A stretch of DNA of 64,000 nucleotides from Rugosibacter aromaticivorans (GTDB lineage Bacteria > Pseudomonadota > Gammaproteobacteria > Burkholderiales > Rhodocyclaceae): the NCBI RefSeq assembly GCF_000934545.1, contig NZ_CP010554.1, positions 558,001 to 622,000 on the forward strand. The letters are read 5' to 3'. The translations under genes were made by a program, and so were the position numbers. Of this stretch, positions 1 to 64,000 are shown piece by piece (the stretch's first letter is position 1; each line of letters starts with the position of its first letter). The notes under the pieces were generated by a model. It was not told the DNA's origin, searched no databases, and was given only the letters and a program-made list of their open reading frames with translations.

Positions 1-2
1 TG

Positions 3-614
3 TTCAGGAAGACGGAAAAAATTGTGTCCGTGCAGTCATGGTACAGCGGTGGCTATAGAGCAAACATTGTGGCTTATACCCTGGCTCTGCTTTCCAGGCT
101 GTGCGCTGATATGGGCAAATCATTCGATTTCATGAAGGTGTGGGAAACGCAGGACATTACGGACGTGATGAGAGACGCAATTGAAATAACCGCTAAGGTC
201 GTGTTTGACAGCATCATGACCCCAATGGCTGGTATTTCAAATATTTCGGAGTGGTGCAAGAAGGAAGCCTGCTGGGATCGCCTTCAACTGAAGTCCGGCG
301 AATTAAAGTCTTTACTGCCCAAGCCATTTTTAGGCGGCCTCGTTGATAAAGAAAACATTGTCGAAGAGGTAAGGTCAGCCGCCAAAGTTCAGAAGATTGA
401 CAACGGAATTGAGGCGCAGAAAAAAATAATGAGTATTCCCGCCGCGAAATGGCGACAGATTATGGCCGATGGTAATAAGAAAAATCTTTTCTCGCCAATG
501 GAAATAGGGATTCTTCAGGTCGCGTCGAAAATACCCGCCAAAATCCCATCTGAGAAACAATCGATCATACTGATTGACGTGCTGGCAAAGGCCACCCTTG
601 AAGGGATTAATTGA
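3..614 (+). CDS. C-terminal part of a probable AIPR-family abortive-infection protein (5' end outside window)
   Basis: The frame is open from the first bases of the window, so this is the 3' part of a longer gene; the GTG at 24 is only an internal codon. The visible 204 residues contain a WYSGGYRANIVAYT-type segment and, about 60 residues later, an EWCKKEACWDRL-type segment. From memory I associate these with the C-terminal region of AIPR proteins (abortive phage infection), soluble proteins found as anti-phage cargo of mobile elements. No catalytic residues of an N-terminal nuclease-like part can be checked because it lies outside the window. The location next to ICE transfer genes fits cargo. 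The family call rests on recall of conserved wording, not on a search; it could be another defence protein. Confidence 0.5.
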   Translation, partial: FRKTEKIVSVQSWYSGGYRANIVAYTLALLSRLCADMGKSFDFMKVWETQDITDVMRDAIEITAKVVFDSIMTPMAGISNISEWCKKEACWDRLQLKSGELKSLLPKPFLGGLVDKENIVEEVRSAAKVQKIDNGIEAQKKIMSIPAAKWRQIMADGNKKNLFSPMEIGILQVASKIPAKIPSEKQSIILIDVLAKATLEGIN

Positions 615-647
615 GCGCGCTGCTTTACCAGCGACATCTGCTGAGGG

Positions 648-950
648 CTAGGCAAGTTGCTGAATGCCGCCTTCTTTAATCCAGAGGTCAATCGAATTTT
701 GAGCGTCGTTCAGGTAGCCTATTAGAGCGTCAGGCATTCCTTCATCTTTATCAAGCCCGCCGAAGTGATTCGTTAAAGCTTGTATCTCATCATCTTCACA
801 GAAGCCACCATAGCAATTAGCGTCCACGTAATCGTGAAGGGCTGAAAATGAGGGACAATCCGCTGGCACTCGTCCTTCTTTAATGTCCTCAATAATTTCT
901 TGTTTCATACGCTCAATGGATTCATCAAGTGTTGGGATGGTCGTGGTCAT
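648..950 (-). CDS. small acidic hypothetical protein
   Basis: A 100-residue acidic protein with no motif I recognise. It has no signal peptide or membrane segment; it begins with a charged helix-like stretch (IERMKQEIIEDIKEG) and contains two cysteines near residues 46 and 51. The start is well supported: an AAAGGAGG ribosome-binding site lies about 8 bases upstream of the ATG on the minus strand. It is convergent with the AIPR-like gene and lies downstream of the relaxase gene, in a position where ICEs of this type carry variable cargo. Function unknown. Confidence 0.55.
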   Translation of the reverse strand: MTTTIPTLDESIERMKQEIIEDIKEGRVPADCPSFSALHDYVDANCYGGFCEDDEIQALTNHFGGLDKDEGMPDALIGYLNDAQNSIDLWIKEGGIQQLA

Positions 951-1233
951 TTCATTGCCTCCTTTATTGATGCCCAGGATAGCATAATTTGTTGATCGTT
1001 TATGACCGAGCTGCCAAGCTGACTATCACAATTGATGCCATCACTAATCGCACTCACTTTCGAATAGTGACAACGGCGGAAGATCGAGCAGGCCATGATG
1101 GTCAATGGAATCTGCGCCAAGTACTCCCATCTGCACGAGCTTCTCAGCTTCGCTCTTGGCCTCTTCCTTTCAGTCATTGGCTACGCATGCATTGTCGGCA
1201 ACGGTGGCCACCACTTTCACAATAGCCCTACGC

Positions 1234-3174
1234 TTACCGTCCACGCTGCCGCCCCAGCTCCCAAGTGACCGATGATCCCCGCACGATGGCCGATACCTGC
1301 TGCCCAAGCCGTTGTTCCACTACCGGCCTCCACGGCACCAGGCTGAAACCCATGCCGTCGTCGAGCATCGCAAAGCGCCCGCTGGCAAGTTGTACATTGC
1401 GGCGATAGGTGCCGGTCACGCGCCCCCCATCGGTAACGGGGCGATGTGTCAGGCCGGTTTCCGCAGCGATGGCTTTGGCTGCACCATTTATCTCGCGTCC
1501 ACGCAACGTCCCCAACAGATTGCGCGCCAGGATCACGCGCTGTCCGCGTCGCTCGGCCAGCCCTTGTTCCACCAGGAAATCTGATCGCTGCCGCAGTGCG
1601 TCGCGCAAGTCACCGCCGAAACCGTTGTTGGCGATACCGTCGGCGCCGCCGATCAACTGTTGGTCCAACCAGGTCGCGCCGATCACGCGGACTTGCCGCT
1701 CAATGGGCAGGTGCGAACGCAGTTCCACCGACACGCCGCCCAGCCGCTGCACATCGTATTGCCGACCTCGCTCGGGCAGGTCCGTCGGCACCCGCCAGAC
1801 CCCTTCGGCCACGCGCTCCACAATGCCCGCTCGGCGCAGTGCTTCCAGGCGGCGCACATGGGCATCCACCACCTCTTTGGGATCGCGCTCGGGTGTGGCC
1901 TGCACCTTGGCCATCATCAGGTGGTGGTCGGTGCGATACAGGCCATCGACTGCGAGCGCGGCGATGTTCTTGTCGGCGGCGCGGATATCGGCTGAACCAC
2001 GGGCTTCGACCACGGAGCCGACGGGGTACTGCTCCAGCTCAACCTTTGCATTGAGCGCAACGTAGTGCGCCTTGCCGTCGGTGCCATCGACCACGAGATA
2101 GCCTCGGTCATGCAATTCGTCTGCCATACCCTTGGCGCATACCCGGCCGACCACATGCTGTGCGTTCTCGCCCGGCGCGAACACTACCAAGTTGCGCGGC
2201 ACGCCGCCCATGGCCCGCTGCATCGTGCGCACGATGTCGCCACGCTCGCCCATCGCCCGCAGAACCTGTTCGGCTTCGGCGTGGACGGCCCATACACCGG
2301 GTGCCGACTCGTGCGCCAGCCCCATACGCTGCAGGCGTTGCAGCCGTCCGATCAATAGCACGCGCTGCTGCCTGCGCTTGGGGTCTTCGGTGGGTTGATT
2401 GATGTGGACCAACCCACCTTGCGCTTCGCGTTGCAGCGTGCGGTCCAGGCTGGTCCAACGTTCCTGATCGACCTCCCGCCGCAGACTCTGCTGGATCTCC
2501 AGCTCGGTGCGCAGCCCCAGCCATTCGGTCGCCAGTTCCGAGGCGCGCTCGCGCATCCCTTGGGCGATGTAGTCGCGGGATATGATCAAGTCTTTACCTG
2601 TGCCGTCTTTGCCGCGCAGCACGATGTGGGTGTGCGGGTTGTCGGTGTTCCAGTGGTTAACCGCCACCCAATCCAGGTTCGTTCCCAGATCGGCTTCCAT
2701 GCGGCTCATCAGGTGGCGGGTATAGCGGCGCAGGTCGTCGAGCTGCTCGGCGTCCTCGGGCGAGACGATGAAGCGGAACTGGTGCCGATCCTCCCGTCCG
2801 CGTTCCTCGAAGGCGGCCAGATCGGCGTTGTCCGTTGTTGATCCATAGGCCTGGCCCGGTTCACCATCGCGGCCGACACCCTCGCGCTCGATGTAGCGCA
2901 GGTGCGTGATGGTCGAGCGCGAGCCGGCCTGTTTGAGATTCACCAACCGGGTCTTGATGGCGACGCGCCGCGATCCTGGCTGCGCAGTGTGTCCAGTAAA
3001 ACGGGCGGCTACATGCCCGCGACCAAGGCGTGCGCCGGGCCGGGCTCCCGACTTGCGCACCGACTTGCCGCCAGCTTTGCTGACCTCCTTCAAAACCTGG
3101 GAAACGAACTTCTGCTGACGGCTCTTGGGTGCGCCGGGGCGCACGCGGAAACGGTCATCGTCACGACTGCTCAT
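1234..3174 (-). CDS. rlxS: DUF3363-type conjugative relaxase (RlxS/VirD2-like)
   Basis: A 646-residue relaxase that would nick the ICE at oriT and lead the strand into the recipient. The start at 3174 (MSSRDDDRFRVRPG) is chosen over an upstream frame extension because the added residues look like translated leader. The N-terminal half is rich in Arg/Lys, and the relaxase histidine motif DNPHTHIVLRG is seen around residues 205-215; the C-terminal half is the DUF3363 region. Length and order (relaxase after traF, DUF2840, RHH protein, parA and repA on one strand) match Tn4371-family ICEs. It is the last visible gene of that operon; traG and trb genes are expected further left, outside the window. 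The active-site tyrosine was not assigned. Confidence 0.85.
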   Translation of the reverse strand: MSSRDDDRFRVRPGAPKSRQQKFVSQVLKEVSKAGGKSVRKSGARPGARLGRGHVAARFTGHTAQPGSRRVAIKTRLVNLKQAGSRSTITHLRYIEREGVGRDGEPGQAYGSTTDNADLAAFEERGREDRHQFRFIVSPEDAEQLDDLRRYTRHLMSRMEADLGTNLDWVAVNHWNTDNPHTHIVLRGKDGTGKDLIISRDYIAQGMRERASELATEWLGLRTELEIQQSLRREVDQERWTSLDRTLQREAQGGLVHINQPTEDPKRRQQRVLLIGRLQRLQRMGLAHESAPGVWAVHAEAEQVLRAMGERGDIVRTMQRAMGGVPRNLVVFAPGENAQHVVGRVCAKGMADELHDRGYLVVDGTDGKAHYVALNAKVELEQYPVGSVVEARGSADIRAADKNIAALAVDGLYRTDHHLMMAKVQATPERDPKEVVDAHVRRLEALRRAGIVERVAEGVWRVPTDLPERGRQYDVQRLGGVSVELRSHLPIERQVRVIGATWLDQQLIGGADGIANNGFGGDLRDALRQRSDFLVEQGLAERRGQRVILARNLLGTLRGREINGAAKAIAAETGLTHRPVTDGGRVTGTYRRNVQLASGRFAMLDDGMGFSLVPWRPVVEQRLGQQVSAIVRGSSVTWELGRQRGR

Positions 3175-3493
3175 GGAATGAACTCCTACGTAGCACTGCC
3201 AAGCCCAGCGAGCGAAGCACGCTGATAGACCAATGCGGGCGCGGCCTTCGCGCCGCACACGGCACAGCACCGCAAGAAGCGCGTGCCGCGCCAACCCACG
3301 TGCAGACAAGGCCTTCGACGCGCCGAAGTGCCGCGTCCTTTTATCTTGCCCTCCGTCTTTTCCGATCGCTGACGCGACCGGCCCAGACGGTCAGGCTGCG
3401 ATTGTCTGCACGGGTGAAGCACCGCAGCCGCAGGCCGTGGTGCAAACGATGTGCAGCGAGACTGCACGAAGAATGGTACGCAGCGCTGCACGT
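3175..3493. other. gap between traF and relaxase genes, no gene seen
   Basis: About 320 GC-rich bases with no convincing reading frame. The position directly ahead of the relaxase gene makes it a candidate place for oriT, but I see no nick-site consensus I can name, so this is only location-based inference. Confidence 0.3.
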
Positions 3494-4018
3494 TCATGGC
3501 GTGCCCCACGTCCATAAGGGCTGCGCGCTGCCGATCACGGCGGAGACAGCAACGGGACCGAAGTAGCGGCTGTCAAACGACGCCGGATTCGTCGTACTGA
3601 GCAGGAACAGCTCGCCGTCGCGAAGCGCTCGGCACTGCTGCCAGACGGGCAGCAATCGGCCTCGTCGATCTGCTTTCAATGCGGTGGCAACCGCCACGCC
3701 ATCGATGCGAACGATGTGCTTCTCGATGCACACCTGCTGCGGTGACATCGCGCCGATTCGCTTGAGCAATGGGATGCGTTCGGGCAGGTAGCCACGCTGC
3801 GCAGCCAGTGCGGCGGCGTCTGCCGGAAGTCGGGTGAGCACGATACTGCCGACGTGCAGCGAGTCGGGCGGGCCGATGCGGTACCAGCCGCGTGGCACGC
3901 TGTCACTCGGGTTGTAGACGATCCGCGCAATGGGTGTATGCACCGACGGCCAGGCAAGCGCAGAGATGCCAAGGACGGTGAACAGTACGACGCCCCAGCG
4001 ATGGATGCGGGTGTTCAT
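3494..4018 (-). CDS. traF: TraF-like S26 family signal peptidase
   Basis: A 174-residue protein with one N-terminal membrane segment (about residues 8-27, VVLFTVLGISALAWPSV) followed by an S26 peptidase fold. The serine motif is NPSDSVPRGWY around residues 40-50, and the lysine region is LLKRIGAMSPQQ about 45 residues later. TraF peptidases in RP4/Tn4371 systems process (cyclise) the conjugative pilin TrbC and act at the inner membrane. The start at 4018 overlaps the stop of the upstream DUF2840 gene by ATGA, indicating coupled translation. A longer in-frame extension upstream of 4018 is judged spurious because it overlaps DUF2840 entirely. Confidence 0.85.
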   Translation of the reverse strand: MNTRIHRWGVVLFTVLGISALAWPSVHTPIARIVYNPSDSVPRGWYRIGPPDSLHVGSIVLTRLPADAAALAAQRGYLPERIPLLKRIGAMSPQQVCIEKHIVRIDGVAVATALKADRRGRLLPVWQQCRALRDGELFLLSTTNPASFDSRYFGPVAVSAVIGSAQPLWTWGTP

Positions 4019-4548
4019 CGCAACACCTCGCCCGCGAGGTAAGCGGCATGCCGTTCGGGGGTGTAGATCGGTAGTGGTAGGCGCGCAGATAGCCGGTTGC
4101 CCAACGTGCGCCAGTACGCGGGCGACACCGCTGCCGGATCGATACCGAGCGCTTCGATGGCGTCGATCTGTGGCAAGACCGATTGCACCTGCCGCTCGCC
4201 CTCGGCGCACAGCAATAGGCGCGCGCCCGGCTGAATCCCGGCGATGCGCTGTACCGCATCAAGCGGCGTGCATGCCTGCAAAACCATGAGTTGCCAGCGC
4301 GTCGTGCCGTAGTCGTTGGACTCCCAGCGCACGCGGCAGAACATCGCAGCAGGAAGGAACGCCGCGCAGCGGCGCCAGCGATCCAAGCGCAGTTCGTGCA
4401 CTGGATGGCCGAAACGCAGATAGAGGTTGATCCGCTGTGCGACAAACGCCAGCGACACATGTGTCAGCGGCGTGCCGCTGTTGACGCTCGATAGCACGGG
4501 ACGTGGTATTGGTGGTGCGTTGCTGGCCGCCTGCGGCAGCGCGCTCAT
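4015..4548 (-). CDS. DUF2840 domain protein of Tn4371-like ICE
   Basis: A 177-residue protein matching the DUF2840 family, found almost only between parA and traF in Tn4371-type ICEs and related plasmids. A hydrophilic N-terminus of about 25 residues is followed by the conserved core (HVSLAFVAQRINLYLRFG; later YGTTRWQLMVLQAC). There is no signal peptide, membrane span or known catalytic motif. It is coupled on both sides by 4-bp overlaps with the RHH gene upstream and traF downstream, so it belongs to the maintenance/transfer operon. Molecular role unknown; synteny suggests conjugation or partitioning. Confidence 0.8.
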   Translation of the reverse strand: MSALPQAASNAPPIPRPVLSSVNSGTPLTHVSLAFVAQRINLYLRFGHPVHELRLDRWRRCAAFLPAAMFCRVRWESNDYGTTRWQLMVLQACTPLDAVQRIAGIQPGARLLLCAEGERQVQSVLPQIDAIEALGIDPAAVSPAYWRTLGNRLSARLPLPIYTPERHAAYLAGEVLR

Positions 4549-4790
4549 GGCTGCTTCTCCGGGAATTCATGTTCCAACAGATCACGCAGCATCTCGGCCA
4601 CCGTGATGCCGCGCGTGAAAGCTGCGACCTTGATGCGGGCGCGCAGCGCCGACGTCACGTCGATGGTCAGCCGGGCGGTATAGAGATCGGTCTTGCCGAT
4701 GTCTGCACCGTCGCCTTGGCGCACCCAGGCGTCGGCGTGCGGATTGGCGGGTGGACGCGCGCCAATGGCAACCCGTTTGCCGTTCTTCAT
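4545..4790 (-). CDS. ribbon-helix-helix partition accessory protein
   Basis: An 81-residue basic protein. The first 35 residues are a flexible tail and residues about 38-78 form a ribbon-helix-helix domain (YTARLTIDVTSALRARIKVAAFTRGITVAEMLRDLLEHEF). Such proteins next to ParA usually act like ParG/ParB2: they bind the centromere-like site and repress their own operon. It overlaps both parA and DUF2840 by 4 bases. The pairing with ParA is the main functional hint; DNA target unknown. Confidence 0.75.
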   Translation of the reverse strand: MKNGKRVAIGARPPANPHADAWVRQGDGADIGKTDLYTARLTIDVTSALRARIKVAAFTRGITVAEMLRDLLEHEFPEKQP

Positions 4791-5425
4791 CGCGCCATCC
4801 TCAAGACTTCATCGGTGAGCGCCGCGATCTCGCGTGCAGCAATGCTGTTCACGTCGAGTTCGCGCGCGAGCTGACCTCTGGCCACACTGTCGGCAAACAC
4901 GATGCGCTGCCGAACTTCCGAGAGCAGCGATGGCAGCGGTTGATCGGCGAGCGCACTGCGCGCCTCGCGTCCGATCACCGTGGTGCTGACGCGCCGGTTG
5001 ATGATGAAGACCGCGCGCAGCGCTGGCCGGAACACCTGCGCTTCGCGAATCAGCGACACCATCTCGGCGCTGGCCCATACGTCGTAGGGACTGGGCTGAA
5101 CGGGGATCAACACGATGTCAGCCGCGAGCAGCGCGGAGCGCGCCAGTGCCGCGATTCTTGGTGGGCCGTCGATCACGATGTGATCGCAGCGTCTGGCGAG
5201 TTCTGGCGCTTCCTGATGCAGGGTTTCCCTGGCCAGGCCGACAGCACCGAACAGCCGGGGCAAGCCGTTCTGGTTACGGCGTTGTGTCCAATCGAGCGCC
5301 GAGCCTTGGGGATCGGCATCGATCAGGATCACTGTGCTGCCTTGCATCGCCAGCTCACCGGCGATGTGGGTGGCGAGGGTGGTCTTGCCGACCCCGCCTT
5401 TCTGGTTGAGCAGCGCGATGATCAT
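4787..5425 (-). CDS. parA: ParA family partition ATPase
   Basis: A 212-residue deviant-Walker ATPase. The start MIIALLNQKGGVGKTT is chosen at 5425 because ParA proteins begin directly with this strand and the upstream in-frame codons have no family resemblance. The Walker A motif is KGGVGKTT (residues 9-16), with the signature lysine; the switch and Walker B regions are DADPQGSALDW and HIVIDGPP. It lacks an N-terminal HTH, so it is of the short ParA/MinD-like type that works with a small RHH partner, here the next gene downstream. It should keep the excised ICE stable. It lies 205 bases after repA, with iteron repeats between. Confidence 0.9.
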   Translation of the reverse strand: MIIALLNQKGGVGKTTLATHIAGELAMQGSTVILIDADPQGSALDWTQRRNQNGLPRLFGAVGLARETLHQEAPELARRCDHIVIDGPPRIAALARSALLAADIVLIPVQPSPYDVWASAEMVSLIREAQVFRPALRAVFIINRRVSTTVIGREARSALADQPLPSLLSEVRQRIVFADSVARGQLARELDVNSIAAREIAALTDEVLRMAR

Positions 5426-5450
5426 GATGCGCTGCCTCCTGCTCGCCGAC

Positions 5451-5624
5451 TTATCCACAGCGCGGGGGCTCTTCTTATCGTTAGTTTTATAGATTCAAAG
5501 TTAGAATCTAAGTTAGGAAACGCAGAAACCCTTGCTGTGCAAGGCTTTGCGATGCGTTCGCACTCCTGATAGCACGATAGCACTGCGCCTGATAGCACGA
5601 GGATTCCCACTCCCGATAGCACGA
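5451..5624. other. candidate replication origin: DnaA box plus four iteron-like repeats
   Basis: Between repA and parA a perfect DnaA box TTATCCACA lies at 5451-5459. Four copies of GATAGCAC lie at 5568, 5576, 5591 and 5615, three of them inside the longer CNGATAGCACGA form. Between box and repeats is an AT-rich stretch (about 5475-5518). This arrangement, directly downstream of a replication initiator gene, is what is expected of an iteron origin used by the excised circular ICE. Function is inferred from layout. Confidence 0.5.
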
Positions 5625-5630
5625 GCGTAT

Positions 5631-6521
5631 TCACCGTTTGTCCACAGGCATTGCACCGGCATTGAAGCTGCCACCGGGGCGCAGCGGTGCCGTAGACGGC
5701 ACGGCGCGAAAGGTCAGCACTTCCGGCCCATGCCCTGGTCGCAGGACGGCAAGCGTGTAGCCCGGCAAGGGTTGACGCGCCACGATGCAACGCAAGTCGT
5801 AAGCGAAGTCGGTGAAGCGCGCCAGACTGCCGGACTTGCGGTGCAGGTGCGGGAAATCGAAGCGCCAGCCCTCGCGCTGCCAGCCGCCGTGCTTGCGTAC
5901 CAGGCGGTACAGCCAGCGCTCGATGCCGCCGGTCAGGCGAAAGTAGTTGGCGTCGATCGTAAGCACCAGGCTTTCGTCGAACACACCGGCATAGAACCAG
6001 TCCGGCAGGATCAGTTCGATGCCCAGCGGCCGGCCTTGGCCGTCTGCACGCTCCTTCCATTCGTTGATCCATGAGAAGCGGTGCAGGCGCCGCGCATTGG
6101 GTTGGCGGATGGAGGTGGCCACGCTGGTGGACTGCAAGCGGTCCAGGGCGGCTTTGAGGCGCTGGTAGTCGCGCAGCGACGTGCCGCGGCCGATGAAGCG
6201 CAGGATTTCGTAGGGCGTGGCCGCCATCAGCCGCGATGAGCGAATCCCCGCGTCGCGTGCTTCGACGATCTGGCTTGCGGCCCAGATCAGGATGTCGGCA
6301 TCCCAGATCGTTGCCAGACCATGCTCGGCCGTGCCCTCGACACGCACCGTCACGCTGCCGGTGCGGAAGTCGATCGGCACCGTGCGCTTGCTCTTGGACA
6401 GCGAGAAGAACGGGTAGGCCATCAGGTCTTGCGCATCGCGTGCTGGCAGTGCGCCCGAGAAAGCATGGAACAGTTCGAGCTGCTCGCGCTGCCGATCGTG
6501 ACTGAGGTGCCCGATGGCCAT
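5631..6521 (-). CDS. repA: replication initiator protein A
   Basis: A 296-residue RepA (RPA) protein of the type carried by IncP-like plasmids and Tn4371-family ICEs. Recognisable parts are DLMAYPFFSLSKSKR near residue 32, the ILRFIGRGTSLRDYQRLKAALDRL helix-turn-helix-like segment near residues 107-130, and the winged part WLYRLVRKHGG near 203-213. It should bind the GATAGCAC repeats just downstream and open the origin for autonomous replication after excision. Upstream, 22 bases separate it from the excisionase-like gene on the same strand. Residue numbers are approximate. Confidence 0.85.
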   Translation of the reverse strand: MAIGHLSHDRQREQLELFHAFSGALPARDAQDLMAYPFFSLSKSKRTVPIDFRTGSVTVRVEGTAEHGLATIWDADILIWAASQIVEARDAGIRSSRLMAATPYEILRFIGRGTSLRDYQRLKAALDRLQSTSVATSIRQPNARRLHRFSWINEWKERADGQGRPLGIELILPDWFYAGVFDESLVLTIDANYFRLTGGIERWLYRLVRKHGGWQREGWRFDFPHLHRKSGSLARFTDFAYDLRCIVARQPLPGYTLAVLRPGHGPEVLTFRAVPSTAPLRPGGSFNAGAMPVDKR

Positions 6522-6543
6522 CAGTGACGGTGTCCATCGCCGA

Positions 6544-6858
6544 TCAGCGCGCGCCGTCCCGGCGCGCGGCGTACTCGGGGTCGGACGTCATCTCGAAGCT
6601 GCGTGCATCGGCCCACGCTTCGAGGTCGACGATGGCGTACATTACGCGCCGACCAAACTTGCGGAAGCGCGGCCCGCCGCCGATGACGCGCTGCTTTTCC
6701 AGCGTGCGCGGGGACAGCCGCAGGAATGCGGCGGCTTCGTCGTTGGTCAGGTAACGCGCTGGCTGCGCGGATTGAGCAGGCTGCTGGGTGGCAGCGGGTG
6801 CGGCTGAGGGTACGTAGTGCGGCCGTAACGGTGCGGGTCTCATGGCATGTGCCTCCAT
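6544..6858 (-). CDS. excisionase-like helix-turn-helix protein (RdfS/AlpA type)
   Basis: A 104-residue protein. Residues about 35-85 form a MerR/AlpA-like winged HTH (YLTNDEAAAFLRLSPRTLEKQRVIGGG, then PRFRKFGRRVMY), preceded by a Pro/Ala-rich tail. In Tn4371-family ICEs a gene of this kind just upstream of repA is the recombination directionality factor candidate or a regulator of the repA-parA-traF operon. An alternative start is the methionine five codons later. Excision activity is inference from family and position. Confidence 0.7.
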   Translation of the reverse strand: MEAHAMRPAPLRPHYVPSAAPAATQQPAQSAQPARYLTNDEAAAFLRLSPRTLEKQRVIGGGPRFRKFGRRVMYAIVDLEAWADARSFEMTSDPEYAARRDGAR

Positions 6859-6977
6859 CGGTCAAGATCGCCGACGAAGCAATCGCCGCCGGATGGAAGC
6901 AGTTTCGGGAAAGTCAGGCGTTCTGCGCAGGGACGTTTTGCATCGCCGCGCTAACGTCCCTGTGCGGCCTTGCCGAG

Positions 6978-7724
6978 TTAGAGTAGGCGGTGGTATCCAC
7001 CAGCCATGAGCGTCTGCCCGCGCCGGACCAAGCGGCGGACTTGGGCGCGCAGATCGCTGTCGTCGTACCAGCGCTCGGTAACGGCTGCGATGCCGAACAA
7101 CACTTCGGCCACGCCGCGCTGCGAAGCACCGGCCAGCGTGCCGTCGAGCGCCTGCAGGGTGCGCATGTGGAGCATTGACGTGCGACCTGGTCGGCCGGTG
7201 GCGATTGCAGTGCGGTGCACCTTTGCGGCGTCAAGCAACGCCAGCTCGGCTTCGATTGCGCGCCAGCGCTCGGGGAGCTGGCAACCGGCGCGGACGGCAT
7301 AGGCGTAAGCCATGCCGTCTTCCAGTGCGGGAGATATCGCCATGCGCAGCGTGCGATTGACGATCTGAGTGGTCAGCAGCAGGCGCTTGCCGTCGTGCAT
7401 CAGGTGTTTGCGGCCGGGGAAGCGCCAGAGCTGGAACAGCAGCGCATCGGCCGTGGGATCGGCATCGGGATAGACCTGGACTACCGAGGATGGATCAGGG
7501 AACCAGTCGGGGTGCGCGTCGCGTGCATCGCGCGCGGGGTCTTCCAGCAGGCGCAAGCCCCAGCGCAGCGCCTCGTACGGCGGACGGCGCCGGTGGCGTT
7601 GCCAGGCGCGGTGGTATTCCGGGTTGCGCCGCAGGTATTCCCAAGCCAGCGCGGGGCCGTCCAGGTGCAGGACGTACAGGTATGCAGCGCTGGGATGCCA
7701 GTGAACGGCGCTTGAATCTGCCAT
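6978..7724 (-). CDS. DUF2285 domain regulator-like protein
   Basis: A 248-residue protein of the DUF2285 family that accompanies repA in Tn4371-like elements. The N-terminal region contains YLRRNPEYHRAWQRH (residues about 30-44), typical of the transcriptional-regulator-like half. The C-terminal DUF2285 half has a repeated-helix segment (RTLQALDGTLAGASQRGVAEVLFG, then RWYDDSDLRAQVRRLVRRG) that resembles a DNA-binding helical domain. The start at 7724 (MADSSAVHW) is preferred to a longer extension. No catalytic motif. Regulation of ICE genes is the usual assumption but not shown. Confidence 0.75.
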   Translation of the reverse strand: MADSSAVHWHPSAAYLYVLHLDGPALAWEYLRRNPEYHRAWQRHRRRPPYEALRWGLRLLEDPARDARDAHPDWFPDPSSVVQVYPDADPTADALLFQLWRFPGRKHLMHDGKRLLLTTQIVNRTLRMAISPALEDGMAYAYAVRAGCQLPERWRAIEAELALLDAAKVHRTAIATGRPGRTSMLHMRTLQALDGTLAGASQRGVAEVLFGIAAVTERWYDDSDLRAQVRRLVRRGQTLMAGGYHRLL

Positions 7725-7925
7725 GGCGCAAGCTCCTCTCGGATAGAAAGAAATCAATCGCCACGCGGGGGATACGGCGGGCAAGACCACCTCGGTCTTC
7801 GACGGTTATGAGTTAATCATATAGACGCAAGGTTTTCAATTGATGAGGATGGGACGACCCCATCCTCAGCCTGCATCGGCAAGTGTGTTGAGACAGCGTT
7901 GTGCCGTTGCTGCACTGAATAGCGA

Positions 7926-8273
7926 TCAATCGTTAATCGATCCATCAGCCTGGGCCAGCCGGACGTATTCGGAGAGCCGCCGCTGTGGCGTGAAATGCAA
8001 ATCGCGTACAACGGCCAGGTTCTGTGGTCCGCGAATGCCTTCCAGGACGGACAACCGCACATGGCCGAGTTCCGGTGTGCCTATACCGAGGTCGATCAGG
8101 CCGAAAGCGGTGTCGCCGTCGTCGGGACTGAGTTCGGTCAACAGCCAGGCCGCATGCGCATCCAGGGTGAACAGCTTGACAACCGGCAGTGGGTCGCGCT
8201 TCTCGCCGCGCGCGGCGGCAGCGCCATTGTCCAGCAGCTGGACGCGGTGATCGTTGGTGATGAGTGATTTCAT
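7926..8273 (-). CDS. DUF2958 domain protein, copy 1
   Basis: A 115-residue DUF2958 protein. Family features seen are VVKLFTLDAHAAWLLTEL (around residues 31-48), then the acidic DDGDTAFGLIDLGIGTPELG and a C-terminal DLHFTPQRRLSEYV. Proteins of this family are common on conjugative elements and probably metal- or nucleic-acid-handling, but no function is established. It is a diverged paralogue of the next upstream gene. The start MKSLIT is set at 8273. Downstream it is separated by 200 bases from the DUF2285 gene. Confidence 0.8.
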   Translation of the reverse strand: MKSLITNDHRVQLLDNGAAAARGEKRDPLPVVKLFTLDAHAAWLLTELSPDDGDTAFGLIDLGIGTPELGHVRLSVLEGIRGPQNLAVVRDLHFTPQRRLSEYVRLAQADGSIND

Positions 8274-8547
8274 GGTCGCTGGGCGCAAGTGTGGTTACGA
8301 TCAACGGAACATTAGTTTTGCGCAAACGTGCCGATGCGTCAAAGCTTGAATGTTCAAGTGTGCTTCTGCGCCAAATCGCCAAAGCGGATTCCACCGAATC
8401 CGTGGGTACACGAATCGGCGATTGCGTAAGTACGGCAGCCATGATTTCAGTAGAAGCGGCTTCCAGCATAGGCCCGCCCGCCGCAAGTTCAAGCAGGAAA
8501 GATTAAAAATGAACACTAATCGAGGCCCGGAGGGACAAACAGGCAAG
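8274..8547. other. gap between the two DUF2958 genes
   Basis: Almost 300 bases without a gene I trust. A minus-strand frame from about 8469 can be read, but it has no ribosome-binding site, no family resemblance and runs over the DUF2958 gene, so it is not called. Confidence 0.3.
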
Positions 8548-8580
8548 TAAAGGGCGCTGCCCAGCCCAGCGGCAGCGCCC
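8548..8580 (-). terminator. Rho-independent terminator after DUF2958 copy 2
   Basis: A 10-bp perfect stem (GGGCGCTGCC with GGCAGCGCCC) at 8552-8580, followed on the minus strand by a short T tract. It lies 10 bases past the stop of the DUF2958 copy 2 gene and would end its transcript. Confidence 0.75.
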
Positions 8581-8589
8581 GCGTGACGG

Positions 8590-8934
8590 CTACGTCACGA
8601 TGCGCTCCGCCAACCGCGCTTCACGCGCATAGGCACTGATCGGCTTCGAGGCCGTGAAGTGCATATCCCGCTCGACCGGAAGGCCGAGACGGCCACGCAC
8701 CGATTGCAGCTCGGCCAGGCTCACATAGCCCAGCTCCGGGAAACCCTGCCCCAGGTCGCAGAGTCCGAAGGCATGGTCGTGGTCGTCCGGGTCGATTTCG
8801 GTGAGCAGCCAGGTCGCACCCGAGTCAGGGGTGAACAGCTTGACCACGGGCGGTGGGTCGAAGTCGTCGTTGTCGAGGGACTGCCGGCCGTTGGCCAGCA
8901 ATTGCGCGCGCTGTGTTTCGGTGATGAGGTTCAT
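8590..8934 (-). CDS. DUF2958 domain protein, copy 2
   Basis: A 114-residue DUF2958 protein and paralogue of the gene at 7926-8273. Both share VVKLFTxDxxAxWLLTE, the acidic DDxDxAFGLxDLGxGxPELG block and a final DxHFT segment, with other positions diverged. The start MNLITETQRAQLL at 8934 has an AAGGAG-like site (CAAGGAGTTGCG) upstream; the much longer in-frame extension is not supported. It has its own terminator, so it is transcribed separately from copy 1. Function unknown; the family is a constant part of this ICE backbone. Confidence 0.8.
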   Translation of the reverse strand: MNLITETQRAQLLANGRQSLDNDDFDPPPVVKLFTPDSGATWLLTEIDPDDHDHAFGLCDLGQGFPELGYVSLAELQSVRGRLGLPVERDMHFTASKPISAYAREARLAERIVT

Positions 8935-9643
8935 GATCGCAACTCCTTGAATGGACGCTCCCGATCGGAGCGCTGCGATCCGGGCGCACGCGCAAAGCGC
9001 GGCCGTCACACCCCCAACACGGGCGAAGCTGGCGCGGGCCAGGGGTTGACGGGCGTGCGGCGTGCGCCAAGCTGCGCTGCCTGTCCGGTCGGTGATGCGG
9101 CCATGCGCTACAGGAGTGGCGTCGTCATGAAGCACCAGAACGCTGCGGTGAACAGCGGTCGGCGTCAGACCAAGTTCGATGGCGTATGAGGTCTTGCATG
9201 CCGATCAGGCGCAGCCTGTTCGGCGAATTGCGAGGGGTGCCAAGCATGGCGCGGCGGGGATGGGCGTCGAGCCGATCCCTGGAGGGCAAGCGTAGCGCGC
9301 AGGCGTCAGTGATGGAAGCCGAAGGGGCGAGACGCCACCGGTGGCTCGATGCGCAGCACGACAGCGCGACCCGGCATCGCCGAGGACGCACGAATGCCTT
9401 CAATGTTGATGCACAAGGATTCGTAGAACCCGGAATGTGTCGTTGTCCAAATCCACGAACACGCAGAACCGTTTTCACTCATCTCCGTGAAACTACAAAA
9501 CCGCAAATCCGTAGAAGCGGCTTTGCGCCCAAGCACGGATACGGATGCACGGCTCCACGGGATTCCGTACTCCGCCAATCAGCGATTCAGTGCATGAAAT
9601 GAGGCAGCCTGGGATGCGAAGCGCGGGCCACTGATGGTGAACG
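8935..9643. other. 710-base non-coding stretch with dispersed ICE repeat
   Basis: No protein gene is convincing here; frames on both strands are GC-driven and match no family. The stretch carries copy 1 of a dispersed repeat (9199-9400, listed separately) upstream of DUF2958 copy 2. Confidence 0.45.
9199..9400. repeat. dispersed ICE intergenic repeat, copy 1
   Basis: The block starts with CCGATCAGGCGCAGCCTGTT and runs through a GGCAAGCGTAGCGCGCAGG core to ACGACAGCGCGACCCGGC. The first 105 bases recur at 12281-12380, and the core plus the following 100 bases recur in diverged form at 10664-10810. It is non-coding, GC-rich and confined to gaps between ICE accessory genes. Confidence 0.6.
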
Positions 9644-9673
9644 CAAAAACGCCCCGCCGCACAGGCGGGGCGC
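9644..9673 (-). terminator. Rho-independent terminator after DUF736 gene
   Basis: Stem CGCCCCGCC with GGCGGGGCG at 9650-9672 and loop GCACA, followed on the minus strand by TTTTTGCG. It lies 13 bases past the DUF736 stop. A second copy of almost the same hairpin, inverted, stands at 10519-10548. Confidence 0.8.
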
Positions 9674-9685
9674 CGAGGGCGACGA

Positions 9686-9991
9686 TCAGTCGCCCTTGCT
9701 GCGCGACCAGATCAGGTTGTGCGCGCCGTCCTCGCCTTCGACCAGGCGGGCATAGATGGTCGCCGGGAACGACGGGTCATCCAGGGTTGCCGACAGGTAG
9801 GGCCGTTCCGCCTTGCTGATTTTCTTCCACGCCGCGCCGATCTCGAAGTTGCCGGCGACGATGCGGTAGTCCGGAGCGTTGTCGCTCTCCTTGGTGTTGG
9901 GAACGAATTTGACCTTGACGTTGAGCGTCAGGGTGCGAACCGTGCCGGTGAAGCTGTCGTTCTGTGCGGTGAAGATGCCGATGTTTGCCAT
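9686..9991 (-). CDS. DUF736 family protein
   Basis: A 101-residue DUF736 protein, recognisable from MANIGIFTAQNDSFTGTVRTLTLNVKVKFVPN at the start and DYRIVAGNFEIGAAWKK in the middle. It is small, soluble and beta-rich, found on plasmids and ICEs of proteobacteria, usually next to DUF932, DUF2958 and RadC genes as here. No enzyme motif; a role in mobile-element maintenance is only assumed. The start has an AAGGAAC site 6-8 bases upstream. It is monocistronic, with a strong terminator. Confidence 0.85.
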   Translation of the reverse strand: MANIGIFTAQNDSFTGTVRTLTLNVKVKFVPNTKESDNAPDYRIVAGNFEIGAAWKKISKAERPYLSATLDDPSFPATIYARLVEGEDGAHNLIWSRSKGD

Positions 9992-10518
9992 GATGTAGTT
10001 CCTTTCGGTGAATCAAGGTCGCGCCCATCGCGGCCTTGTCGGTGATCCAAAGGGCGAGGTACGGGCGGGCTGCACCGCAAAGCGGCCGCAACAGCGTGGA
10101 GGACCGGGAGGCGCGGCGATTTTGTTGCGCGAGGAAGGCACGCAGTGCCGGGGAAAATCGTTGTGCCGGACGGTTGCAGCCATGAAGCCCGAGGCGCAGC
10201 CGGTGCCTCGCCAGGATTCACGACAAGCCAAGGCCGCCGTTGGGTGCGACCCCCACCGGAAGGCAGCATGGCTCCGGCATCTCCGCACAGGTGCTGCGCC
10301 GGTAGGCACCCCATCGCAGGCAAGGTCGGTTCCGAATCACCCAGGATGAACGCTCCTCGCGCATTGGCGCGGGCTTGTTGGATTGCGGCGTGGATGGCTC
10401 TGGGCATGGTGGACGGCCTGTCGGTGAGCCGCCGTCGTTCCTGGCGACCTGTCCGTTAGTGTCGGGGGACAGCACGCCATTGCACAACCGGGTGCAGCAA
10501 AGTCTGTCGCACTCCGGC

Positions 10519-10548
10519 GTCCCGCCTGTGCGGCGGGGCGCGTTTTTT
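10519..10548 (+). terminator. hairpin terminator, plus strand
   Basis: CCCGCC-TGTG-CGGCGGG stem-loop followed by GCGCGTTTTTTGG. It is nearly the same hairpin as the DUF736 terminator but inverted, and no gene is recognised just upstream on the plus strand, so it may be a leftover of rearrangement. Confidence 0.5.
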
Positions 10549-10663
10549 GGGATCGGAGGGCGCAGCCCTCTGCATGTGAAAACGCGTGCGTCGCACTGAC
10601 CGAAGAGAAAAGCCCCGCCCCGAAGGTCGGGGCTTCATGCTCACGCCATCGCGTGCATGGGCT

Positions 10664-10860
10664 TCACGACCCCTGGAGAGCAAGCGCAGCGCGCAGGCGT
10701 CAGCCGAACCACAGGGAGGGAACGATGGAAGCCCGCAAGGGGCGAGACGGCAAAACCGGCTCGATGCCAGGCACGACAGCGCGGCCCGGCGAGGCCGGGA
10801 GACGCCGAGAAAATTTGTACTGGATCTGCGGATTGCCCAACCCAAGGCATGGTGTACTCG
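10664..10860. repeat. dispersed ICE intergenic repeat, copy 2 (partial, diverged)
   Basis: Shares CCCTGGAG, GCAAGCGCAGCGCGCAGG and GCGTCAG, then GATGGAAGCC...GGGGCGAGACG...CTCGATGC...GCACGACAGCGCG, with copy 1 at 9199-9400 in the same order and orientation. It lacks the first 70 bases of copy 1. Confidence 0.55.
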
Positions 10861-11006
10861 TTGGACAGACGAACAAAGACAGGGATGACGAAAGTCATGC
10901 CGCCATTGGGCAGTCGCTACCCGACTGCCGCCGCGCCGCCCAGCTTTATCAGTCTAGGCGGCGCGGCGGCGTTGCATGGCCACCCGCTGCTGCATTGCCT
11001 TGAAAT

Positions 11007-11025
11007 GAGGGGGCAAAGCCCCCTC
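11007..11025 (-). terminator. short GC hairpin after DUF932 gene
   Basis: GAGGGGGC-AAA-GCCCCCTC perfect 8-bp stem, 5 bases after the DUF932 stop. The same hairpin sequence ends the radC gene at 12406-12427. The T tract is weak here, so termination may be partial. Confidence 0.5.
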
Positions 11026-11030
11026 GCATG

Positions 11031-11858
11031 TCAGCCTTTGAGCCGCTTCATCTCTTCGGCCAGTATCCACAGCGCACGGTTGATCTTGACGTTCTGGTCA
11101 ATGCCTTGGATAGCGCGGGTGCGGTTCCTACGTCCGTTGGCCGTGCGTGCAGACAACCCACCTTGAACCAGATTTTCCTGCACGCGGTTGAACGTGCTCC
11201 ACAGGTCGGGCCGGTCGTCATCCCGGCGTCGAGGCTGCAGCAATTGCGTTTCCGTGATGGGCGCAGGCTTGACCGGGTCATCGTATTTCAGCGACAACGC
11301 GGCGCGGGCAAATACCTCTGATTCGCTGTGGTCCAGCGTGATGGCGCGCAACCCTTCCTGACGTTCGCGTACCAGCTCGAACCCATCCAGCACATCGTAG
11401 GCACCTTCGATCACCTGGCCGATCACGTCGCCCTTGTGAGGGATGCGCAGGTCGGCCACGGTGTCGCCGCACACCAGCCCATTGCTGCAAACGAAACGGA
11501 ACATTCCCGCCAGCATCTGATAGCTGCTGGTGCCGTCGTGCGAGTTCAGCAGAATGATTTCGTTGGCCTCTGCGCCGTTAATTTGTTTGGTGTGGCGTAG
11601 CCGCAGCATGTGCTTGGTGTGTTCGCGCTTGCCGGTATCGCGTACGCGCGTCTGGCAAACCATGAACGGCTGGAAGCCTTCCTTGCGCAGGGCACCCAAT
11701 ACCTCACCGGTCGAAATATAGGTATAGCGGTCGGATCGGCTCTGGTGCTTCTCTTCCGCAAAGATGGATGGAGCTACGCTGCGAATCTGGTCATCCGACA
11801 GCGGATGGTCGGCGCGCAAGATGGGGGAAGCATGTCCGAAACGGGAACTGAGTTGCAT
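11031..11858 (-). CDS. DUF932 family protein (plasmid/phage-related)
   Basis: A 275-residue DUF932 protein. The conserved parts are HPLSDDQIRSVAPSIFAEEKH (residues about 18-38), a central MLAGMFRFVCSNGLVCGD and the C-terminal helical part ending AEEMKRLKG. The family is widespread on plasmids, phages and ICEs; its biochemical role is unknown. The start MQLSSRFGH at 11858 has an AGGAGAAAT ribosome-binding site; an upstream in-frame extension of 59 codons is rejected. It lies between DUF736 and RadC genes, the usual order in Tn4371-like elements. Confidence 0.85.
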   Translation of the reverse strand: MQLSSRFGHASPILRADHPLSDDQIRSVAPSIFAEEKHQSRSDRYTYISTGEVLGALRKEGFQPFMVCQTRVRDTGKREHTKHMLRLRHTKQINGAEANEIILLNSHDGTSSYQMLAGMFRFVCSNGLVCGDTVADLRIPHKGDVIGQVIEGAYDVLDGFELVRERQEGLRAITLDHSESEVFARAALSLKYDDPVKPAPITETQLLQPRRRDDDRPDLWSTFNRVQENLVQGGLSARTANGRRNRTRAIQGIDQNVKINRALWILAEEMKRLKG

Positions 11859-12400
11859 GGTATTTCTCCTGTGGTTGCAAGCTGTGGTTTCAAAGTCGAC
11901 CGGATTCCAAGATTCGGAGCCCGGTGTTGGCTTTGGTTGGTTCGGCGCAGAGACCTGGGTCGGTCCCTGTTTACCGCCGTCTTTCCTTAGTTCATCGCCC
12001 GCGAAAAACCGGGCCAGCGAGGGACTAGCCGTCAAGGAAGAAGCGCAGGGTTGGTGCGGCCCGCAGCACAGCGAGGACTCGGCCTTGCGCGCCTTGACGG
12101 CCAGGCACTGCGGGCTACGGTCGCGGGAGAAAGCGATGAACTTGGGGAAAGACGAACAGCGGCCGATGGGCCAGGCGATGCGCTAAAACCGACGCCGCGC
12201 GGCAAGCGCCCCTGCGTGCCGCAAGCACGCCTGGCTGGAGGTAAGCAAAGCGCGTAGCGCGAAAACTGCACTATGTGCTGGCCGATCAGGCGCAGCCTGT
12301 TCGGCGGTCCTGTGGGGCGCCAAGCCTGCGCGGCGGGGTGGGCATCAGCCGACCCCTGGAGGCAAGCGCAGCGCGCAGCTTTTCCTCGACGCCAAGGACG
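11859..12400. other. 540-base non-coding stretch upstream of DUF932
   Basis: No gene recognised. It holds the leader of the DUF932 gene and, at 12281-12380, a close copy of the dispersed ICE repeat. Confidence 0.45.
12281..12382. repeat. dispersed ICE intergenic repeat, copy 3
   Basis: About 100 bases closely matching 9199-9303: it begins CCGATCAGGCGCAGCCTGTT and passes through GCGCGGCGGGG to CTGGAGGCAAGCGCAGCGCG. Same orientation as copies 1 and 2. It sits just downstream of radC and upstream of DUF932. Confidence 0.6.
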
Positions 12401-12427
12401 CAGCAAAAAGGGGGGCAAAGCCCCCTC
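12401..12427 (-). terminator. Rho-independent terminator after radC
   Basis: GAGGGGGC-TTT-GCCCCC stem on the minus strand followed by CTTTTTGC. It lies directly after the radC stop codon. Confidence 0.75.
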
Positions 12428-12430
12428 GGA

Positions 12431-12937
12431 CTACAACAGCCCGCGTTCGGCAAAACTCAGGATGGCGCCACCGGCGACGATCAGGTGATCCAGCACCCGC
12501 ACATCCACCAGCGCCAGTGCCGACTTCAGCGTCTGCGTCAGCATCTCGTCGGCGCGCGAGGGCTCGGCTGCACCCGATGGGTGATTATGCACCAGCAGCA
12601 GCGCAGCGCTGTTCCTGGCCAACGCTTCCTTGACCACCTCGCGCGGGTACACCGATGTTTGGCTCACCGTGCCACGGAACATCTCGACGTAGTCGATGAC
12701 CCGGTTCTGTGCGTCCAGATGGATGACAGCGAACACCTCGTGCTCCAGCGCTCCAAGCTTGACCCGCAGGAAGTCGCGTACCACCTGCGGCGAGGTCAGG
12801 GCTTCGCAGTCGCGCATCTGTCCTGCGAGCACACGCCGCGCCGCCTGCAACACCTCGTCGGCATTGGCCGGACGGTAGTCGCCCGCAACATCGCGAACGA
12901 GAAGGGAAGAATCGAGAGAATGAGTAAGTTGCGACAT
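12431..12937 (-). CDS. radC: RadC/JAB-domain protein of ICE
   Basis: A 168-residue RadC-family protein with the JAB1/MPN-like metal motif: E near residue 87 (EVFAVIHLD), then [14 protein letters not shown] near residues 117-130 (H-x-H-x7-D). Short RadC proteins lacking the N-terminal UPF0758 HhH part are typical of plasmids and ICEs; the role once assigned in DNA repair is doubtful and their substrate is unknown. The start MSQLTHSLD at 12937 is chosen since the upstream extension has no family resemblance. Its own terminator follows. Confidence 0.85.
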
Positions 12938-13388
12938 GATCGTGCTCCAGTCCGAATCGGGCGGAATTGCCCGGAACCGGAGGAACACGCCGCAGCGCAG
13001 CAGTCAGGGGTCGCAGACGGCCGTATGGACGCCAGCGTGCAAAGCACGCGTAGCCCTTGACGGCGAGAACGACGTGGTACGTTGAAGGGAACAGCAAGGC
13101 CGCCCCCACACACTCCACTGCCTCTTGGGCAAGCGGAGCGCGCAGGCCCGGTGGGCCGGAGGCGTCAGGTATCAAAGCCGCATGGCCGCGACTCGGCACG
13201 AGGCGTGGGGCAACGCCCGCGAGCCCGACGGCACCATGTGCCGGGACGCCATTTTGCCTTGGATGTTTTATCCGAAGTAACACCACATTTTTCGGACAAA
13301 CGAAGTGCAGTTAGCACCCGTCGGGGTATCGATTTGTATAGCCCGGAATATAGCCTCCCCAAGCATCCCAACTTATACGCAAAAACCT
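12938..13388. other. 450-base non-coding stretch between radC and abiEi
   Basis: Divergent promoter region of radC and the AbiE antitoxin gene. No gene recognised. A short remnant of the dispersed repeat core (CAAGCGGAGCGCGCAGG, about 13129-13145) is present. Confidence 0.4.
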
Positions 13389-13416
13389 TGTATTTTTGTC
13401 GGTTTTTGCATATGAT
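13389..13416 (+). promoter_or_regulatory. possible abiEi promoter
   Basis: TTGTAT at 13389-13394 and TATGAT at 13411-13416 are spaced by 16 bases, close to sigma-70 -35/-10 elements. The -10 ends only six bases before the ATG at 13423, which would give an almost leaderless message. Judged by eye only. Confidence 0.35.
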
Positions 13417-13422
13417 CCGGGA

Positions 13423-14241
13423 ATGACATCCCTTGACCAATTCGTTGATAATCGACTTCTCCATGGTCGTGCGCACTTCAACCGCGACGAGGCGCTGGCT
13501 GCGGTCAACCTGAATCCTGATGGCCTGACCGCCGCGATCACCCGGCTGGTGAAAAAACAGCGGCTGGCCAACCCTCGCCATGGCTTCTATTTGATCCTGC
13601 GTCCCGAGGACCAGATGACCGGCGCTCCCGACCCCGTGCGTTGGATCGATCCCTTGATGAAGTACCAGGGTCTCGACTATCGTATCTCGCTACTGCGTGC
13701 TGCGGCCTTCCACGGTTCATCGCACCAGGCTGCCATGGTCTTTCAGGTGGTTGTGCCCAAGCAGTTGCGGGACTTCGAGATCGGACGCCACCGCCTCCAG
13801 TTTCTCTACCAGACATCCAAGGCCTTCGCAAAGCTCAATCAACCCGATTGGCTCGACCGGATAAAGAGTGATGCCGGTTTTGCCCAAGTGGCCGGCGTCG
13901 AGCTGACGTTGCTGGATTGCGCACGCTACTTCCACAAGGCCGCCGGTATCAATGGGGTTGCGCAGATCGCCAAGGACATTGGAGCCAAGGCCGAGCCGCG
14001 TGCGCTCGCCAAAGCGGCCGCTGCCTATGAAAACTCGTCCGTGCGGCGGCTGGGCTACCTGCTCGAACGGGCAGGGCACACGCGCCAAGCCAACGCGCTG
14101 GAACCCTTCGTCAAGAAGGCCAAGACAGCTGTGCCGCTGGATCCTTCCGTCAAGCCCCTCATTGAATCCCTATCCGAGCTTCACGAGAAAAATGCCCGGT
14201 GGAAGCTTGTGATCAATGAACCCGTGGAGATCGACTTTTGA
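13423..14241 (+). CDS. abiEi: AbiEi-type antitoxin/transcriptional regulator (type IV toxin-antitoxin)
   Basis: A 272-residue protein of the AbiEi family. A winged-helix N-terminus (residues about 1-60: LDQFVDNRLLHGRAHFNRDEAL, then ITRLVKKQRLANPRHGFYLIL) is followed by the antitoxin C-terminal domain. AbiEi represses its operon and counteracts the nucleotidyltransferase toxin AbiEii. The start ATG 13423 is preferred to an in-frame TTG nine codons upstream. The toxin gene begins with an overlapping TTG at 14238 but is cut after about 14 codons by an IS21-type element, so the antitoxin is orphaned here. It is transcribed opposite to the ICE backbone genes. Confidence 0.75.
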   Translation: MTSLDQFVDNRLLHGRAHFNRDEALAAVNLNPDGLTAAITRLVKKQRLANPRHGFYLILRPEDQMTGAPDPVRWIDPLMKYQGLDYRISLLRAAAFHGSSHQAAMVFQVVVPKQLRDFEIGRHRLQFLYQTSKAFAKLNQPDWLDRIKSDAGFAQVAGVELTLLDCARYFHKAAGINGVAQIAKDIGAKAEPRALAKAAAAYENSSVRRLGYLLERAGHTRQANALEPFVKKAKTAVPLDPSVKPLIESLSELHEKNARWKLVINEPVEIDF

Positions 14242-14280
14242 TTCCGAGTTCCTACATCCAGGCCTGGAGTGCGACAGCCC
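14238..14280 (+). pseudogene. abiEii: first codons of AbiEii toxin, truncated by IS insertion
   Basis: A TTG overlapping the antitoxin stop opens a frame reading IPSSYIQAWSATA, which matches the usual N-terminus of AbiEii nucleotidyltransferase toxins (IPxxYIxxW). After 14280 the sequence becomes the TGTCA end of an IS21-family element and the frame ends. The rest of the toxin gene is not seen on the far side of the IS region, so it is lost, not merely interrupted. Confidence 0.6.
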
Positions 14281-14428
14281 TGTCAATGCCGATTGAAAAC
14301 TGACACACCTTTCTGGATGTTGCCGATCTAAAACTGATACACCCCCGTTGCAGCAATCTTGCGATGGTGGGGCATCCTTCCGGTTGGGCCTACGGCCCGC
14401 CCTCCACGATGCCCCACCATCGCGGTGT

Positions 14429-17078
<2,650 letters not shown>

Positions 17079-17165
17079 CGGCGCCTCAAATCCGCCGATC
17101 TTCCCTCAACTCGGTGTATCAACTTTCAATCGCTGCCCTGTATCAATTTACATCCGCTGCTGACA

Positions 17166-18180
17166 CGTCCTGCCGCTTCGGCTTTGAGCAGATGCTCCAG
17201 GAAATCGCTGTAAGGCGTTTCGTGCTGGACGGCATCTTGTGTGGCCGCCGGATAGGTCTGCGCGATGAACGGTAGATTGAGGTTCTCACACAGCGTCAGC
17301 ATGCGTTCGTGTTGGAGATTCATGCGGCCCCCCCCGACTTCGTGACGACACTGCTCAAGCAATCGCTCGTAGACCGCGAGCGGATGTTGCGGCGGTGTCG
17401 CCAGCGCCAAGTGTTCAATGAGGATGACAGACCGTTCGACGACTGTGGCAATCCCCGTGTTCTGAGGCCGCGCGGCAGCGATGTCACCGCGCCAAGGCGT
17501 GGGCAGCGTTTGCAGACATTCCTCGGACAGGCGATCCACTGGACGCGCTTGCGTGGTCCCATGAATGCGTTGATTGGCGACCTCGGCAAGCCAGCGTCGG
17601 ACTTCGCTGTTGGCGGTGACTACATCCAGACTCACGCCAGCCTGCGCCAGTTGCGCCACCAAGGGAACATAAAACGAGCGGCGCAGATAACCGTTAAAAC
17701 GCTCGACCTTGCCTTTCGTCTTGGCACGATACGGACGGCACAGCTTGATCACGAAACCACAGTGCCGCGCGTAGTCAAGAAACCCCGCGTGAAAGCGGTG
17801 CTCGCCTTGCCCCGACGCATCGCGTTCCAACACCACGGTCTTCATGTTGTCATACAGCACGCGCTGGCAAATACCCCCAAAGGCGACGAAGGCGTCCTCA
17901 TGGCAACGGATGAGCGTCTCTACTTTCATATCGGTGACGAACCCAACGAAGCTTGCGCGACTAAAGCCCAAGGTCGCGCAGAACGCATACAGCGGATTCC
18001 TGCCTTTGCGAAACTCCACCCAATCGACTTGCATTTGCTCGCCCGGCGCGGTTTCAAATCGCACGATAGGATCGACTGGCAAACTCGGCCTCAGCCCTCG
18101 CATAAACGCGCGCAGCTGACTCCCCTTGCCACTGTAGCCCAGCGCCGCGATCTCGCGCATGAGCACGCTCGCCGGTATCC
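17166..18180 (-). pseudogene. istA: istA of IS21 element A, N-terminally truncated and fused in frame to the start of istB
   Basis: The readable frame covers the DDE core (QMQVDWVEF, LYDNMKTVV, KVERFNGYLRRSF) but lacks the N-terminal HTH region of about 90 residues. At its C-terminus it runs without stop into [17 protein letters not shown], the start of istB. The junction contains a run of eight C at 17328-17335 (G8 in the message), so a slip in this run probably destroyed the normal istA stop and istB overlap. After about 57 istB codons the frame meets element B. Confidence 0.75.
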
Positions 18181-18282
18181 AGCCAGGACGTCAGCAAGCC
18201 CTCTTACCACCAATTCCTCCAGCCAAAACTCCCTCGTCAGCAGCCTGAGCGAATTCCAATCGCGGAATTTGGGATTTAATCT

Positions 18283-18344
18283 ATCGATTAAATAAGTAAA
18301 TTGTAGAAATATAATTTGTTTTACAATTAATTGTTCCTTGCTTA
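18283..18344 (+). promoter_or_regulatory. 62-bp regulatory box, copy upstream of the yeiH-like gene
   Basis: A very AT-rich box reading from ATCGATTAAATAAGTA through AGAAATATAATTTGTTTTAC to TTGTTCCTTGCTTA. It matches 57 of 62 positions with the complement of 33559-33620, and in both places it points toward the first gene of an operon. It contains a dyad TTGTA-N16-TACAA, which would suit a LysR-type dimer. A plausible promoter follows: TTGCTT at 18338-18343 and TATTAC about 16 bases later. Confidence 0.6.
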
Positions 18345-18462
18345 AAGTTATTCCAAATCTATTACTTGAAAAACATGGAATCTCTACCCTTCCTGCCATC
18401 TCAGCAAAAATGCCCCAACAAGCCATGTATGTTCTCCATGTATGTTCTGTGAGAGCCTCCTG

Positions 18463-19527
18463 ATGGCCGCTATAGGGCAATATTTCCCTGGCCTTGCACT
18501 GTCCGGCAGTCTTGCTGCACTATCCATCGAACTTGGCAAACTGAATTGGTTGCAGGCCAACGGGATCAGCGTGCTGACGTTGGCCATCCTGCTTGGTATG
18601 GTAGTGGGCAACACGGTGTTTCCGCGGATCGCCATGGCAAGTGCAGCGGGCGTGACGTTTTCTCAACAAAATCTGCTGCGACTCGGCATCGTCCTGTATG
18701 GCTTTCGTTTGACTTTTCAGGATATTGCATATGTCGGCATCAGCGGGGTGGTGATCGATGCGATGGTTTTAAGCAGTACCTTCGCCATGGCATGGCTGCT
18801 CGGCACCAAGGTATTCAAGCTCGATCAAAAAACCATATTGCTGATTGGTGTTGGCAGCTCCATTTGTGGAGCCGCTGCGGTAATGGCAACCCAGTCAGTT
18901 GTTCGTGCCCGAACCGAACAAGCAACCGTGGCTGTATCAACAGTCATCGTTTTTGGAACTCTTGCCTTATTCTTATACCCGGCAATGTATTACATTAACG
19001 AACAATGGCAATTGTTATCTCTCTCGCCAATTGTATCAGGAATATATATCGGCGCCACAGTGCATGAAGTGGCACAAGTGGCAGCTGCCGCATCTTCGAT
19101 AAGTGCAGAGATAACTAATACAGCGGTTATCACAAAAATGATACGCGTGATGATGTTGGGGCCGTTCCTATTGATCTTGTCAGTTTATTTGTCCCGGAGA
19201 CAATCACGCGAAACTATCAATATGACCAGTAGATATGATACTCACAAAACAAATGGCCGTATTACCATTCCATGGTTCGCGTTAGGTTTCTCTGTAGTTA
19301 TCGCTTTGAATTCGCTTGCCATTTTGCCTGGTGCAATCGTGTCAGGTATTACTGAGATCGATACGTTTCTATTGGCAATGGCAATGGTTGCCCTAGGTCT
19401 GTCGAGTCACATTTCGACAATTCGCCGCGCCGGAGTTATGCCATTCTTATTTGCCGCATCGCTATTTGTCTGGTTAATTTTTGGTGGCCTTGCAGTAACT
19501 ATAGGTGTGACGACATGGCTTGGCTGA
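18463..19527 (+). CDS. yeiH: YeiH/PSE-family putative sulfate (sulfite) exporter
   Basis: A 354-residue inner-membrane protein with about ten hydrophobic segments, of the UPF0324/YeiH family (putative sulfate exporters). Family features are FPGLALSGSLAAL at the start, ISVLTLAILLGMVVGN, RLGIVLYGFRLT, SSICGAAAVMA near residues 132-142 and GATVHEVAQVAAA near 190-202. In taurine- and sulfonate-degrading bacteria related proteins export sulfite or sulfate. The start at 18463 has GAGAG upstream; an in-frame ATG exists seven codons earlier. It is the first gene of the plus-strand arm and directly follows the 62-bp box. Base composition is clearly richer in A+T than the ICE backbone. Substrate is inferred from family. 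Confidence 0.8.
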   Translation: MAAIGQYFPGLALSGSLAALSIELGKLNWLQANGISVLTLAILLGMVVGNTVFPRIAMASAAGVTFSQQNLLRLGIVLYGFRLTFQDIAYVGISGVVIDAMVLSSTFAMAWLLGTKVFKLDQKTILLIGVGSSICGAAAVMATQSVVRARTEQATVAVSTVIVFGTLALFLYPAMYYINEQWQLLSLSPIVSGIYIGATVHEVAQVAAAASSISAEITNTAVITKMIRVMMLGPFLLILSVYLSRRQSRETINMTSRYDTHKTNGRITIPWFALGFSVVIALNSLAILPGAIVSGITEIDTFLLAMAMVALGLSSHISTIRRAGVMPFLFAASLFVWLIFGGLAVTIGVTTWLG

Positions 19528-19682
19528 TCTTTTCTTAAACAAATCTTGGCTGGATAAGTGTATTGTGATATCGTAAATTAGTATTTTTCGAGTGTCAAAA
19601 AGGAGGAAACATAAACGAAAACCGGACAGATCACGAATCCGCAACACTTCAAAGTACATCATAAAAAAGAGGAGGATGAAAT

Positions 19683-20984
19683 ATGAAACTGAAGCCATTG
19701 TGTTATCGATTTGCCAACAGCCCTGTTGCATGTCCCCTATTTTCAAGCGCAGCTATTTGCCTTGCTTTATTATTCTTTTCCCCATTTGTTGTTAGTGCAG
19801 CGGAGCTACCCCCTGGAACTGTCATCAATGCTTCGAATATTGATACTTTTAAAAATGATACTTTTGAACAGCATCCGATATCGGAATTGATTCCTCCGTC
19901 GATCGAAAGGTTGGTTCGTGAATTCAAGTTAAACGTAAAGATCAAGCACTCGGAAAAATATCCACTTGATTCTTCACTAGTTAGCCTGACGAAAAAGTAC
20001 AGCCCTTCTGTTCGGCTTAACGAAAAGACCAAACAGATTGAAAATTATGTAGCAGGGATCGCTTTCCCAGATATTCGCTCAGACGATCCCAATGCGGGAT
20101 ACAAGGTGATGTGGAATAACTTTCTTTTATATTCACTTATCAATAATGGTGAAATTGTCAATTCTTCACTTTTGTTGATCGATCAGAAAAAAGGGTTGGA
20201 GCAAGTTCAGTCATTCAAGTTCTCCGTTGTGCCTATGGTAGGACGTGTCGATGAACCTCATGTCATTGGGAAAGGCGATATCGCCAAACGTGAGCTTCTT
20301 GTTTTTACCGAACCTTATGATCTTCGGGGTTTGGGTACATTCACTATCCGCTACATGGATGGGCGTCCAGATGAAACTTCTGCATATCTGAAGAGCGTGC
20401 GACGAATACGCAGGCTAACTGGTGGTGCCTGGATGGATCCTGTTGGTGGAGCAGATTATCTTTATGATGATATTAACGGATTTAATGCGCATCCCTCTTG
20501 GTATAAGGATTTTCGTTACATCAAGCGGAAATGGATATTGGGACTTGTTCTGCGGACACCCCCTCGCGTTAAGGGGGCAGCGACACTCGCGGACGAGTTT
20601 ACCGGGGTGGACCTTAAGAATCCCCCCTATTGGAATCCAACGATGGACTGGGAGCCTGTTGAGGTGGATGTAGTTGAAGCTATTACTCCGCCAGAGCACC
20701 CTTACAGCAAAAAGATATATTACATCTCAGTAGGCATACCTGGTTTTGCAACGATGGCTGAGTTTTATAACAAGAAAGGGACGCTGTGGAAGATTGATCT
20801 CCTTGGGTCTAGAGCCAAATTTGTTGATACCAAGGGTCGCAAAATACCAGCCGCTGGTTACATGAATTATGTGATTGATATTTTGCGAGGTCATGCCAGC
20901 GTAACTTTTGGTTGGGACGTTACACATATAGATCTTAAGCCAGAAGACGTTAGTATTGACAAGTTATTGGAGGTGGTCAAATGA
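19683..20984 (+). CDS. DUF1329 family outer-membrane-associated protein
   Basis: A 433-residue protein with an N-terminal signal sequence (hydrophobic AAICLALLFFSPFVVSA, cleavage likely near residue 39 before AELPPG), then the DUF1329 domain, which has the LolA/LolB-like beta fold. Family marks are LPPGTVINASNID at the mature N-terminus, YDLRGLGTFTIRYMD and SVRRIRRLTGG in the middle. A strong AGAGGAGGATG ribosome-binding site precedes the ATG. It overlaps the next gene (DUF1302) by ATGA. DUF1329, DUF1302, YCF48-like and MMPL genes form a recurrent set next to genes for breakdown of hydrophobic compounds; the exact role is not established. Confidence 0.85.
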   Translation: MKLKPLCYRFANSPVACPLFSSAAICLALLFFSPFVVSAAELPPGTVINASNIDTFKNDTFEQHPISELIPPSIERLVREFKLNVKIKHSEKYPLDSSLVSLTKKYSPSVRLNEKTKQIENYVAGIAFPDIRSDDPNAGYKVMWNNFLLYSLINNGEIVNSSLLLIDQKKGLEQVQSFKFSVVPMVGRVDEPHVIGKGDIAKRELLVFTEPYDLRGLGTFTIRYMDGRPDETSAYLKSVRRIRRLTGGAWMDPVGGADYLYDDINGFNAHPSWYKDFRYIKRKWILGLVLRTPPRVKGAATLADEFTGVDLKNPPYWNPTMDWEPVEVDVVEAITPPEHPYSKKIYYISVGIPGFATMAEFYNKKGTLWKIDLLGSRAKFVDTKGRKIPAAGYMNYVIDILRGHASVTFGWDVTHIDLKPEDVSIDKLLEVVK

Positions 20985-22702
20985 ATTGGTTAAAACTTTC
21001 ATTTCGAGTTGATAAGAATAGCCTAGGCAGCGCGGAAGACTTCGATGGGTCTTCTCCACCCCTTCTACTCATTATCGGCAGGTGGTGCCTAACTCCGTTT
21101 ATTTTCATTGTCGGCTCATGGGCAAATATTGCTACCGCTGAGGAGTATGACACGCCTTCATTCGCTGATAGTTCAATTGTGGCTAGTGATGGCACTAGTT
21201 CCCCTAGAACAACCATCGATGCACAATTACATGGATACTTTCGTCAGTATATCGGTTGGAACCTTGAGGATCATCCCGAGCCTGATGGAAAGGGTGGGCA
21301 GATTGATGGTGCAGGAGATATCTCTATCATGCGAAGTGTAGTCAAGCTGGATGGTGATATTAATTTTGGAAAGGTGAAACTCAAAGCTGTTGGAAGATTT
21401 AGTAGTGAGCATAAAACGCCGTACTTGAGGAGACTTGAGAATGCAGCAATAGCGCAAGGAGGGAGAGCGTTTGTTAATGATCAATATAACGAAGCTGAAA
21501 TCCGAGAGTTTTACGCCGCATTCCCTTTGACTGAGAGGATAAAGGTTCAGCTTGGGAAACAACAGATGCCATGGGGCGAGGCTGATTTTTTCCACGCGAC
21601 CGATGTCGTGCAAGGATACGACACTAGATGGCGATCAACATTAGAGCGTGAGAATGAGGAGACGCGTAATCCTACTTGGCTTGCCAATATAGAGATCGCA
21701 TTTCCTGAGGTGGATGGTAATCTGCAGCTAATCTATGGCCCAGGCTGGGGCTCCGGTAGAAAAGTAGTCAATAATATTGACCTAGCTGGTGGTAGATTTG
21801 CAGGAACTGGCTATCATGGCGTTGATAGCACGCTATTTACACCATATAACTATCACCAATCTAGTGGCGATACAAGTGACGATACTTGGGGTTTTCGCTG
21901 GACTGGTAATGCTCCAGGCAGAGCGATTAGCTACTCATTATTGTACTACCATGGGTTAAATTATGACCCTATCGTTAATTCAGTCGCAACGGATTTTCCT
22001 AGTTTCAAATCAGCAAAGGCTTACGGTCAAGTTCCCGCGAATAATTTCGGGGAGATTATTTATCCAAGAATGGATACTTATGGTGCGACATTCAATGCAG
22101 ATTTGCCAGATATCGACACGGTGTTGCGTGGTGAGCTCGCCTATCAGCCTAAACATCAATATAACATCGGTAGCAGCTTCTGTGCCCTTGTGGGCCCACC
22201 TCCAGCGTGTGCTGTCGTTCCTGGTATTGGAGGTATTCTAGAAAAAAGTACAGTTCGGATGATGCTGGGCTTTGATAATACAGCCAAATGGACTCAAAGC
22301 GTGTTTGGTACAGCGAGGCCAGGGTTGTGGACTTTAGAAGTTTTTGATAGATGGATAACAGGGTTTAAAGACAGTGACGATATTGTCGAATTATTTGGAT
22401 ACTCCGCTAAGGCTCGAGAGCACCAGACGTTTCTCACTTCCACGCTGACTCTAAACTACTTGAATGATCGACTAAAACCAAGTTTAGCACTTTTGTGGGA
22501 CACACACTACGGAGACACCATTTGGGTTGGTGGTCTCGATTATGCCATTGGTGATAAATGGCGTATTTATAGTGAGATTTCACTCAATTTCCCAAGAGGT
22601 CCCACAAAAAAATCAGCAAATGATATAACAGATCGCACTCATCTGTTGAGTACTGGTGCAGACAACAGCCAGCTTCTGATCCGTGCAACGTATCAATTTT
22701 GA
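20981..22702 (+). CDS. DUF1302 family outer-membrane beta-barrel protein
   Basis: A 573-residue protein. A hydrophobic export segment lies unusually far in (residues about 29-52, ending ANIATAEE), after a hydrophilic leader of 25 residues. The mature part is a beta-barrel-like DUF1302 domain and ends in YQF, with the terminal aromatic residue typical of outer-membrane proteins. Marks include LHGYFRQYIGWNL, KVQLGKQQMPWGEADFFHATDVV and a Tyr-rich middle part. Start and DUF1329 stop overlap, so the two are translationally coupled. Likely a channel for the substrate of this cluster. The true start could be an internal codon nearer the signal sequence. Confidence 0.82.
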   Translation: MNWLKLSFRVDKNSLGSAEDFDGSSPPLLLIIGRWCLTPFIFIVGSWANIATAEEYDTPSFADSSIVASDGTSSPRTTIDAQLHGYFRQYIGWNLEDHPEPDGKGGQIDGAGDISIMRSVVKLDGDINFGKVKLKAVGRFSSEHKTPYLRRLENAAIAQGGRAFVNDQYNEAEIREFYAAFPLTERIKVQLGKQQMPWGEADFFHATDVVQGYDTRWRSTLERENEETRNPTWLANIEIAFPEVDGNLQLIYGPGWGSGRKVVNNIDLAGGRFAGTGYHGVDSTLFTPYNYHQSSGDTSDDTWGFRWTGNAPGRAISYSLLYYHGLNYDPIVNSVATDFPSFKSAKAYGQVPANNFGEIIYPRMDTYGATFNADLPDIDTVLRGELAYQPKHQYNIGSSFCALVGPPPACAVVPGIGGILEKSTVRMMLGFDNTAKWTQSVFGTARPGLWTLEVFDRWITGFKDSDDIVELFGYSAKAREHQTFLTSTLTLNYLNDRLKPSLALLWDTHYGDTIWVGGLDYAIGDKWRIYSEISLNFPRGPTKKSANDITDRTHLLSTGADNSQLLIRATYQF

Positions 22703-23137
22703 ATTTTACTTAGATGCTTTCTGTTTGTCCTAAAAAGGCAAATGGTACTTGTGAGTTAACAAGCCTTTTGGTTAGCTGTGACAAATCCTGTAGCTTGCAA
22801 TGCAGGTTCGCGCTGTTGGATTTTCTTAAAAAAGGGGTCTAGCGGAAATGATGAATCAATTGTGCTTGCAAAGTTTTAAGGGCTCGCTGTTTGCCACATC
22901 TTTCTGAAGGGTGAGTCAGATTTAAATATAAATATCGAGACTCTCGCTTCTGACTTCTAGTAAGTCGACTACCGTGAAAGAGTCAATATTTCACTAGGTG
23001 GAGAAGATGTTTTGTCACTGTCTAAAATGCAATCCATCGTTTGCTTCCTGTGAGGGAAGGTCAAAAGCTACAATATCATTTTCGATACTCAAGTTTTCCA
23101 CGATGGGGTTATATATAAGAGCAAGAAAGCAGAGTGC
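22703..23137. other. 435-base gap between DUF1302 and YCF48-like genes
   Basis: No gene seen. It contains a nested hairpin (AAAAGGC...CTTGT-GAGTTA-ACAAG...CCTTTT, about 22732-22770) that could weaken read-through. It also contains a dyad GTGAAA-N9-TTTCAC at 22974-22994 and a TATATA element shortly before the next gene, so a second promoter is possible. Confidence 0.35.
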
Positions 23138-24250
23138 ATGAACAAGAAAATGATACAAGTCGTAGAGGGTGTCGTCTCTCTGGCTATCGTGGCGTCTTTA
23201 TATCTGGTGGGCGTCTACGTCAAGCCCAAAGAAAAAATTTTTCATCTAGAGCATCCATCCATAGAAAGACGTGATCGATTTTTTGGGATCGCTGAAGCTG
23301 TAGGTAAGCCCGGCATCCTATGGATGGCTGGGAAAGAAGGCAAGATAGTACGCAGCGAGGATGGCGGCCATACTTGGCAAATGCAAGCCTCTGGCACCCG
23401 AGAAAACCTTCAAAGCGTTGCTGCTTGGGATAGTAAACGTGCGGTGGCAGTCGGTAACACAGGTTTGGTCTTAGTCACAGCAGACGGCGGGATTACTTGG
23501 CGAGCCGTGGATTCACCAAAATCAGCGGTCGACAACAAACTGCTTCGAGTTCGTATCGACCCGCAAGGCACAGCCTGGGCGGTAGGCGTCATGGGCACCG
23601 TGCTCACTAGCAGTGATTTTGGCAGGACTTGGGAGCGCAAAGTCCCTGAGCAGGACGTTGCTTGGAATGACGTCAACTTTGACGGGCAAGGTACTGTCTG
23701 GGTCGTTGGTGAGTTTGGCCATGCCATGCATACCACTCAAGTCGGGAGCAAATCCGTGGTTGTAAAAGCAGCCGGCGTGGTGAATCAGATTGGATCAGAT
23801 GCAAGTCAAGGCCTTGGCATAAGTGAAGAGAAGAAGCTTACGCCACCTGCTGGGTGGGTTGGCGTTACGATGCCCACTGACCGTAGCCTGATGACCATAA
23901 ATTTTAGCGATCCCCAGCACGCTGTTGTCGGTGGTGTAGAAGGTACCTTGCTCACGACCAATGATGGTGGTGCAACATGGATCTCTGTGCCGTTAGCCAC
24001 AAAGGAGCACATCCTCGACATGACCTTTGCTGCTGGACACTGGATAGGTGTTGGCGGACGTGGTTTGTTGCTCAAGGGCATGGCTAATGGAACGCAATGG
24101 GAGGTCGGTCGCGCCCAAGCGGATGACTATGCTTGGCATGCCACAGTAGCAACTTTTCAGGACAAACTTCTGATTGCTGGTGCGACGCTGATTGAGCAGG
24201 ACCTAAAAAACTTGAAGGTTTTCAGTAATGAAGAAGCAGTAGCTGAATAG
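23138..24250 (+). CDS. YCF48/BNR-repeat beta-propeller protein, membrane anchored
   Basis: A 370-residue protein with an N-terminal membrane anchor (residues about 8-27, VEGVVSLAIVASLYLVGVYV) and a seven-bladed-type propeller of YCF48 repeats: GKEGKIVRSEDGGHTW, GNTGLVLVTADGGITW, GVMGTVLTSSDFGRTW and GVEGTLLTTNDGGATW. In the DUF1329/DUF1302/MMPL sets this protein is thought to assist the transporter in the periplasm, by analogy with the assembly role of Ycf48 in photosystem II, but this is not proven. It lies 20 bases before the MMPL transporter gene. Confidence 0.85.
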   Translation: MNKKMIQVVEGVVSLAIVASLYLVGVYVKPKEKIFHLEHPSIERRDRFFGIAEAVGKPGILWMAGKEGKIVRSEDGGHTWQMQASGTRENLQSVAAWDSKRAVAVGNTGLVLVTADGGITWRAVDSPKSAVDNKLLRVRIDPQGTAWAVGVMGTVLTSSDFGRTWERKVPEQDVAWNDVNFDGQGTVWVVGEFGHAMHTTQVGSKSVVVKAAGVVNQIGSDASQGLGISEEKKLTPPAGWVGVTMPTDRSLMTINFSDPQHAVVGGVEGTLLTTNDGGATWISVPLATKEHILDMTFAAGHWIGVGGRGLLLKGMANGTQWEVGRAQADDYAWHATVATFQDKLLIAGATLIEQDLKNLKVFSNEEAVAE

Positions 24251-24270
24251 CAACCACTGGAGCCTATTAA

Positions 24271-26613
24271 ATGATTGAGTTTTTGGCAAATAAGCTATTT
24301 CCCAAACGCGTGGCCATTATGGTTGCCATTATCGTTGCCTCGGCTATATTGGGAGTGATCTCCCTACGTCTGGAGATTACGACACATTTTACAGATTTGT
24401 TACCTGGGCATCACCCCTATGTTGAGGTGCATGAGAAATACAAAGGTAGTTTTGGTGGCGCTAATGTCGTGACCATTATGGTCGAACCAGAGAAGGGGGA
24501 CATTTTCCAACCGAAAGTGCTGAACAAGATACGCGCTATCACGCAAGGACTGCTGTATGTCGATGCAGTGAATCAATATCAGGTTACTTCGTTGGCTGCC
24601 AAGAAGCTTAAGGATGTACGTGGCTCGACTTATGGCATAGAAAGCATCCCCTTGATGTGGCCAGATGTGCCTAATGATCAACAAGGAATTGAAATGCTGC
24701 GCCGTGCGGTTGTTTCCAATCCACTTGTGTATGGCGCTTATGTCTCGCGTGACCTCAAGGCCGGTTTGATCACGGTGGATTTTATTGATAGATTGCTGGA
24801 TGTCGAAAAAGTCTACACCCAGATTAATCAGCTGATTGAAAAGAATACTGAACCCGGTATCCGAATAAGCGTTGTCGGTGAGCCCATGCTGCATGGCACA
24901 GTATTCAGCTATCTACCTGAGACAGTCGAGATATCGATATTTATCATTTTGGTAATGGGTGTCATTTTGTTTTTTACTATGCGCACCTGGCGTGGAACCT
25001 TGCTGCCGCTTTTTACTGCGGGGGTTTCAGCGCTGATTTCGCTTGGCATCATTCATCTAGTTGGTTTTAACTTTGACCCGCTAATCATGGTGATTGTATT
25101 TTTGATCTCAGCACGAGCTATCTCACATTCAGTACAGTTTTGCGCTGCATTTGACGATGAGCGAATGCTTGGTGTGAAATCCTCTCATGAGGCTGCACGG
25201 CTAACCTTTATCAACTTATTTCGCCCCTCAGTATTGGGTTTATTGGTAGACATTGGCAGTATTCTGGTTGTAACTCTGACACCGATTCCGCTGCTGCAAA
25301 AAGCCGCTATTATTGGCGCCATCTGGCTGACTAGCCTGCTAGTGACTGCCTGTATTATGGTGCCTATTGCTTTGTCATGGGTGAAAGCGCCAAGAGAGCG
25401 CGTTGCACTGAAGTGGGATATTACGCAGTACCTGCTGAAATTGTGTCGTTTGTTTGCGCGGTTGTCGACTCATAAAGTAAGTGCTATCGCTATTTTGGTG
25501 GCTAGTCTTTTGGCGCTGTTGCTAGCGGGGGAACAAGCGTCGGAAGTCACTGTCGGTGATGCAAATCCAGGATCCCCACTGCTGTGGCCTAGCTCAAAAT
25601 ACAACAAGGACTGGGGTGCGATCAATCACCGCTTCCGAGGAAGCGAGCAGATGTTTTTGGTAGTAAAGGGTGATGCATATGATGCACTCAAACAACCGGC
25701 TGTTTTGGATAATATTATTCGTCTGCAGCGGTTTGTAGAGGCACAGCCGCAGATTGGTGGCTCGATTTCCGTAGCTGATGTGATTGCGCCGACCAATGCT
25801 GTGGTGCACGAGGGGAATCCGCATTTTGAAGAACTCGGTAAAAATGCTACTGATAACGGCGAACTTTTGCACTTGGTGACCCAAGGTGCGGAGCCTGGCG
25901 ACATGGATCGTTTTATTGATGCTAATTCAAAAGTAGGCGCAGTAACCATTTTTTTCCGGGATCACCAAGGGGATACTATCCGCACAGCAGTTTCACGCAT
26001 CAGGGAGTACATTGAAAAAAATCCAATTTCGGGTGCGCACTATGAATTAGCGGGAGGGCTGATAGGAGTACTGGCCGCCATTAACGAGATCATTTTTGCC
26101 GATCAGATAAAGAGTATTGCGCTAGCACTTATGGTGCTTTTTGTTTTCTGCGCAATAAGTTATCGATCGGTTCAAGCAGGACTGTTTTTTTTACCGCTGA
26201 TCCTGCTTTCCAACGTAGTGACTTTCGCGTTCATGAAGTGGATGGGTATCGGCATGAATATCAACACGCTACCTATTGCCGCGCTCGGTATTGGCTTAGG
26301 TGTCGATTATGCCTTTTATATCGTCGATCGAATAAAGGAGCGATTTAATGTGACCAAAGATCTGCGAGGCAGCATTACCTTCAGCCTGGAAACTGCCGGA
26401 CGAGGTGTATTGATTACTGGCTTGACTATGGTTTCCAGTGTCTTTCTTTGGTACCTAATGTCTTCGCTACGCTTTCAAGCGGAAATGGGATTACTCATTG
26501 CTTTATGGATGACTATCTCTGCTACTGCCGCGCTATTAGTAATTCCTTCAATGATCTATCTTATGAAGCCTAATTTTGTAATTGGTGAAAGGCTGATGCC
26601 ATTTATAGAATGA
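24271..26613 (+). CDS. MMPL/RND-superfamily transporter
   Basis: A 780-residue inner-membrane transporter with the two-fold RND plan. TM1 is at residues about 13-32, then a large periplasmic loop starting THFTDLLPGHHPYVEVHEKYKGSFGG; TM2-6 lie near 215-365. TM7 is near 395-415, a second loop follows, and TM8-12 are near 610-770, including ALGIGLGVDYAFYIVDRIKERF, the MMPL-type signature with the acidic residue in the membrane. Related transporters move lipids or hydrophobic molecules. With the DUF1302 barrel, DUF1329 and YCF48 proteins it could form an envelope-spanning route for the substrate; direction is not deducible. Confidence 0.88.
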   Translation: MIEFLANKLFPKRVAIMVAIIVASAILGVISLRLEITTHFTDLLPGHHPYVEVHEKYKGSFGGANVVTIMVEPEKGDIFQPKVLNKIRAITQGLLYVDAVNQYQVTSLAAKKLKDVRGSTYGIESIPLMWPDVPNDQQGIEMLRRAVVSNPLVYGAYVSRDLKAGLITVDFIDRLLDVEKVYTQINQLIEKNTEPGIRISVVGEPMLHGTVFSYLPETVEISIFIILVMGVILFFTMRTWRGTLLPLFTAGVSALISLGIIHLVGFNFDPLIMVIVFLISARAISHSVQFCAAFDDERMLGVKSSHEAARLTFINLFRPSVLGLLVDIGSILVVTLTPIPLLQKAAIIGAIWLTSLLVTACIMVPIALSWVKAPRERVALKWDITQYLLKLCRLFARLSTHKVSAIAILVASLLALLLAGEQASEVTVGDANPGSPLLWPSSKYNKDWGAINHRFRGSEQMFLVVKGDAYDALKQPAVLDNIIRLQRFVEAQPQIGGSISVADVIAPTNAVVHEGNPHFEELGKNATDNGELLHLVTQGAEPGDMDRFIDANSKVGAVTIFFRDHQGDTIRTAVSRIREYIEKNPISGAHYELAGGLIGVLAAINEIIFADQIKSIALALMVLFVFCAISYRSVQAGLFFLPLILLSNVVTFAFMKWMGIGMNINTLPIAALGIGLGVDYAFYIVDRIKERFNVTKDLRGSITFSLETAGRGVLITGLTMVSSVFLWYLMSSLRFQAEMGLLIALWMTISATAALLVIPSMIYLMKPNFVIGERLMPFIE

Positions 26614-26734
26614 TAGCAAGCATGGAAAAGCTACAGCTACTATAAGATCGACATCCGTTATAATCCATCGTTTTTTCTAGCAAAATCTAGAGAAGTCTTT
26701 TGCATTGTATAAACTTTTATAACTCTCTTTTTAT

Positions 26735-27739
26735 ATGAAAATTATCGTTCAATTTTCTGATAACGAAACCGTATTGCTGAATGCAACACCAGAGGAAACG
26801 CTATTCGATGCGGCCAAGCGGCAGGGGCTGCGTTGGCCGATCGATTGTGCCGAGGGGGTATGTGGTAGCTGTAAGTGTCAAATTATTTCAGGCACAGTGG
26901 ATCACGGGTTTTATACTGATGAGGCCTTGACGCAGGAGGAAATTACTGCAGGTTATGCATTGGGGTGTCAGACTCGAGCAAAAAGTGATTTGATCGTTTC
27001 CTTGCGCATGCCTCTGGCAAGACTTCGACGCGCTGCACCCCCTATGTTGTCGGCGCATATCGTGCGCCTTGATACAGTAGCTAAGGATACCGTGCACCTT
27101 GTGCTGCAATTGAATCAGCCCATTGAGTTTTTACCCGGTCAGTACGCAAAGCTAAAAGTCCCGGGATCAAATGACTGGCGTGCCTATTCATTCACAAATA
27201 TCCCCAATCATGATCAGGTGGGAATGCTGATTCGATTATTACCATCAGGGCAGATGAGTGATTATCTGCGTCGAGCTCAAGTGGGGGAGGTGCTTGAGCT
27301 AACTGGACCACATGGCATATTCTTCATGCGTGATTATTCCAGCCCTGCAGTGATGATTGCTGGGGGGACTGGCCTCGGGCCAATGCTTAGCATGCTGCAA
27401 ACACTAGCTGCCGACGACCGTGCATCCGCTATGCAATCAGCGAGACTGCTTTATGGTGTCAACGATGCGGCTGAAATTGCATGTCTGGACATACTTGAAG
27501 CCGTAAAGAAAAAGTTGCCCGGATTTTCCTGGACAATCAGTGTCGCCAATGCAAGTGCTCAGTATCGTCAAGGTTTTGCGACAGATTTGCTGGATGACTT
27601 CACTGCTGCAGATGTTGCATCGACAACGTTTTATCTTTGCGGCCCGCCACCGATGATCGATGCAGGTCGTGCCAAGCTTAAGAATCTTGGCGTGAGCGAA
27701 GAAAAAATCATTTACGAGAAATTTATTGCTTCGCAGTGA
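26735..27739 (+). CDS. ferredoxin-NAD(P)H reductase component of ring-hydroxylating oxygenase (BenC type)
   Basis: A 334-residue iron-sulfur flavoprotein. A plant-type 2Fe-2S domain with Cys38, Cys43, Cys46 and Cys78 is followed by an FAD domain with RAYSFTN (residues 150-156) and an NAD domain with MIAGGTGLGPML near 208-219 and YLCGPPPM near 289. This order (ferredoxin, FAD, NAD) is that of BenC, XylZ and AntC, which pass electrons directly to a class IB Rieske oxygenase. The likely partner is the alpha/beta pair at 31.5-33.4 kb, which has no separate ferredoxin. The gene overlaps the convergent FAD protein gene by 17 bases. Confidence 0.9.
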   Translation: MKIIVQFSDNETVLLNATPEETLFDAAKRQGLRWPIDCAEGVCGSCKCQIISGTVDHGFYTDEALTQEEITAGYALGCQTRAKSDLIVSLRMPLARLRRAAPPMLSAHIVRLDTVAKDTVHLVLQLNQPIEFLPGQYAKLKVPGSNDWRAYSFTNIPNHDQVGMLIRLLPSGQMSDYLRRAQVGEVLELTGPHGIFFMRDYSSPAVMIAGGTGLGPMLSMLQTLAADDRASAMQSARLLYGVNDAAEIACLDILEAVKKKLPGFSWTISVANASAQYRQGFATDLLDDFTAADVASTTFYLCGPPPMIDAGRAKLKNLGVSEEKIIYEKFIASQ

Positions 27740-29063
27740 GTGTCCATGGCCTCATGGGGCGGCTTTTGATTTGGCGGATCATCCCGTCCAGTTCACGTTG
27801 CCCCTTGCTGCCTTCTTTCATTTCTGCAAATATCGCCCCCACACTGGCGCGTTTTTTCAGCACGGCGCGAATAGCGGCCCGAGTCAGCGTCTTAGGGTTA
27901 AAGAAGTCTGCCGGTCGGTGCGTGCGCTGATAAATGCCTCCCATTACCGGAAGCAGTTTGGGATCGGACATTGCATCTTCCATCAATTGAACTACTAGCG
28001 CTCCTGGCCCGGCGCCGCGGCTCATCTGCACGCCCATGAACAATATGTCAATCGATTCAAGATCGCGATCACGTTCCCAGGCGTCCATGATGGCCTGCTC
28101 GCTACCGGGGTTATCAAGTGAACGCTTGATAGCGGAGGCAAGCTTTATGGCGTGGTGCACCGCATCGCCGATTCCCTGTGCCAGCACAGGGTCTTTGAAG
28201 TGTCCGGAATCACCCACCAGCGCCCAGCCTGGACCAACGCTACGGCGCATGTAAGATGGCATTTTAAGACGACTATAGACCCGATCAGTCTGTTCGCCTT
28301 TAAGGTAAGCCGCAGTTCGATCAAAGGAGGACAGTTGAGCCTTCAAAGCACTATCGGGGTCATTTTTAAATTTATCGAGATCGGCATTGACCGGAAAACA
28401 GCCGACGAGCACCTGGTTTTCACCTACCGGGAAAATCAGATATCCACACGGATCGGGTTTGTTGTCATCGAAACAAAAAAATCCCACATCGTTTGGGAGC
28501 CCTTCAGCAAGGCGGTAGTAACTGAAATAGCAGAAGCGATCACTTGGAATATCCAGCCAGGTTTCTGCCTGTACGGCGCGAGCCACCATGGATGTTACGC
28601 CATCCGCACCAACGACGAAGCGGGCGCGCACCTCACCATCAGCAGTCCGCACGCCAATCACGCGCTGGCCGTCATCAAGAACATCTGTCACCCGTGTATT
28701 GAGCCGAATTTCAGCGCCAGCGCGGCGGGCGGCATCAAGCAGAGCATTGTCCAGCACACTACGGCGAATACAATAGGACGGATCAGGGAAGGGAAAGGTG
28801 GCAGTTATTCCATTCTTAATTTCCAGTTTCAAGCTTAATAGCGCCGGGGCATGCGACGACATCAGTTGGGCATAATCAACACCCGTTTGATTGACCAACC
28901 GATCAACGGTGTTGTAGTAAATATTATGCGTAGAAACCGGTTCTTCTTTCAGGTCGTCACGCTCGATTACACATACTTTTACACCCTGTTTGGCGAGGTG
29001 AGCCGCTAAAGTGCTGCCAGCAACTCTGCCACCTACGATGACCACATCAAAGTTATCGCTCAT
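27723..29063 (-). CDS. FAD-dependent monooxygenase-like oxidoreductase
   Basis: A 446-residue flavoprotein of the PHBH/geranylgeranyl-reductase-like superfamily. An N-terminal Rossmann motif VVIVGGRVAGSTLAAHLAKQG (GxGxxG variant with G-R-V in the second part) is followed by the DG motif ARFVVGADGVTSMVARA near 150-165 and the second FAD motif WALVGDSGHFKDPVLAQGIGDA near 275-296. No membrane segment. A hydroxylase acting on the ring product, or an oxidoreductase on a polyketide-like substrate, are both possible. It was probably the last gene of the Rieske operon; an IS4 element now separates it from the rest. Convergent overlap with the reductase gene. Confidence 0.8.
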   Translation of the reverse strand: MSDNFDVVIVGGRVAGSTLAAHLAKQGVKVCVIERDDLKEEPVSTHNIYYNTVDRLVNQTGVDYAQLMSSHAPALLSLKLEIKNGITATFPFPDPSYCIRRSVLDNALLDAARRAGAEIRLNTRVTDVLDDGQRVIGVRTADGEVRARFVVGADGVTSMVARAVQAETWLDIPSDRFCYFSYYRLAEGLPNDVGFFCFDDNKPDPCGYLIFPVGENQVLVGCFPVNADLDKFKNDPDSALKAQLSSFDRTAAYLKGEQTDRVYSRLKMPSYMRRSVGPGWALVGDSGHFKDPVLAQGIGDAVHHAIKLASAIKRSLDNPGSEQAIMDAWERDRDLESIDILFMGVQMSRGAGPGALVVQLMEDAMSDPKLLPVMGGIYQRTHRPADFFNPKTLTRAAIRAVLKKRASVGAIFAEMKEGSKGQRELDGMIRQIKSRPMRPWTLTAKQ

Positions 29064-29130
29064 ACTGTCTCCTGATACTTTTAATGAAAAGATGAAATCT
29101 CACTAGCCCAATTGTAGATAAATCGGAAAA

Positions 29131-30455
29131 CACTAGTGTCCGGTTAAATTGAGACGTACCGACGGCAACGCCAACAATGATAAGGGTTTCAAGCGATTCA
29201 TGGGTGTCCACGATTTGAATTTCATCTTGCGCATTTGCGATCATTCCGGGTTTGGAGAGCTTGGGGTGACGTATGAACGTGGGCAAGACGCTGTTTGCGC
29301 AAGTCATGGAGTATGTGCCGTGGAAGACCTTCGGGCGCATCATCGACCGTCATGGCGGCGATGCGGGTGTGCGCACTTTGGGTTGCGCCGACCTGTTTCG
29401 CGTGATGGCATTCTCGCAATTGACGTGGCGCGAGTCTTTGCGCGACATCGAGGTCTGCCTGGCATCCAATCAATCCAAGCTGTTTCACATGGGTTTGAGC
29501 AGCATACCCGCACGATCGACTCTCTCGGATGCGCTGAATCAGCGGGACTGGCACATTTATCACGCGCTTGCGATGCGCTTGATCGTGCGAGCCAGGAACC
29601 TCTACGCCGCAGAACCAACGGGACTGGAACTCGATGCGACGGTCTACGCGCTGGACTCGACCACCATCGACTTGTGTTTGAGCCTGTTCGATTGGGCTCC
29701 GTTTCGCAGCACCAAGGCGGCGGTGAAGATGCACACGCTGCTGGACTTGCGCGGGGCGATCCCGGCCTTCATCCACATCAGCGATGGCAAGATGGGCGAT
29801 GTCAAAGTGCTCGACATCTTGCCCATCGAAGCGGGTGCGTTTTACGTGATGGATCGGGGTTACGTGGACTTCGACCGGCTCTTCAAGATACATCAGGCCG
29901 GCGCGTTCTTTGTGACCCGCGCCAAACGCGGCATGGATGCCCATCGGGTTTACTCGACCAAGACCGACCGAAGCACCGGTGTGATCTGCGATCAGGCGAT
30001 TCGGCTCAACGGGTTTTACGTGTCCAAGGACTACCCAGAGCATTTGCGGCGCATCCGATTCAAAGACCCCGATTCGGGCAAAACGTTGGTGTTTCTGACC
30101 AACAACACAACGTTGCCGCCGTTGACCATTGCCGCGCTGTACAAGAGCCGCTGGCAGGTAGAGCTGTTCTTCAAATGGATCAAGCAACACCTGCGCATCA
30201 AGCGCTTTCTGGGAACCAGCGAGAACGCGGTGAAGACGCAAATCTGGTGCGCCGTTTCCACCTACGTGCTGATCGCTATCGTCAAGAAAGAGCTCCATCT
30301 CAATGCCTCGCTCTACACTTTGTTACAGATATTGTCGGTCTCGATTTTCGAGAAAACCCATATTTCATGCGCCTTGCAGCCAGACACTACTGGAGTCATT
30401 GCGCCATTACCCAATAACCAAATGATTCTATTTGATTTTTAACCGGACACTAGTG
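29131..30455 (+). mobile_element. complete IS4-family element
   Basis: A 1325-base element with perfect 18-bp terminal inverted repeats (CACTAGTGTCCGGTTAAA at 29131-29148 and its complement at 30438-30455) and a 9-bp target duplication ATCGGAAAA at 29122-29130 and 30456-30464. It carries one intact transposase gene. The clean ends and intact gene suggest recent insertion into the minus-strand catabolic operon. Confidence 0.93.
29273..30442 (+). CDS. IS4-family transposase
   Basis: A 389-residue DDE transposase. An N-terminal DUF4372 domain (LFAQVMEYVPWKTFGRIIDRHGGD) is followed by the DDE core: YALDSTTIDLCLSLFDWA (first Asp), GAFYVMDRGYVDFDRLF (second Asp) and the Y-(2)-R-(3)-E-(6)-K signature YKSRWQVELFFKWIKQHLRIK with the catalytic Glu. 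Length is full for the group. The reading frame spans nearly the whole element and ends within the right inverted repeat region. Confidence 0.95.
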   Translation: MNVGKTLFAQVMEYVPWKTFGRIIDRHGGDAGVRTLGCADLFRVMAFSQLTWRESLRDIEVCLASNQSKLFHMGLSSIPARSTLSDALNQRDWHIYHALAMRLIVRARNLYAAEPTGLELDATVYALDSTTIDLCLSLFDWAPFRSTKAAVKMHTLLDLRGAIPAFIHISDGKMGDVKVLDILPIEAGAFYVMDRGYVDFDRLFKIHQAGAFFVTRAKRGMDAHRVYSTKTDRSTGVICDQAIRLNGFYVSKDYPEHLRRIRFKDPDSGKTLVFLTNNTTLPPLTIAALYKSRWQVELFFKWIKQHLRIKRFLGTSENAVKTQIWCAVSTYVLIAIVKKELHLNASLYTLLQILSVSIFEKTHISCALQPDTTGVIAPLPNNQMILFDF

Positions 30456-30478
30456 ATCGGAAAAGTGTCGAGAAATAT

Positions 30479-31453
30479 TTAGCCTACCGGCTCGAAGAAA
30501 TCCGATACCGTTGACGATGGTGAAACAATTCCTTCGGTAACCAGATGTGACAAGATTGCGGTTAGCGCATTTTTGTTTGCATCCAGTCCATATTTTGTCG
30601 GGAAAATGCCTAGCTTCTCGAGGAATCCGATATCAAGTCCCATGTGAATACTTTCTTTCCGGCTGCGGGTTTCTTCATCATAGAGCGCTCTCGCCTTCTT
30701 GAACGCGGCATAAAGCGCGGCTGGGAGCCCCGGATGCTTTTCGACGACCTTGGTAGTCAATGTTATGACGGTATTGATCGGGAAAATCCCGGTTTGAGCG
30801 ACCGCAGCTGAAATCTGTGCCTGTGGATCATCAAATAACGGCCCTGTTGTTGCCGTTGCCGGAGCGCCCCCTGATGGAAGCAAAATCGCATCAATCTGCC
30901 CTGTTTGAAGATATTCACCGGCATATATCCCTCCCGGTACAATCGTTTCCGATGTTATGTGGGGTAGACGTTCAATCTTGAAATCACTCGGCCGAAGATA
31001 GGGGAGGCCATTGAAAAATAGATCATCTTCATCTTCAACCCAGATTATTTGTTTTGGGTCTACTTGGTAGTGTGATTTAAGAATCCAGCGAAACCACACC
31101 GCCGGGTTATATCCAAATCCGGCAACCCCTACCCTGCGGCCAACCAAGTCTTTCGGTTCACGGATTCCACTCGCGCGATTAACGGCGACTCCCATTTGAG
31201 GGAAAAAGGAACTGGGAAATACGGGTATTGCAGTGAGCGGCTTGCCCATGCTCCGCGCGATAAGGTAATGCGATAGCGCCTGCTCTCCAATGTCGTAGGA
31301 AATCTTCGTTACCATGTCGGCGAAATATGGCCAGGGCAGCGAGCCAGTATCAGTAAACTCGATATCGTAACCCTCTACGCGAACTGTTCCATCCAACAAG
31401 AACTTGGTGTCATGTCTCCGAGCCACAGGAAAGGTGATTACATTTGAGCCCAT
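30479..31453 (-). CDS. 4,5-dihydroxyphthalate-decarboxylase-like protein (periplasmic-binding-protein fold)
   Basis: A 324-residue protein without signal peptide or lipobox, which argues against a secreted ABC binding protein. The pattern VRVEGYDIEFTDTG, SHYLIARSMGKPLTAIPVFPSSFF, IREPKDLVGRRVGVAGFGYNPAVWFRWIL and IIWVEDEDD follows the 4,5-dihydroxyphthalate decarboxylase (Pht5/OphD) family, cytoplasmic enzymes built on a binding-protein fold. No permease or ATPase gene is nearby. In this operon (alpha, beta, this gene) decarboxylation of a dihydroxylated ring acid would be a logical next step. Activity is inferred; a thiamine-precursor-type binding role cannot be excluded. The gene lies 25 bases after the beta subunit gene. 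Confidence 0.65.
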   Translation of the reverse strand: MGSNVITFPVARRHDTKFLLDGTVRVEGYDIEFTDTGSLPWPYFADMVTKISYDIGEQALSHYLIARSMGKPLTAIPVFPSSFFPQMGVAVNRASGIREPKDLVGRRVGVAGFGYNPAVWFRWILKSHYQVDPKQIIWVEDEDDLFFNGLPYLRPSDFKIERLPHITSETIVPGGIYAGEYLQTGQIDAILLPSGGAPATATTGPLFDDPQAQISAAVAQTGIFPINTVITLTTKVVEKHPGLPAALYAAFKKARALYDEETRSRKESIHMGLDIGFLEKLGIFPTKYGLDANKNALTAILSHLVTEGIVSPSSTVSDFFEPVG

Positions 31454-31478
31454 TTTTTATCCTTAAGTGAAAGCAGCA

Positions 31479-32069
31479 TCAGAACAGAATAGACAGACTG
31501 CGCGGCAGTAAGCGGTGCGCAAAAAGAATCTCGCGGCGTTTAATTAAAAAGCCCTTGGCATGCTCCACGAGCACATCCCGGCGGCTTCCGACAAAGAATG
31601 CCTCGGTGGATTCAAGACGCGATTGAAAAACAAGAAAATTAGACCTGACTTCATATGTGCCATCTTGCTTATCAGAAATCAAAATATTTGTGATAAGCCG
31701 CCGCACACGGGAGCGCGGCTGTTCCGCGTGGGCAAAGTTAGTTGCCAAGCGTTGCACCCGCTTGGCAAGAACACTTTTGCTTTCTTCGAAGATGCGCAGC
31801 CGACCTTCAGAAAATACGTCTTCTTCGGATCGATGGTCCAGTGTTTCGGTTACTGGCGACATATAAACCACGTCTTCCGCCAGCAAGTCGAGCCATTCAT
31901 CGAGCCTCCCCTCGTCAAGAAAAAGAGCCTCCAAGTACAAAAACTTTTCGATCTTGCGTTCAATGTCTGTAGAAATATTGTCATGTGTCATAGGAGCCAC
32001 CACTATTCTTGGTTGTGTTTTCTGTATTGCCGCAGGTTGTTGGGCGATGCTGACCGATATGCCTGTCAC
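31479..32069 (-). CDS. ring-hydroxylating dioxygenase small (beta) subunit
   Basis: A 196-residue SnoaL/NTF2-like protein of the aromatic-ring-hydroxylating dioxygenase beta family. Marks are IEKFLYLEALFLDEGRLDEWLDLLAEDVVYMSPV near residues 37-71 and RVRRLITNI, YEVRSNFLVFQSR and DVLVEHAKGFLIKRREILF later. A 26-residue N-terminal extension precedes the usual start, so translation may begin at MTHDNIS (residue 27); the first ATG, however, overlaps the alpha-subunit stop (ATGA) as in coupled genes. Structural partner of the alpha subunit in an alpha3beta3 oxygenase. Confidence 0.88.
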   Translation of the reverse strand: MTGISVSIAQQPAAIQKTQPRIVVAPMTHDNISTDIERKIEKFLYLEALFLDEGRLDEWLDLLAEDVVYMSPVTETLDHRSEEDVFSEGRLRIFEESKSVLAKRVQRLATNFAHAEQPRSRVRRLITNILISDKQDGTYEVRSNFLVFQSRLESTEAFFVGSRRDVLVEHAKGFLIKRREILFAHRLLPRSLSILF

Positions 32070-33409
32070 GGTTTGCGAGGTGTCGGTGTACCCATAAGCT
32101 GAGCCCAGTATTCATAAAAATTTCTGTTATTTTGGTCAGTATAAAAATCGCCAACCCTGCCCGGCATCCCCTCTGGGGCGCCGTCGGTTTTGCCGTCGTG
32201 GCCGAGTCCCATGCTGTAATCAAACGGCACCCGTTTACTAATCACTCCTGTCGTGGCAGCGGTGATTTGTTCAGTGTTTTCCATATCATCTGCGCCGAAT
32301 GATCCCGCAACCGTCTGCCCGAAAGTGAAATTCTGTCGGGCGATGTCTTTGATGACTTTCGGTGCGCTACGATCAAACAGCATGTTTTCCCAGATTTCCG
32401 ACTCAGTGGCGCTACGCGGGTGCCACACCATCATCAGGCCACCAACAAATGAACCAAAATCGTTGAATGACAAATTTGGGAAAATCGTGCCCACGCCAAT
32501 CGAAAATATTTCCGCCTGCAAGCTCGAAACCCGTTGTTGCAAGACGTTTCTCAACTCTTGAAGATATTCGACAGCCTCTTTGCCGATAGCGTCTGCGATG
32601 TATTTATCACCGTGCCAACGGGCACCAGGTTTCGGAATGTCGATTAACCCATGGCCATTCTCAAAGGCCACTGTAAAGTCGCCGAAATCTTCGTTGCGCA
32701 GGACTGTACCGGGCTCTTGCGAATAGGCGCCAACCTCTAGTGCTCCCCTATGGGTATAGGGAGCATGATAATTATCCCCGGCAAAATTTTCTGCGCCGAG
32801 CTTCCAGTTTCCTGGCACCCTGTAACGCTGCTGACCCGGTATGACTTCCAGCCCGCCCAGCGTTCGCATGGCCATAATATCGAAATACCATTTCACATCG
32901 CCAAGATAATTTGCTAACGATTGTGCCTTTTCGTCCCAGCAGGCGAAATAAAACCCTTGATAAGATTCAACACGCGGACATTCAAAAAGCCCTAACTGTT
33001 CTCGCGGCAAGTTGCCATGGTACGCCTGTTTAAAGAGTGGGACTGCAGCAAGACAGCCATCGCTGGAAAAAGTCCACCCATGATAGGAACACGAGAACGA
33101 CTTTGCGTTGCCATGGTCGACTCGACACAAGCGCATTCCTCTATGGCGGCATGAGTTCAGAAATACACGCACAGCTGATGCCTTGTCACGCCAAACGATT
33201 ACTGGATCAGAGCCAATATAGGTCGTTAGAAAATCTTCTGGGTTCGGGATCTGTGATTCATGCGCAACGAAGACCCAAGTGCGCGTGAATACTCGATCCA
33301 TTTCGACCTGGTAAATTGATTCATCCGAGAAGATTCGCCGATCAATTGTTCCATGGCCCGGGCGAACATTGGCCAGTATTTCCCCGATCAAATCTTCATG
33401 CATACCCAT
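32066..33409 (-). CDS. Rieske ring-hydroxylating dioxygenase large (alpha) subunit
   Basis: A 447-residue oxygenase subunit. The Rieske 2Fe-2S ligands are Cys87, His89, Cys107 and His110 (SCRHRG...CSYHGW). The mononuclear iron site follows in ENFAGDNYHAPYTH with bridging Asp212 and ligands His215 and His220. The family is the alpha/beta class fed directly by a reductase (benzoate, anthranilate, 2-aminobenzenesulfonate type); the substrate is not deducible from motifs. It is the first gene of the minus-strand operon (alpha, beta, decarboxylase-like, then FAD protein beyond an IS). The 62-bp box shared with the yeiH-like gene lies 150 bases upstream, and AGGAGATG precedes the start. Confidence 0.92.
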   Translation of the reverse strand: MGMHEDLIGEILANVRPGHGTIDRRIFSDESIYQVEMDRVFTRTWVFVAHESQIPNPEDFLTTYIGSDPVIVWRDKASAVRVFLNSCRHRGMRLCRVDHGNAKSFSCSYHGWTFSSDGCLAAVPLFKQAYHGNLPREQLGLFECPRVESYQGFYFACWDEKAQSLANYLGDVKWYFDIMAMRTLGGLEVIPGQQRYRVPGNWKLGAENFAGDNYHAPYTHRGALEVGAYSQEPGTVLRNEDFGDFTVAFENGHGLIDIPKPGARWHGDKYIADAIGKEAVEYLQELRNVLQQRVSSLQAEIFSIGVGTIFPNLSFNDFGSFVGGLMMVWHPRSATESEIWENMLFDRSAPKVIKDIARQNFTFGQTVAGSFGADDMENTEQITAATTGVISKRVPFDYSMGLGHDGKTDGAPEGMPGRVGDFYTDQNNRNFYEYWAQLMGTPTPRKP

Positions 33410-33558
33410 TTGCCATCTCCTCCAATCGAACCCAATGATATTCTGGATTTTTATCTTACGGCTTATGCGATGTTAATAACTTATTTTCAGTAACAAGACA
33501 AATTCAAGAGCCACCCGCAACAGTTAATTTTTAGCGACGATCTTAACAATATTTATAG

Positions 33559-33620
33559 TAAGCAAGGAACAGTTAATTGTAAAACAAATTATATTTCTAT
33601 ACTCTACTTAATTAATCGAT
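33559..33620 (-). promoter_or_regulatory. 62-bp regulatory box, copy upstream of the Rieske operon
   Basis: Read on the minus strand this is the second copy of the box at 18283-18344 (57 of 62 positions identical, including a 27-base unbroken core from TAGAAATATAA to ACAATTAA). It faces the Rieske alpha gene just as the other copy faces yeiH. A promoter-like TTGCTT sits at its 3' end. Common control by the nearby LysR-type protein is inferred. Confidence 0.6.
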
Positions 33621-33697
33621 ACCGATACGCGAGTTCAAATTCGAAGCATTGATGACAGTTCCAGGGGTTGGCTCCGCTGCACTAACAACAAATAAGC

Positions 33698-34662
33698 GGA
33701 TTCAACTCTGAAGTGCAACTTTTGTAAGCGAATTTAGGTGGCGAGCTGCGTTAACATCGAGCCACTTAAACGACCAAGTAAAAGGAACACAGATGAAGCA
33801 TCTATACACAGCTCGACCATGAACAACGATACCAGATTTCTGGGTTACATAAAGCAGGGTGTAACCAAACACAAATTGCAGACGAAATGGGCGTGCACAA
33901 ATCCACGATTTCACGAGAGTTCAGGTGAAACAAAGGGCGGCGTGGCTGGAGGCCGAAACAAGCTCAATCAATGCGTGATGAGCGCAAGCAAGCTTGCATC
34001 AACGGCAAGCAATTCTCACCGCATAAATGGGCCGAAGTTGAAAGATTGACCCGCAAAGACCTCAGCCCGGAACAGGTCGCTAATCGACTTGAGCTGGAAG
34101 GAAGCTTGCTGATCAGCCCCGAAACAATTTACCTGCACATCTCTGCGGACAAGCGGAATGGCGGAGACCTGCACCAACATCTACGAAGCCAGAAACCGCG
34201 CCGCAAGCGTTATGCAAGCGGGCAAGAACGACGTGGCACGATCAAGAACAGTGTCAGCATTGATGATCGCCCTGACATCGTTGCTCACAAAACACGCATG
34301 GGTGACTAGGAAAGCGATACCGTCATCGGCAAGAACCACAAGGGCGGGTTTGGTCACGCTGGCTGACCGTGTGTCTCGTTATGTGTTGGCGGGGCACATA
34401 CGCAACAAGCATGCCGCTGGTGTCACGGCTGTGACGACGCGCTTGCTGAGCCCCCACAAGAATAAATGCCACACCATCACATTCGACAACGGCAAAGAAT
34501 TTGCGGAGCATGAACTCATGGAGGTAGACCGACTCAGCCACCGTCCACGCAAAGTGCTTGGATTTAGGACGCCTCATGAGGTATTCTTCTGCGTGGAAGT
34601 TCTTTACACCAAGCAACCACTAGTGGTTGCACTTCTAAGGTTGCACTTCTAAATTGGATTCA
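33698..34662 (+). pseudogene. decayed IS30-family element and transposase
   Basis: Three frames together read as an IS30 transposase: YQISGLHKAGCNQTQIADEMGVHKSTISRE (HTH, about 33829-33920), then RKDLSPEQVANRLELEG and PETIYLHI, then GLVTLADRVSRYVLAGHI and TFDNGKEFAEHE (DDE core). Frameshifts and a TAG at about 34307 split them, and the C-terminal Glu region is altered. Related ends GGATTCAACTCTGAAGTGCAAC (33698) and GTTGCACTTCTAAATTGGATT (34640, complementary) mark the element. Not functional. It separates the LysR gene from the Rieske operon promoter region. Confidence 0.75.
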
Positions 34663-34684
34663 CGATAGATTAAAGGGGAGTTGC

Positions 34685-35632
34685 ATGCACCTTACCCTCC
34701 GCCAGTTACAGATTTTTATTGCCATTGGTCAGACCGGTGGCACGACAATGGCAGCGAAAAGCATATCGCTGTCGCAATCAGCAGTCAGCGCAGCACTCAG
34801 TGAGCTTGAGAACCTGCTCGATACACAGGTGTTTGATCGTATCGGAAACCGTCTGGTGCTAAACGATAACGGCCGCTTGCTGATGTCGCAGGCGCGCTTG
34901 CTCCTTGATGGTGCTCGGAGTATCGAGAGCCAATTTTCAACATCTGGCGAACCTGGTGCATTCTTACTCAAGATAGGAGCCAGTACCACGATCGGTAATT
35001 ATGTAATACCTGCGCTGATTGCGCGCTTCCGTGAAAGCGTACCCGCCGCGCGTGTCGAAGTTCATATTGGTAACACCAGCGAAATCGCCGCAGAGGTCGC
35101 CAACTTCAAAGTCGACATCGGTTTTATTGAAGGCCCTTGTCACGAATCGGAGCTGGATGTAATACCCTGGTTAGTGGATGAACTGGTAATCGTAAGCTCA
35201 CCGAATCATCCACTCGCTCGGCAAAAACTTTCGCGAAAGATCACATTAAAAAATCTACGGGAAGCCGAATGGCTACTTCGAGAGCCAGGCTCTGGAACAC
35301 GCGAGATCGTAGAGCAGGTATTGCTGCCATACTTGCACCACCTCAACGAAGGAATGATTTTTGGAAGCGCCGGGGCGATCAAGCGCGCCGTTGCCGAAAA
35401 CATGGGGCTAAGCTGTCTCTCGCGATGGGTCGTTGCCGATATGCTTGCATCCAAACGCCTTGTCGTTCTACACACGCCACTACCGCAATTGTCTCGAAGG
35501 TTTTATCTTATCTGCCATAAAAAGAAATTTTTATCTGCGGGGCTGGAACGATTCATTCACCATTGCCAGTCATCGGCACCGGTAAATGAATCGTTCCAGT
35601 ACCCTCAAGGCAGATACCGCATTGGCGACTGA
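34685..35632 (+). CDS. LysR-family regulator resembling YeiE
   Basis: A 315-residue LysR-type regulator. A winged HTH lies at residues 1-60 (LTLRQLQIFIAIGQTGGTTMAAKSISLSQSAVSAALSELE) and an effector domain follows, with ASTTIGNYVIPALIARFRE, VDIGFIEGPCHESEL and WLLREPGSGTREIVEQVLLP. These blocks match what I recall of Escherichia coli YeiE, the neighbour of YeiH, linked to sulfite stress. The last 20 residues (from about SSAPVNESF) look foreign: the natural end seems to be near RFIHHC and the frame runs into an inverted repeat and IS3 sequence. AGGGGAG precedes the start. Likely regulator of both arms of the cluster; effector unproven. Confidence 0.85.
   Translation: MHLTLRQLQIFIAIGQTGGTTMAAKSISLSQSAVSAALSELENLLDTQVFDRIGNRLVLNDNGRLLMSQARLLLDGARSIESQFSTSGEPGAFLLKIGASTTIGNYVIPALIARFRESVPAARVEVHIGNTSEIAAEVANFKVDIGFIEGPCHESELDVIPWLVDELVIVSSPNHPLARQKLSRKITLKNLREAEWLLREPGSGTREIVEQVLLPYLHHLNEGMIFGSAGAIKRAVAENMGLSCLSRWVVADMLASKRLVVLHTPLPQLSRRFYLICHKKKFLSAGLERFIHHCQSSAPVNESFQYPQGRYRIGD
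35543..35599. repeat. 19-bp inverted repeat at the 3' end of the LysR gene
   Basis: CTGGAACGATTCATTCACC at 35543-35561 pairs with 35581-35599 with a single mismatch, around a 19-base loop. It overlaps the last sense codons of the regulator (LERFIHH). It may be a duplication made during insertion of the adjoining IS3 fragment or act as a terminator-like hairpin. Confidence 0.55.
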
Positions 35633-35690
35633 CGTCTGCCGGAAGAAATAGAGTCCTCTGATTCGTAAAATGGAACGAATGGAGGAAGTG

Positions 35691-35912
35691 ATGGAACGCA
35701 TACCGCAGGGGAAATACACGCCGGAATTTCGAGCGGAAGCTGTGAAGTTGGTGGAAACTGGGTTGGGCATAACAGCGGCAGCCAAACGGATGTCGGTACC
35801 CAAAAGTAGTCTGCATAAATGGGTAAGCGCCCAGAAAGCTGGCAAGTTGGCCGACGTAGACAAAGGGAAGCGCATACCGACGGATCAGGAAATGGAACTC
35901 GCTCGATTGAGG
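35691..35912 (+). pseudogene. IS3-family orfA fragment
   Basis: Reads MERIPQGKYTPEFRAEAVKLVETG, a Tnp_1 HTH domain (ITAAAKRMSVPKSSLHKWVSAQKAGKL), up to QEMELARLR. The frame then enters the end of another IS3 element at about 35913. The orfB part is absent from the window, so this is a truncated relic of a different IS3-group element from the one beside it. Confidence 0.7.
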
Positions 35913-35946
35913 TTCCCTCTGTTTTTCGTTCTCCAACCTATCGGCA

Positions 35947-36837
35947 TTATGCCGCCAATTCTTTCTCATGCTGATTGCTGAGCCAGTCGTCCATGAATTT
36001 CTTGGGCGAGGCGTAGCCGAGCGTGGAGTGCTTGCGCTTTCGGTTGTAGAACGGTTCGATGTAATCGAACAAATCAGCCTTGGCTTCTTCCTTCGTCCGA
36101 TAGCGGGTGCCATGCACCCGCTCATTCTTCAAACTGTTGAAGAAGCTCTCGGTCGGCGCATTGTCCCAGTAGTTTCCCTTCCTGCTCATCGAACAGACCA
36201 TGCCGTATTCCTTCAGCCGCGCCTGAAAGGCATGGCTGGCATACTGGCTTCCTCGGTCCGAGTGGTGCATCAGCCCCGGTTCAGGTTTCCTACGAAACCA
36301 CGCCATCGTCAGCGCATCCATCACGATGTCCGTCGTCATCCGCGGCTTGATCGACCAGCCCACGACTTCTCTGTTGAACAGATCAATGACGACGGCCAGG
36401 TACAGCCAGCCCTCATCCGTCCAGATATAGGTCATGTCTGCTGTCCAAACTTTGTTCGGTGCGGGCGGCGTGAAATCCCGCGCCAACAGATTTTTCGCTA
36501 CCGGCAGGTTGTGCTTCGAGTCCGTCGTCGCCTTGTAGCGCAGTTTGTGCCGGGCCCGGATGCCGTTCTCCCGCATCAGCCGTTCAACGCGCTGCTTGCT
36601 GGCCGGGAATCCACGATCCCGCATTTCGCGCACCATGCGCGGACTGCTGTAACTCCCTTTCAACTCTTTGTCGATGGCTTGAATCAGCGCCAGCATCTGT
36701 GTATCCGTCAGCCGCTTGCGCATCGGACTGCCTCCTCGTTTCCATGCTCGGTAGCCACTGATGCTCACTGTCAGCACATCGCACATCAGCGGCAGTGGAT
36801 AGACCTTGCGTTGGGTGTCGATCCAGGCATACCTCAC
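35947..36837 (-). CDS. IS3-family transposase OrfB
   Basis: A 296-residue integrase-core protein. An HTH_21 region (TDTQMLALIQAIDKELKGSYSSPRMVREMRDRG) is followed by the DDE domain: KVWTADMTYIWTDEGWLYLAVVIDLFNREVVGW (first Asp), LMHHSDRGSQYAS (second Asp) and YWDNAPTESFFNSLKNE (Glu). It starts at a GTG overlapping the orfA stop. The message has an A7 run (36867-36873 on the genome as T7) about 30 bases before the orfA end, a usual site for programmed -1 frameshifting to make the OrfAB fusion. Confidence 0.93.
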   Translation of the reverse strand: MRYAWIDTQRKVYPLPLMCDVLTVSISGYRAWKRGGSPMRKRLTDTQMLALIQAIDKELKGSYSSPRMVREMRDRGFPASKQRVERLMRENGIRARHKLRYKATTDSKHNLPVAKNLLARDFTPPAPNKVWTADMTYIWTDEGWLYLAVVIDLFNREVVGWSIKPRMTTDIVMDALTMAWFRRKPEPGLMHHSDRGSQYASHAFQARLKEYGMVCSMSRKGNYWDNAPTESFFNSLKNERVHGTRYRTKEEAKADLFDYIEPFYNRKRKHSTLGYASPKKFMDDWLSNQHEKELAA

Positions 36838-37127
36838 AGCGCATCTTTCGCGAAGTATGCCGTCGCTTTTTTTAATATCGCGACCTCCATCTTGAGCCGG
36901 GCATTCTCGGCCCGGATCCGCGACATTTCCATTTGCTCGGGTGTCACCACCTTGGTGCCTGATCCGGTCAGCTTCCCTGCATCAAACGCATTGACCCAGT
37001 TTCGCAATGTCTGCTCGCTTACGCCCAGTTCCTTCGCCACGACGCCGTTGCTTTGCCCATCCTTCACACGCTTAACCGCCAGTTCCTTGAACTCCGTTGT
37101 GTATTCCTGCTTCGGTAACTTCTTCAT
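36834..37127 (-). CDS. IS3-family OrfA
   Basis: A 97-residue HTH protein: Tnp_1 domain (YTTEFKELAVKRVKDGQSNGVVAKELGVSEQTLRNWVNAF) followed by a leucine-zipper-like helix (MEMSRIRAENARLKMEVAILKKATAYF). The start at MKKLPKQEY has a GGAAGGGAAAGACGAG leader with a purine-rich site. It works with OrfB, probably as a frameshifted fusion through the A7 run. Confidence 0.9.
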   Translation of the reverse strand: MKKLPKQEYTTEFKELAVKRVKDGQSNGVVAKELGVSEQTLRNWVNAFDAGKLTGSGTKVVTPEQMEMSRIRAENARLKMEVAILKKATAYFAKDAL

Positions 37128-37183
37128 CTCGTCTTTCCCTTCCAAGTTATGCGGGGTTATACCCATTCCCTTGAAGAACGAAA

Positions 37184-37693
37184 TTTCGGGGGAAGCTCAA
37201 ACACGGCGTGGAAGTAGTTTTCGTCCAAAAGTTCGGCGCGACAGTATTTGAGCACTTCGGCGTGGACGTTGCGGCTTTCCAATGCCGCCTTCAGCCGGCC
37301 AGCTCGGGCACGGGCGGCGTCCAGCGTCTTAGCTTTGTCGGCGTGAGCGACCTTGCCATCCTCACGCACGAAAAAACCAGAAAAAGCGAGCACCACGTTC
37401 AGTTCATCGCGACGCCAGTTGAACGCGTTCGGGTCGCACGCATAGTTGACTGGGTCCATCGCACGATTGATCAGCATGATCAGGTGATTGCCGAGCTGGT
37501 GTTTGTTCTGCGCTTCAGCCAGCGCGTTGAATAAGCGCCTCCACTTGGTCATGCCGGGCGAGGTATCGGCAATCTTGATTTCTTGCAGCAATCGTTCGAT
37601 CTGCGTTCCAGTCAGCCCGCGCTCGGTGTCGGCGAGCACACGGCAAGCTGCTTCCAAGTGCTGCGAGTTGAAGGGCGTAATGGGTGTCGTCAT
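37184..37693 (-). pseudogene. TIGR02391-family protein, C-terminus cut off by IS3
   Basis: The remaining 170 residues show the family layout: a helical N-terminal part with LEAACRVLADTERGLTGTQIERLLQEI, a middle WRRLFNALAEAQNKHQLGNHLIMLINRAMDPVNY and the start of the conserved C-terminal part (AELLDENYFHAVFE), where the sequence runs into the IS3 end near 37184. The family (Ymh-like, often on mobile elements) has no settled function. The missing C-terminal third is not found elsewhere in the window. Confidence 0.65.
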
Positions 37694-37718
37694 GTTTGAA
37701 TGTCTGGCGTCGTGGGCG

Positions 37719-38471
37719 TCACGACGCGCTTAATTGGAGCGGTCGCTGCACCACAGGTCGGCGCTGACCGGCCGCCATCGACAGATTGGCCTTGCGCTGC
37801 ACGATGCGAAGGACTGCCAAGTCGTGATGAAACGCCTTGAAGGCTTCGGCGACATCAATGGCCTGGAACACGCTCTGCGTCTGCGCGTCGGCGGGTAGCG
37901 TGACGATTCCAGAAGGAATCTCGCGGGTCCAGGCTCGCGCGGCCCGGAATGCGGCAACGATCTGACCGAAGGTCGGCCAGGCATGATCGAGATGGGCATC
38001 CTCGAAGCCAATGTGGGTGCTGGTGATCTCGCAGGGCACGCAGCCTTGCTCGTCGCCGTGTTCGTTGAAGAAACAACGGCGCTTGGCTGCTATCAGGTCA
38101 TCCTGCACGGCCGCGCGGCAGGCATCGTAAAACTCGCGTGAAAGCCCCTTGGGCTGGCCGTTCACCCCGGAGATATAGCTGAAGTCGGTGGTGGTGCCGT
38201 CCGTGCGATGGACCCAGAACGATGGCGTCGAATACCCGTTGAAGTTGTTGCGTGTGCGAGTGAAGTGATCGATACCCATACCCGTTTTGCTCGGCCCATC
38301 GGTGATCGCCTCGTCGTAGCGTTCGAGCAGCGCCACAAGGTCTTCATGGTCGTTGCGATCCTCGACCACCGCACCATCGGTATGACAGGCCAGCATTGCC
38401 TTGAAGTGACTCAGGGCGGCTGCCTTCGTTCTCCAGGTGCGTCCATTGGACAGGGTGATCGCTATCGCCAT
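37719..38471 (-). CDS. DUF3223 domain protein
   Basis: A 250-residue protein with a DCL-like DUF3223 domain in the first 90 residues (ITLSNGRTWRTKAAALSHFKAML, then LLERYDEAITDGP and FWVHRTDGTTTDFSYISGVNGQP), followed by a part with two cysteines in HGDEQGCVPCE. The C-terminal half has HIGFEDAHLDHAWPTFGQIV, seen with HNH-like or nucleic-acid-related proteins, but no firm active site is apparent. It belongs to the variable cargo near the integrase end of the ICE. Function unknown. Confidence 0.7.
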   Translation of the reverse strand: MAIAITLSNGRTWRTKAAALSHFKAMLACHTDGAVVEDRNDHEDLVALLERYDEAITDGPSKTGMGIDHFTRTRNNFNGYSTPSFWVHRTDGTTTDFSYISGVNGQPKGLSREFYDACRAAVQDDLIAAKRRCFFNEHGDEQGCVPCEITSTHIGFEDAHLDHAWPTFGQIVAAFRAARAWTREIPSGIVTLPADAQTQSVFQAIDVAEAFKAFHHDLAVLRIVQRKANLSMAAGQRRPVVQRPLQLSAS

Positions 38472-38503
38472 GCGCGGTTCGGCCTCGGCATCAACCTGGG
38501 GGA

Positions 38504-38845
38504 TTACCCATGAACCGGAGTAGGCTCGGCCGGCACAACAGACAGACGCATACCGACAGCGTGAAGCACTGCCAGAAGCGTCTTGAGTGTAGGGTTGCCG
38601 CTCGGTGACAGCGCCCGATACAACGCCTCGCGGGTGACGCCTGCTTCTTGCGCCACCGTCGCAAGCCCGCCATAGGCCTCGGCCACATCGCGCAGCGCGA
38701 GCAGGCCGACGGCCCGATGATCTGGATTGTCCAGTTCTTCCAGCGCCGATTTCAGGTACTCCACTGCAAAGTAGCGATCAGCACGCAGTTCTGCAATGGT
38801 CGCATCGGTATGGGGAACCGAAGCGGCATGTTTGAGTTTGCTCAT
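38504..38845 (-). CDS. HigA-like antitoxin of a RelE/HigB-type system
   Basis: A 113-residue DNA-binding antitoxin. The N-terminal part (AELRADRYFAVEYLKSALEEL) is typical of addiction-module antidotes; the Cro/C1-type HTH lies at residues about 55-100 (GGLATVAQEAGVTREALYRALSPSGNPTLKTLLAVLHAVG). It overlaps the toxin gene by 4 bases (toxin first), the order usual for HigB-HigA. It neutralises the toxin and represses the operon. In this position it would stabilise the ICE in its host. Confidence 0.85.
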   Translation of the reverse strand: MSKLKHAASVPHTDATIAELRADRYFAVEYLKSALEELDNPDHRAVGLLALRDVAEAYGGLATVAQEAGVTREALYRALSPSGNPTLKTLLAVLHAVGMRLSVVPAEPTPVHG

Positions 38846-39165
38846 GTGTTTCTCCGTTTCCAGTCCAGCCAGTATTCCTTGGCCCGTTTGATGTCAGTAT
38901 CCTGCGTGCGCTTGTCGCCGCCGCAGAGCAGGATGATCAACGTCGCGCCATGTCGCCCCAGATACACGCGATAGCCGGGACCAATGTCTTCGCGCAACTC
39001 CAGCACACCTTCGCCCACTGGCTTGATGTCACCGAAGATGCTCATGGACACCCGCCGAAAACGGATTTCCAGCTTGGCCCTGGCCCGCGCATCACGCATT
39101 CCGGCGAGCCAGTCGGTCAATGGCACTTCACCATCAGGGCGCTGATACCGGCGCACTTCAATCAT
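38842..39165 (-). CDS. RelE/HigB-family toxin
   Basis: A 107-residue protein of the phage-derived Gp49-like/HigB toxin group: LTDWLAGMRDARARAKLEIRFRRVSMSIFGDIKPVGEGVLELREDIGPGYRVYLGRHGATLIILLCGGDKRTQDTDIKRAKEYW covers the whole fold in family order, including GPGYRVY and the final D-I-x-x-A-x-x-Y. Such toxins cleave mRNA on the ribosome. It is followed directly by its antitoxin. It lies 75 bases from the integrase gene stop. Confidence 0.85.
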   Translation of the reverse strand: MIEVRRYQRPDGEVPLTDWLAGMRDARARAKLEIRFRRVSMSIFGDIKPVGEGVLELREDIGPGYRVYLGRHGATLIILLCGGDKRTQDTDIKRAKEYWLDWKRRNT

Positions 39166-39240
39166 GATGCAGCCCCCATTGTAACTTATATTTCACGGGC
39201 GTCAAGGCTCGCATAGTCACGGCGAGATGCGTTCGGCCGG

Positions 39241-40572
39241 TCATGTCACAACAGGCTCGGGTGAGGCACCAGTGGCCCGCTTGCTGCCGGGAGGAATGGC
39301 GCGGTTTTTCCCACTGTGGTGGCGGAAGGGCTGATACGGCGGTATCGCCCCGGATGTGCCGACTACAGGTTCGGGAGCGTCGTTCGATGCAGTTGGACGG
39401 CCCTCTACAACGGCCTTGCGCCGATTGGCTACCAACTCGGCTGCGGCGCGCACCGGATCATCTTCAGTATGGACATAGCGCATGAACATCGTGACGGTCT
39501 TGTGCGCAGTCAGCGCCATGCCGATCTTGACCGGAATGCCGGAGTTGGCAATGTCGGTGGCTGATCGATGGCGGATGCCATGGGTCCCGACCGGAGGCAC
39601 ACCAGCCCGATTAAGGATGCGCCGCCAGGCCTGGTAGTACGTATGCCCGGCCAGTGGCAGTTTGGAGTTGAAAATCGACGGGCAGACATAGGGCGAGTTC
39701 TCGTAATGCACAGCACTCGACAGAAGCCGGTAAGCTTCCTCGCTCATAGGTTTGGACATGTCGCCGGTCTTGCTGTCCGGCCAGACCACACGCCTGTTGG
39801 GCAGGTCGACCCAGTCCCACTGCAACAGCAGTATTTCCGACATGCGGGCGGCAAACTCGAACTGCAGCCGGATAGCCAGAGTCAGTGTCGGATGCTCCAG
39901 GCCTTCGGTATCGACCTTGTCGAGATAGGCGAACAGTTGCCTCATCTGCACATCGGTGATCAGGCGGGTCTTGCCTTTTTCGGGATACTTCGGAACGTGC
40001 CTGCAGGGGTTGGAGCCATCGGGCCGATAGCCCCACAGCTCAGCGAGGTTGAACATCTTGCGGATGCAGCCGAGCACGCGGTTGGCTTGTGTGGGTGATT
40101 TCTCCAGGTGCTTCATCAGCGCAATCACGTCCATGCGCGTGACTTCAGGGACTTTCTTGCTGCCGAAGGCGGGAATGATCGAGCGATTGATTTGATACTG
40201 GTATGAGCGTTGGGTGCTCGGTTTGTTGCGGGTCTTGGAGTAGTCCTCCATGAACCGGGTGCACAGTTCCTTGACAGTCGGTGCCTTGCGCGCTTCCGCC
40301 TTCTCGCCGCTCGGATCGCCGCCGTGACGAACTTCGGCCAGCCAGTCTTGCGCGAGTGCGCGAGCCTGTTCGACGGTCAATTCGCCGAACAGCCCGAGCG
40401 ACGGTTTTCGGCGCTCGCCAGCGTTGGTGCGATACTGCACCATGAAAACTTTGCGGCCTGCCGGGGTGACCTTGCAAAGGAAGCCCGGCACTAAGGTATC
40501 GCGTAGTTCAACGTCTGTGGATTGAGGTTGTGCAGCGTCAACAACCGTTTTTGTCAATTTGATCTTAGCCAT
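39241..40572 (-). CDS. int: site-specific tyrosine integrase of the ICE (DUF4102/P4 type)
   Basis: A 443-residue integrase. An N-terminal DUF4102 arm-binding domain (LTKTVVDAAQPQSTDVELRDTLVPGFLCKVTPAGRKVFMVQYR) is followed by a SAM-like core-binding domain and the catalytic domain with FAARMSEILLLQW (Arg I), THGIRHRSATDIAN (H-x-x-R) and MFMRYVHTEDDP (nucleophile Tyr). Integrases of this type use tRNA 3' ends. Just 176 bases upstream of its start is the 3' part of a tRNA-Leu(UAA), taken as the attachment site. The C-terminal tail is Pro/Gly-rich and longer than usual. Confidence 0.93.
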   Translation of the reverse strand: MAKIKLTKTVVDAAQPQSTDVELRDTLVPGFLCKVTPAGRKVFMVQYRTNAGERRKPSLGLFGELTVEQARALAQDWLAEVRHGGDPSGEKAEARKAPTVKELCTRFMEDYSKTRNKPSTQRSYQYQINRSIIPAFGSKKVPEVTRMDVIALMKHLEKSPTQANRVLGCIRKMFNLAELWGYRPDGSNPCRHVPKYPEKGKTRLITDVQMRQLFAYLDKVDTEGLEHPTLTLAIRLQFEFAARMSEILLLQWDWVDLPNRRVVWPDSKTGDMSKPMSEEAYRLLSSAVHYENSPYVCPSIFNSKLPLAGHTYYQAWRRILNRAGVPPVGTHGIRHRSATDIANSGIPVKIGMALTAHKTVTMFMRYVHTEDDPVRAAAELVANRRKAVVEGRPTASNDAPEPVVGTSGAIPPYQPFRHHSGKNRAIPPGSKRATGASPEPVVT

Positions 40573-40747
40573 GTTTGCTCCTGGAAATACCCGATTTCCA
40601 GGAGCCAGCTAGGAGCCAAGCGAAAGGGAACCGGGTCGATTTGGGTCGAACACCGGGGTATCATGGGGCTTGATGCTTCTAGAGAAAACCTGCTCAAGAG
40701 GGCTGTGTCGTAGCCCGGCGAACCTCGGTGTATTGCCAATTATTTGG

Positions 40748-40804
40748 CTTAAAATCCCTCGCTGCTAACGCGGCGTGCCGGTTCGATTCCGGCTCCGGGC
40801 ACCA
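40748..40804 (+). other. attachment site: 3' part of tRNA-Leu(UAA)
   Basis: From the anticodon loop (CTTAAAA) through a long variable arm to the T arm (GCCGG-TTCGATT-CCGGC), acceptor strand TCCGGGC and encoded ACCA. The 5' half does not fit: the bases before CTTAAAA cannot pair with TCCCT. So only a 3' fragment is present, as left by integrase-mediated insertion. The intact tRNA gene must lie outside the window. Confidence 0.75.
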
Positions 40805-40898
40805 TCAAGTAGTCCAAAACAGGCCGGTAAGTCAGGTAAAATCAGGGCTTCCGGCCTTTTCTTCGACCGTAGTAGTCCAGGCAAGGCTACTGCAATCC

Positions 40899-40931
40899 GG
40901 GGGTAAGATGGGGGTATTGCTGGGGGGGTCT
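40899..40931 (+). repeat. GGGGGTA direct repeats beside the attachment site
   Basis: Three G-rich repeats (CGGGGGTAAG, TGGGGGTATTG, TGGGGGGGTC) within 33 bases, about 100 bases past the tRNA end. Very similar repeats (TGGGGGTATTAA, TGGGGGTATTG) stand at 47580-47602 before the second tRNA-end copy. They may be arm-type integrase sites or element-end markers. Confidence 0.45.
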
Positions 40932-40950
40932 ATACACAAGATTTCTTACA

Positions 40951-41370
40951 CCCTCTGAACTTCGCCCGCCAGCACTCGATGAACTCGGGTTGCTTGCAGC
41001 CCTTCGCCATCCTGCTCAACGGGTAGCTGTGCGCGAAAATTCCCGGTTCGAAATCGAAGGTACGGAGCCGAAACCGCGATTGACACCCGACACTGAAATT
41101 ACTTTATTCCACATCGCGCAAGAGGCGATGGTCAACATGATCAAGCATGCTCAAGCTACCCATATTACTCTCGGTTTGTATCCTGATGCCGGGCGTGTGA
41201 TATTTACTATCACAGACAATGGCATAGGCTTCGAGACTGGTGCCCGGCATGCTACTCAGGGTGGGGTTGGCTTGACGACCATGCAGGAGCGTGCGATAGC
41301 AATTCGGGCGACGCTTACTATCCGCTCATCGCCTGGAGACGGTACTCAGGTCACCGTTGTAGTATCGGAA
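40951..41370 (+). pseudogene. histidine kinase remnant, ATPase domain (NarX/UhpB type)
   Basis: The frame starts inside the phosphoacceptor domain (LRPPALDELGLLAALRH) and covers the HATPase domain: LFHIAQEAMVNMIKHAQATHI (N box), TITDNGIGFE (G1) and GGVGLTTMQERA (G2). All of the sensor part and the histidine helix are missing, and the element end repeats lie directly upstream. The C-terminal stop is also lost; the frame drifts over the next gene. Nonfunctional remainder of a two-component pair with the following response regulator. Confidence 0.75.
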
Positions 41371-41413
41371 CACGCTATTGTTCAACCATTCTCCTGGCGC
41401 GCTGAGTGCCGCA

Positions 41414-41882
41414 ATGAAAATAACGGTACTTCTGGCAGACGACCATACGTTTATGCGCGAGGGTTTGACGCATCTGCTCGAAATCAACGCCCAAATAAAA
41501 GTGATCGGTACTGCAAATCATCGGCGTGAAGCCGTGAGGCAGGTGCTGCAACTGCGTCCAAATATGGCCATGCTGGATATCCGCATGGCCGATATGAACG
41601 GCGTCGAGGCCGCCCGCCAAATCAGTGAATGCGCGCCGCAGGTCCCGTATGCTGATTCTATCCATGCACTCCACGGCGCGGTATGTCTTCCACGCGTTAG
41701 AAGCTGGCGTACACAGTTACATTCTGAAAGAGTCCGCGGCTCAAGAGGTCGTCCGCGCGGTGCAGGTCGTGGCTTCCAACAAGCGCTATCCAGTAAGCGC
41801 CTATCGCAGATTACCGACGGTGCATCGCATTTCAGCCTTGCCACTAACGTACATCAAACAGGGGCTTTCGGCAATCGCGTAG
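41414..41882 (+). pseudogene. frameshifted NarL/LuxR-type response regulator remnant
   Basis: The receiver domain starts well (MKITVLLADDHTFMREGLTHLL; acidic Asp pair at 9-10, phosphoacceptor in MAMLDIRMADMNG), then a frameshift near 41640 moves the rest (LILSMHSTARYVFHALEAGVHSYILKESA) to another frame. The expected LuxR HTH is absent, and the frame ends in unrelated sequence. Together with the kinase remnant it is a decayed two-component system. Confidence 0.75.
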
Positions 41883-42083
41883 GTTCAAATTGATATTTCC
41901 CCACGCGACGTCTCTGAATTGTCTGACAGACGCGATGGTTGCGCACGATGACATTGCAACCTGTGCGTGTTATAAAAAAACAAACGACGAGTGACTCTTT
42001 TGTAGAGCAAGCAATGATTTTGAGGCCGCCGAGCGTTTCCCTCCGATAGAATCCAGCGAATTCATCAACTTTGGAAAATAGCT

Positions 42084-43344
42084 ATGACCACCCATCCAGC
42101 TAAAGCAAAACGCATCAGCACCGGCATCACTGGATGCGACGACATCCAGTGCGGCGTGCTGATATCCGGCCGTAGTTATCTGCTGAGGGATCCGGCGGAT
42201 TCGGGCAAGACCGCTTTCTCGCTGCAGTGGTTGCGTGATGGCGTGGCCCGGGGGGAGAAATGCATGTACATCACCCTGGCCGAGCCCGGCGCCAAAATCC
42301 GGCGCAACGTCGCTGGATTTGGCTGGGCGCTGGATGGCATCGGCATCATGGATATTGCGCTATCAATGGAAGGGCGGGAGGATGAGTCGGTGGAATATCG
42401 CGTGCCCTCTCCGGCGAGGTTGAGCAAGCGTCGCCCTGGAATGCTATTCACCAGGCCGTCAAAACCGAGCGACCGGACCATCCGGTGATTGATTCGACGA
42501 CGCAACTGCGGCACCTCGCCACTGACGACATCCAGTTTCGCAAGAACGCCCTTGGGCTGGTTAACTTTCTCAACAGCACCGGCTGCACCACCTTGCTCGC
42601 TTACGAACCCAATGAACCGGCATACGACATGTCCGTGGGGTTGGCGGTCGACCGCGGGCTGGAGTCGGGGACCACAACCTTGCTCAGCGGACCGGCCGGC
42701 ACCGGCAAGACCACGCTGGGTATGCAATTTCTGGTGCATATGGCGATAGCGACACAGAAGTGCACCGCGCTGTTCAGTTTCGAAGAGTCGCCGAGTTTCA
42801 TAGCAACTCGCAGTCACAGCATTGGCATGCCGATCGATGCTGTGCTGGCGTCAGACAGGTTGAGGATCGTCCGCGTGAATCCGCTCGAACCCTATCCCGA
42901 CGAGTTTCTGTCCTGGTGCGCAAATCGGTCGAAGAGGAGGATGGCAGCATGGTGATGGTGGACAGCCTGCGCGGCTACCATCTGGCCATGGAAGAGTTCG
43001 GCAAGTCCCAGGTGCATATCCACAATCTGGTGAATTATCTGACCCGCACGGAAGTGACGACCCTGTTCGTCAACGAGACGGAACATCTATTCACCACCAG
43101 CCTGAGGGCCACCAATATTGGGGTCAGCCATCCGGTTGACAACATTGTGATGCTGCGCTATGCCGAGCAACATGCCAAGCTGGTCAAGCTCTTCACCTGC
43201 CTCAAGAAGCGTGCCGGCGACTTTGAGTACGCGTCTCGTGAAATGAAATTCATCGCCTCGGGAATAAAAATTGGCGAAAAGCTGCAGCATCTGCGTGGCA
43301 TTCTGAGCGGCTCGCCCCAATTCGACGAGAGGCGGGCACCTTGA
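42084..43344 (+). pseudogene. KaiC-like RecA-family ATPase gene broken by two frameshifts
   Basis: Three frames in sequence make one KaiC-like protein with two RecA/KaiC domains. The first domain starts RISTGITGCDDIQCGVL with a degenerate P-loop (DPADSGKTAF). After a shift near 42415 the frame continues (VIDSTTQLRHL), and the second domain has a good Walker A (LSGPAGTGKTTLGMQF) and FSFEESPS. After another shift near 42910 it ends with MVMVDSLRGYHLAM (Walker B) and KRAGDFEYASREMKF. KaiC-like ATPases of this kind are usually paired with sensor/GGDEF proteins, and here the next gene overlaps by 4 bases. Sequencing error cannot be excluded for the shifts. Confidence 0.75.
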
Positions 43345-46300
43345 TTCGTGATCTCGCAATAGCCAGTGTTGGTTTGCTGCTTGCTGATCCGGCTGATCGG
43401 CGCCTGGTCACCGAATTCCTGTCGCAGATAGAGTTCAATGTACTTGTCATTGGGGAGCCAGATACTGATCCGGACCTGGAATCTGCCTCTGTGGTTATTG
43501 TTGATGAAGCGGCGGCACGGCGTCATGGCGAGTCATTATTCAGCCTGAAAAAGCGAATGCACCCGCTTTACCTTCCGCTGCTGCTGATGTTGCCGGAGAG
43601 TGCCTCCACAAAGGCATGGTTGCGCGCCGGATTCGACGATGTGCTGCGCATGCCGTTGCCCAGGGACGAATTGGGCGCTCGCCTGGAAGTTTTTCTGCGG
43701 TTGCGCCGGCACTCAGAAGAAGCGCTAATCCAGAGTGAATACCGTTTCAATACCACTTTTGACCTGGCCCCCGTCGGGATCGTACATACCTCACCAGAGG
43801 GGCGTTTCCTTCGTGCCAATCGCAAGTTCTGCGACATGCTTGAGTATCATGAGGATGATCTGACCAAGCGGTCCATTGCGGACGTGACCCATTTTGCCGA
43901 TATGAACCAGCACGCAGAAACATGCAATGTGCTTTGGAACAAACCCGGCGGTGCAATCCGTGTCTTTGAAAAACGCTACCTGCACAAGGATGGGTCTGCA
44001 ATCTGGGCGAATGTCAATGTATCCCTTGTAAGAGACAAACAAGGGGATCCCAAGCACTTCATCGCGGTCGTTGAGGATATCTCCGAACGCAAGCAGATGG
44101 AGGAGACGCTGCGTGAGTCGGAGCGTTTCGCACGCTCCACCATCGACGCGCTATTCACGCATATATGCGTGGTGGACGAAACGGGAACGATCATCGCCGT
44201 GAACCAGGCCTGGCGCGATTTTGCCGAGTCTAACGGGATGCTTTCGTCCGATGTGTCTGAAGGCGCTAACTATCTTGCCGTCTGCGACGCAGCTGGGAAT
44301 GACTCGTCGCCGGAGGCCACTGCCATCGCTGCCGGCATCCGCGATTTGCTGGAGGGCAAACGGAGTGAATTCTCGCTTGAGTACGCTTGTCACTCTCCAA
44401 CGGAACAGCGCTGGTTTATTGCAAGAGGGACGCGATTCCCGGGCGAAGGGCCAACTCGTGTTGTCATCAGCCATGTGGACACCACCGAACGAAACCGAAC
44501 AGAGATGGCACTGCGGGAGAGCGAGGCAGAATTCCGCACCCTGGCCGAAGCGATGCCGCAAATGGTCTGGATTACGCGAGCAGATGGTTGGAAAATTTAT
44601 TTCAACCAACAGTGGATGGATTACACCGGCCTTACCCTTGCGGAAAGTCTGGGCCACGGGTGGAACAAGCCATTCCATCCGGACGACCAGCAGCGGGCAT
44701 TGGACGCCTGGCAGCAAGCGATGGCGACGGGCCACACTTATTCACTCGAAAGCCGCTTGCGTCGTGCGGACGGGGTTTACCGCTGGTGGTTGATCAGGGG
44801 CGCACCCCTGAAAGATGCCACCGGCAACATCGTCAAATGGTTCGGTACCTGCACCGATGTTCATGACATGAAGTTAGCCGAGCTGGAACTCTCCCACACA
44901 AACCAGGTACTGCGCAAAAGCGAGATTCGAATCAAGTACATGAACCGCATCTATGCCATGCTGAGAGGGATCAATTCGCTGATCGTGTGTGAGCATGACC
45001 GCGAAATACTTTTCAAAGAAGCATGCCGCATCGCGGTAGATGTGGGGGAGTATCGTATGGCCATGATCTTCATCGTGGATCGAAGCACGATGAAGATCGT
45101 TCCAGGAGCATCCATGGGTAAGGATGATGAGCTCCTGACCAGCATCAATCACCTGCTGTCATCGAGTAAGGCTGCTTCCAATACCATGGTCGCGCGCGCG
45201 ATTAGGGAGAAAAAGGCTGTCGTATCCAACGATTCGCAAAGTGACCACCAGGTTTTACTTGGCAGGAAATATGCTGAGTTCGGCGTCCGTTCGATGGCAG
45301 TTATGCCGATGATTGTTGCGGATGAAGCGATAGGCGTTCTAGCGCTTTACGCCAGCGAGATTGAACACTTCCGTGACGATGAGATGAAACTGTTGACCGA
45401 ATTGACAGGCGACATCGCGTTCGGGATCGATCACATCGACAAGCAGGAGCGGCTCGATTACCTCGCCTACTACGATGTCCTCACAGGAATCGCAAACCGC
45501 AGTTTATTTCTCGAACGAATGACGCAGTACATGCATAGCGCTGACAGCAGCGGGAACAAGCTGGCCTTGTTCCTGATCGATCTGGAGCGGTTCAAGAACG
45601 TCAACGATAGCCTGGGCCGGACGGCCGGCGACGGACTTTTACGGCAGGTGGCAGAGTGGTTGACGTGCAACGCGGGGGACACCAACCTGGTGGCACGGGT
45701 GGGGGCGGACCAATTTGCCATGCTTTTGCCGGAAGTCCGGCAGGAAGACAACATGACGCGGCTTCTTGAAAGCACGATGGAAACGTTCCAGAACCATCAG
45801 TTCCACCTGAACGACGGGGTGTTCCAGGTCGCCGCCAAAGTCGGCGTGGCACTTTTCCCGGATCACGGTGGCGACGCGGACGCTTTGTTCAGAAACGCCG
45901 AGGCCGCGCTCAAGAAGGCCAAGGCACGCGGCGATCGATACCTGTTTTACACAGACCAGATGATGGCAACCGTATCCATCCGGCTCACCCTGGAAAATCA
46001 GCTGCGACAGGCGCTCGACAAGGGAGAGTTCGTGCTCCACTATCAGCCCAAGGTAAACCTCCTCACCGGCAAAGTCAGCGGGGCAGAGGCGCTGATCCGC
46101 TGGAATGACCCGCGTACGGGCCTCGTGCCGCCAGGCCATTTCATTCCTATCCTCGAAGAGACCGGCCTCATCTATGAAGTCGGGCGCTGGGCACTGCGCC
46201 AGGCCATAGACGATTACCTGCGCTGGCGCGCCGCCGGCCGGATGGTCGTGCCCATCGCGGTGAACGTGTCGCCTTTACAACTGCGCCATCACGGCTTTAT

Positions 46301-46757
46301 CGCCGAGATCGAACAGGTGATCAGTATTGCTCCGCAGGCGGCGGCCGGACTGGAACTGGAGATCACTGAAAGCCTGATCATGGAGGACGTCAAGCACAGT
46401 ATCGGCAATCTGCAGGCAATCCGCGCCATGGGCGTCAGCATTGCCATCGACGATTTTGGTACCGGCTTCTCCTCGCTCAGTTACTTGGCCAAACTACCTG
46501 TGGATTCGCTGAAGATCGACCGTTCGTTCATAATTGACATGACTGCCGCACCGGAAGGATTGGCGCTGGTTTCCACGATCATCAGTTTGGCTCATGCACT
46601 AAAGCTCAAGGTAGTGGCGGAAGGTGTCGAAACCGAGGAGCAATCGCGTTTGCTCCGGTTGTTAAACTGCGACCAAATGCAGGGCTTTTTGTTCAGCAAG
46701 CCGGTGCCAAGCGAGGTCTTTGAATTGAAATACCTGGCCCCGCCGCCCGGCGCGTGA
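43341..46757 (+). CDS. PAS-PAS-PAS-GAF-GGDEF-EAL signalling protein (probable c-di-GMP phosphodiesterase)
   Basis: A 1138-residue soluble protein. Residues 1-115 look like a degenerate receiver domain. Three PAS domains follow (about 130-250, 260-385, 390-515: NTTFDLAPVGIVHTSPEG; STIDALFTHICVVDE; AMPQMVWITRADGW), then a GAF domain (about 540-700), GGDEF (about 705-870) and EAL (about 885-1130). The GGDEF signature is replaced by GADQF (near 785), so cyclase activity is unlikely. The EAL domain has GAEALIRW, the DDFGTGFSS loop and a later KIDRSF, so it may hydrolyse c-di-GMP. It starts with TTG overlapping the KaiC-like frame. No membrane spans. The intact frame contrasts with its decayed neighbours. 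Confidence 0.85.
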   Translation: MIRDLAIASVGLLLADPADRRLVTEFLSQIEFNVLVIGEPDTDPDLESASVVIVDEAAARRHGESLFSLKKRMHPLYLPLLLMLPESASTKAWLRAGFDDVLRMPLPRDELGARLEVFLRLRRHSEEALIQSEYRFNTTFDLAPVGIVHTSPEGRFLRANRKFCDMLEYHEDDLTKRSIADVTHFADMNQHAETCNVLWNKPGGAIRVFEKRYLHKDGSAIWANVNVSLVRDKQGDPKHFIAVVEDISERKQMEETLRESERFARSTIDALFTHICVVDETGTIIAVNQAWRDFAESNGMLSSDVSEGANYLAVCDAAGNDSSPEATAIAAGIRDLLEGKRSEFSLEYACHSPTEQRWFIARGTRFPGEGPTRVVISHVDTTERNRTEMALRESEAEFRTLAEAMPQMVWITRADGWKIYFNQQWMDYTGLTLAESLGHGWNKPFHPDDQQRALDAWQQAMATGHTYSLESRLRRADGVYRWWLIRGAPLKDATGNIVKWFGTCTDVHDMKLAELELSHTNQVLRKSEIRIKYMNRIYAMLRGINSLIVCEHDREILFKEACRIAVDVGEYRMAMIFIVDRSTMKIVPGASMGKDDELLTSINHLLSSSKAASNTMVARAIREKKAVVSNDSQSDHQVLLGRKYAEFGVRSMAVMPMIVADEAIGVLALYASEIEHFRDDEMKLLTELTGDIAFGIDHIDKQERLDYLAYYDVLTGIANRSLFLERMTQYMHSADSSGNKLALFLIDLERFKNVNDSLGRTAGDGLLRQVAEWLTCNAGDTNLVARVGADQFAMLLPEVRQEDNMTRLLESTMETFQNHQFHLNDGVFQVAAKVGVALFPDHGGDADALFRNAEAALKKAKARGDRYLFYTDQMMATVSIRLTLENQLRQALDKGEFVLHYQPKVNLLTGKVSGAEALIRWNDPRTGLVPPGHFIPILEETGLIYEVGRWALRQAIDDYLRWRAAGRMVVPIAVNVSPLQLRHHGFIAEIEQVISIAPQAAAGLELEITESLIMEDVKHSIGNLQAIRAMGVSIAIDDFGTGFSSLSYLAKLPVDSLKIDRSFIIDMTAAPEGLALVSTIISLAHALKLKVVAEGVETEEQSRLLRLLNCDQMQGFLFSKPVPSEVFELKYLAPPPGA

Positions 46758-46802
46758 TAAATAGCGATTAGGGTGCAGAGCGCGAATTCGACTGGAGGCC
46801 CA

Positions 46803-47400
46803 ATGGTTGAACACAATAAAAACACCATCGACCGCCCAGGCAAACTGCTGGTGGTGATCAAAAATCAAACGGAGATTTCAAAACGGGGTCTTGATCCGGG
46901 TGGCATCATTACTCTGGCTGCCGAACGCGCCCGAGCGCTCACCGAATCGAATGGCACGGTGGTCGAGTTGATTGAAGGAGAAGGCATGGTCTATGGCGGT
47001 GCGGCCGTGAGCGCCACGACACAAATTTTATATCGACATGGACGGGTTGAAGACGATCAACGACCAGCATGGGCATCAAGCTGGCGACGTGGCGCTGAAA
47101 GCGCTTGCGCAGCGCGTGAAGGACGAAACCCGTGATTCTGATACGGTGGACTTGGTGGTGACGAGTTTGCCGTGACTCTCCATCGGGTTCAGGGTCGCGC
47201 GGGCGGCGAGCTCTCCAGCCAGAGGATGAGATCAAATGCATCAGCAAGCCCTTTGGGTTCAGACAACACGCCATGAAGCTCAGCGCGAGTATCGGATTGG
47301 CAGTGTTCCTGAAGATGGAATAGATCCGGCAACGCTCATCGAGAAGGCGGATCAGGCGATGTATGCAGTGAAGCGCAGCAGATTGACTACGACGGGCTAA
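46803..47400 (+). pseudogene. decayed GAF-GGDEF diguanylate cyclase remnant
   Basis: The first frame shows a GAF-like start (MVEHNKNTIDRPGKLL, later LAAERARALTESNGTVVEL). Another frame reads DMDGLKTINDQHGHQAGDVALKALAQRV, the GGDEF-domain helix and metal-site region. A third reads IDPATLIEKADQAMYAVKRS, the C-terminal GGDEF helix. Several frameshifts and a damaged signature region show the gene is dead. Confidence 0.65.
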
Positions 47401-47492
47401 CCCAGCGTGAATGTCGCTTCGCAGCGTGGCTCGATGCTGTTGGTGGCTTACTGCACGACTCACTAAGGAAGGTGGCATAGAAACAAAACCAG

Positions 47493-47513
47493 ACCCGCTA
47501 CGGCGGGTTTTTT
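47493..47513 (+). terminator. Rho-independent terminator
   Basis: ACCCGC-TACG-GCGGGT stem followed by a run of T (GGGTTTTTTTG). It ends the plus-strand transcription of the decayed islet. Confidence 0.75.
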
Positions 47514-47579
47514 GTTGCCCGTTAGCTATGGCTAACCGTATAATAAAAGGCTCCCCCCGACTAGCGCAGCCCTCGAAAA

Positions 47580-47676
47580 TTGGGGGTATTAATGGGGGTA
47601 TTGTTTTTATTTTTCCAAAAAAATTCAGTATTAAACAATATCTATCTAGGTTTTTTCGATTCCGGCTCCGGCACCA
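47580..47676 (+). other. second attachment-site remnant with G-rich repeats
   Basis: TTCGATTCCGGCTCCGG followed by CACCA at 47655-47676 repeats the 3' end of the tRNA-Leu fragment at 40782-40804 with one G missing. TGGGGGTATT repeats at 47580-47602 mirror those near the first copy. The pair brackets the 6.9-kb decayed islet, as expected for a remnant of a second element inserted in tandem at the same tRNA. The core gene DUF1178 starts only five bases later. Confidence 0.65.
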
Positions 47677-47680
47677 CTCT

Positions 47681-48154
47681 ATGATTGTTCTGAATCTGTT
47701 GTGTGATAACGGGCATCGTTTTGAGGGCTGGTTTGCTTCAAGCGAAGCCTTTCGTGATCAGCAGGCACGCCAGCTGGTGCAATGTACTTATTGCCAAACG
47801 ACCGCCATCACCCAACTGCCCTCCGGTCCGCATATCCGGCGGGGTGTGGCAGCGACTACCCCGGATCGTGACACCACCGATACTGCCGATACCGCCGCAG
47901 CACCAGCTGCGCAACCGTTGCCTGCGATGCAACCGGAAGCAGCACAAAACCTCTTTCAGGCATTGGCGGTAATGGCACGCCAGGCCGAAAATGTGGGTGA
48001 TCGCCTGCCGGAAGAGGCACGGCGCATTCATTACAAGGAAGCACCCGCGCGCAACATTCGCGGTGTGGCAACGCCGGAAGAAACGCATGCGCTGCTTGAC
48101 GAGGGGATCTTAGTGCTGCCAGCGCCTGTACCGCCGGAGAGTGAGACACACTGA
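47681..48154 (+). CDS. DUF1178 family protein
   Basis: A 157-residue protein of the DUF1178 family. The N-terminal zinc-ribbon-like part is MIVLNLLCDNGHRFEGWFASSEAF followed by VQCTYCQTT (C-x2-C), then a variable Ala/Pro-rich linker and a conserved C-terminus (VGDRLPEEARRIHYKEAPARNIRGVATPEETHALLDEGI). Function unknown; the family is common in beta- and alphaproteobacteria. The ATG lies five bases from the attachment-site remnant, so its original promoter was probably displaced. First core-genome gene in the window. Confidence 0.85.
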   Translation: MIVLNLLCDNGHRFEGWFASSEAFRDQQARQLVQCTYCQTTAITQLPSGPHIRRGVAATTPDRDTTDTADTAAAPAAQPLPAMQPEAAQNLFQALAVMARQAENVGDRLPEEARRIHYKEAPARNIRGVATPEETHALLDEGILVLPAPVPPESETH

Positions 48155-48236
48155 GGTTGTTGCTGACGTGGCGTCAGCAGTTGCAAGACCAAACGTAGAA
48201 GCAAGCGTAAAATCAAAGAAAAAATATTTTCCTGGA

Positions 48237-50918
48237 TCAGGATTTCGCCAGCTTGGTTAGCGCATAGATTTTTTCCAGCGCTTCGCGCGGCGTGAGTTCA
48301 TCTGGATTCAGGTCGCGCAGCGCGTCCAGCGCCGGGTGAGGCGGTTCGTCCAAAAGCGGATTCAAAGGTGGCGGTGGCGCGCTGGCGAAAAGATCAGGTT
48401 GCATCAGCGTGCCGACTTCCCGGTTTTCCATCAGCGTCAAACGCCGCCGCGCTTCGCGCACTACTGCGGGAGGCATGCCGGCCAGCGCAGCCACTTGTAC
48501 GCCATAGCTTTGCGAGGCCGGGCCCTCCTTTACCGCGTGCAAAAAGATAATCTTGTGAGCATGTTCCACGGCGTCGAGATGCACATTGCAACAGGCGGGA
48601 TAATCCTGCGCCAGATGGGTGAGTTCGAAGTAGTGGGTCGAGAACAGCGTGTAGGAATGGTTCTTTTCGATCAGGTAGCGGGCGATGGCGAAGGCCAGCG
48701 CAACGCCGTCGAAGGTTGAGGTGCCGCGTCCGATCTCATCCATCAGCACCAGCGATTTGTCGGTTGCCTCATGCAGAATCGCGGCGGCTTCGGTCATTTC
48801 AACCATGAAGGTAGAGCGTCCGGAAGCCAGATCGTCGGACGCGCCGATGCGCGTGTAGATTGCATCCATCGGCCCGATGCGGCAGCGGGTGGCCGGCACG
48901 AAACTGCCGCAGTGGGCGAGCAGAGCAATCAGCGCGACTTGTCTCATGTAGGTGGATTTGCCGCCCATGTTGGGGCCGGTAATCAGCAGCATGCGTCGCG
49001 TGGATGAAAAGTTCAGATTGTTGGCAATGAAGTTTCCTCCGCTGCCACTCACCTGGCGTTCCACGACGGGATGGCGACCACCTTCGATGTCGATCATCGC
49101 CGCATCACAAAATTCGGGCTGCCGGTAGTCGTAGCGTACGGCGGCAGTGGCGAAGGCGGTGAGGCCATCCAGCTCGGCGAGGGCGCGGGCGATGCGTTGC
49201 AGGGCGGGAATGTGCACGGCCAGCGCAGTAACCAGTTCGTCCCACAGCGTGCGTTCCAGTGCTAGTGCACGTTCCTGTGCCGAGAGCGCTTTGTCTTCGA
49301 AAGTTTTGAGTTCGGGCGTGATGTAGCGCTCGGCATTTTTCAGCGTCTGGCGACGGCGGTAATCGTCGGGGATGCGTCCGCTATGGGCACTCGCATGGGT
49401 GACTTCAATGTAGAAGCCATGCACTTTGTTGAACTCCACCTTGAGCGTGGTAATGCCCGTGCGCTGGCGTTCGCGTGATTCGAGTGCGAGGAGAAACGCG
49501 CCGCAGTTGTCTTGTATGTTGCGTAGCTCGTCCAGCTCAGTGTCATAGCCTGATGCGATGACGCCGCCATCGCGCAAAAAGGTAGCGGGTTCAGTGGCGA
49601 TGGCTTGCGTGAGCAGGGCGAGGCAGGCGTGCGGTGTGGCCAGCGCGGCGGTTAATTCGGCGAGACGTGAGAGCGTGTTTGGGAATGCGTTTTTCTCATG
49701 GGCCGCCGTGTCCTCAGCGCCGACTTTTTGCGACAGCAGATCGCGAATGGCATCCAGTCGTGAGAGGCTGTCGCGCAACGCGGATAAATCGCGTGGCCGC
49801 ACGTTTTTCAGTGCGATGCGCGCGGTGATGCGCTCGATGTCTGCAAATCCGGTGAGTGCTTTGTTGAGCAGTGCGTAAGGCCCCTCACCAGTTGCGCCCA
49901 TCAGCGCGGCAACGGACTCATGGCGGGCTTGAGGAATGGCACGGTCAGTAGCGGGATGATGCAGGTTGTGGCGCAACCAGCGCGAGCCCATGCTGGTGGC
50001 GCAGGTGTCGAGCAGCGAGAGCAGCGTGGGTGAGGTTTCGCCACGCAGTGTTTCGGAGATTTCAAGATTGCGTCGGGTGGCGGCATCCAGCCGCAAATAC
50101 GCGCTTTCCCGCTCCACGGTGAGGCCAGTGATATGTGCCAGCGCCTGCATCTGCGTGGCTTGCGCATAACGATACAACGCCCCCGCCGCTGCCAGCGCCA
50201 GTGCTTCATCGGCCAGACCAAAGCCTGCCAGGTCGCGCGTGCCGAAGTGTTCGGTCAGCGCATGCTTGGCCGCTTGCGCATCGAAGTGCCAGTCGGGTAA
50301 ATATTGAATGACGGCGCCATTGTCTGCTGTGATGTTGGCGTTGTTGCTTGCATCGTTGCGTATCTCATCTGGTAACAAAAGTTCTGCCGGACGCAGGCGC
50401 TCGAGATGTGCGGGCAGCGTATCGCGCGAAGTTTCCATCAGCCGCAAATCGCCATTCGACAGATTCAGCCAGGCCAGACCCGCGCGCTGGCGGTCGATGA
50501 TCAGCGCGACCAGCAGGCTATCGCGCTTGTCGTCAAGCAGCCCGGCATCGGTCAGCGTGCCGGGGGTGACGACGCGCATCACGGTACGCTCCATCGGGCC
50601 TTTGGCGAGCGCTGGGTCGCCAATCTGCTCACAGATAGCAATCGAGACGCCAAGCTTTATCAGTCGCGCGAGATAACCATCGACTGCATGGTAGGGAATG
50701 CCTGCCATTGGAATGGGTTTGCCCGCTGATTGGCCGCGCGTGGTTAGCGTCAGATCAAGCAGGCGCGACGCGTGCTCGGCGTCTTCATAAAACAGCTCGT
50801 AAAAATCGCCCATGCGGAAAAACAGCAGCTTGTCAGCGTGCTCCGCCTTGTGGCGGAACCACTGCTGCATGACCGGGGTATGCGCCGTTAGATCAGGGTT
50901 CGAAGGCGTCGTGGCCAT
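48237..50918 (-). CDS. mutS: DNA mismatch repair ATPase MutS
   Basis: An 893-residue MutS that recognises mismatches and starts methyl-directed repair with MutL. The mismatch-reading motif [10 protein letters not shown] lies at residues 34-43 (Phe39, Glu41). Core, lever and clamp domains follow, then the ATPase domain with Walker [11 protein letters not shown] near residue 647 and Walker [18 protein letters not shown]. The HTH/dimerisation part near the C-terminus and a final [19 protein letters not shown] segment match full-length MutS1 proteins. The adjoining minus-strand suhB gene ends 20 bases upstream of its start, so both may be cotranscribed. Confidence 0.97.
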
Positions 50919-50937
50919 ACCGCACTCATTGTCAGGA

Positions 50938-51744
50938 TCAGGCGCGCAAAGCAGGTGTCAGGTGGGGTGTGATCACTTGCAGGAGCTGGCTGAAAATCTT
51001 CGGGTTGCCGCCAATGATATTGCCGGTCTGGATGAAGTTTGATTCACCCGACAGGTCGCCAACCAGACCTCCGGCTTCGGTAATCAGCAGGCTGCCGGCA
51101 GCCATGTCCCAGGGAGAGAGACCCAGTTCCCAGAAGCCATCCATGCGGCCGCAGGCGACCCAGGCGAGGTCGAGCGAGGCGGCGCCGGGGCGGCGCATGC
51201 CGGCAGTTTTTTGGGCGAGTTCGCGGAAGATGGCGAGATAGGTGTCGATATGATCGAACATGCGGTAGGGGAAGCCGGTGCCAATCAACGTTTCATCCAG
51301 CCGGGTGCGCTTGGCGACGCGTATGCGTTTGCCATTGACGAAGGCGCCACCACCTTTGCTGGCGGTAAAAATTTCGTTGCGATTGGCGTCATACACCACG
51401 GCTTGCTGCATCACGCCTTGTTTTGCCAGGCCAATTGAAATGGCATATTGTGGCACGCCATGGATGAAGTTGGTGGTGCCATCGAGCGGATCAATGATCC
51501 ATTGAAACTCGGCGGCGGCATCGGTGCCAGCCAGGCCGGACTCCTCTGCTAGAATTCCATACGTTGGATAGGCCTCGCGCAAGACAGCAATGATGGCCGC
51601 TTCGGCCGCTCGATCAACCTCGGTGACGTAATCGCTTTGTTGCTTGACCCCGACATTGAGCGAGTCGATATCGAGACTGGCGCGGTTGATGATCTGACCG
51701 GCGCGTCGCGCGGCCTTGACGGCGATGTTGAGCGTGGGATGCAT
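50938..51744 (-). CDS. suhB: inositol-1-monophosphatase SuhB
   Basis: A 268-residue Mg-dependent phosphatase of the inositol monophosphatase family. Metal motifs are ILAEESG (Glu67-Glu68) and [11 protein letters not shown] (Asp85, Asp88), and the second family motif is [15 protein letters not shown] near 215-229. SuhB of Escherichia coli also takes part in ribosomal RNA antitermination; the same may hold here. It is transcribed divergently from trmJ, with 121 bases between, and lies directly upstream of mutS on the same strand. Confidence 0.93.
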
Positions 51745-51865
51745 GGAATTTTTATAAGAGAGCAGGCGCTATGCGCGCGAAGGGCGTCATTCTAATATGA
51801 ACCTACAAATGATTCACTTGGCTGACTGGATTTTTGCCACGACGCAGGTTGAAGTGTTGCGCTAG

Positions 51866-52609
51866 ATGGTATCGCCTTTGACAGTGTTGCCGGCTTTGGA
51901 TCAGATTCGGGTTGTGTTGTCGCACACCAGCCACCCAGGCAATATTGGGGCTGCGGCGCGGGCAATGAAAACCATGGGGCTTACTCGGCTGGTACTGGTT
52001 AACCCTAAAATATTCCCTGATGCGCAAGCAGAAGCTATGGCGGCTGGGGCAACGGATGTGCTGGCAGCAGCTCAGGTGGTGACGTCTTTATCTGAAGCGC
52101 TTGCGGGGACGATACTGGCTGTCGCCATGAGTGCGCGACGACGTGAATTGGCTGTGCCCCCCGTGTGGGCGCGTGAAGCGGCTGCCGAACTGGTGACAGC
52201 CGCAACGACAGGTGAGGTAGCGTTGGTGTTTGGTAATGAAACGGCCGGGTTGTCGAACGAAGAGTTACTCCAATGCCGCCGTTGGGCGATGATTCCGGTG
52301 AATCCGGCGTTTAGCTCGTTGAATGTCGCTGCGGCCGTGCAGGTCATGTGTTACGAACTAAGGCTGGCTGGCGAAGTGACGGGGTTGCCGCCCGAGGTGT
52401 CGGGTGCGGGGTTGCCAGCGAATCACGAAGAGGTGGAACACCTGGTGGCGCATATCGAGCGGGCAGCCATTGCTAGCGGATTTCTTGACCCGGCTACGCC
52501 TAAGCGGCTTATTCTGCGCATGCGACGTCTGTTTTCTCGGGCGGTGATTGAAAAAGAAGAAGTGAATATATTGCGTGGATTGCTCACGGCATTTGAGAAG
52601 AAGCCATAG
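51866..52609 (+). CDS. trmJ: tRNA (Cm32/Um32) 2'-O-methyltransferase TrmJ
   Basis: A 247-residue SPOUT methyltransferase. The SpoU motifs are RVVLSHTSHPGNIGAAARAMKTMGL (motif 1), ALVFGNETAGLSNEEL (motif 2) and MIPVNPAFSSLNVAAAVQVMCYEL (motif 3), covering residues 10-165. A C-terminal helical extension ending RRLFSRAVIEKEEVNILRGLLTAFEKK is typical for TrmJ. It methylates position 32 of the anticodon loop using SAM. It sits 36 bases ahead of cysE, an arrangement common in beta- and gammaproteobacteria. Confidence 0.93.
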   Translation: MVSPLTVLPALDQIRVVLSHTSHPGNIGAAARAMKTMGLTRLVLVNPKIFPDAQAEAMAAGATDVLAAAQVVTSLSEALAGTILAVAMSARRRELAVPPVWAREAAAELVTAATTGEVALVFGNETAGLSNEELLQCRRWAMIPVNPAFSSLNVAAAVQVMCYELRLAGEVTGLPPEVSGAGLPANHEEVEHLVAHIERAAIASGFLDPATPKRLILRMRRLFSRAVIEKEEVNILRGLLTAFEKKP

Positions 52610-52645
52610 GCACAAACGCTGTACTTTAATAAGGAATGACATACT

Positions 52646-53398
52646 ATGCTGGCTCATTTGCGTGAAGATATCGCCTGTGTTTTTGAACGCGATCCTGCCG
52701 CTCGCTCGACATGGGAAGTGCTGACCTGCTACCCGGGTTTGCACGCGCTCACACTGCACCGCGTGGCGCACTGGCTGTGGCAGGTGCGTTTTCGCTGGTT
52801 GGCGCGCTTCTTGGCGCATCTGGTGCGCTGGGCAACCGGTATCGAGATTCACCCTGGGGCAACCATAGGCCGCCGTGTGTTTATTGATCATGGCATGGGC
52901 GTGGTGATTGGTGAAACGGCCGTGATTAGCGATGACTGCACGCTGTATCACGGCGTCACTCTTGGGGGAACTTCATGGAGCAAGGGCAAGCGCCATCCCA
53001 CGTTGTTGCGCGGCGTAGTGATCGGTGCCGGGGCAAAAGTGCTCGGGCCGATTACGCTGGGCGAAGGCGCGAAAGTGGGTTCCAATGCCGTGGTGGTGCG
53101 TGATGTGCCGCCAGGGGCAACGGCGGTTGGTATTCCGGCGCGAATCGTAGATGCCGGGCGCGACTCTGTGCGCGAAGAGCAGGCAGAGAAAATGGGGTTT
53201 TCTGCCTACGCCATTACTAAAAATGAAGATGATCCCTTGGCTAAAGCAATTCATGGCCTCCTTGATCATGCCGTTGAGACAGATCGTCGGCTGGCTTGCC
53301 TGTTGAAGGCGGTTGAACGATCTGGCGTTTCTCTGGAAGACGATATGGCAACGGCAGACAAGTTCGACCCTAACTATCTGTCTAAAATAGTTGACTAA
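52646..53398 (+). CDS. cysE: serine O-acetyltransferase CysE
   Basis: A 250-residue left-handed beta-helix acyltransferase. The N-terminal helical part ([31 protein letters not shown]) is followed by hexapeptide repeats ([43 protein letters not shown]) and [20 protein letters not shown]. It makes O-acetylserine from serine and acetyl-CoA, the precursor of cysteine. The C-terminus is longer than in short CysE forms and ends in KIVD. It lies directly before iscR and supplies the cysteine used by the two desulfurases; one IscR-like site overlaps its stop codon. Confidence 0.95.
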
Positions 53399-53440
53399 AT
53401 CTATCGGGATAGCCTATAGTCGACTTAAATAGTCGGGTAT
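53387..53440 (+). promoter_or_regulatory. tandem IscR type 1 binding sites upstream of iscR
   Basis: The site at 53416-53440 fits the 25-bp type 1 pattern (ATAGTCGACT, AAAT, AGTCGGGTAT) at all but one position. A weaker site at 53387-53411 (ATAGTTGACTAAAT, then ATCGGGAT) covers the cysE stop. The spacing resembles the paired sites of the Escherichia coli isc promoter, so feedback repression by holo-IscR is likely. Confidence 0.75.
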
Positions 53441-53530
53441 TTCTGCTTGGCTGGTTTTGTTGTATTCGCTGTATTCGTTACATCAGGTGGGTTGAAGCGG
53501 CTTGTTTCACCTCCATGAAAGGGACATCAG

Positions 53531-54040
53531 ATGAGACTGACAACCAAAGGACGTTTTGCCGTTACCGCAATGATCGATCTGGCCATGCGCCAGCACGAGG
53601 GCCCGGTAACGCTAGCGGGCATCAGCGAGCGGCAGCGCATTTCTTTGTCGTACCTTGAACAGTTGTTCGGCAAGTTACGCCGCTCTCAATTGGTGTCTAG
53701 CGTGCGTGGTCCTGGCGGTGGTTATCGGTTGACTAAAGCGCTTGGCGATATTTCTGTGGCAGAAATCATTCATGCGGTCGATGAGTCTCTGGATGCTACG
53801 CAGTGCGGTGGCAAGCGCGATTGCTCTGAAGACCGGCGTGTTTGCATGACGCACGATTTATGGACAAATCTGAATAAAAGAATGTTCGACTACCTTGATT
53901 CGGTGAATCTGGCTGAGCTTGTCGCTCAGCAGCACGCCGCCCCTGCTGTATTGCATGACGAGCGGGTGGCGCAACGTAAGCCAGGTGCGACACAGAGTAC
54001 AAAAAAGGAACCAACGCAAGGTGCTGTTGCCAGCGTATAA
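53531..54040 (+). CDS. iscR: Fe-S cluster assembly regulator IscR
   Basis: A 169-residue Rrf2-family repressor. The winged helix lies at residues 1-70 ([46 protein letters not shown]). The cluster ligands are Cys92, Cys98 and Cys105 with His108 ([18 protein letters not shown]), one residue wider than the Escherichia coli spacing. It senses Fe-S supply by carrying a 2Fe-2S cluster and represses isc. GAAAGGGACATCAG precedes the ATG. It is followed three bases later by the first desulfurase gene, and has type 1 sites upstream. Confidence 0.95.
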
Positions 54041-54043
54041 GCC

Positions 54044-55222
54044 ATGTTCGCACCTGTCTATTTTGACTACAACGCCACCACCCCGCTGGATTCACGGGTG
54101 CTGGAAGCCATGCTGCCGTACTTGACGCAGCAGTATGGCAATGCCTCCAGCCGCCATGAATACGGCCGTGCGGCGCGGCGGGCGATAGACGAGGCAAGGC
54201 AGCGTGTGGCGCATGCCGTCGGGGCGCATCCGACAGAGGTGGTGTTTACTAGCGGCGGTTCAGAAGCCAATAATTTATTTATCAAGGGTGCGGCGGCTTT
54301 GTTGCCAAAGGGCACCGTGGCGATCTCTGCCATTGAGCACCCCTGCGTGCGTGAGCCGGCGCGGCAACTGGTGCGTACTGGCTGGCGCTTGCGCGAGATC
54401 GCAGTAGATGCCGAGTGCCGTGTCACCAGCGCCGACTTTTTTGCAGCGTTGGCCGAAAAGCCGGCAGGGGGTGCCACACTGGTTTCGGTGATGCTCGCGA
54501 ACAATGAAACCGGCGCGATACAGAATGTAGTTCAAATGGCGGCTCAACTGGCGGCGCAGACTAAATCGACAAGTGCCTTGTTCCATACCGATGCCGTGCA
54601 GGCTTTCGGCCGCGTGCCGGTAGATTTTCGCGCCCTCAATGTGGCAGGTGTGCATGCCATGACGGTGTCCGCACACAAGATTGGCGGGCCGAAAGGTGCC
54701 GGTGCTTTGGTTCTGGATAAGCGGCTTGAATTGCAGCCGTTCATTGCGGGCGGTGGGCACGAGCACGGCTTGCGTTCGGGCACCGAGAATGTGGCAGCGA
54801 TTGTTGGTTTTGGCCTGGCGGCGGAACTGGCTGTTGCCCATCAGCAAACCCAAGCCACCACCTTGCGCGCTTTACGTGCAGAATTAGAAGCAGGTTTGTC
54901 TACCTTAGGCGCGCATGTTTTTGCCGCGCAAACAGACCGCTTGCCCAACACAAGCTATTTTGCGCTAGCTGATGTCGATGGCGAAACCCTGGTGGGTCGG
55001 CTGGATCGTGCAGGTTTTGCGGTCGCCGCAGGAGCGGCTTGCTCCAGCGCCAACCCGGCACCTTCGCACGTGCTGTTAGCTATGGGCATTCAGCCAGCGT
55101 TAGCGCGAGGAGCAGTGCGTGTGAGCCTGGGTGCGGGGACAACCCAGCAGCAGATACATGATTTTCTCAGCGTGCTTAAAACCACGCTGGGGCAACTTAA
55201 GGCATTGGTCGCAGAAGCGTGA
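54044..55222 (+). CDS. second cysteine desulfurase (NifS/IscS-like)
   Basis: A 392-residue class V PLP enzyme, about equally long as IscS but clearly a different paralogue. The N-terminal YFDYNATTPLDSRVLEAMLPYL is followed by the PLP lysine in VSAHKIGGPKGAGAL near residue 207 and the catalytic Cys in AAGAACSSANPAPSHVLLAMG near 330. It removes sulfur from cysteine as a persulfide. It is placed between iscR and iscS; this doubling is seen in some betaproteobacteria. Its division of labour with IscS (e.g. tRNA thiolation or cofactor sulfur) is not known. Confidence 0.88.
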   Translation: MFAPVYFDYNATTPLDSRVLEAMLPYLTQQYGNASSRHEYGRAARRAIDEARQRVAHAVGAHPTEVVFTSGGSEANNLFIKGAAALLPKGTVAISAIEHPCVREPARQLVRTGWRLREIAVDAECRVTSADFFAALAEKPAGGATLVSVMLANNETGAIQNVVQMAAQLAAQTKSTSALFHTDAVQAFGRVPVDFRALNVAGVHAMTVSAHKIGGPKGAGALVLDKRLELQPFIAGGGHEHGLRSGTENVAAIVGFGLAAELAVAHQQTQATTLRALRAELEAGLSTLGAHVFAAQTDRLPNTSYFALADVDGETLVGRLDRAGFAVAAGAACSSANPAPSHVLLAMGIQPALARGAVRVSLGAGTTQQQIHDFLSVLKTTLGQLKALVAEA

Positions 55223-55258
55223 CCACTGTGACTACTCGCTGAAATGGAGAAGCTGAAA

Positions 55259-56470
55259 ATGAAACTACCGATCTATCTCGATTATTCTGCGACCACGCCG
55301 GTTGATCCGCGTGTGGCGGCAAAAATGATTCCCTGGCTGACTGAGCACTTTGGCAATCCGGCCTCGCGTTCCCACGCGTATGGCTGGGAAGCAGAAAAAG
55401 CCGTGGAGGATGCACGTGAAGAAGTCGCTAAACTGGTCGGCGCGGATGCCAAGGATATTATCTGGACATCCGGCGCGACGGAATCCAATAATCTGGCCAT
55501 CAAAGGCGCTGCGCATTTTTATGCCAGTAGCAAGGGTAAACACATTGTCACCGTGACAACAGAGCACAAGGCGGTGCTGGATACCGTTAAAGAACTCGAG
55601 CGTCAGGGGTTTGACGCGACCTATCTGGTGCCGCAAGAAGATGGTCTGGTAACGCCCGCGCAATTTGCTGCGGCGCTGCGCCCGGATACGGTGCTGGCGT
55701 CTGTGATGATGGTGAATAATGAAATTGGCGTGATTCAGCCGATCGCTGAACTGGGTGAAATTTGCCGCGAAAAAGGGGTTATTTTCCATGTCGACGCTGC
55801 GCAGGCAACCGGCAAAATGCCGATTGATTTAACGACGCTGAAAGTTGATTTGATGTCATTTAGCGCGCATAAAACCTATGGTCCAAAAGGTGTAGGTGCC
55901 CTGTATGTGCGCCGCAAACCACGCATCCGACTGGAAGCACAAATGCATGGCGGCGGGCATGAGCGCGGCTTGCGTTCTGGCACGCTGGCCACCCATCAGA
56001 TCGTCGGCATGGGCGAGGCGTTTCGCCTCGCGCGGCTTGAGATGGCAACAGAAAATGAACGGATCCGCATGCTGCGTGACCGCCTGATGAACGGGCTGAT
56101 GGATATCGAGGAAATTTATGTCAATGGCGATTTGACCCAGCGTGTGCCACACAATCTCAATTTAAGCTTTAACTATGTTGAGGGCGAGTCGCTGATCATG
56201 GCGATCAAGGATATCGCCGTATCGAGTGGTTCGGCATGTACTTCAGCCAGCCTTGAGCCATCGTACGTGTTGCGTGCGCTCGGGCGGTCAGATGAGTTGG
56301 CGCATAGTTCGATCCGCTTCACCTTGGGTCGATTCACAACGGAACAAGATGTTGATTTCACGGTCAAATTACTGCACGAGAAAATTGGCAAATTGCGCGA
56401 GTTGTCCCCCCTGTGGGATATGTTCAAAGAAGGAATTGACCTTAACACCGTGCAGTGGGCTGCACATTAA
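55259..56470 (+). CDS. iscS: cysteine desulfurase IscS
   Basis: A 403-residue PLP enzyme. The start [20 protein letters not shown] at 55259 is chosen because IscS proteins begin so; GGAGAAG precedes it. The PLP lysine lies in [18 protein letters not shown], the persulfide-forming Cys in [21 protein letters not shown] near residue 328, and the C-terminus [21 protein letters not shown] is the IscU-binding tail. It delivers sulfur to IscU and to tRNA-modifying enzymes. It lies 15 bases ahead of iscU. Confidence 0.97.
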
Positions 56471-56485
56471 TACGGGAGAATTATC

Positions 56486-56869
56486 ATGGCATACAGCGAA
56501 AAAGTACTGGATCATTACGAAAACCCGCGCAATGTGGGGTCTTTTAACAAGGATGATGAGGACGTGGCAACCGGCATGGTCGGTGCCCCCGCCTGCGGCG
56601 ATGTGATGAAGCTGCAAATCAAGGTGGGTAAGGATGGCGTTATCGAAGATGCCAAATTCAAGACCTACGGCTGTGGTTCGGCAATCGCCTCGTCTTCCCT
56701 GGTGACCGAATGGGTCAAGGGTAAGACGCTAGACCAGGCGCTGGAAATCAAGAACACGCACATCGCCGAAGAGTTGGCTTTGCCGCCGGTAAAAATCCAT
56801 TGTTCGATTCTTGCAGAAGACGCGATCAAGGCGGCGGTTGCTGATTACAAGCAGAAGCGGGGCGGTTGA
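56486..56869 (+). CDS. iscU: Fe-S cluster scaffold IscU
   Basis: A 127-residue scaffold with cluster ligands Cys37, Asp39, Cys63 and Cys106 and the LPPVK motif (residues 99-103) recognised by HscA. It starts with [18 protein letters not shown], the family N-terminus. It receives sulfur from IscS and iron with help from CyaY/IscX, and passes the 2Fe-2S cluster on through HscA/HscB. GGGAGAA precedes the ATG. Confidence 0.98.
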
Positions 56870-56871
56870 TC

Positions 56872-57201
56872 ATGTCGGTTACTTTGTCCGAGCCAGCGGC
56901 ACAACACGTGGCGGGGTTTCTTGCCAAGCGCGGCAAGGGGGTCGGTATTCGTCTCGGCGTCAAGACCTCCGGCTGTTCAGGCTTGGCGTACAAGCTTGAA
57001 TTTGCCGATGATGCGCTGCCTGAAGATCTGGTGTTTGAAAGCCATGGCGTCAAGGTGCTAATCGACCCCAAGAGCTTGCCTTATCTTGAAGGGACGGAGT
57101 TGGACTATGCGAAAGAAGGCCTGAATGAGGGCTTTAAGTTCAATAATCCCAACGTCAAAGGCGAATGCGGTTGCGGCGAATCGTTTACAACAACGACCTG
57201 A
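56872..57201 (+). CDS. iscA: A-type Fe-S carrier IscA
   Basis: A 109-residue A-type carrier with the three conserved cysteines Cys35, Cys99 and Cys101 (TSGCSGLAY and ECGCGESF). The start [13 protein letters not shown] at 56872 is used although a TTG two codons upstream is in frame. It transfers clusters from the scaffold to target proteins, mainly 4Fe-4S. It follows iscU by two bases. Confidence 0.95.
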
Positions 57202-57211
57202 GTGGCTGTCG

Positions 57212-57766
57212 ATGAGTGTGCAAGATTCCCTGCCGGGGGCTAAGTTTTCGGCGGATCACTTTGCGTTGCTTGATTTACCGCGACAGCAAGGATTGGATAG
57301 TGACGAGCTTGATCAGCGGTTTCGCAGTCTGCAGGCATTAGTGCATCCTGACCGATATCTGCAAGCGGGTGACGCACAACAGCGCTTGGCCATGCAGTGG
57401 GCAACCCGCGTTAACGAGGCGTATCAAATACTCAAGTCCCCTGGGCAGCGGGCGCTCTATTTACTCACTCTACTGGGTTTTGATCCGCAGGTAGAAAGTA
57501 ATACGGCGATGCCAACTGCATTTTTGATGCAGCAGATGGAATTACGTGAAGAAGTCATGGCGGCACGTGCAGCAAGTGATGAAGACTCTCTGGAAGTCGC
57601 ACACGCGACGCTACTCCGTGATATCGCCGAGGCGCATCAGCAGTTGATTACGCTCATTGATCATCAGCATGACTACAAAGCGGCCGCTGACCTTGTGCGA
57701 AAACTCATGTTTCAGGAAAAACTGTTATACGAAATTAACGACGCGCTCGAAGCCGTCACGTCTTAA
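57212..57766 (+). CDS. hscB: Fe-S cochaperone HscB
   Basis: A 184-residue J-type cochaperone. The J domain (residues 14-85) has the HPD motif in LVHPDRYL; the C-terminal three-helix domain ([35 protein letters not shown]) binds IscU. It brings IscU to HscA and stimulates its ATPase. The start ATG 57212 lies ten bases past iscA; an in-frame extension over iscA is rejected. Confidence 0.95.
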
Positions 57767-57773
57767 AAATACT

Positions 57774-59642
57774 ATGGCTCTTCTGCAAATTGCTGAACCG
57801 GGTGAATCGGTTGCGCCTCACCAGCATCGCCTGGCGATTGGCATAGATCTCGGCACGACCAACTCGCTGGTGGCTACCGTGCGTAGTGGCATGAGTGTGG
57901 TGTTGAGCGATGAGAAAGGCCATCCCCTATTACCCTCGGTGGTTCGGTATACCGCCAATGGCGATGTTGACGTAGGCTATGCGGCTGAGGCATGGAAATC
58001 CCTTGACCCTAAAAATACGATTGTGTCTGTCAAACGATTCATGGGGCGAGGGCACGCGGATATTGTGCACAGCGAAACCCTGCCCTATGATTTTGTTGAT
58101 GCCGAGGGGATGGTCAAGATCAAGACGGTGGCTGGAATCAAAAGCCCGGTAGAAGTCTCGGCTGACATTCTCAAAACCTTGCGCTTGCGTGCCCAAGCCG
58201 CGCTGGGTGGCGAGCTCACCGGAGCCGTGATTACCGTGCCCGCTTACTTTGATGACGCGCAGCGCCAGGCGACAAAAGACGCAGCGCAGCTGGCCGGCTT
58301 GAATGTGTTGCGCTTGTTGAACGAGCCGACGGCTGCGGCCATTGCTTATGGTCTGGACAATGCAGCTGAAGGCATCTACGCCATTTTCGATTTAGGCGGT
58401 GGCACGTTCGATATCTCTATTTTGCGTCTTGCCAAAGGCATTTTTGAGGTGCTCGCCACCGGCGGAGATTCCGCACTGGGTGGGGATGATTTTGATCATC
58501 GCGTGTTTTGCTGGATCATCGAGCAAGCAGGACTCAAACCGTTAACGCTACACGATACCCGCCTGTTACAAGGGCATGCGCGAGAAGCGAAGGAATATCT
58601 CTCACAGCATGGCGAAGCGCCGATTACCGTTAAGCTCAGCAGCGGTGAATATGTCGATCTGGTGCTCACCACGGATGTATTCACCGAGATCACGCTGACG
58701 CTGGTGCAAAAAACATTATCCGCTACTAAAAAGGCGCTGCGCGATGCTGGCCTGACGGTAGCCGAAGTGCGTGGCGTGGTGATGGTTGGCGGTTCAACAC
58801 GCATGCCGCAAATTCAGTGTGCCGTGGGTGAGTTTTTCAAGCAGGAGCCACTTAACAATCTTGACCCGGATAAAGTGGTTGCGCTGGGCGCTGCCATGCA
58901 GGCTAATTTGTTGGCGGGCAATCGTGCAGCGGGCGACGACTGGTTATTGCTGGATGTGATTCCGTTATCACTCGGGTTGGAAACCATGGGCGGCCTGGTT
59001 GAGAAAGTCATCCCGCGTAATTCGACCATACCCGTTGCGCGCGCCCAGGAGTTCACGACGTTTAAAGATGGCCAAACCGCCATGTCCGTCCATGTGGTGC
59101 AAGGCGAGCGTGATCTGGTTTCGGTGTGCCGCAGCCTGGCACGTTTTGAGCTGCGCGGCATCCCGCCCATGGTGGCGGGCGCAGCGCGCATACGTGTGAC
59201 TTTCCAGGTAGATGCTGACGGCCTGCTTTCGGTTTCTGCCCGCGAGCAGACAACCGGCCATGAGGCGCGTATTGAAGTCAAACCCTCATACGGTCTGACG
59301 GATAATGAAATTTCAGAGATGCTCAAGGAAAGTTTTTCTCATGCGCGTGAAGACGCTTCTCTGCGGGCGTTGCGTGAACTGCAAGTTGAGGCGAAACGCT
59401 TGCTGGAGGCAATCCGCTCCGCATTGATCAGCAGCGCCGAGATTCTTTCGCTGGATGAACGCGCGCGTATTGATGCTGCGATGGTGCATCTGCAAGGTGT
59501 GGTAGCTAGCGACGATCGTCCGGCGATTGATGCGGCCATGAAAGAACTAAACGATGCGACCGATGAATTTGCCGCACGGCGTATGGATCAAAGCGTGCAG
59601 CTGGCGCTCACCGGAAAAAATATTGACCAGGTAACGTTATGA
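57774..59642 (+). CDS. hscA: Fe-S chaperone HscA (Hsp70 family)
   Basis: A 622-residue Hsp70-type ATPase. Nucleotide-binding signatures are [13 protein letters not shown] (residues 23-35), [17 protein letters not shown] near 203-219 and [13 protein letters not shown] near 335-347. The substrate-binding part follows ([27 protein letters not shown]), with a helical lid. It recognises LPPVK of IscU and drives cluster release. The start at [10 protein letters not shown] is chosen over an extension that overlaps hscB. The stop overlaps fdx by ATGA. Confidence 0.96.
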
Positions 59643-59980
59643 CGCAAATTATTGTTTTGCCCCATCCCGAGTTGTGTCCTGATGGCACAGTGATCGAAGC
59701 CTCTGCTGGCATCTCGGTGTGCGATGCCTTGCTTGAAAATGACATCGAAATTGAGCATGCCTGTGAAAAATCCTGCGCTTGCACTACGTGTCATGTGGTC
59801 GTGCGCGAGGGTTTTGCATCGCTTCAGTCCGCCGAAGAAATAGAAGAAGATATGCTCGACAAAGCCTGGGGGCTGGAGCCAAATTCGCGCCTTTCCTGCC
59901 AAGCGATTGTGGGGTCGACGCCTTTGGTTATTGAAATACCTAAATACACCATCAACATGGTTAAAGAGGTCAAGCGATGA
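59639..59980 (+). CDS. fdx: isc-type 2Fe-2S ferredoxin
   Basis: A 113-residue adrenodoxin-type ferredoxin with ligands Cys42, Cys48, Cys51 and Cys87 ([13 protein letters not shown] and RLSCQAI); Cys46 is the extra conserved cysteine of isc ferredoxins. It donates electrons during cluster assembly on IscU. Overlapped by ATGA with both hscA and iscX, so all three are translationally coupled. Confidence 0.96.
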
Positions 59981-60171
59981 AATGGACAGATAGCCTGGAT
60001 ATTGCGCTGGCGCTGATTGATCGCCATCCCGAGGTTGATCCAACGCGTATTAATTTTGTTGATTTGATGAACTGGGTTCTCGCTTTGCCGGGCTTTGAGG
60101 AAGACGCGACACATTGCGGCGAAAAAAAGCTGGAAGCCATTCAGCAAGCGTGGATGGACGAAGCTGAATAA
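59977..60171 (+). CDS. iscX: IscX (YfhJ) regulator of Fe-S assembly
   Basis: A 64-residue acidic protein of the IscX family: [40 protein letters not shown] and an acidic C-terminus with WMDEAE. It binds IscS and iron and tunes the rate of cluster formation. Last gene of the isc operon, overlapping fdx by 4 bases. Confidence 0.95.
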   Translation: MKWTDSLDIALALIDRHPEVDPTRINFVDLMNWVLALPGFEEDATHCGEKKLEAIQQAWMDEAE

Positions 60172-60203
60172 GGCTGGCTAAAACCGCAAAGGCCTAATGT
60201 TTA

Positions 60204-60986
60204 ATGTGGATCGATACCCATTGCCATCTTGATGCAGCAGAATTCGACGTAGATCGCGAGGCGGTTTCCGAGGCGGCAAGACAGGCAAACGTTTCAGTCA
60301 TTGTTGTGCCGGCTGTCGAACGGGCGAATTTTGGCGCAGTGGCCTCGATTTGCCGTGAGCAACCGGGATGCGTGGCGGCGTTTGGCATCCATCCGATGGT
60401 TGTCGCCCGGGCGCGCGAAGAGGATATTCACGCGCTGCGTGAAACCATTGCCCGTGAGCAACCTGTTGCGGTGGGTGAGATTGGATTGGATCGTTTCGTT
60501 GCGGAACGCGACGACGCACAACAGCTTTATTATTTCGTCGAACAACTCAAAATTGCGCAAGAGGCCGAGTTGCCCGTTTTATTGCATGTGCGCCGCGCCA
60601 TTGACCAGGTTTTGCAGCAGTTGCGGCGCGTGAAGTTAAGCGGTGATATCGGGGGTATAGCGCATGCCTTCAACGGCAGCCAGCAACAGGCAGAAGAATT
60701 CATCAAGTTAGGTTTTAAGCTGGGCTTTGGCGGGGCGATGACCTTCCCGCGTGCGCATCGCATCCGCAAACTGGCAGCGACGCTTCCGGTAGAATCCATT
60801 GTGCTGGAAACCGATGCACCGGATATGCCGCCGGAATGGAAAGTCGGCGCTCGCAACACGCCGGATCAATTGCCGCGCATTGCCCAAACGCTGGCTTTGC
60901 TGCGCGGCGTTCCCCTTTCAGTGATTGCTGAGGCCACGACGGCCAATGCTGTTGCTGTTTTGCCCGGGCTTGCTCGGCTTGTTTGA
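60204..60986 (+). CDS. tatD: TatD-family metal-dependent hydrolase
   Basis: A 260-residue TIM-barrel metallohydrolase. Metal ligands appear in WIDTHCHLDAAEFD (His6, His8), VGEIGLDRF (Glu near 92), LPVLLHVRRA (His near 129), GGIAHAFNGS (His near 154) and LETDAPDMPP (Asp near 204). TatD-type enzymes act as 3'-5' exonucleases or DNases. The start has no strong ribosome-binding site. It lies 32 bases after iscX and may be read from the isc transcript. Confidence 0.88.
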   Translation: MWIDTHCHLDAAEFDVDREAVSEAARQANVSVIVVPAVERANFGAVASICREQPGCVAAFGIHPMVVARAREEDIHALRETIAREQPVAVGEIGLDRFVAERDDAQQLYYFVEQLKIAQEAELPVLLHVRRAIDQVLQQLRRVKLSGDIGGIAHAFNGSQQQAEEFIKLGFKLGFGGAMTFPRAHRIRKLAATLPVESIVLETDAPDMPPEWKVGARNTPDQLPRIAQTLALLRGVPLSVIAEATTANAVAVLPGLARLV

Positions 60987-61019
60987 TGTTTACCCCGTAA
61001 CCCTGACCAGGAGATAACA

Positions 61020-61520
61020 ATGAGCACTGTAAACTTTCGTGGCACCCCTCTTCGTGTGGATGGTGTCCTTCCTAAAGCCGGAACCAAGGCGCCCGACTTT
61101 CAACTGACCAATGGCGCGCTTGCCGATGTATCGCTGAAAGATTTTGCCGGTAAGCGCAAAGTGCTGAACATCGTGCCTAGCCTTGACACGCCGACTTGCG
61201 CGACATCCACGCGTAAATTCAACGAGCTGGCTGCCCAGCTGCCTAATACCGCCATACTCGCGGTTTCAGCCGATCTGCCTTTTGCGGCCAAGCGGTTTTG
61301 CGATATGGAAGGGCTGAAAAATGTCGCTCATTTATCTACCTTCCGTCATCCCGAGTTTCTGGCTGCCTGGGGCGTAAAGCTGGCGGAAGGTCCGATGACA
61401 GGCCTGACAACCCGCGCTGTGGTGGTTATTGATGCCAATGATCAAGTCATTCACAGTGAGCTAGTGGCTGAAATTGGTAACGAACCTAACTACGATGCCG
61501 TATTAAAAGCACTCGCTTAA
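61020..61520 (+). CDS. tpx: thiol peroxidase Tpx
   Basis: A 166-residue atypical 2-Cys peroxiredoxin. The peroxidatic Cys60 is in [15 protein letters not shown] and the resolving Cys94 in KRFCDMEGL, at the family spacing. It reduces lipid and hydrogen peroxides in the periplasm or cytoplasm using thioredoxin. CAGGAGATAACA precedes the ATG. It is followed by a strong terminator and so closes this transcription unit. Confidence 0.95.
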
Positions 61521-61553
61521 ATAGCGTCACGTTAGCCAGGTAACGCCGAAAAG

Positions 61554-61602
61554 TCGCTGGATACCACAGGCTTTATGCCCTGTGGTATCCAGCGATTTGC
61601 TT
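61554..61602 (+). terminator. strong hairpin terminator after tpx
   Basis: A perfect 17-bp stem (TCGCTGGATACCACAGG at 61554-61570 with its complement at 61579-61595) and an 8-base loop, followed by TTTGCTTTG. The length of the stem suggests bidirectional function or a small repeat element used as terminator. Confidence 0.8.
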
Positions 61603-61719
61603 TGTCTGTCAGAGGTGCGGTCCGGGTGGTGTCCATCGCCTGTAAGCGATGCGCTAAAATTGGCGGTTGGTTCACCCATCGAGCGAACAATGAGCTCTTA
61701 CTCAGCCAAGGAGATTGAC

Positions 61720-62478
61720 TTGAAAATTCTCGTCCCGGTCAAGCGTGTGATTGACTACAACATTAAAGTACGCGTTAAAGCGGATAATACCGGCGTTGAT
61801 CTGGCGAATGTCAAAATGGCCATGAATCCTTTTGATGAAATCGCGATTGAAGAGGCGTTGCGTTTGAAAGAAGCCGGTGTAGCCACCGAGGTGGTCGCTG
61901 TTTCTTGCGGTGTAACAGCGTGCCAGGAAACCTTGCGCACGGCGATGGCCTTAGGCGCTGATCGGGGCATTCTGGTTGAAACTGATGTTGAGTTACAGCC
62001 ACTGGCAGTGGCCAAGTTACTCAAGGCGATCGCGCTTAACGAATCTCCACAGCTGATTATTCTGGGCAAACAGGCCATTGACGATGATGCCAACCAAACG
62101 GGCCAGATGCTGGCAGCATTAATGGGCTGGTCGCAAGCAACATTCGCCTCAAAAGTGGTGGTGGATGCGGCTGCGGGCTCTGTGACCGTGACGCGTGAAG
62201 TGGATGGTGGTTCAGAGACTCTGGCGCTGACTTTACCCGCCATTGTGACGACCGATTTGCGGCTGAACGAGCCGCGTTACGCCACCTTGCCCAACATCAT
62301 GAAGGCGAAGAAAAAGCCGCTGGATGTCATCAAGCCCGAAGCATTGGGGATTGATGTCACCCCCCGGCTCACGACACTTAAAGTGACGGATCCGGCGCCA
62401 CGATCGGCGGGTGTGAAGGTGGCGGATGTTGCTGAACTGATTAACAAACTCAAAAATGAAGCCAAGGTGATTGCATGA
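61720..62478 (+). CDS. etfB: electron transfer flavoprotein beta subunit
   Basis: A 252-residue EtfB. The start is a TTG at 61720: AAGGAG lies 5 bases before it and the protein then begins [14 protein letters not shown] as EtfB proteins do; an ATG ten codons upstream lacks such a site. Marks are [16 protein letters not shown] and the AMP-binding [23 protein letters not shown]; the signature [43 protein letters not shown] follows. Forms a heterodimer with EtfA and collects electrons from acyl-CoA dehydrogenases. Overlaps etfA by 4 bases. Confidence 0.96.
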
Positions 62479-63419
62479 GCATCCTCGTTATTGCTGAGCA
62501 CGACAATCTGACGCTCAAAGGCGCGACACGTAATGCCATTGCAGCTGCCGCCAAAATCAACACAGTGTTGTCGACGGAAATTCATGTTCTGGTGGCAGGA
62601 GTTGCGTGTGGCGATGTGGCGCAACAGGCGGCTGCCGTGGCGGGTGTTGCTAAAGTTATCGTGGCAGATGCCGCTCACTATGGCGATCAGACGGCTGAAA
62701 ATCTGGCAGCGCTGATTGTTGCGCAAGCCGGTGGCCATACCCATATTCTGGCTGCTGCCACGAGTAACGGTAAAAACACTTTGCCGCGCGTAGCAGCCTT
62801 GCTTGATGTGGCGCAAATTTCGGACATCATTGCAATAGTTGATGCTGACACGTTCGTGCGTCCGATTTATGCAGGGAACGCCCTGGCGACAGTGAAAAGC
62901 GCCGACCCGGTAAAAGTGATTACCGTGCGCACGACGGGATTCGATGCGGTAGAGGCAAGCGGTGGCGCCGCGACCATTGAAGCCATTCAGGCCAGCCCTG
63001 ATCTTGGTCAGGCCAGGCTGGTTAGCCGTGAGCTAACCAAATCGGCGCGGCCGGAACTCGCCGCAGCGAAGATCATTGTCTCCGGTGGCCGCGGGTTGGG
63101 CAGTGGTGAAAACTATCACAAGGTGCTGGAACCTTTGGCTGACAAACTCGGTGCGGCGATGGGCGCTTCGCGCGCGGCGGTGGATGCAGGCTTTGTATCG
63201 AATGATTATCAGGTGGGACAGACAGGCAAAATTGTCGCGCCACAACTGTATATCGCCATCGGCATATCGGGCGCGATTCAGCATCTTGCCGGCATGAAAG
63301 ATTCCAAGGTCATCGTGGCCATTAACAAAGACCCGGATGCGCCGATTTTTCAAGTGGCCGATTATGGCCTGGTGGCAGATCTCTTTCAGGCTGTGCCGGA
63401 ATTGGTTGCCGCACTGTAA
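62475..63419 (+). CDS. etfA: electron transfer flavoprotein alpha subunit
   Basis: A 314-residue EtfA. The N-terminal domain ([23 protein letters not shown]) is followed by the FAD domain with [69 protein letters not shown] and [24 protein letters not shown]. Carries the FAD that passes electrons to ETF:ubiquinone oxidoreductase. Coupled to etfB by overlap, with the acyl-CoA dehydrogenase gene 41 bases downstream. Confidence 0.97.
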
Positions 63420-63460
63420 TGCATTGTCATTTTACTTTCCCTTGCTGAGGTTTTGCCGAC

Positions 63461-64000
63461 ATGAGCGACTATAACGCCCCTTTAAAAGACATGCAGTTTG
63501 TGCTGACCGAATTGGCTGGCCTGGCACAGGTCAGTGCTTTGCCGGGGTATGCCGAAGCAACGCCCGACGTGATCGAAGCCATTCTGGAAGAATCCGGAAA
63601 ATTCACTCGGGATGTTCTGGCGCCGCTTAATTTCTCCGGTGATCAAGAGGGCGCGCAGTGGGCTGATAAAGTGGTCACCATGCCCCAAGGGTTTAAAGAG
63701 GCTTACGCCCAGTTTGTCGGGAACGGATGGAATGCGCTGTCTGGCAATCCGGAATTCGGTGGTCAGGGCTTGCCTAAAGTGGTTTCTGCGGTGGTGCAGG
63801 AGATGTGGCAGTCGGCCAATATGTCGTTCTCTTTGTGCCCGATGCTGACCATGGGCGGGATAGAGGCGCTTGAGCTGTATGGTAGCGAAGAACAAAAAGC
63901 GACCTACCTGCATCACATGGTTTCCGGCCGATGGACGGGCACCATGAATCTGACGGAATCTCAAGCAGGATCCGATCTGGCGGCAGTGCGTACGCGCGCG
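63461..64000 (+). CDS. acyl-CoA dehydrogenase, N-terminal part (runs off window)
   Basis: The first 180 residues of an acyl-CoA dehydrogenase of the large (about 590-600 residue) DmdC-like group, judged from MSDYNAPLKDMQFVLTELAGL and WNALSGNPEFGGQGLPKVVSAVVQEMWQSANMSFSLCPMLTMGGIEAL. WTGTMNLTESQAGSDLAAVRTRA is the flavin-contacting strand typical of the family. It oxidises acyl-CoA thioesters and gives electrons to the EtfBA pair encoded just upstream. The C-terminal part lies outside the window, so substrate class cannot be judged. Confidence 0.92.
   Translation, partial: MSDYNAPLKDMQFVLTELAGLAQVSALPGYAEATPDVIEAILEESGKFTRDVLAPLNFSGDQEGAQWADKVVTMPQGFKEAYAQFVGNGWNALSGNPEFGGQGLPKVVSAVVQEMWQSANMSFSLCPMLTMGGIEALELYGSEEQKATYLHHMVSGRWTGTMNLTESQAGSDLAAVRTRA

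Follow-up and report, generated by a model that had tools for sequence, protein, structure and literature searches.

A possible sulfite-responsive yeiE-yeiH module wired to a Rieske oxygenase operon in a Rugosibacter aromaticivorans island

The window, a 64,000-nucleotide stretch of DNA from the aromatic degrader Rugosibacter aromaticivorans, carries an island in which a yeiH-type exporter gene and a two-subunit Rieske oxygenase operon are each preceded by a copy of the same 63-bp sequence, X. The sequences lean toward the view that this is a rewired mobile yeiE-yeiH sulfite-response module, in which a sulfite-sensing YeiE would control both yeiH and an oxygenase operon whose substrate releases sulfite. 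Similar wiring in the host island and in a related genome, G004, suggests that sulfur-bearing aromatics are degraded and that the enzyme and the sulfite defense are made together. This view draws on gene content, the X copies and their orientation, promoter-like hexamers, the parallel in G004 and low dN/dS values for yeiE and yeiH between both genomes. From these we infer YeiE binding to X, sulfite as the signal, sulfite release and the kind of substrate.

Gene content of the island

A catabolic gene set running from yeiH through a YeiE-like LysR gene had been described in the first-pass annotation, and every member was confirmed at 18442-35632. The block is AT-rich, as had been claimed, with 43-54% GC in 2-kb windows vs 53-65% elsewhere in the window. 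Its placement inside a complete ICE is putative: the window encodes a phage-type integrase and a DUF3363 protein whose relaxase match stays below threshold.

On the plus strand, the yeiH-type (PSE) exporter (18442..19527) matches PF03601 and, over its full length, the putative sulfate exporter model TIGR00698 (336.7 bits, cut-off 232.6). Downstream on the same strand are genes for a DUF1329 protein (AmeB-like, 19683..20984, PF07044), a DUF1302 protein (AmeA-like, 20981..22702, PF06980), a YCF48-like protein (AmeC-like, 23138..24250, PF14870), an MMPL RND transporter (AmeD-like, 24271..26613, PF03176) and a BenC-like ferredoxin/FAD/NAD reductase (26735..27739; NF040810, 315 bits, under the cut-off of 430). 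The minus strand encodes an FAD monooxygenase-like protein (27723..29063, PF01494) and a run comprising the Rieske oxygenase alpha subunit (32066..33409; PF00355, PF00848), the beta subunit (31479..32069, PF00866) and a dihydroxyphthalate-decarboxylase-like protein (30479..31453; PDB 9jp7, E 2e-26). This run is separated from the FAD gene by a plus-strand IS4-family transposase gene (29273..30442, NF033592 above cut-off). Between alpha and yeiE sits a degenerate element with imperfect terminal repeats (pair I7) and a broken transposase (33700..34659), which we take to be IS30-like. Both insertions were missed in the first-pass annotation. The YeiE-type LysR regulator (34685..35632, plus strand) scores above cut-off with NF008095 and with the subfamily model PRK10837 (341.2 bits, cut-off 281) and misses the YeiE equivalog model NF040889 (381.2 bits, cut-off 480).

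The DUF1302, DUF1329, YCF48-like and MMPL genes lie together as an AmeABCD-type RND set. AmeABCD of Castellaniella defragrans, as described in an extract of PMC6394551, has the same four families (DUF1302, DUF1329, COG4447/YCF48-like and an RND protein of the MMPL/HAE3 kind). The gene order differs, however, the window set is linked to a Rieske oxygenase and yeiH, and HAE3 membership is putative for the window protein. The window MMPL protein is 50% identical to an MMPL protein encoded on a plasmid of Aromatoleum EbN1.

Sequence X precedes yeiH and the Rieske operon

X (18282..18344, plus strand, 63 bp) is a copy of the yeiE-yeiH intergenic sequence and lies upstream of yeiH. The second copy, X' (33559..33621, minus strand), lies 150 nt upstream of alpha and forms a 63-bp inverted pair with X (I1). 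The two are 92% identical over 63 nt, have identical orientation relative to the downstream gene and are the only copies in the host genome (second copy E 3.6e-20; next match E 1.34). Promoter-like pairs were found at X (TTTACA-17-TAAAGT, 18320-18348) and at X' (TTTACA-17-TACTAT, 33583-33555). The promoter scan gave 1 site vs 0.7 expected by chance and 3 sites vs 0.8, so it proves little. The X' region gave no plasmid match. The possibility that X is a mobile repeat was considered and is thought unlikely, because there are two copies in each of two genomes and X coincides with the yeiE-yeiH intergenic region. The first-pass annotation had started the block at 18283, at most one base from the edge of X, and had missed the X pair itself.

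In G004, a genome of the same genus (90 contigs, 91% complete), yeiE and yeiH are transcribed away from an intergenic region that contains X, 14 nt from the yeiE start. This divergent pair with a common control region is absent from the window. The G004 YeiH and YeiE proteins are 90% and 87% (over 296 residues) identical to those of the window. The genes of a BenA-like Rieske alpha/beta pair begin 128 nt beyond G004 yeiH, and the cluster runs to a contig end. A second X copy in G004 precedes an MFS-alpha-beta-TauD-like run, and by eye the 17 nt preceding this copy match the start of window yeiE. Arylsulfatase-like, FGE and TauE/SafE genes lie within the same 16 kb. X differs at 5/63 positions between copies within one genome and at 7-9 between genomes. 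The X copies cluster by genome, so a common ancestral wiring is not established.

X was not found in 7/8 other genomes of the genus searched. The chromosomal region between yeiE and yeiH contains an X-like stretch in G000 (0/500 shuffles reach the score) and in G043 (1/500); the match in G039 was not significant (28/500). A further parallel is seen in Novosphingobium resinovorum SA1, described in an extract of PMC5632844 as a 4-aminobenzenesulfonate degrader. On pSA3 of this aryl-sulfonate degrader a YeiH-family gene adjoins the genes for a two-subunit Rieske oxygenase, whose alpha, beta and accompanying MFS proteins are relatives of those in G004 (48/52/44%). The SA1 alpha and exporter, however, are 30% and 29% identical to the window proteins, and no LysR gene is annotated alongside.

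Relationships of the oxygenase and its neighbors

The alpha subunit scored 327 bits with the HcaE profile, 176 with BenA and 153.5 with AntA, all under cut-off and the first two far under. Because alpha scores best with HcaE, the first-pass assignment to class IB fits the BenC-like reductase at most. No separate ferredoxin was found among the island ORFs scanned, and the BenC-type reductase is a candidate partner of the oxygenase.

Identity to the alpha subunits of G004 and SA1, both BenA-like, is 30-35%. The nearest relatives of alpha (48%) and beta (48-50%) belong to actinobacterial Rieske sets of Rhodococcus, Gordonia and Janibacter (L009, L010, L067), but in L009 and L010 the neighboring genes encode an SDR, a hydrolase, an extradiol dioxygenase and a ferredoxin, and yeiH is absent. 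A single-sequence pattern search of genome contigs found no close alpha relatives; an alignment query did find relatives. Across 369 genomes of the class, eight genomes had an alpha match at E 1e-60, host included, the best outside the host being 40% identical. Phylogeny of alpha had been proposed as a check. In a tree of 98 rows built by a quick method, the window alpha falls inside a 24-row group with a support of 99, but no row is an oxygenase of verified function. The join to 11 actinobacterial rows has a support of 81 and long branches.

The decarboxylase-like protein resembles 4,5-dihydroxyphthalate decarboxylase (PDB 9jp7) in family and length, and its relatives are located near ring-dioxygenase genes. 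It differs in lacking the histidines of RxFxH and FPIxH, which are replaced by Q and T in the window protein and L148. Both histidines are present in 9jp7 and in 7/7 other rows of alignment A2, which covers 9 of the 24 matches. The protein thus represents a divergent subfamily whose only close homolog lacks the same two histidines, suggesting that its chemistry may differ. The phthalate pathway of Pseudomonas PTH10 was considered as a model and set aside, as decarboxylation proceeds differently there according to an extract of PMC6362003. The FAD monooxygenase-like protein is distantly similar to halogenases and to a geranylgeranyl reductase, and a cluster search via its gene gave distant relatives only.

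In the sets searched, the complete island did not turn up a second time. The best cluster homologous to it, in a Centralia MAG, is an alpha-beta-decarboxylase-like-DUF1329 run with neither yeiH nor yeiE in 38.6 kb. The expectation that yeiH would recur at other alpha loci failed, as it is absent from 80/80 (the best 80 of 442 relatives).

A model for sulfite-dependent control and its alternatives

In Salmonella, YeiE activates yeiH in a sulfite-dependent manner and yeiH confers sulfite resistance, as described in an extract of PMC12880088. The island resembles this system in its YeiE-type LysR and YeiH proteins, and the divergent pair with a common control region is kept in G004. It differs in that the window genes are 15 kb apart and intergenic copies precede yeiH and the Rieske operon.

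We propose that YeiE, a LysR protein presumed to sense sulfite, recognizes X, which would be the former yeiE-yeiH intergenic operator/promoter, now duplicated. The first copy would drive yeiH and probably also the downstream Ame-like envelope set and reductase. X', in the divergent target position of yeiE, would drive alpha, beta and the decarboxylase-like gene, and before the IS4 insertion perhaps drove the FAD gene as well. The oxygenase system is predicted to attack a hydrophobic aromatic with a sulfonate or other oxidized sulfur group, freeing sulfite. Sulfite would activate YeiE, which would raise oxygenase and YeiH levels jointly and let detoxification increase in step with turnover. More tentatively, and at somewhat short of even chances, a sulfite sensor may have become a catabolic regulator because the yeiE-yeiH operator was placed ahead of unrelated Rieske operons, perhaps repeatedly in this one genus; aryl desulfonation would then be switched on by its product, sulfite, instead of by the aromatic substrate.

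If true, a circuit with one operator would tie sulfite release to its detoxification, and a catabolic role would be added to YeiE, so far placed in sulfite stress and sulfur metabolism. X could also be used as a tag for aryl sulfonate pathways with oxygenases unrecognizable by sequence. In the open-licence literature searched, a sulfate exporter was never paired with a ring-hydroxylating dioxygenase, and YeiE and Rieske proteins were found to co-occur only in an extract of an E. coli regulator survey.

The first-pass annotation had linked yeiH, yeiE and the Rieske oxygenase through sulfite, and this link gains support but is only partly upheld. In its favor, copies of the intergenic X precede Rieske operons both in the host and in its congener G004, where TauD-like, TauE/SafE and sulfatase-like genes are nearby. 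On the other side, alpha falls outside the benzoate/anthranilate class and has its tree neighbors among loci of unproven function, a search of the host with the G004 TauD gave no match at E 1e-20, and yeiH is missing from the 80 alpha loci examined and the Centralia cluster.

An unlikely but still serious alternative is that the substrate is a carboxylated or plain hydrophobic aromatic, that yeiH and yeiE are passengers of a mobile sulfite-defense module and that X' is a functionless inverted-duplication scar. Passengers would be consistent with the Centralia cluster, which has HpaB- and BphC-type genes without yeiH, with the SDR, hydrolase and extradiol genes beside the nearest alpha relatives, and with plasmid LysR-yeiH pairs that have no nearby Rieske genes, such as that of Acidovorax pACP3.2, which adjoins a molybdopterin oxidoreductase and cytochrome c. 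Yet dN/dS against G004 is 0.28 for yeiE and 0.21 for yeiH, despite another yeiE-yeiH pair that the host carries besides the island genes. As to a scar, a 55-nt DUF1329 gene fragment (33639..33693, minus strand; 96% to 19784-19838, pair I2) adjoins X', so the junction was rearranged and X' may be a by-product. Rearrangement in the window leaves the second G004 X copy unexplained, however, and X lies ahead of Rieske operons in two genomes although these operons are non-homologous.

An improbable alternative is a substrate of the dibenzothiophene type, either the sulfur heterocycle itself or a product of its oxidation, with the decarboxylase-like protein as the sulfite-freeing desulfinase and the oxygenase and FAD gene acting earlier. 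Rieske genes are abundant in the host, where the alpha query has 25 matches (several of them confined to the Rieske part), and the loss of the two family histidines would suit a changed activity in a protein of the binding-protein-like fold family, a fold presumably common to the desulfinase DszB. Nevertheless, no desulfinase matched among the PDB sequences at E values up to 10, and the decarboxylase-like gene has no match in the G004 stretches examined. Rhodococcus IGTS8 grown on dibenzothiophene also argues against this substrate, as it encodes a YeiH protein that went undetected in the proteome, according to an extract of PMC8557817.

Very improbable is transport of another anion (an aromatic acid or sulfonate intermediate) by YeiH, with YeiE responding to that compound and not to sulfite; the missed YeiE equivalog model would fit, as would an extract of PMC12880088 that leaves the mechanism of YeiH action to future work, but the G004 island has a TauE/SafE family gene and the effector-domain stretches TIGNY, EGPCH and GSGTRE are the same in window YeiE and YeiE structures 8sbh and 7erp. 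No report on sulfite contacts of YeiE was found in the open-licence literature. The residues preceding TIGNY differ (ASTTIGNY vs ASSTIGNY), and structure 8sbf deviates in the TIGNY and EGPCH stretches.

Shared upstream sequence of yeiH and the Rieske oxygenase genes

Window yeiH and the Rieske alpha gene are each preceded by one arm of an inverted pair of 63 nt with 92% identity, X (18282-18344, upstream of yeiH) and X' (33559-33621, upstream of alpha). The two have identical orientation relative to their downstream genes, and the distance to the start codon is 98 nt for yeiH and 150 nt for alpha. No third copy was found in a search of the whole host genome (2.93 Mb, single contig), where the next match had an E value of 1.34.

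YeiH matches at E 1e-60 or better occurred in 6/81 genomes searched, including the host. The best match outside the host was in G004, a genome of the same genus, whose yeiH and yeiE products are 90% and 87% identical to the window proteins. There the two genes are adjacent and divergent with X between them, and X is therefore taken as the putative operator/promoter region of the pair. The host carries a second, chromosomal yeiE-yeiH pair with an X-like stretch of 50 nt, which scores 33 against a maximum of 27 in 500 shuffles. A weaker X-like stretch was found in genome G043 (score reached in 1/500 shuffles), and the match in genome G039 was not significant (28/500). The G039 yeiE and yeiH matches lie 4.8 kb apart (L201 1617-8319), so the pair is separated in that genome as well. 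Of the four X copies, the two of one genome differ at 5/63 sites and those of different genomes at 7-9, a pattern that would fit separate duplications or concerted change.

If an IS30-like remnant is disregarded, X' sits between yeiE and alpha and is directed at alpha; window alpha holds the divergent target place that yeiH occupies in G004. The bases just before window yeiE resemble the start of the intergenic region in G004, but only as far as CTATCG. The main ground for caution is that an inverted 55-nt copy of sequence from the 5' part of the DUF1329 gene (19784-19838, repeated at 33639-33693) adjoins X', which shows that this junction has been rearranged. Both X and X' contain the start of a sigma70-like pair whose spacer is 17 nt long. 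Since scanning gave 1 such site against 0.7 expected in the yeiH region and 3 against 0.8 in the alpha region, these pairs are only suggestive as promoters.

The best reading is that a putative YeiE-type regulator controls yeiH and the oxygenase jointly. The first-pass annotation had linked yeiH, yeiE and the oxygenase, and the X copies before yeiH and alpha strengthen that link as regards regulation. Between the window and G004, dN/dS is 0.28 for yeiE and 0.21 for yeiH; with a second pair in the host, these low values suggest that the window genes are probably kept for something. From shared control we infer that the oxygenase may release sulfite, a proposal for which G004 offers better support than the window does.

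A parallel arrangement in G004

The G004 assembly comprises 90 contigs, and contig C51 ends at 59.5 kb. This contig carries genes for an arylsulfatase-like and a sulfatase-modifying (FGE) protein; a first X, followed by an aromatic-acid MFS transporter gene, BenA/AntA-like alpha and beta genes and genes of the TauD and TauE/SafE families; and then yeiE and yeiH with X between them, followed by another alpha/beta pair, which is BenA-like. The first X copy comes with a longer part of the yeiH leader (153-bp match, 82%), and the 17 nt upstream of it are, by eye, the reverse complement of the window yeiE start, suggesting that this copy was probably derived from a yeiE-yeiH region. The TauD-family protein scored just below the cut-off of the taurine dioxygenase model (300.5; cut-off 313), and the alphas well below that of BenA (475 and 444; cut-off 781). 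No relative of the TauD-family protein was found in the host genome at E 1e-20.

On plasmid pSA3 of Novosphingobium resinovorum SA1, a YeiH-family gene likewise adjoins Rieske alpha and beta genes and an MFS gene, a set related to its G004 counterpart. Strain SA1 degrades 4-aminobenzenesulfonate, according to PMC5632844. Among 298 genomes of the family of Sphingobium phenoxybenzoativorans, 12 relatives of the SA1 alpha were found, and none (0/12) had a match to YeiH/PSE, SA1-type MFS, TauD or TauE in the neighbourhood covered (about 8 kb, or the contig).

Relatives of the window oxygenase and decarboxylase-like protein

Species genomes contained 442 alpha relatives, and the best 80 were examined with 1.40 Mb of surrounding DNA (at least 20 kb at 44/80 loci). 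A YeiH/PSE match occurred at 0/80 of these loci. DUF1329, DUF1302 and YCF48 were likewise absent at 50 bits or more (0/80), and MMPL matched at one. The nearest relatives of alpha, at 48%, are actinobacterial. Closely related alpha/beta pairs lie on actinobacterial plasmids or contigs (L009, L010, L067-L076), several from isolates of oil-polluted soil; in L009 and L010 they are accompanied by SDR, hydrolase, extradiol dioxygenase and ferredoxin genes.

The residues of alpha that we take to be metal ligands fall in invariant columns of an alignment of three sequences. Its best models were HcaE, BenA and AntA, and it came nowhere near their cut-offs, which weakens the earlier assignment to class IB.

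The decarboxylase-like protein had matches in 11/40 genomes searched, its own included, the sole close homolog being in Centralia_MAG_294 (51% identity; next, 33%). There the order alpha-beta-decarboxylase-like-DUF1329 recurs (G439 contig C2; L177, L178), together with an acyl-CoA-dehydrogenase-like gene, an HpaB-type gene and a BphC-type dioxygenase gene; yeiH is absent from this cluster. It is a putative pathway sharing its core with the window. The window protein and its Centralia homolog both lack two histidines that are kept in 7/7 other aligned decarboxylase-like proteins and in the 4,5-dihydroxyphthalate decarboxylase 9jp7, so the original label should not be taken to mean phthalate-type chemistry.

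Setting of the island

IS21-type genes border the AT-rich block on its left side, and an IS3-type transposase lies to its right. Besides yeiH and an envelope set of the Ame-like kind, the block contains genes for a BenC-like reductase and an FAD monooxygenase-like protein, an IS4-type transposase (29273-30442), the decarboxylase-like gene, Rieske beta and alpha, the IS30-like remnant and the YeiE-type LysR gene. By families the envelope set is like AmeABCD of Castellaniella defragrans, which affects tolerance to apolar monoterpenes (PMC6394551), and the analogy suggests that the island substrate may be hydrophobic. The alpha query gave 25 matches in the host, several covering the Rieske part only, and the host therefore appears to degrade polycyclic aromatics.

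Two tandem IS21 istA-like genes, similar by eye, occupy 15987-18166; the second adjoins X and its start seems truncated. A fragment related to the IS4-type transposase lies directly behind the second G004 alpha/beta, near the contig end (L198 5268-5408). On plasmid pACP3.2 of Acidovorax carolinensis (L183 6843-12573), a divergent LysR-yeiH pair is followed by a YncE-family gene, a molybdopterin oxidoreductase, cytochrome c and HiPIP, which looks like a mobile island for sulfite oxidation and export.
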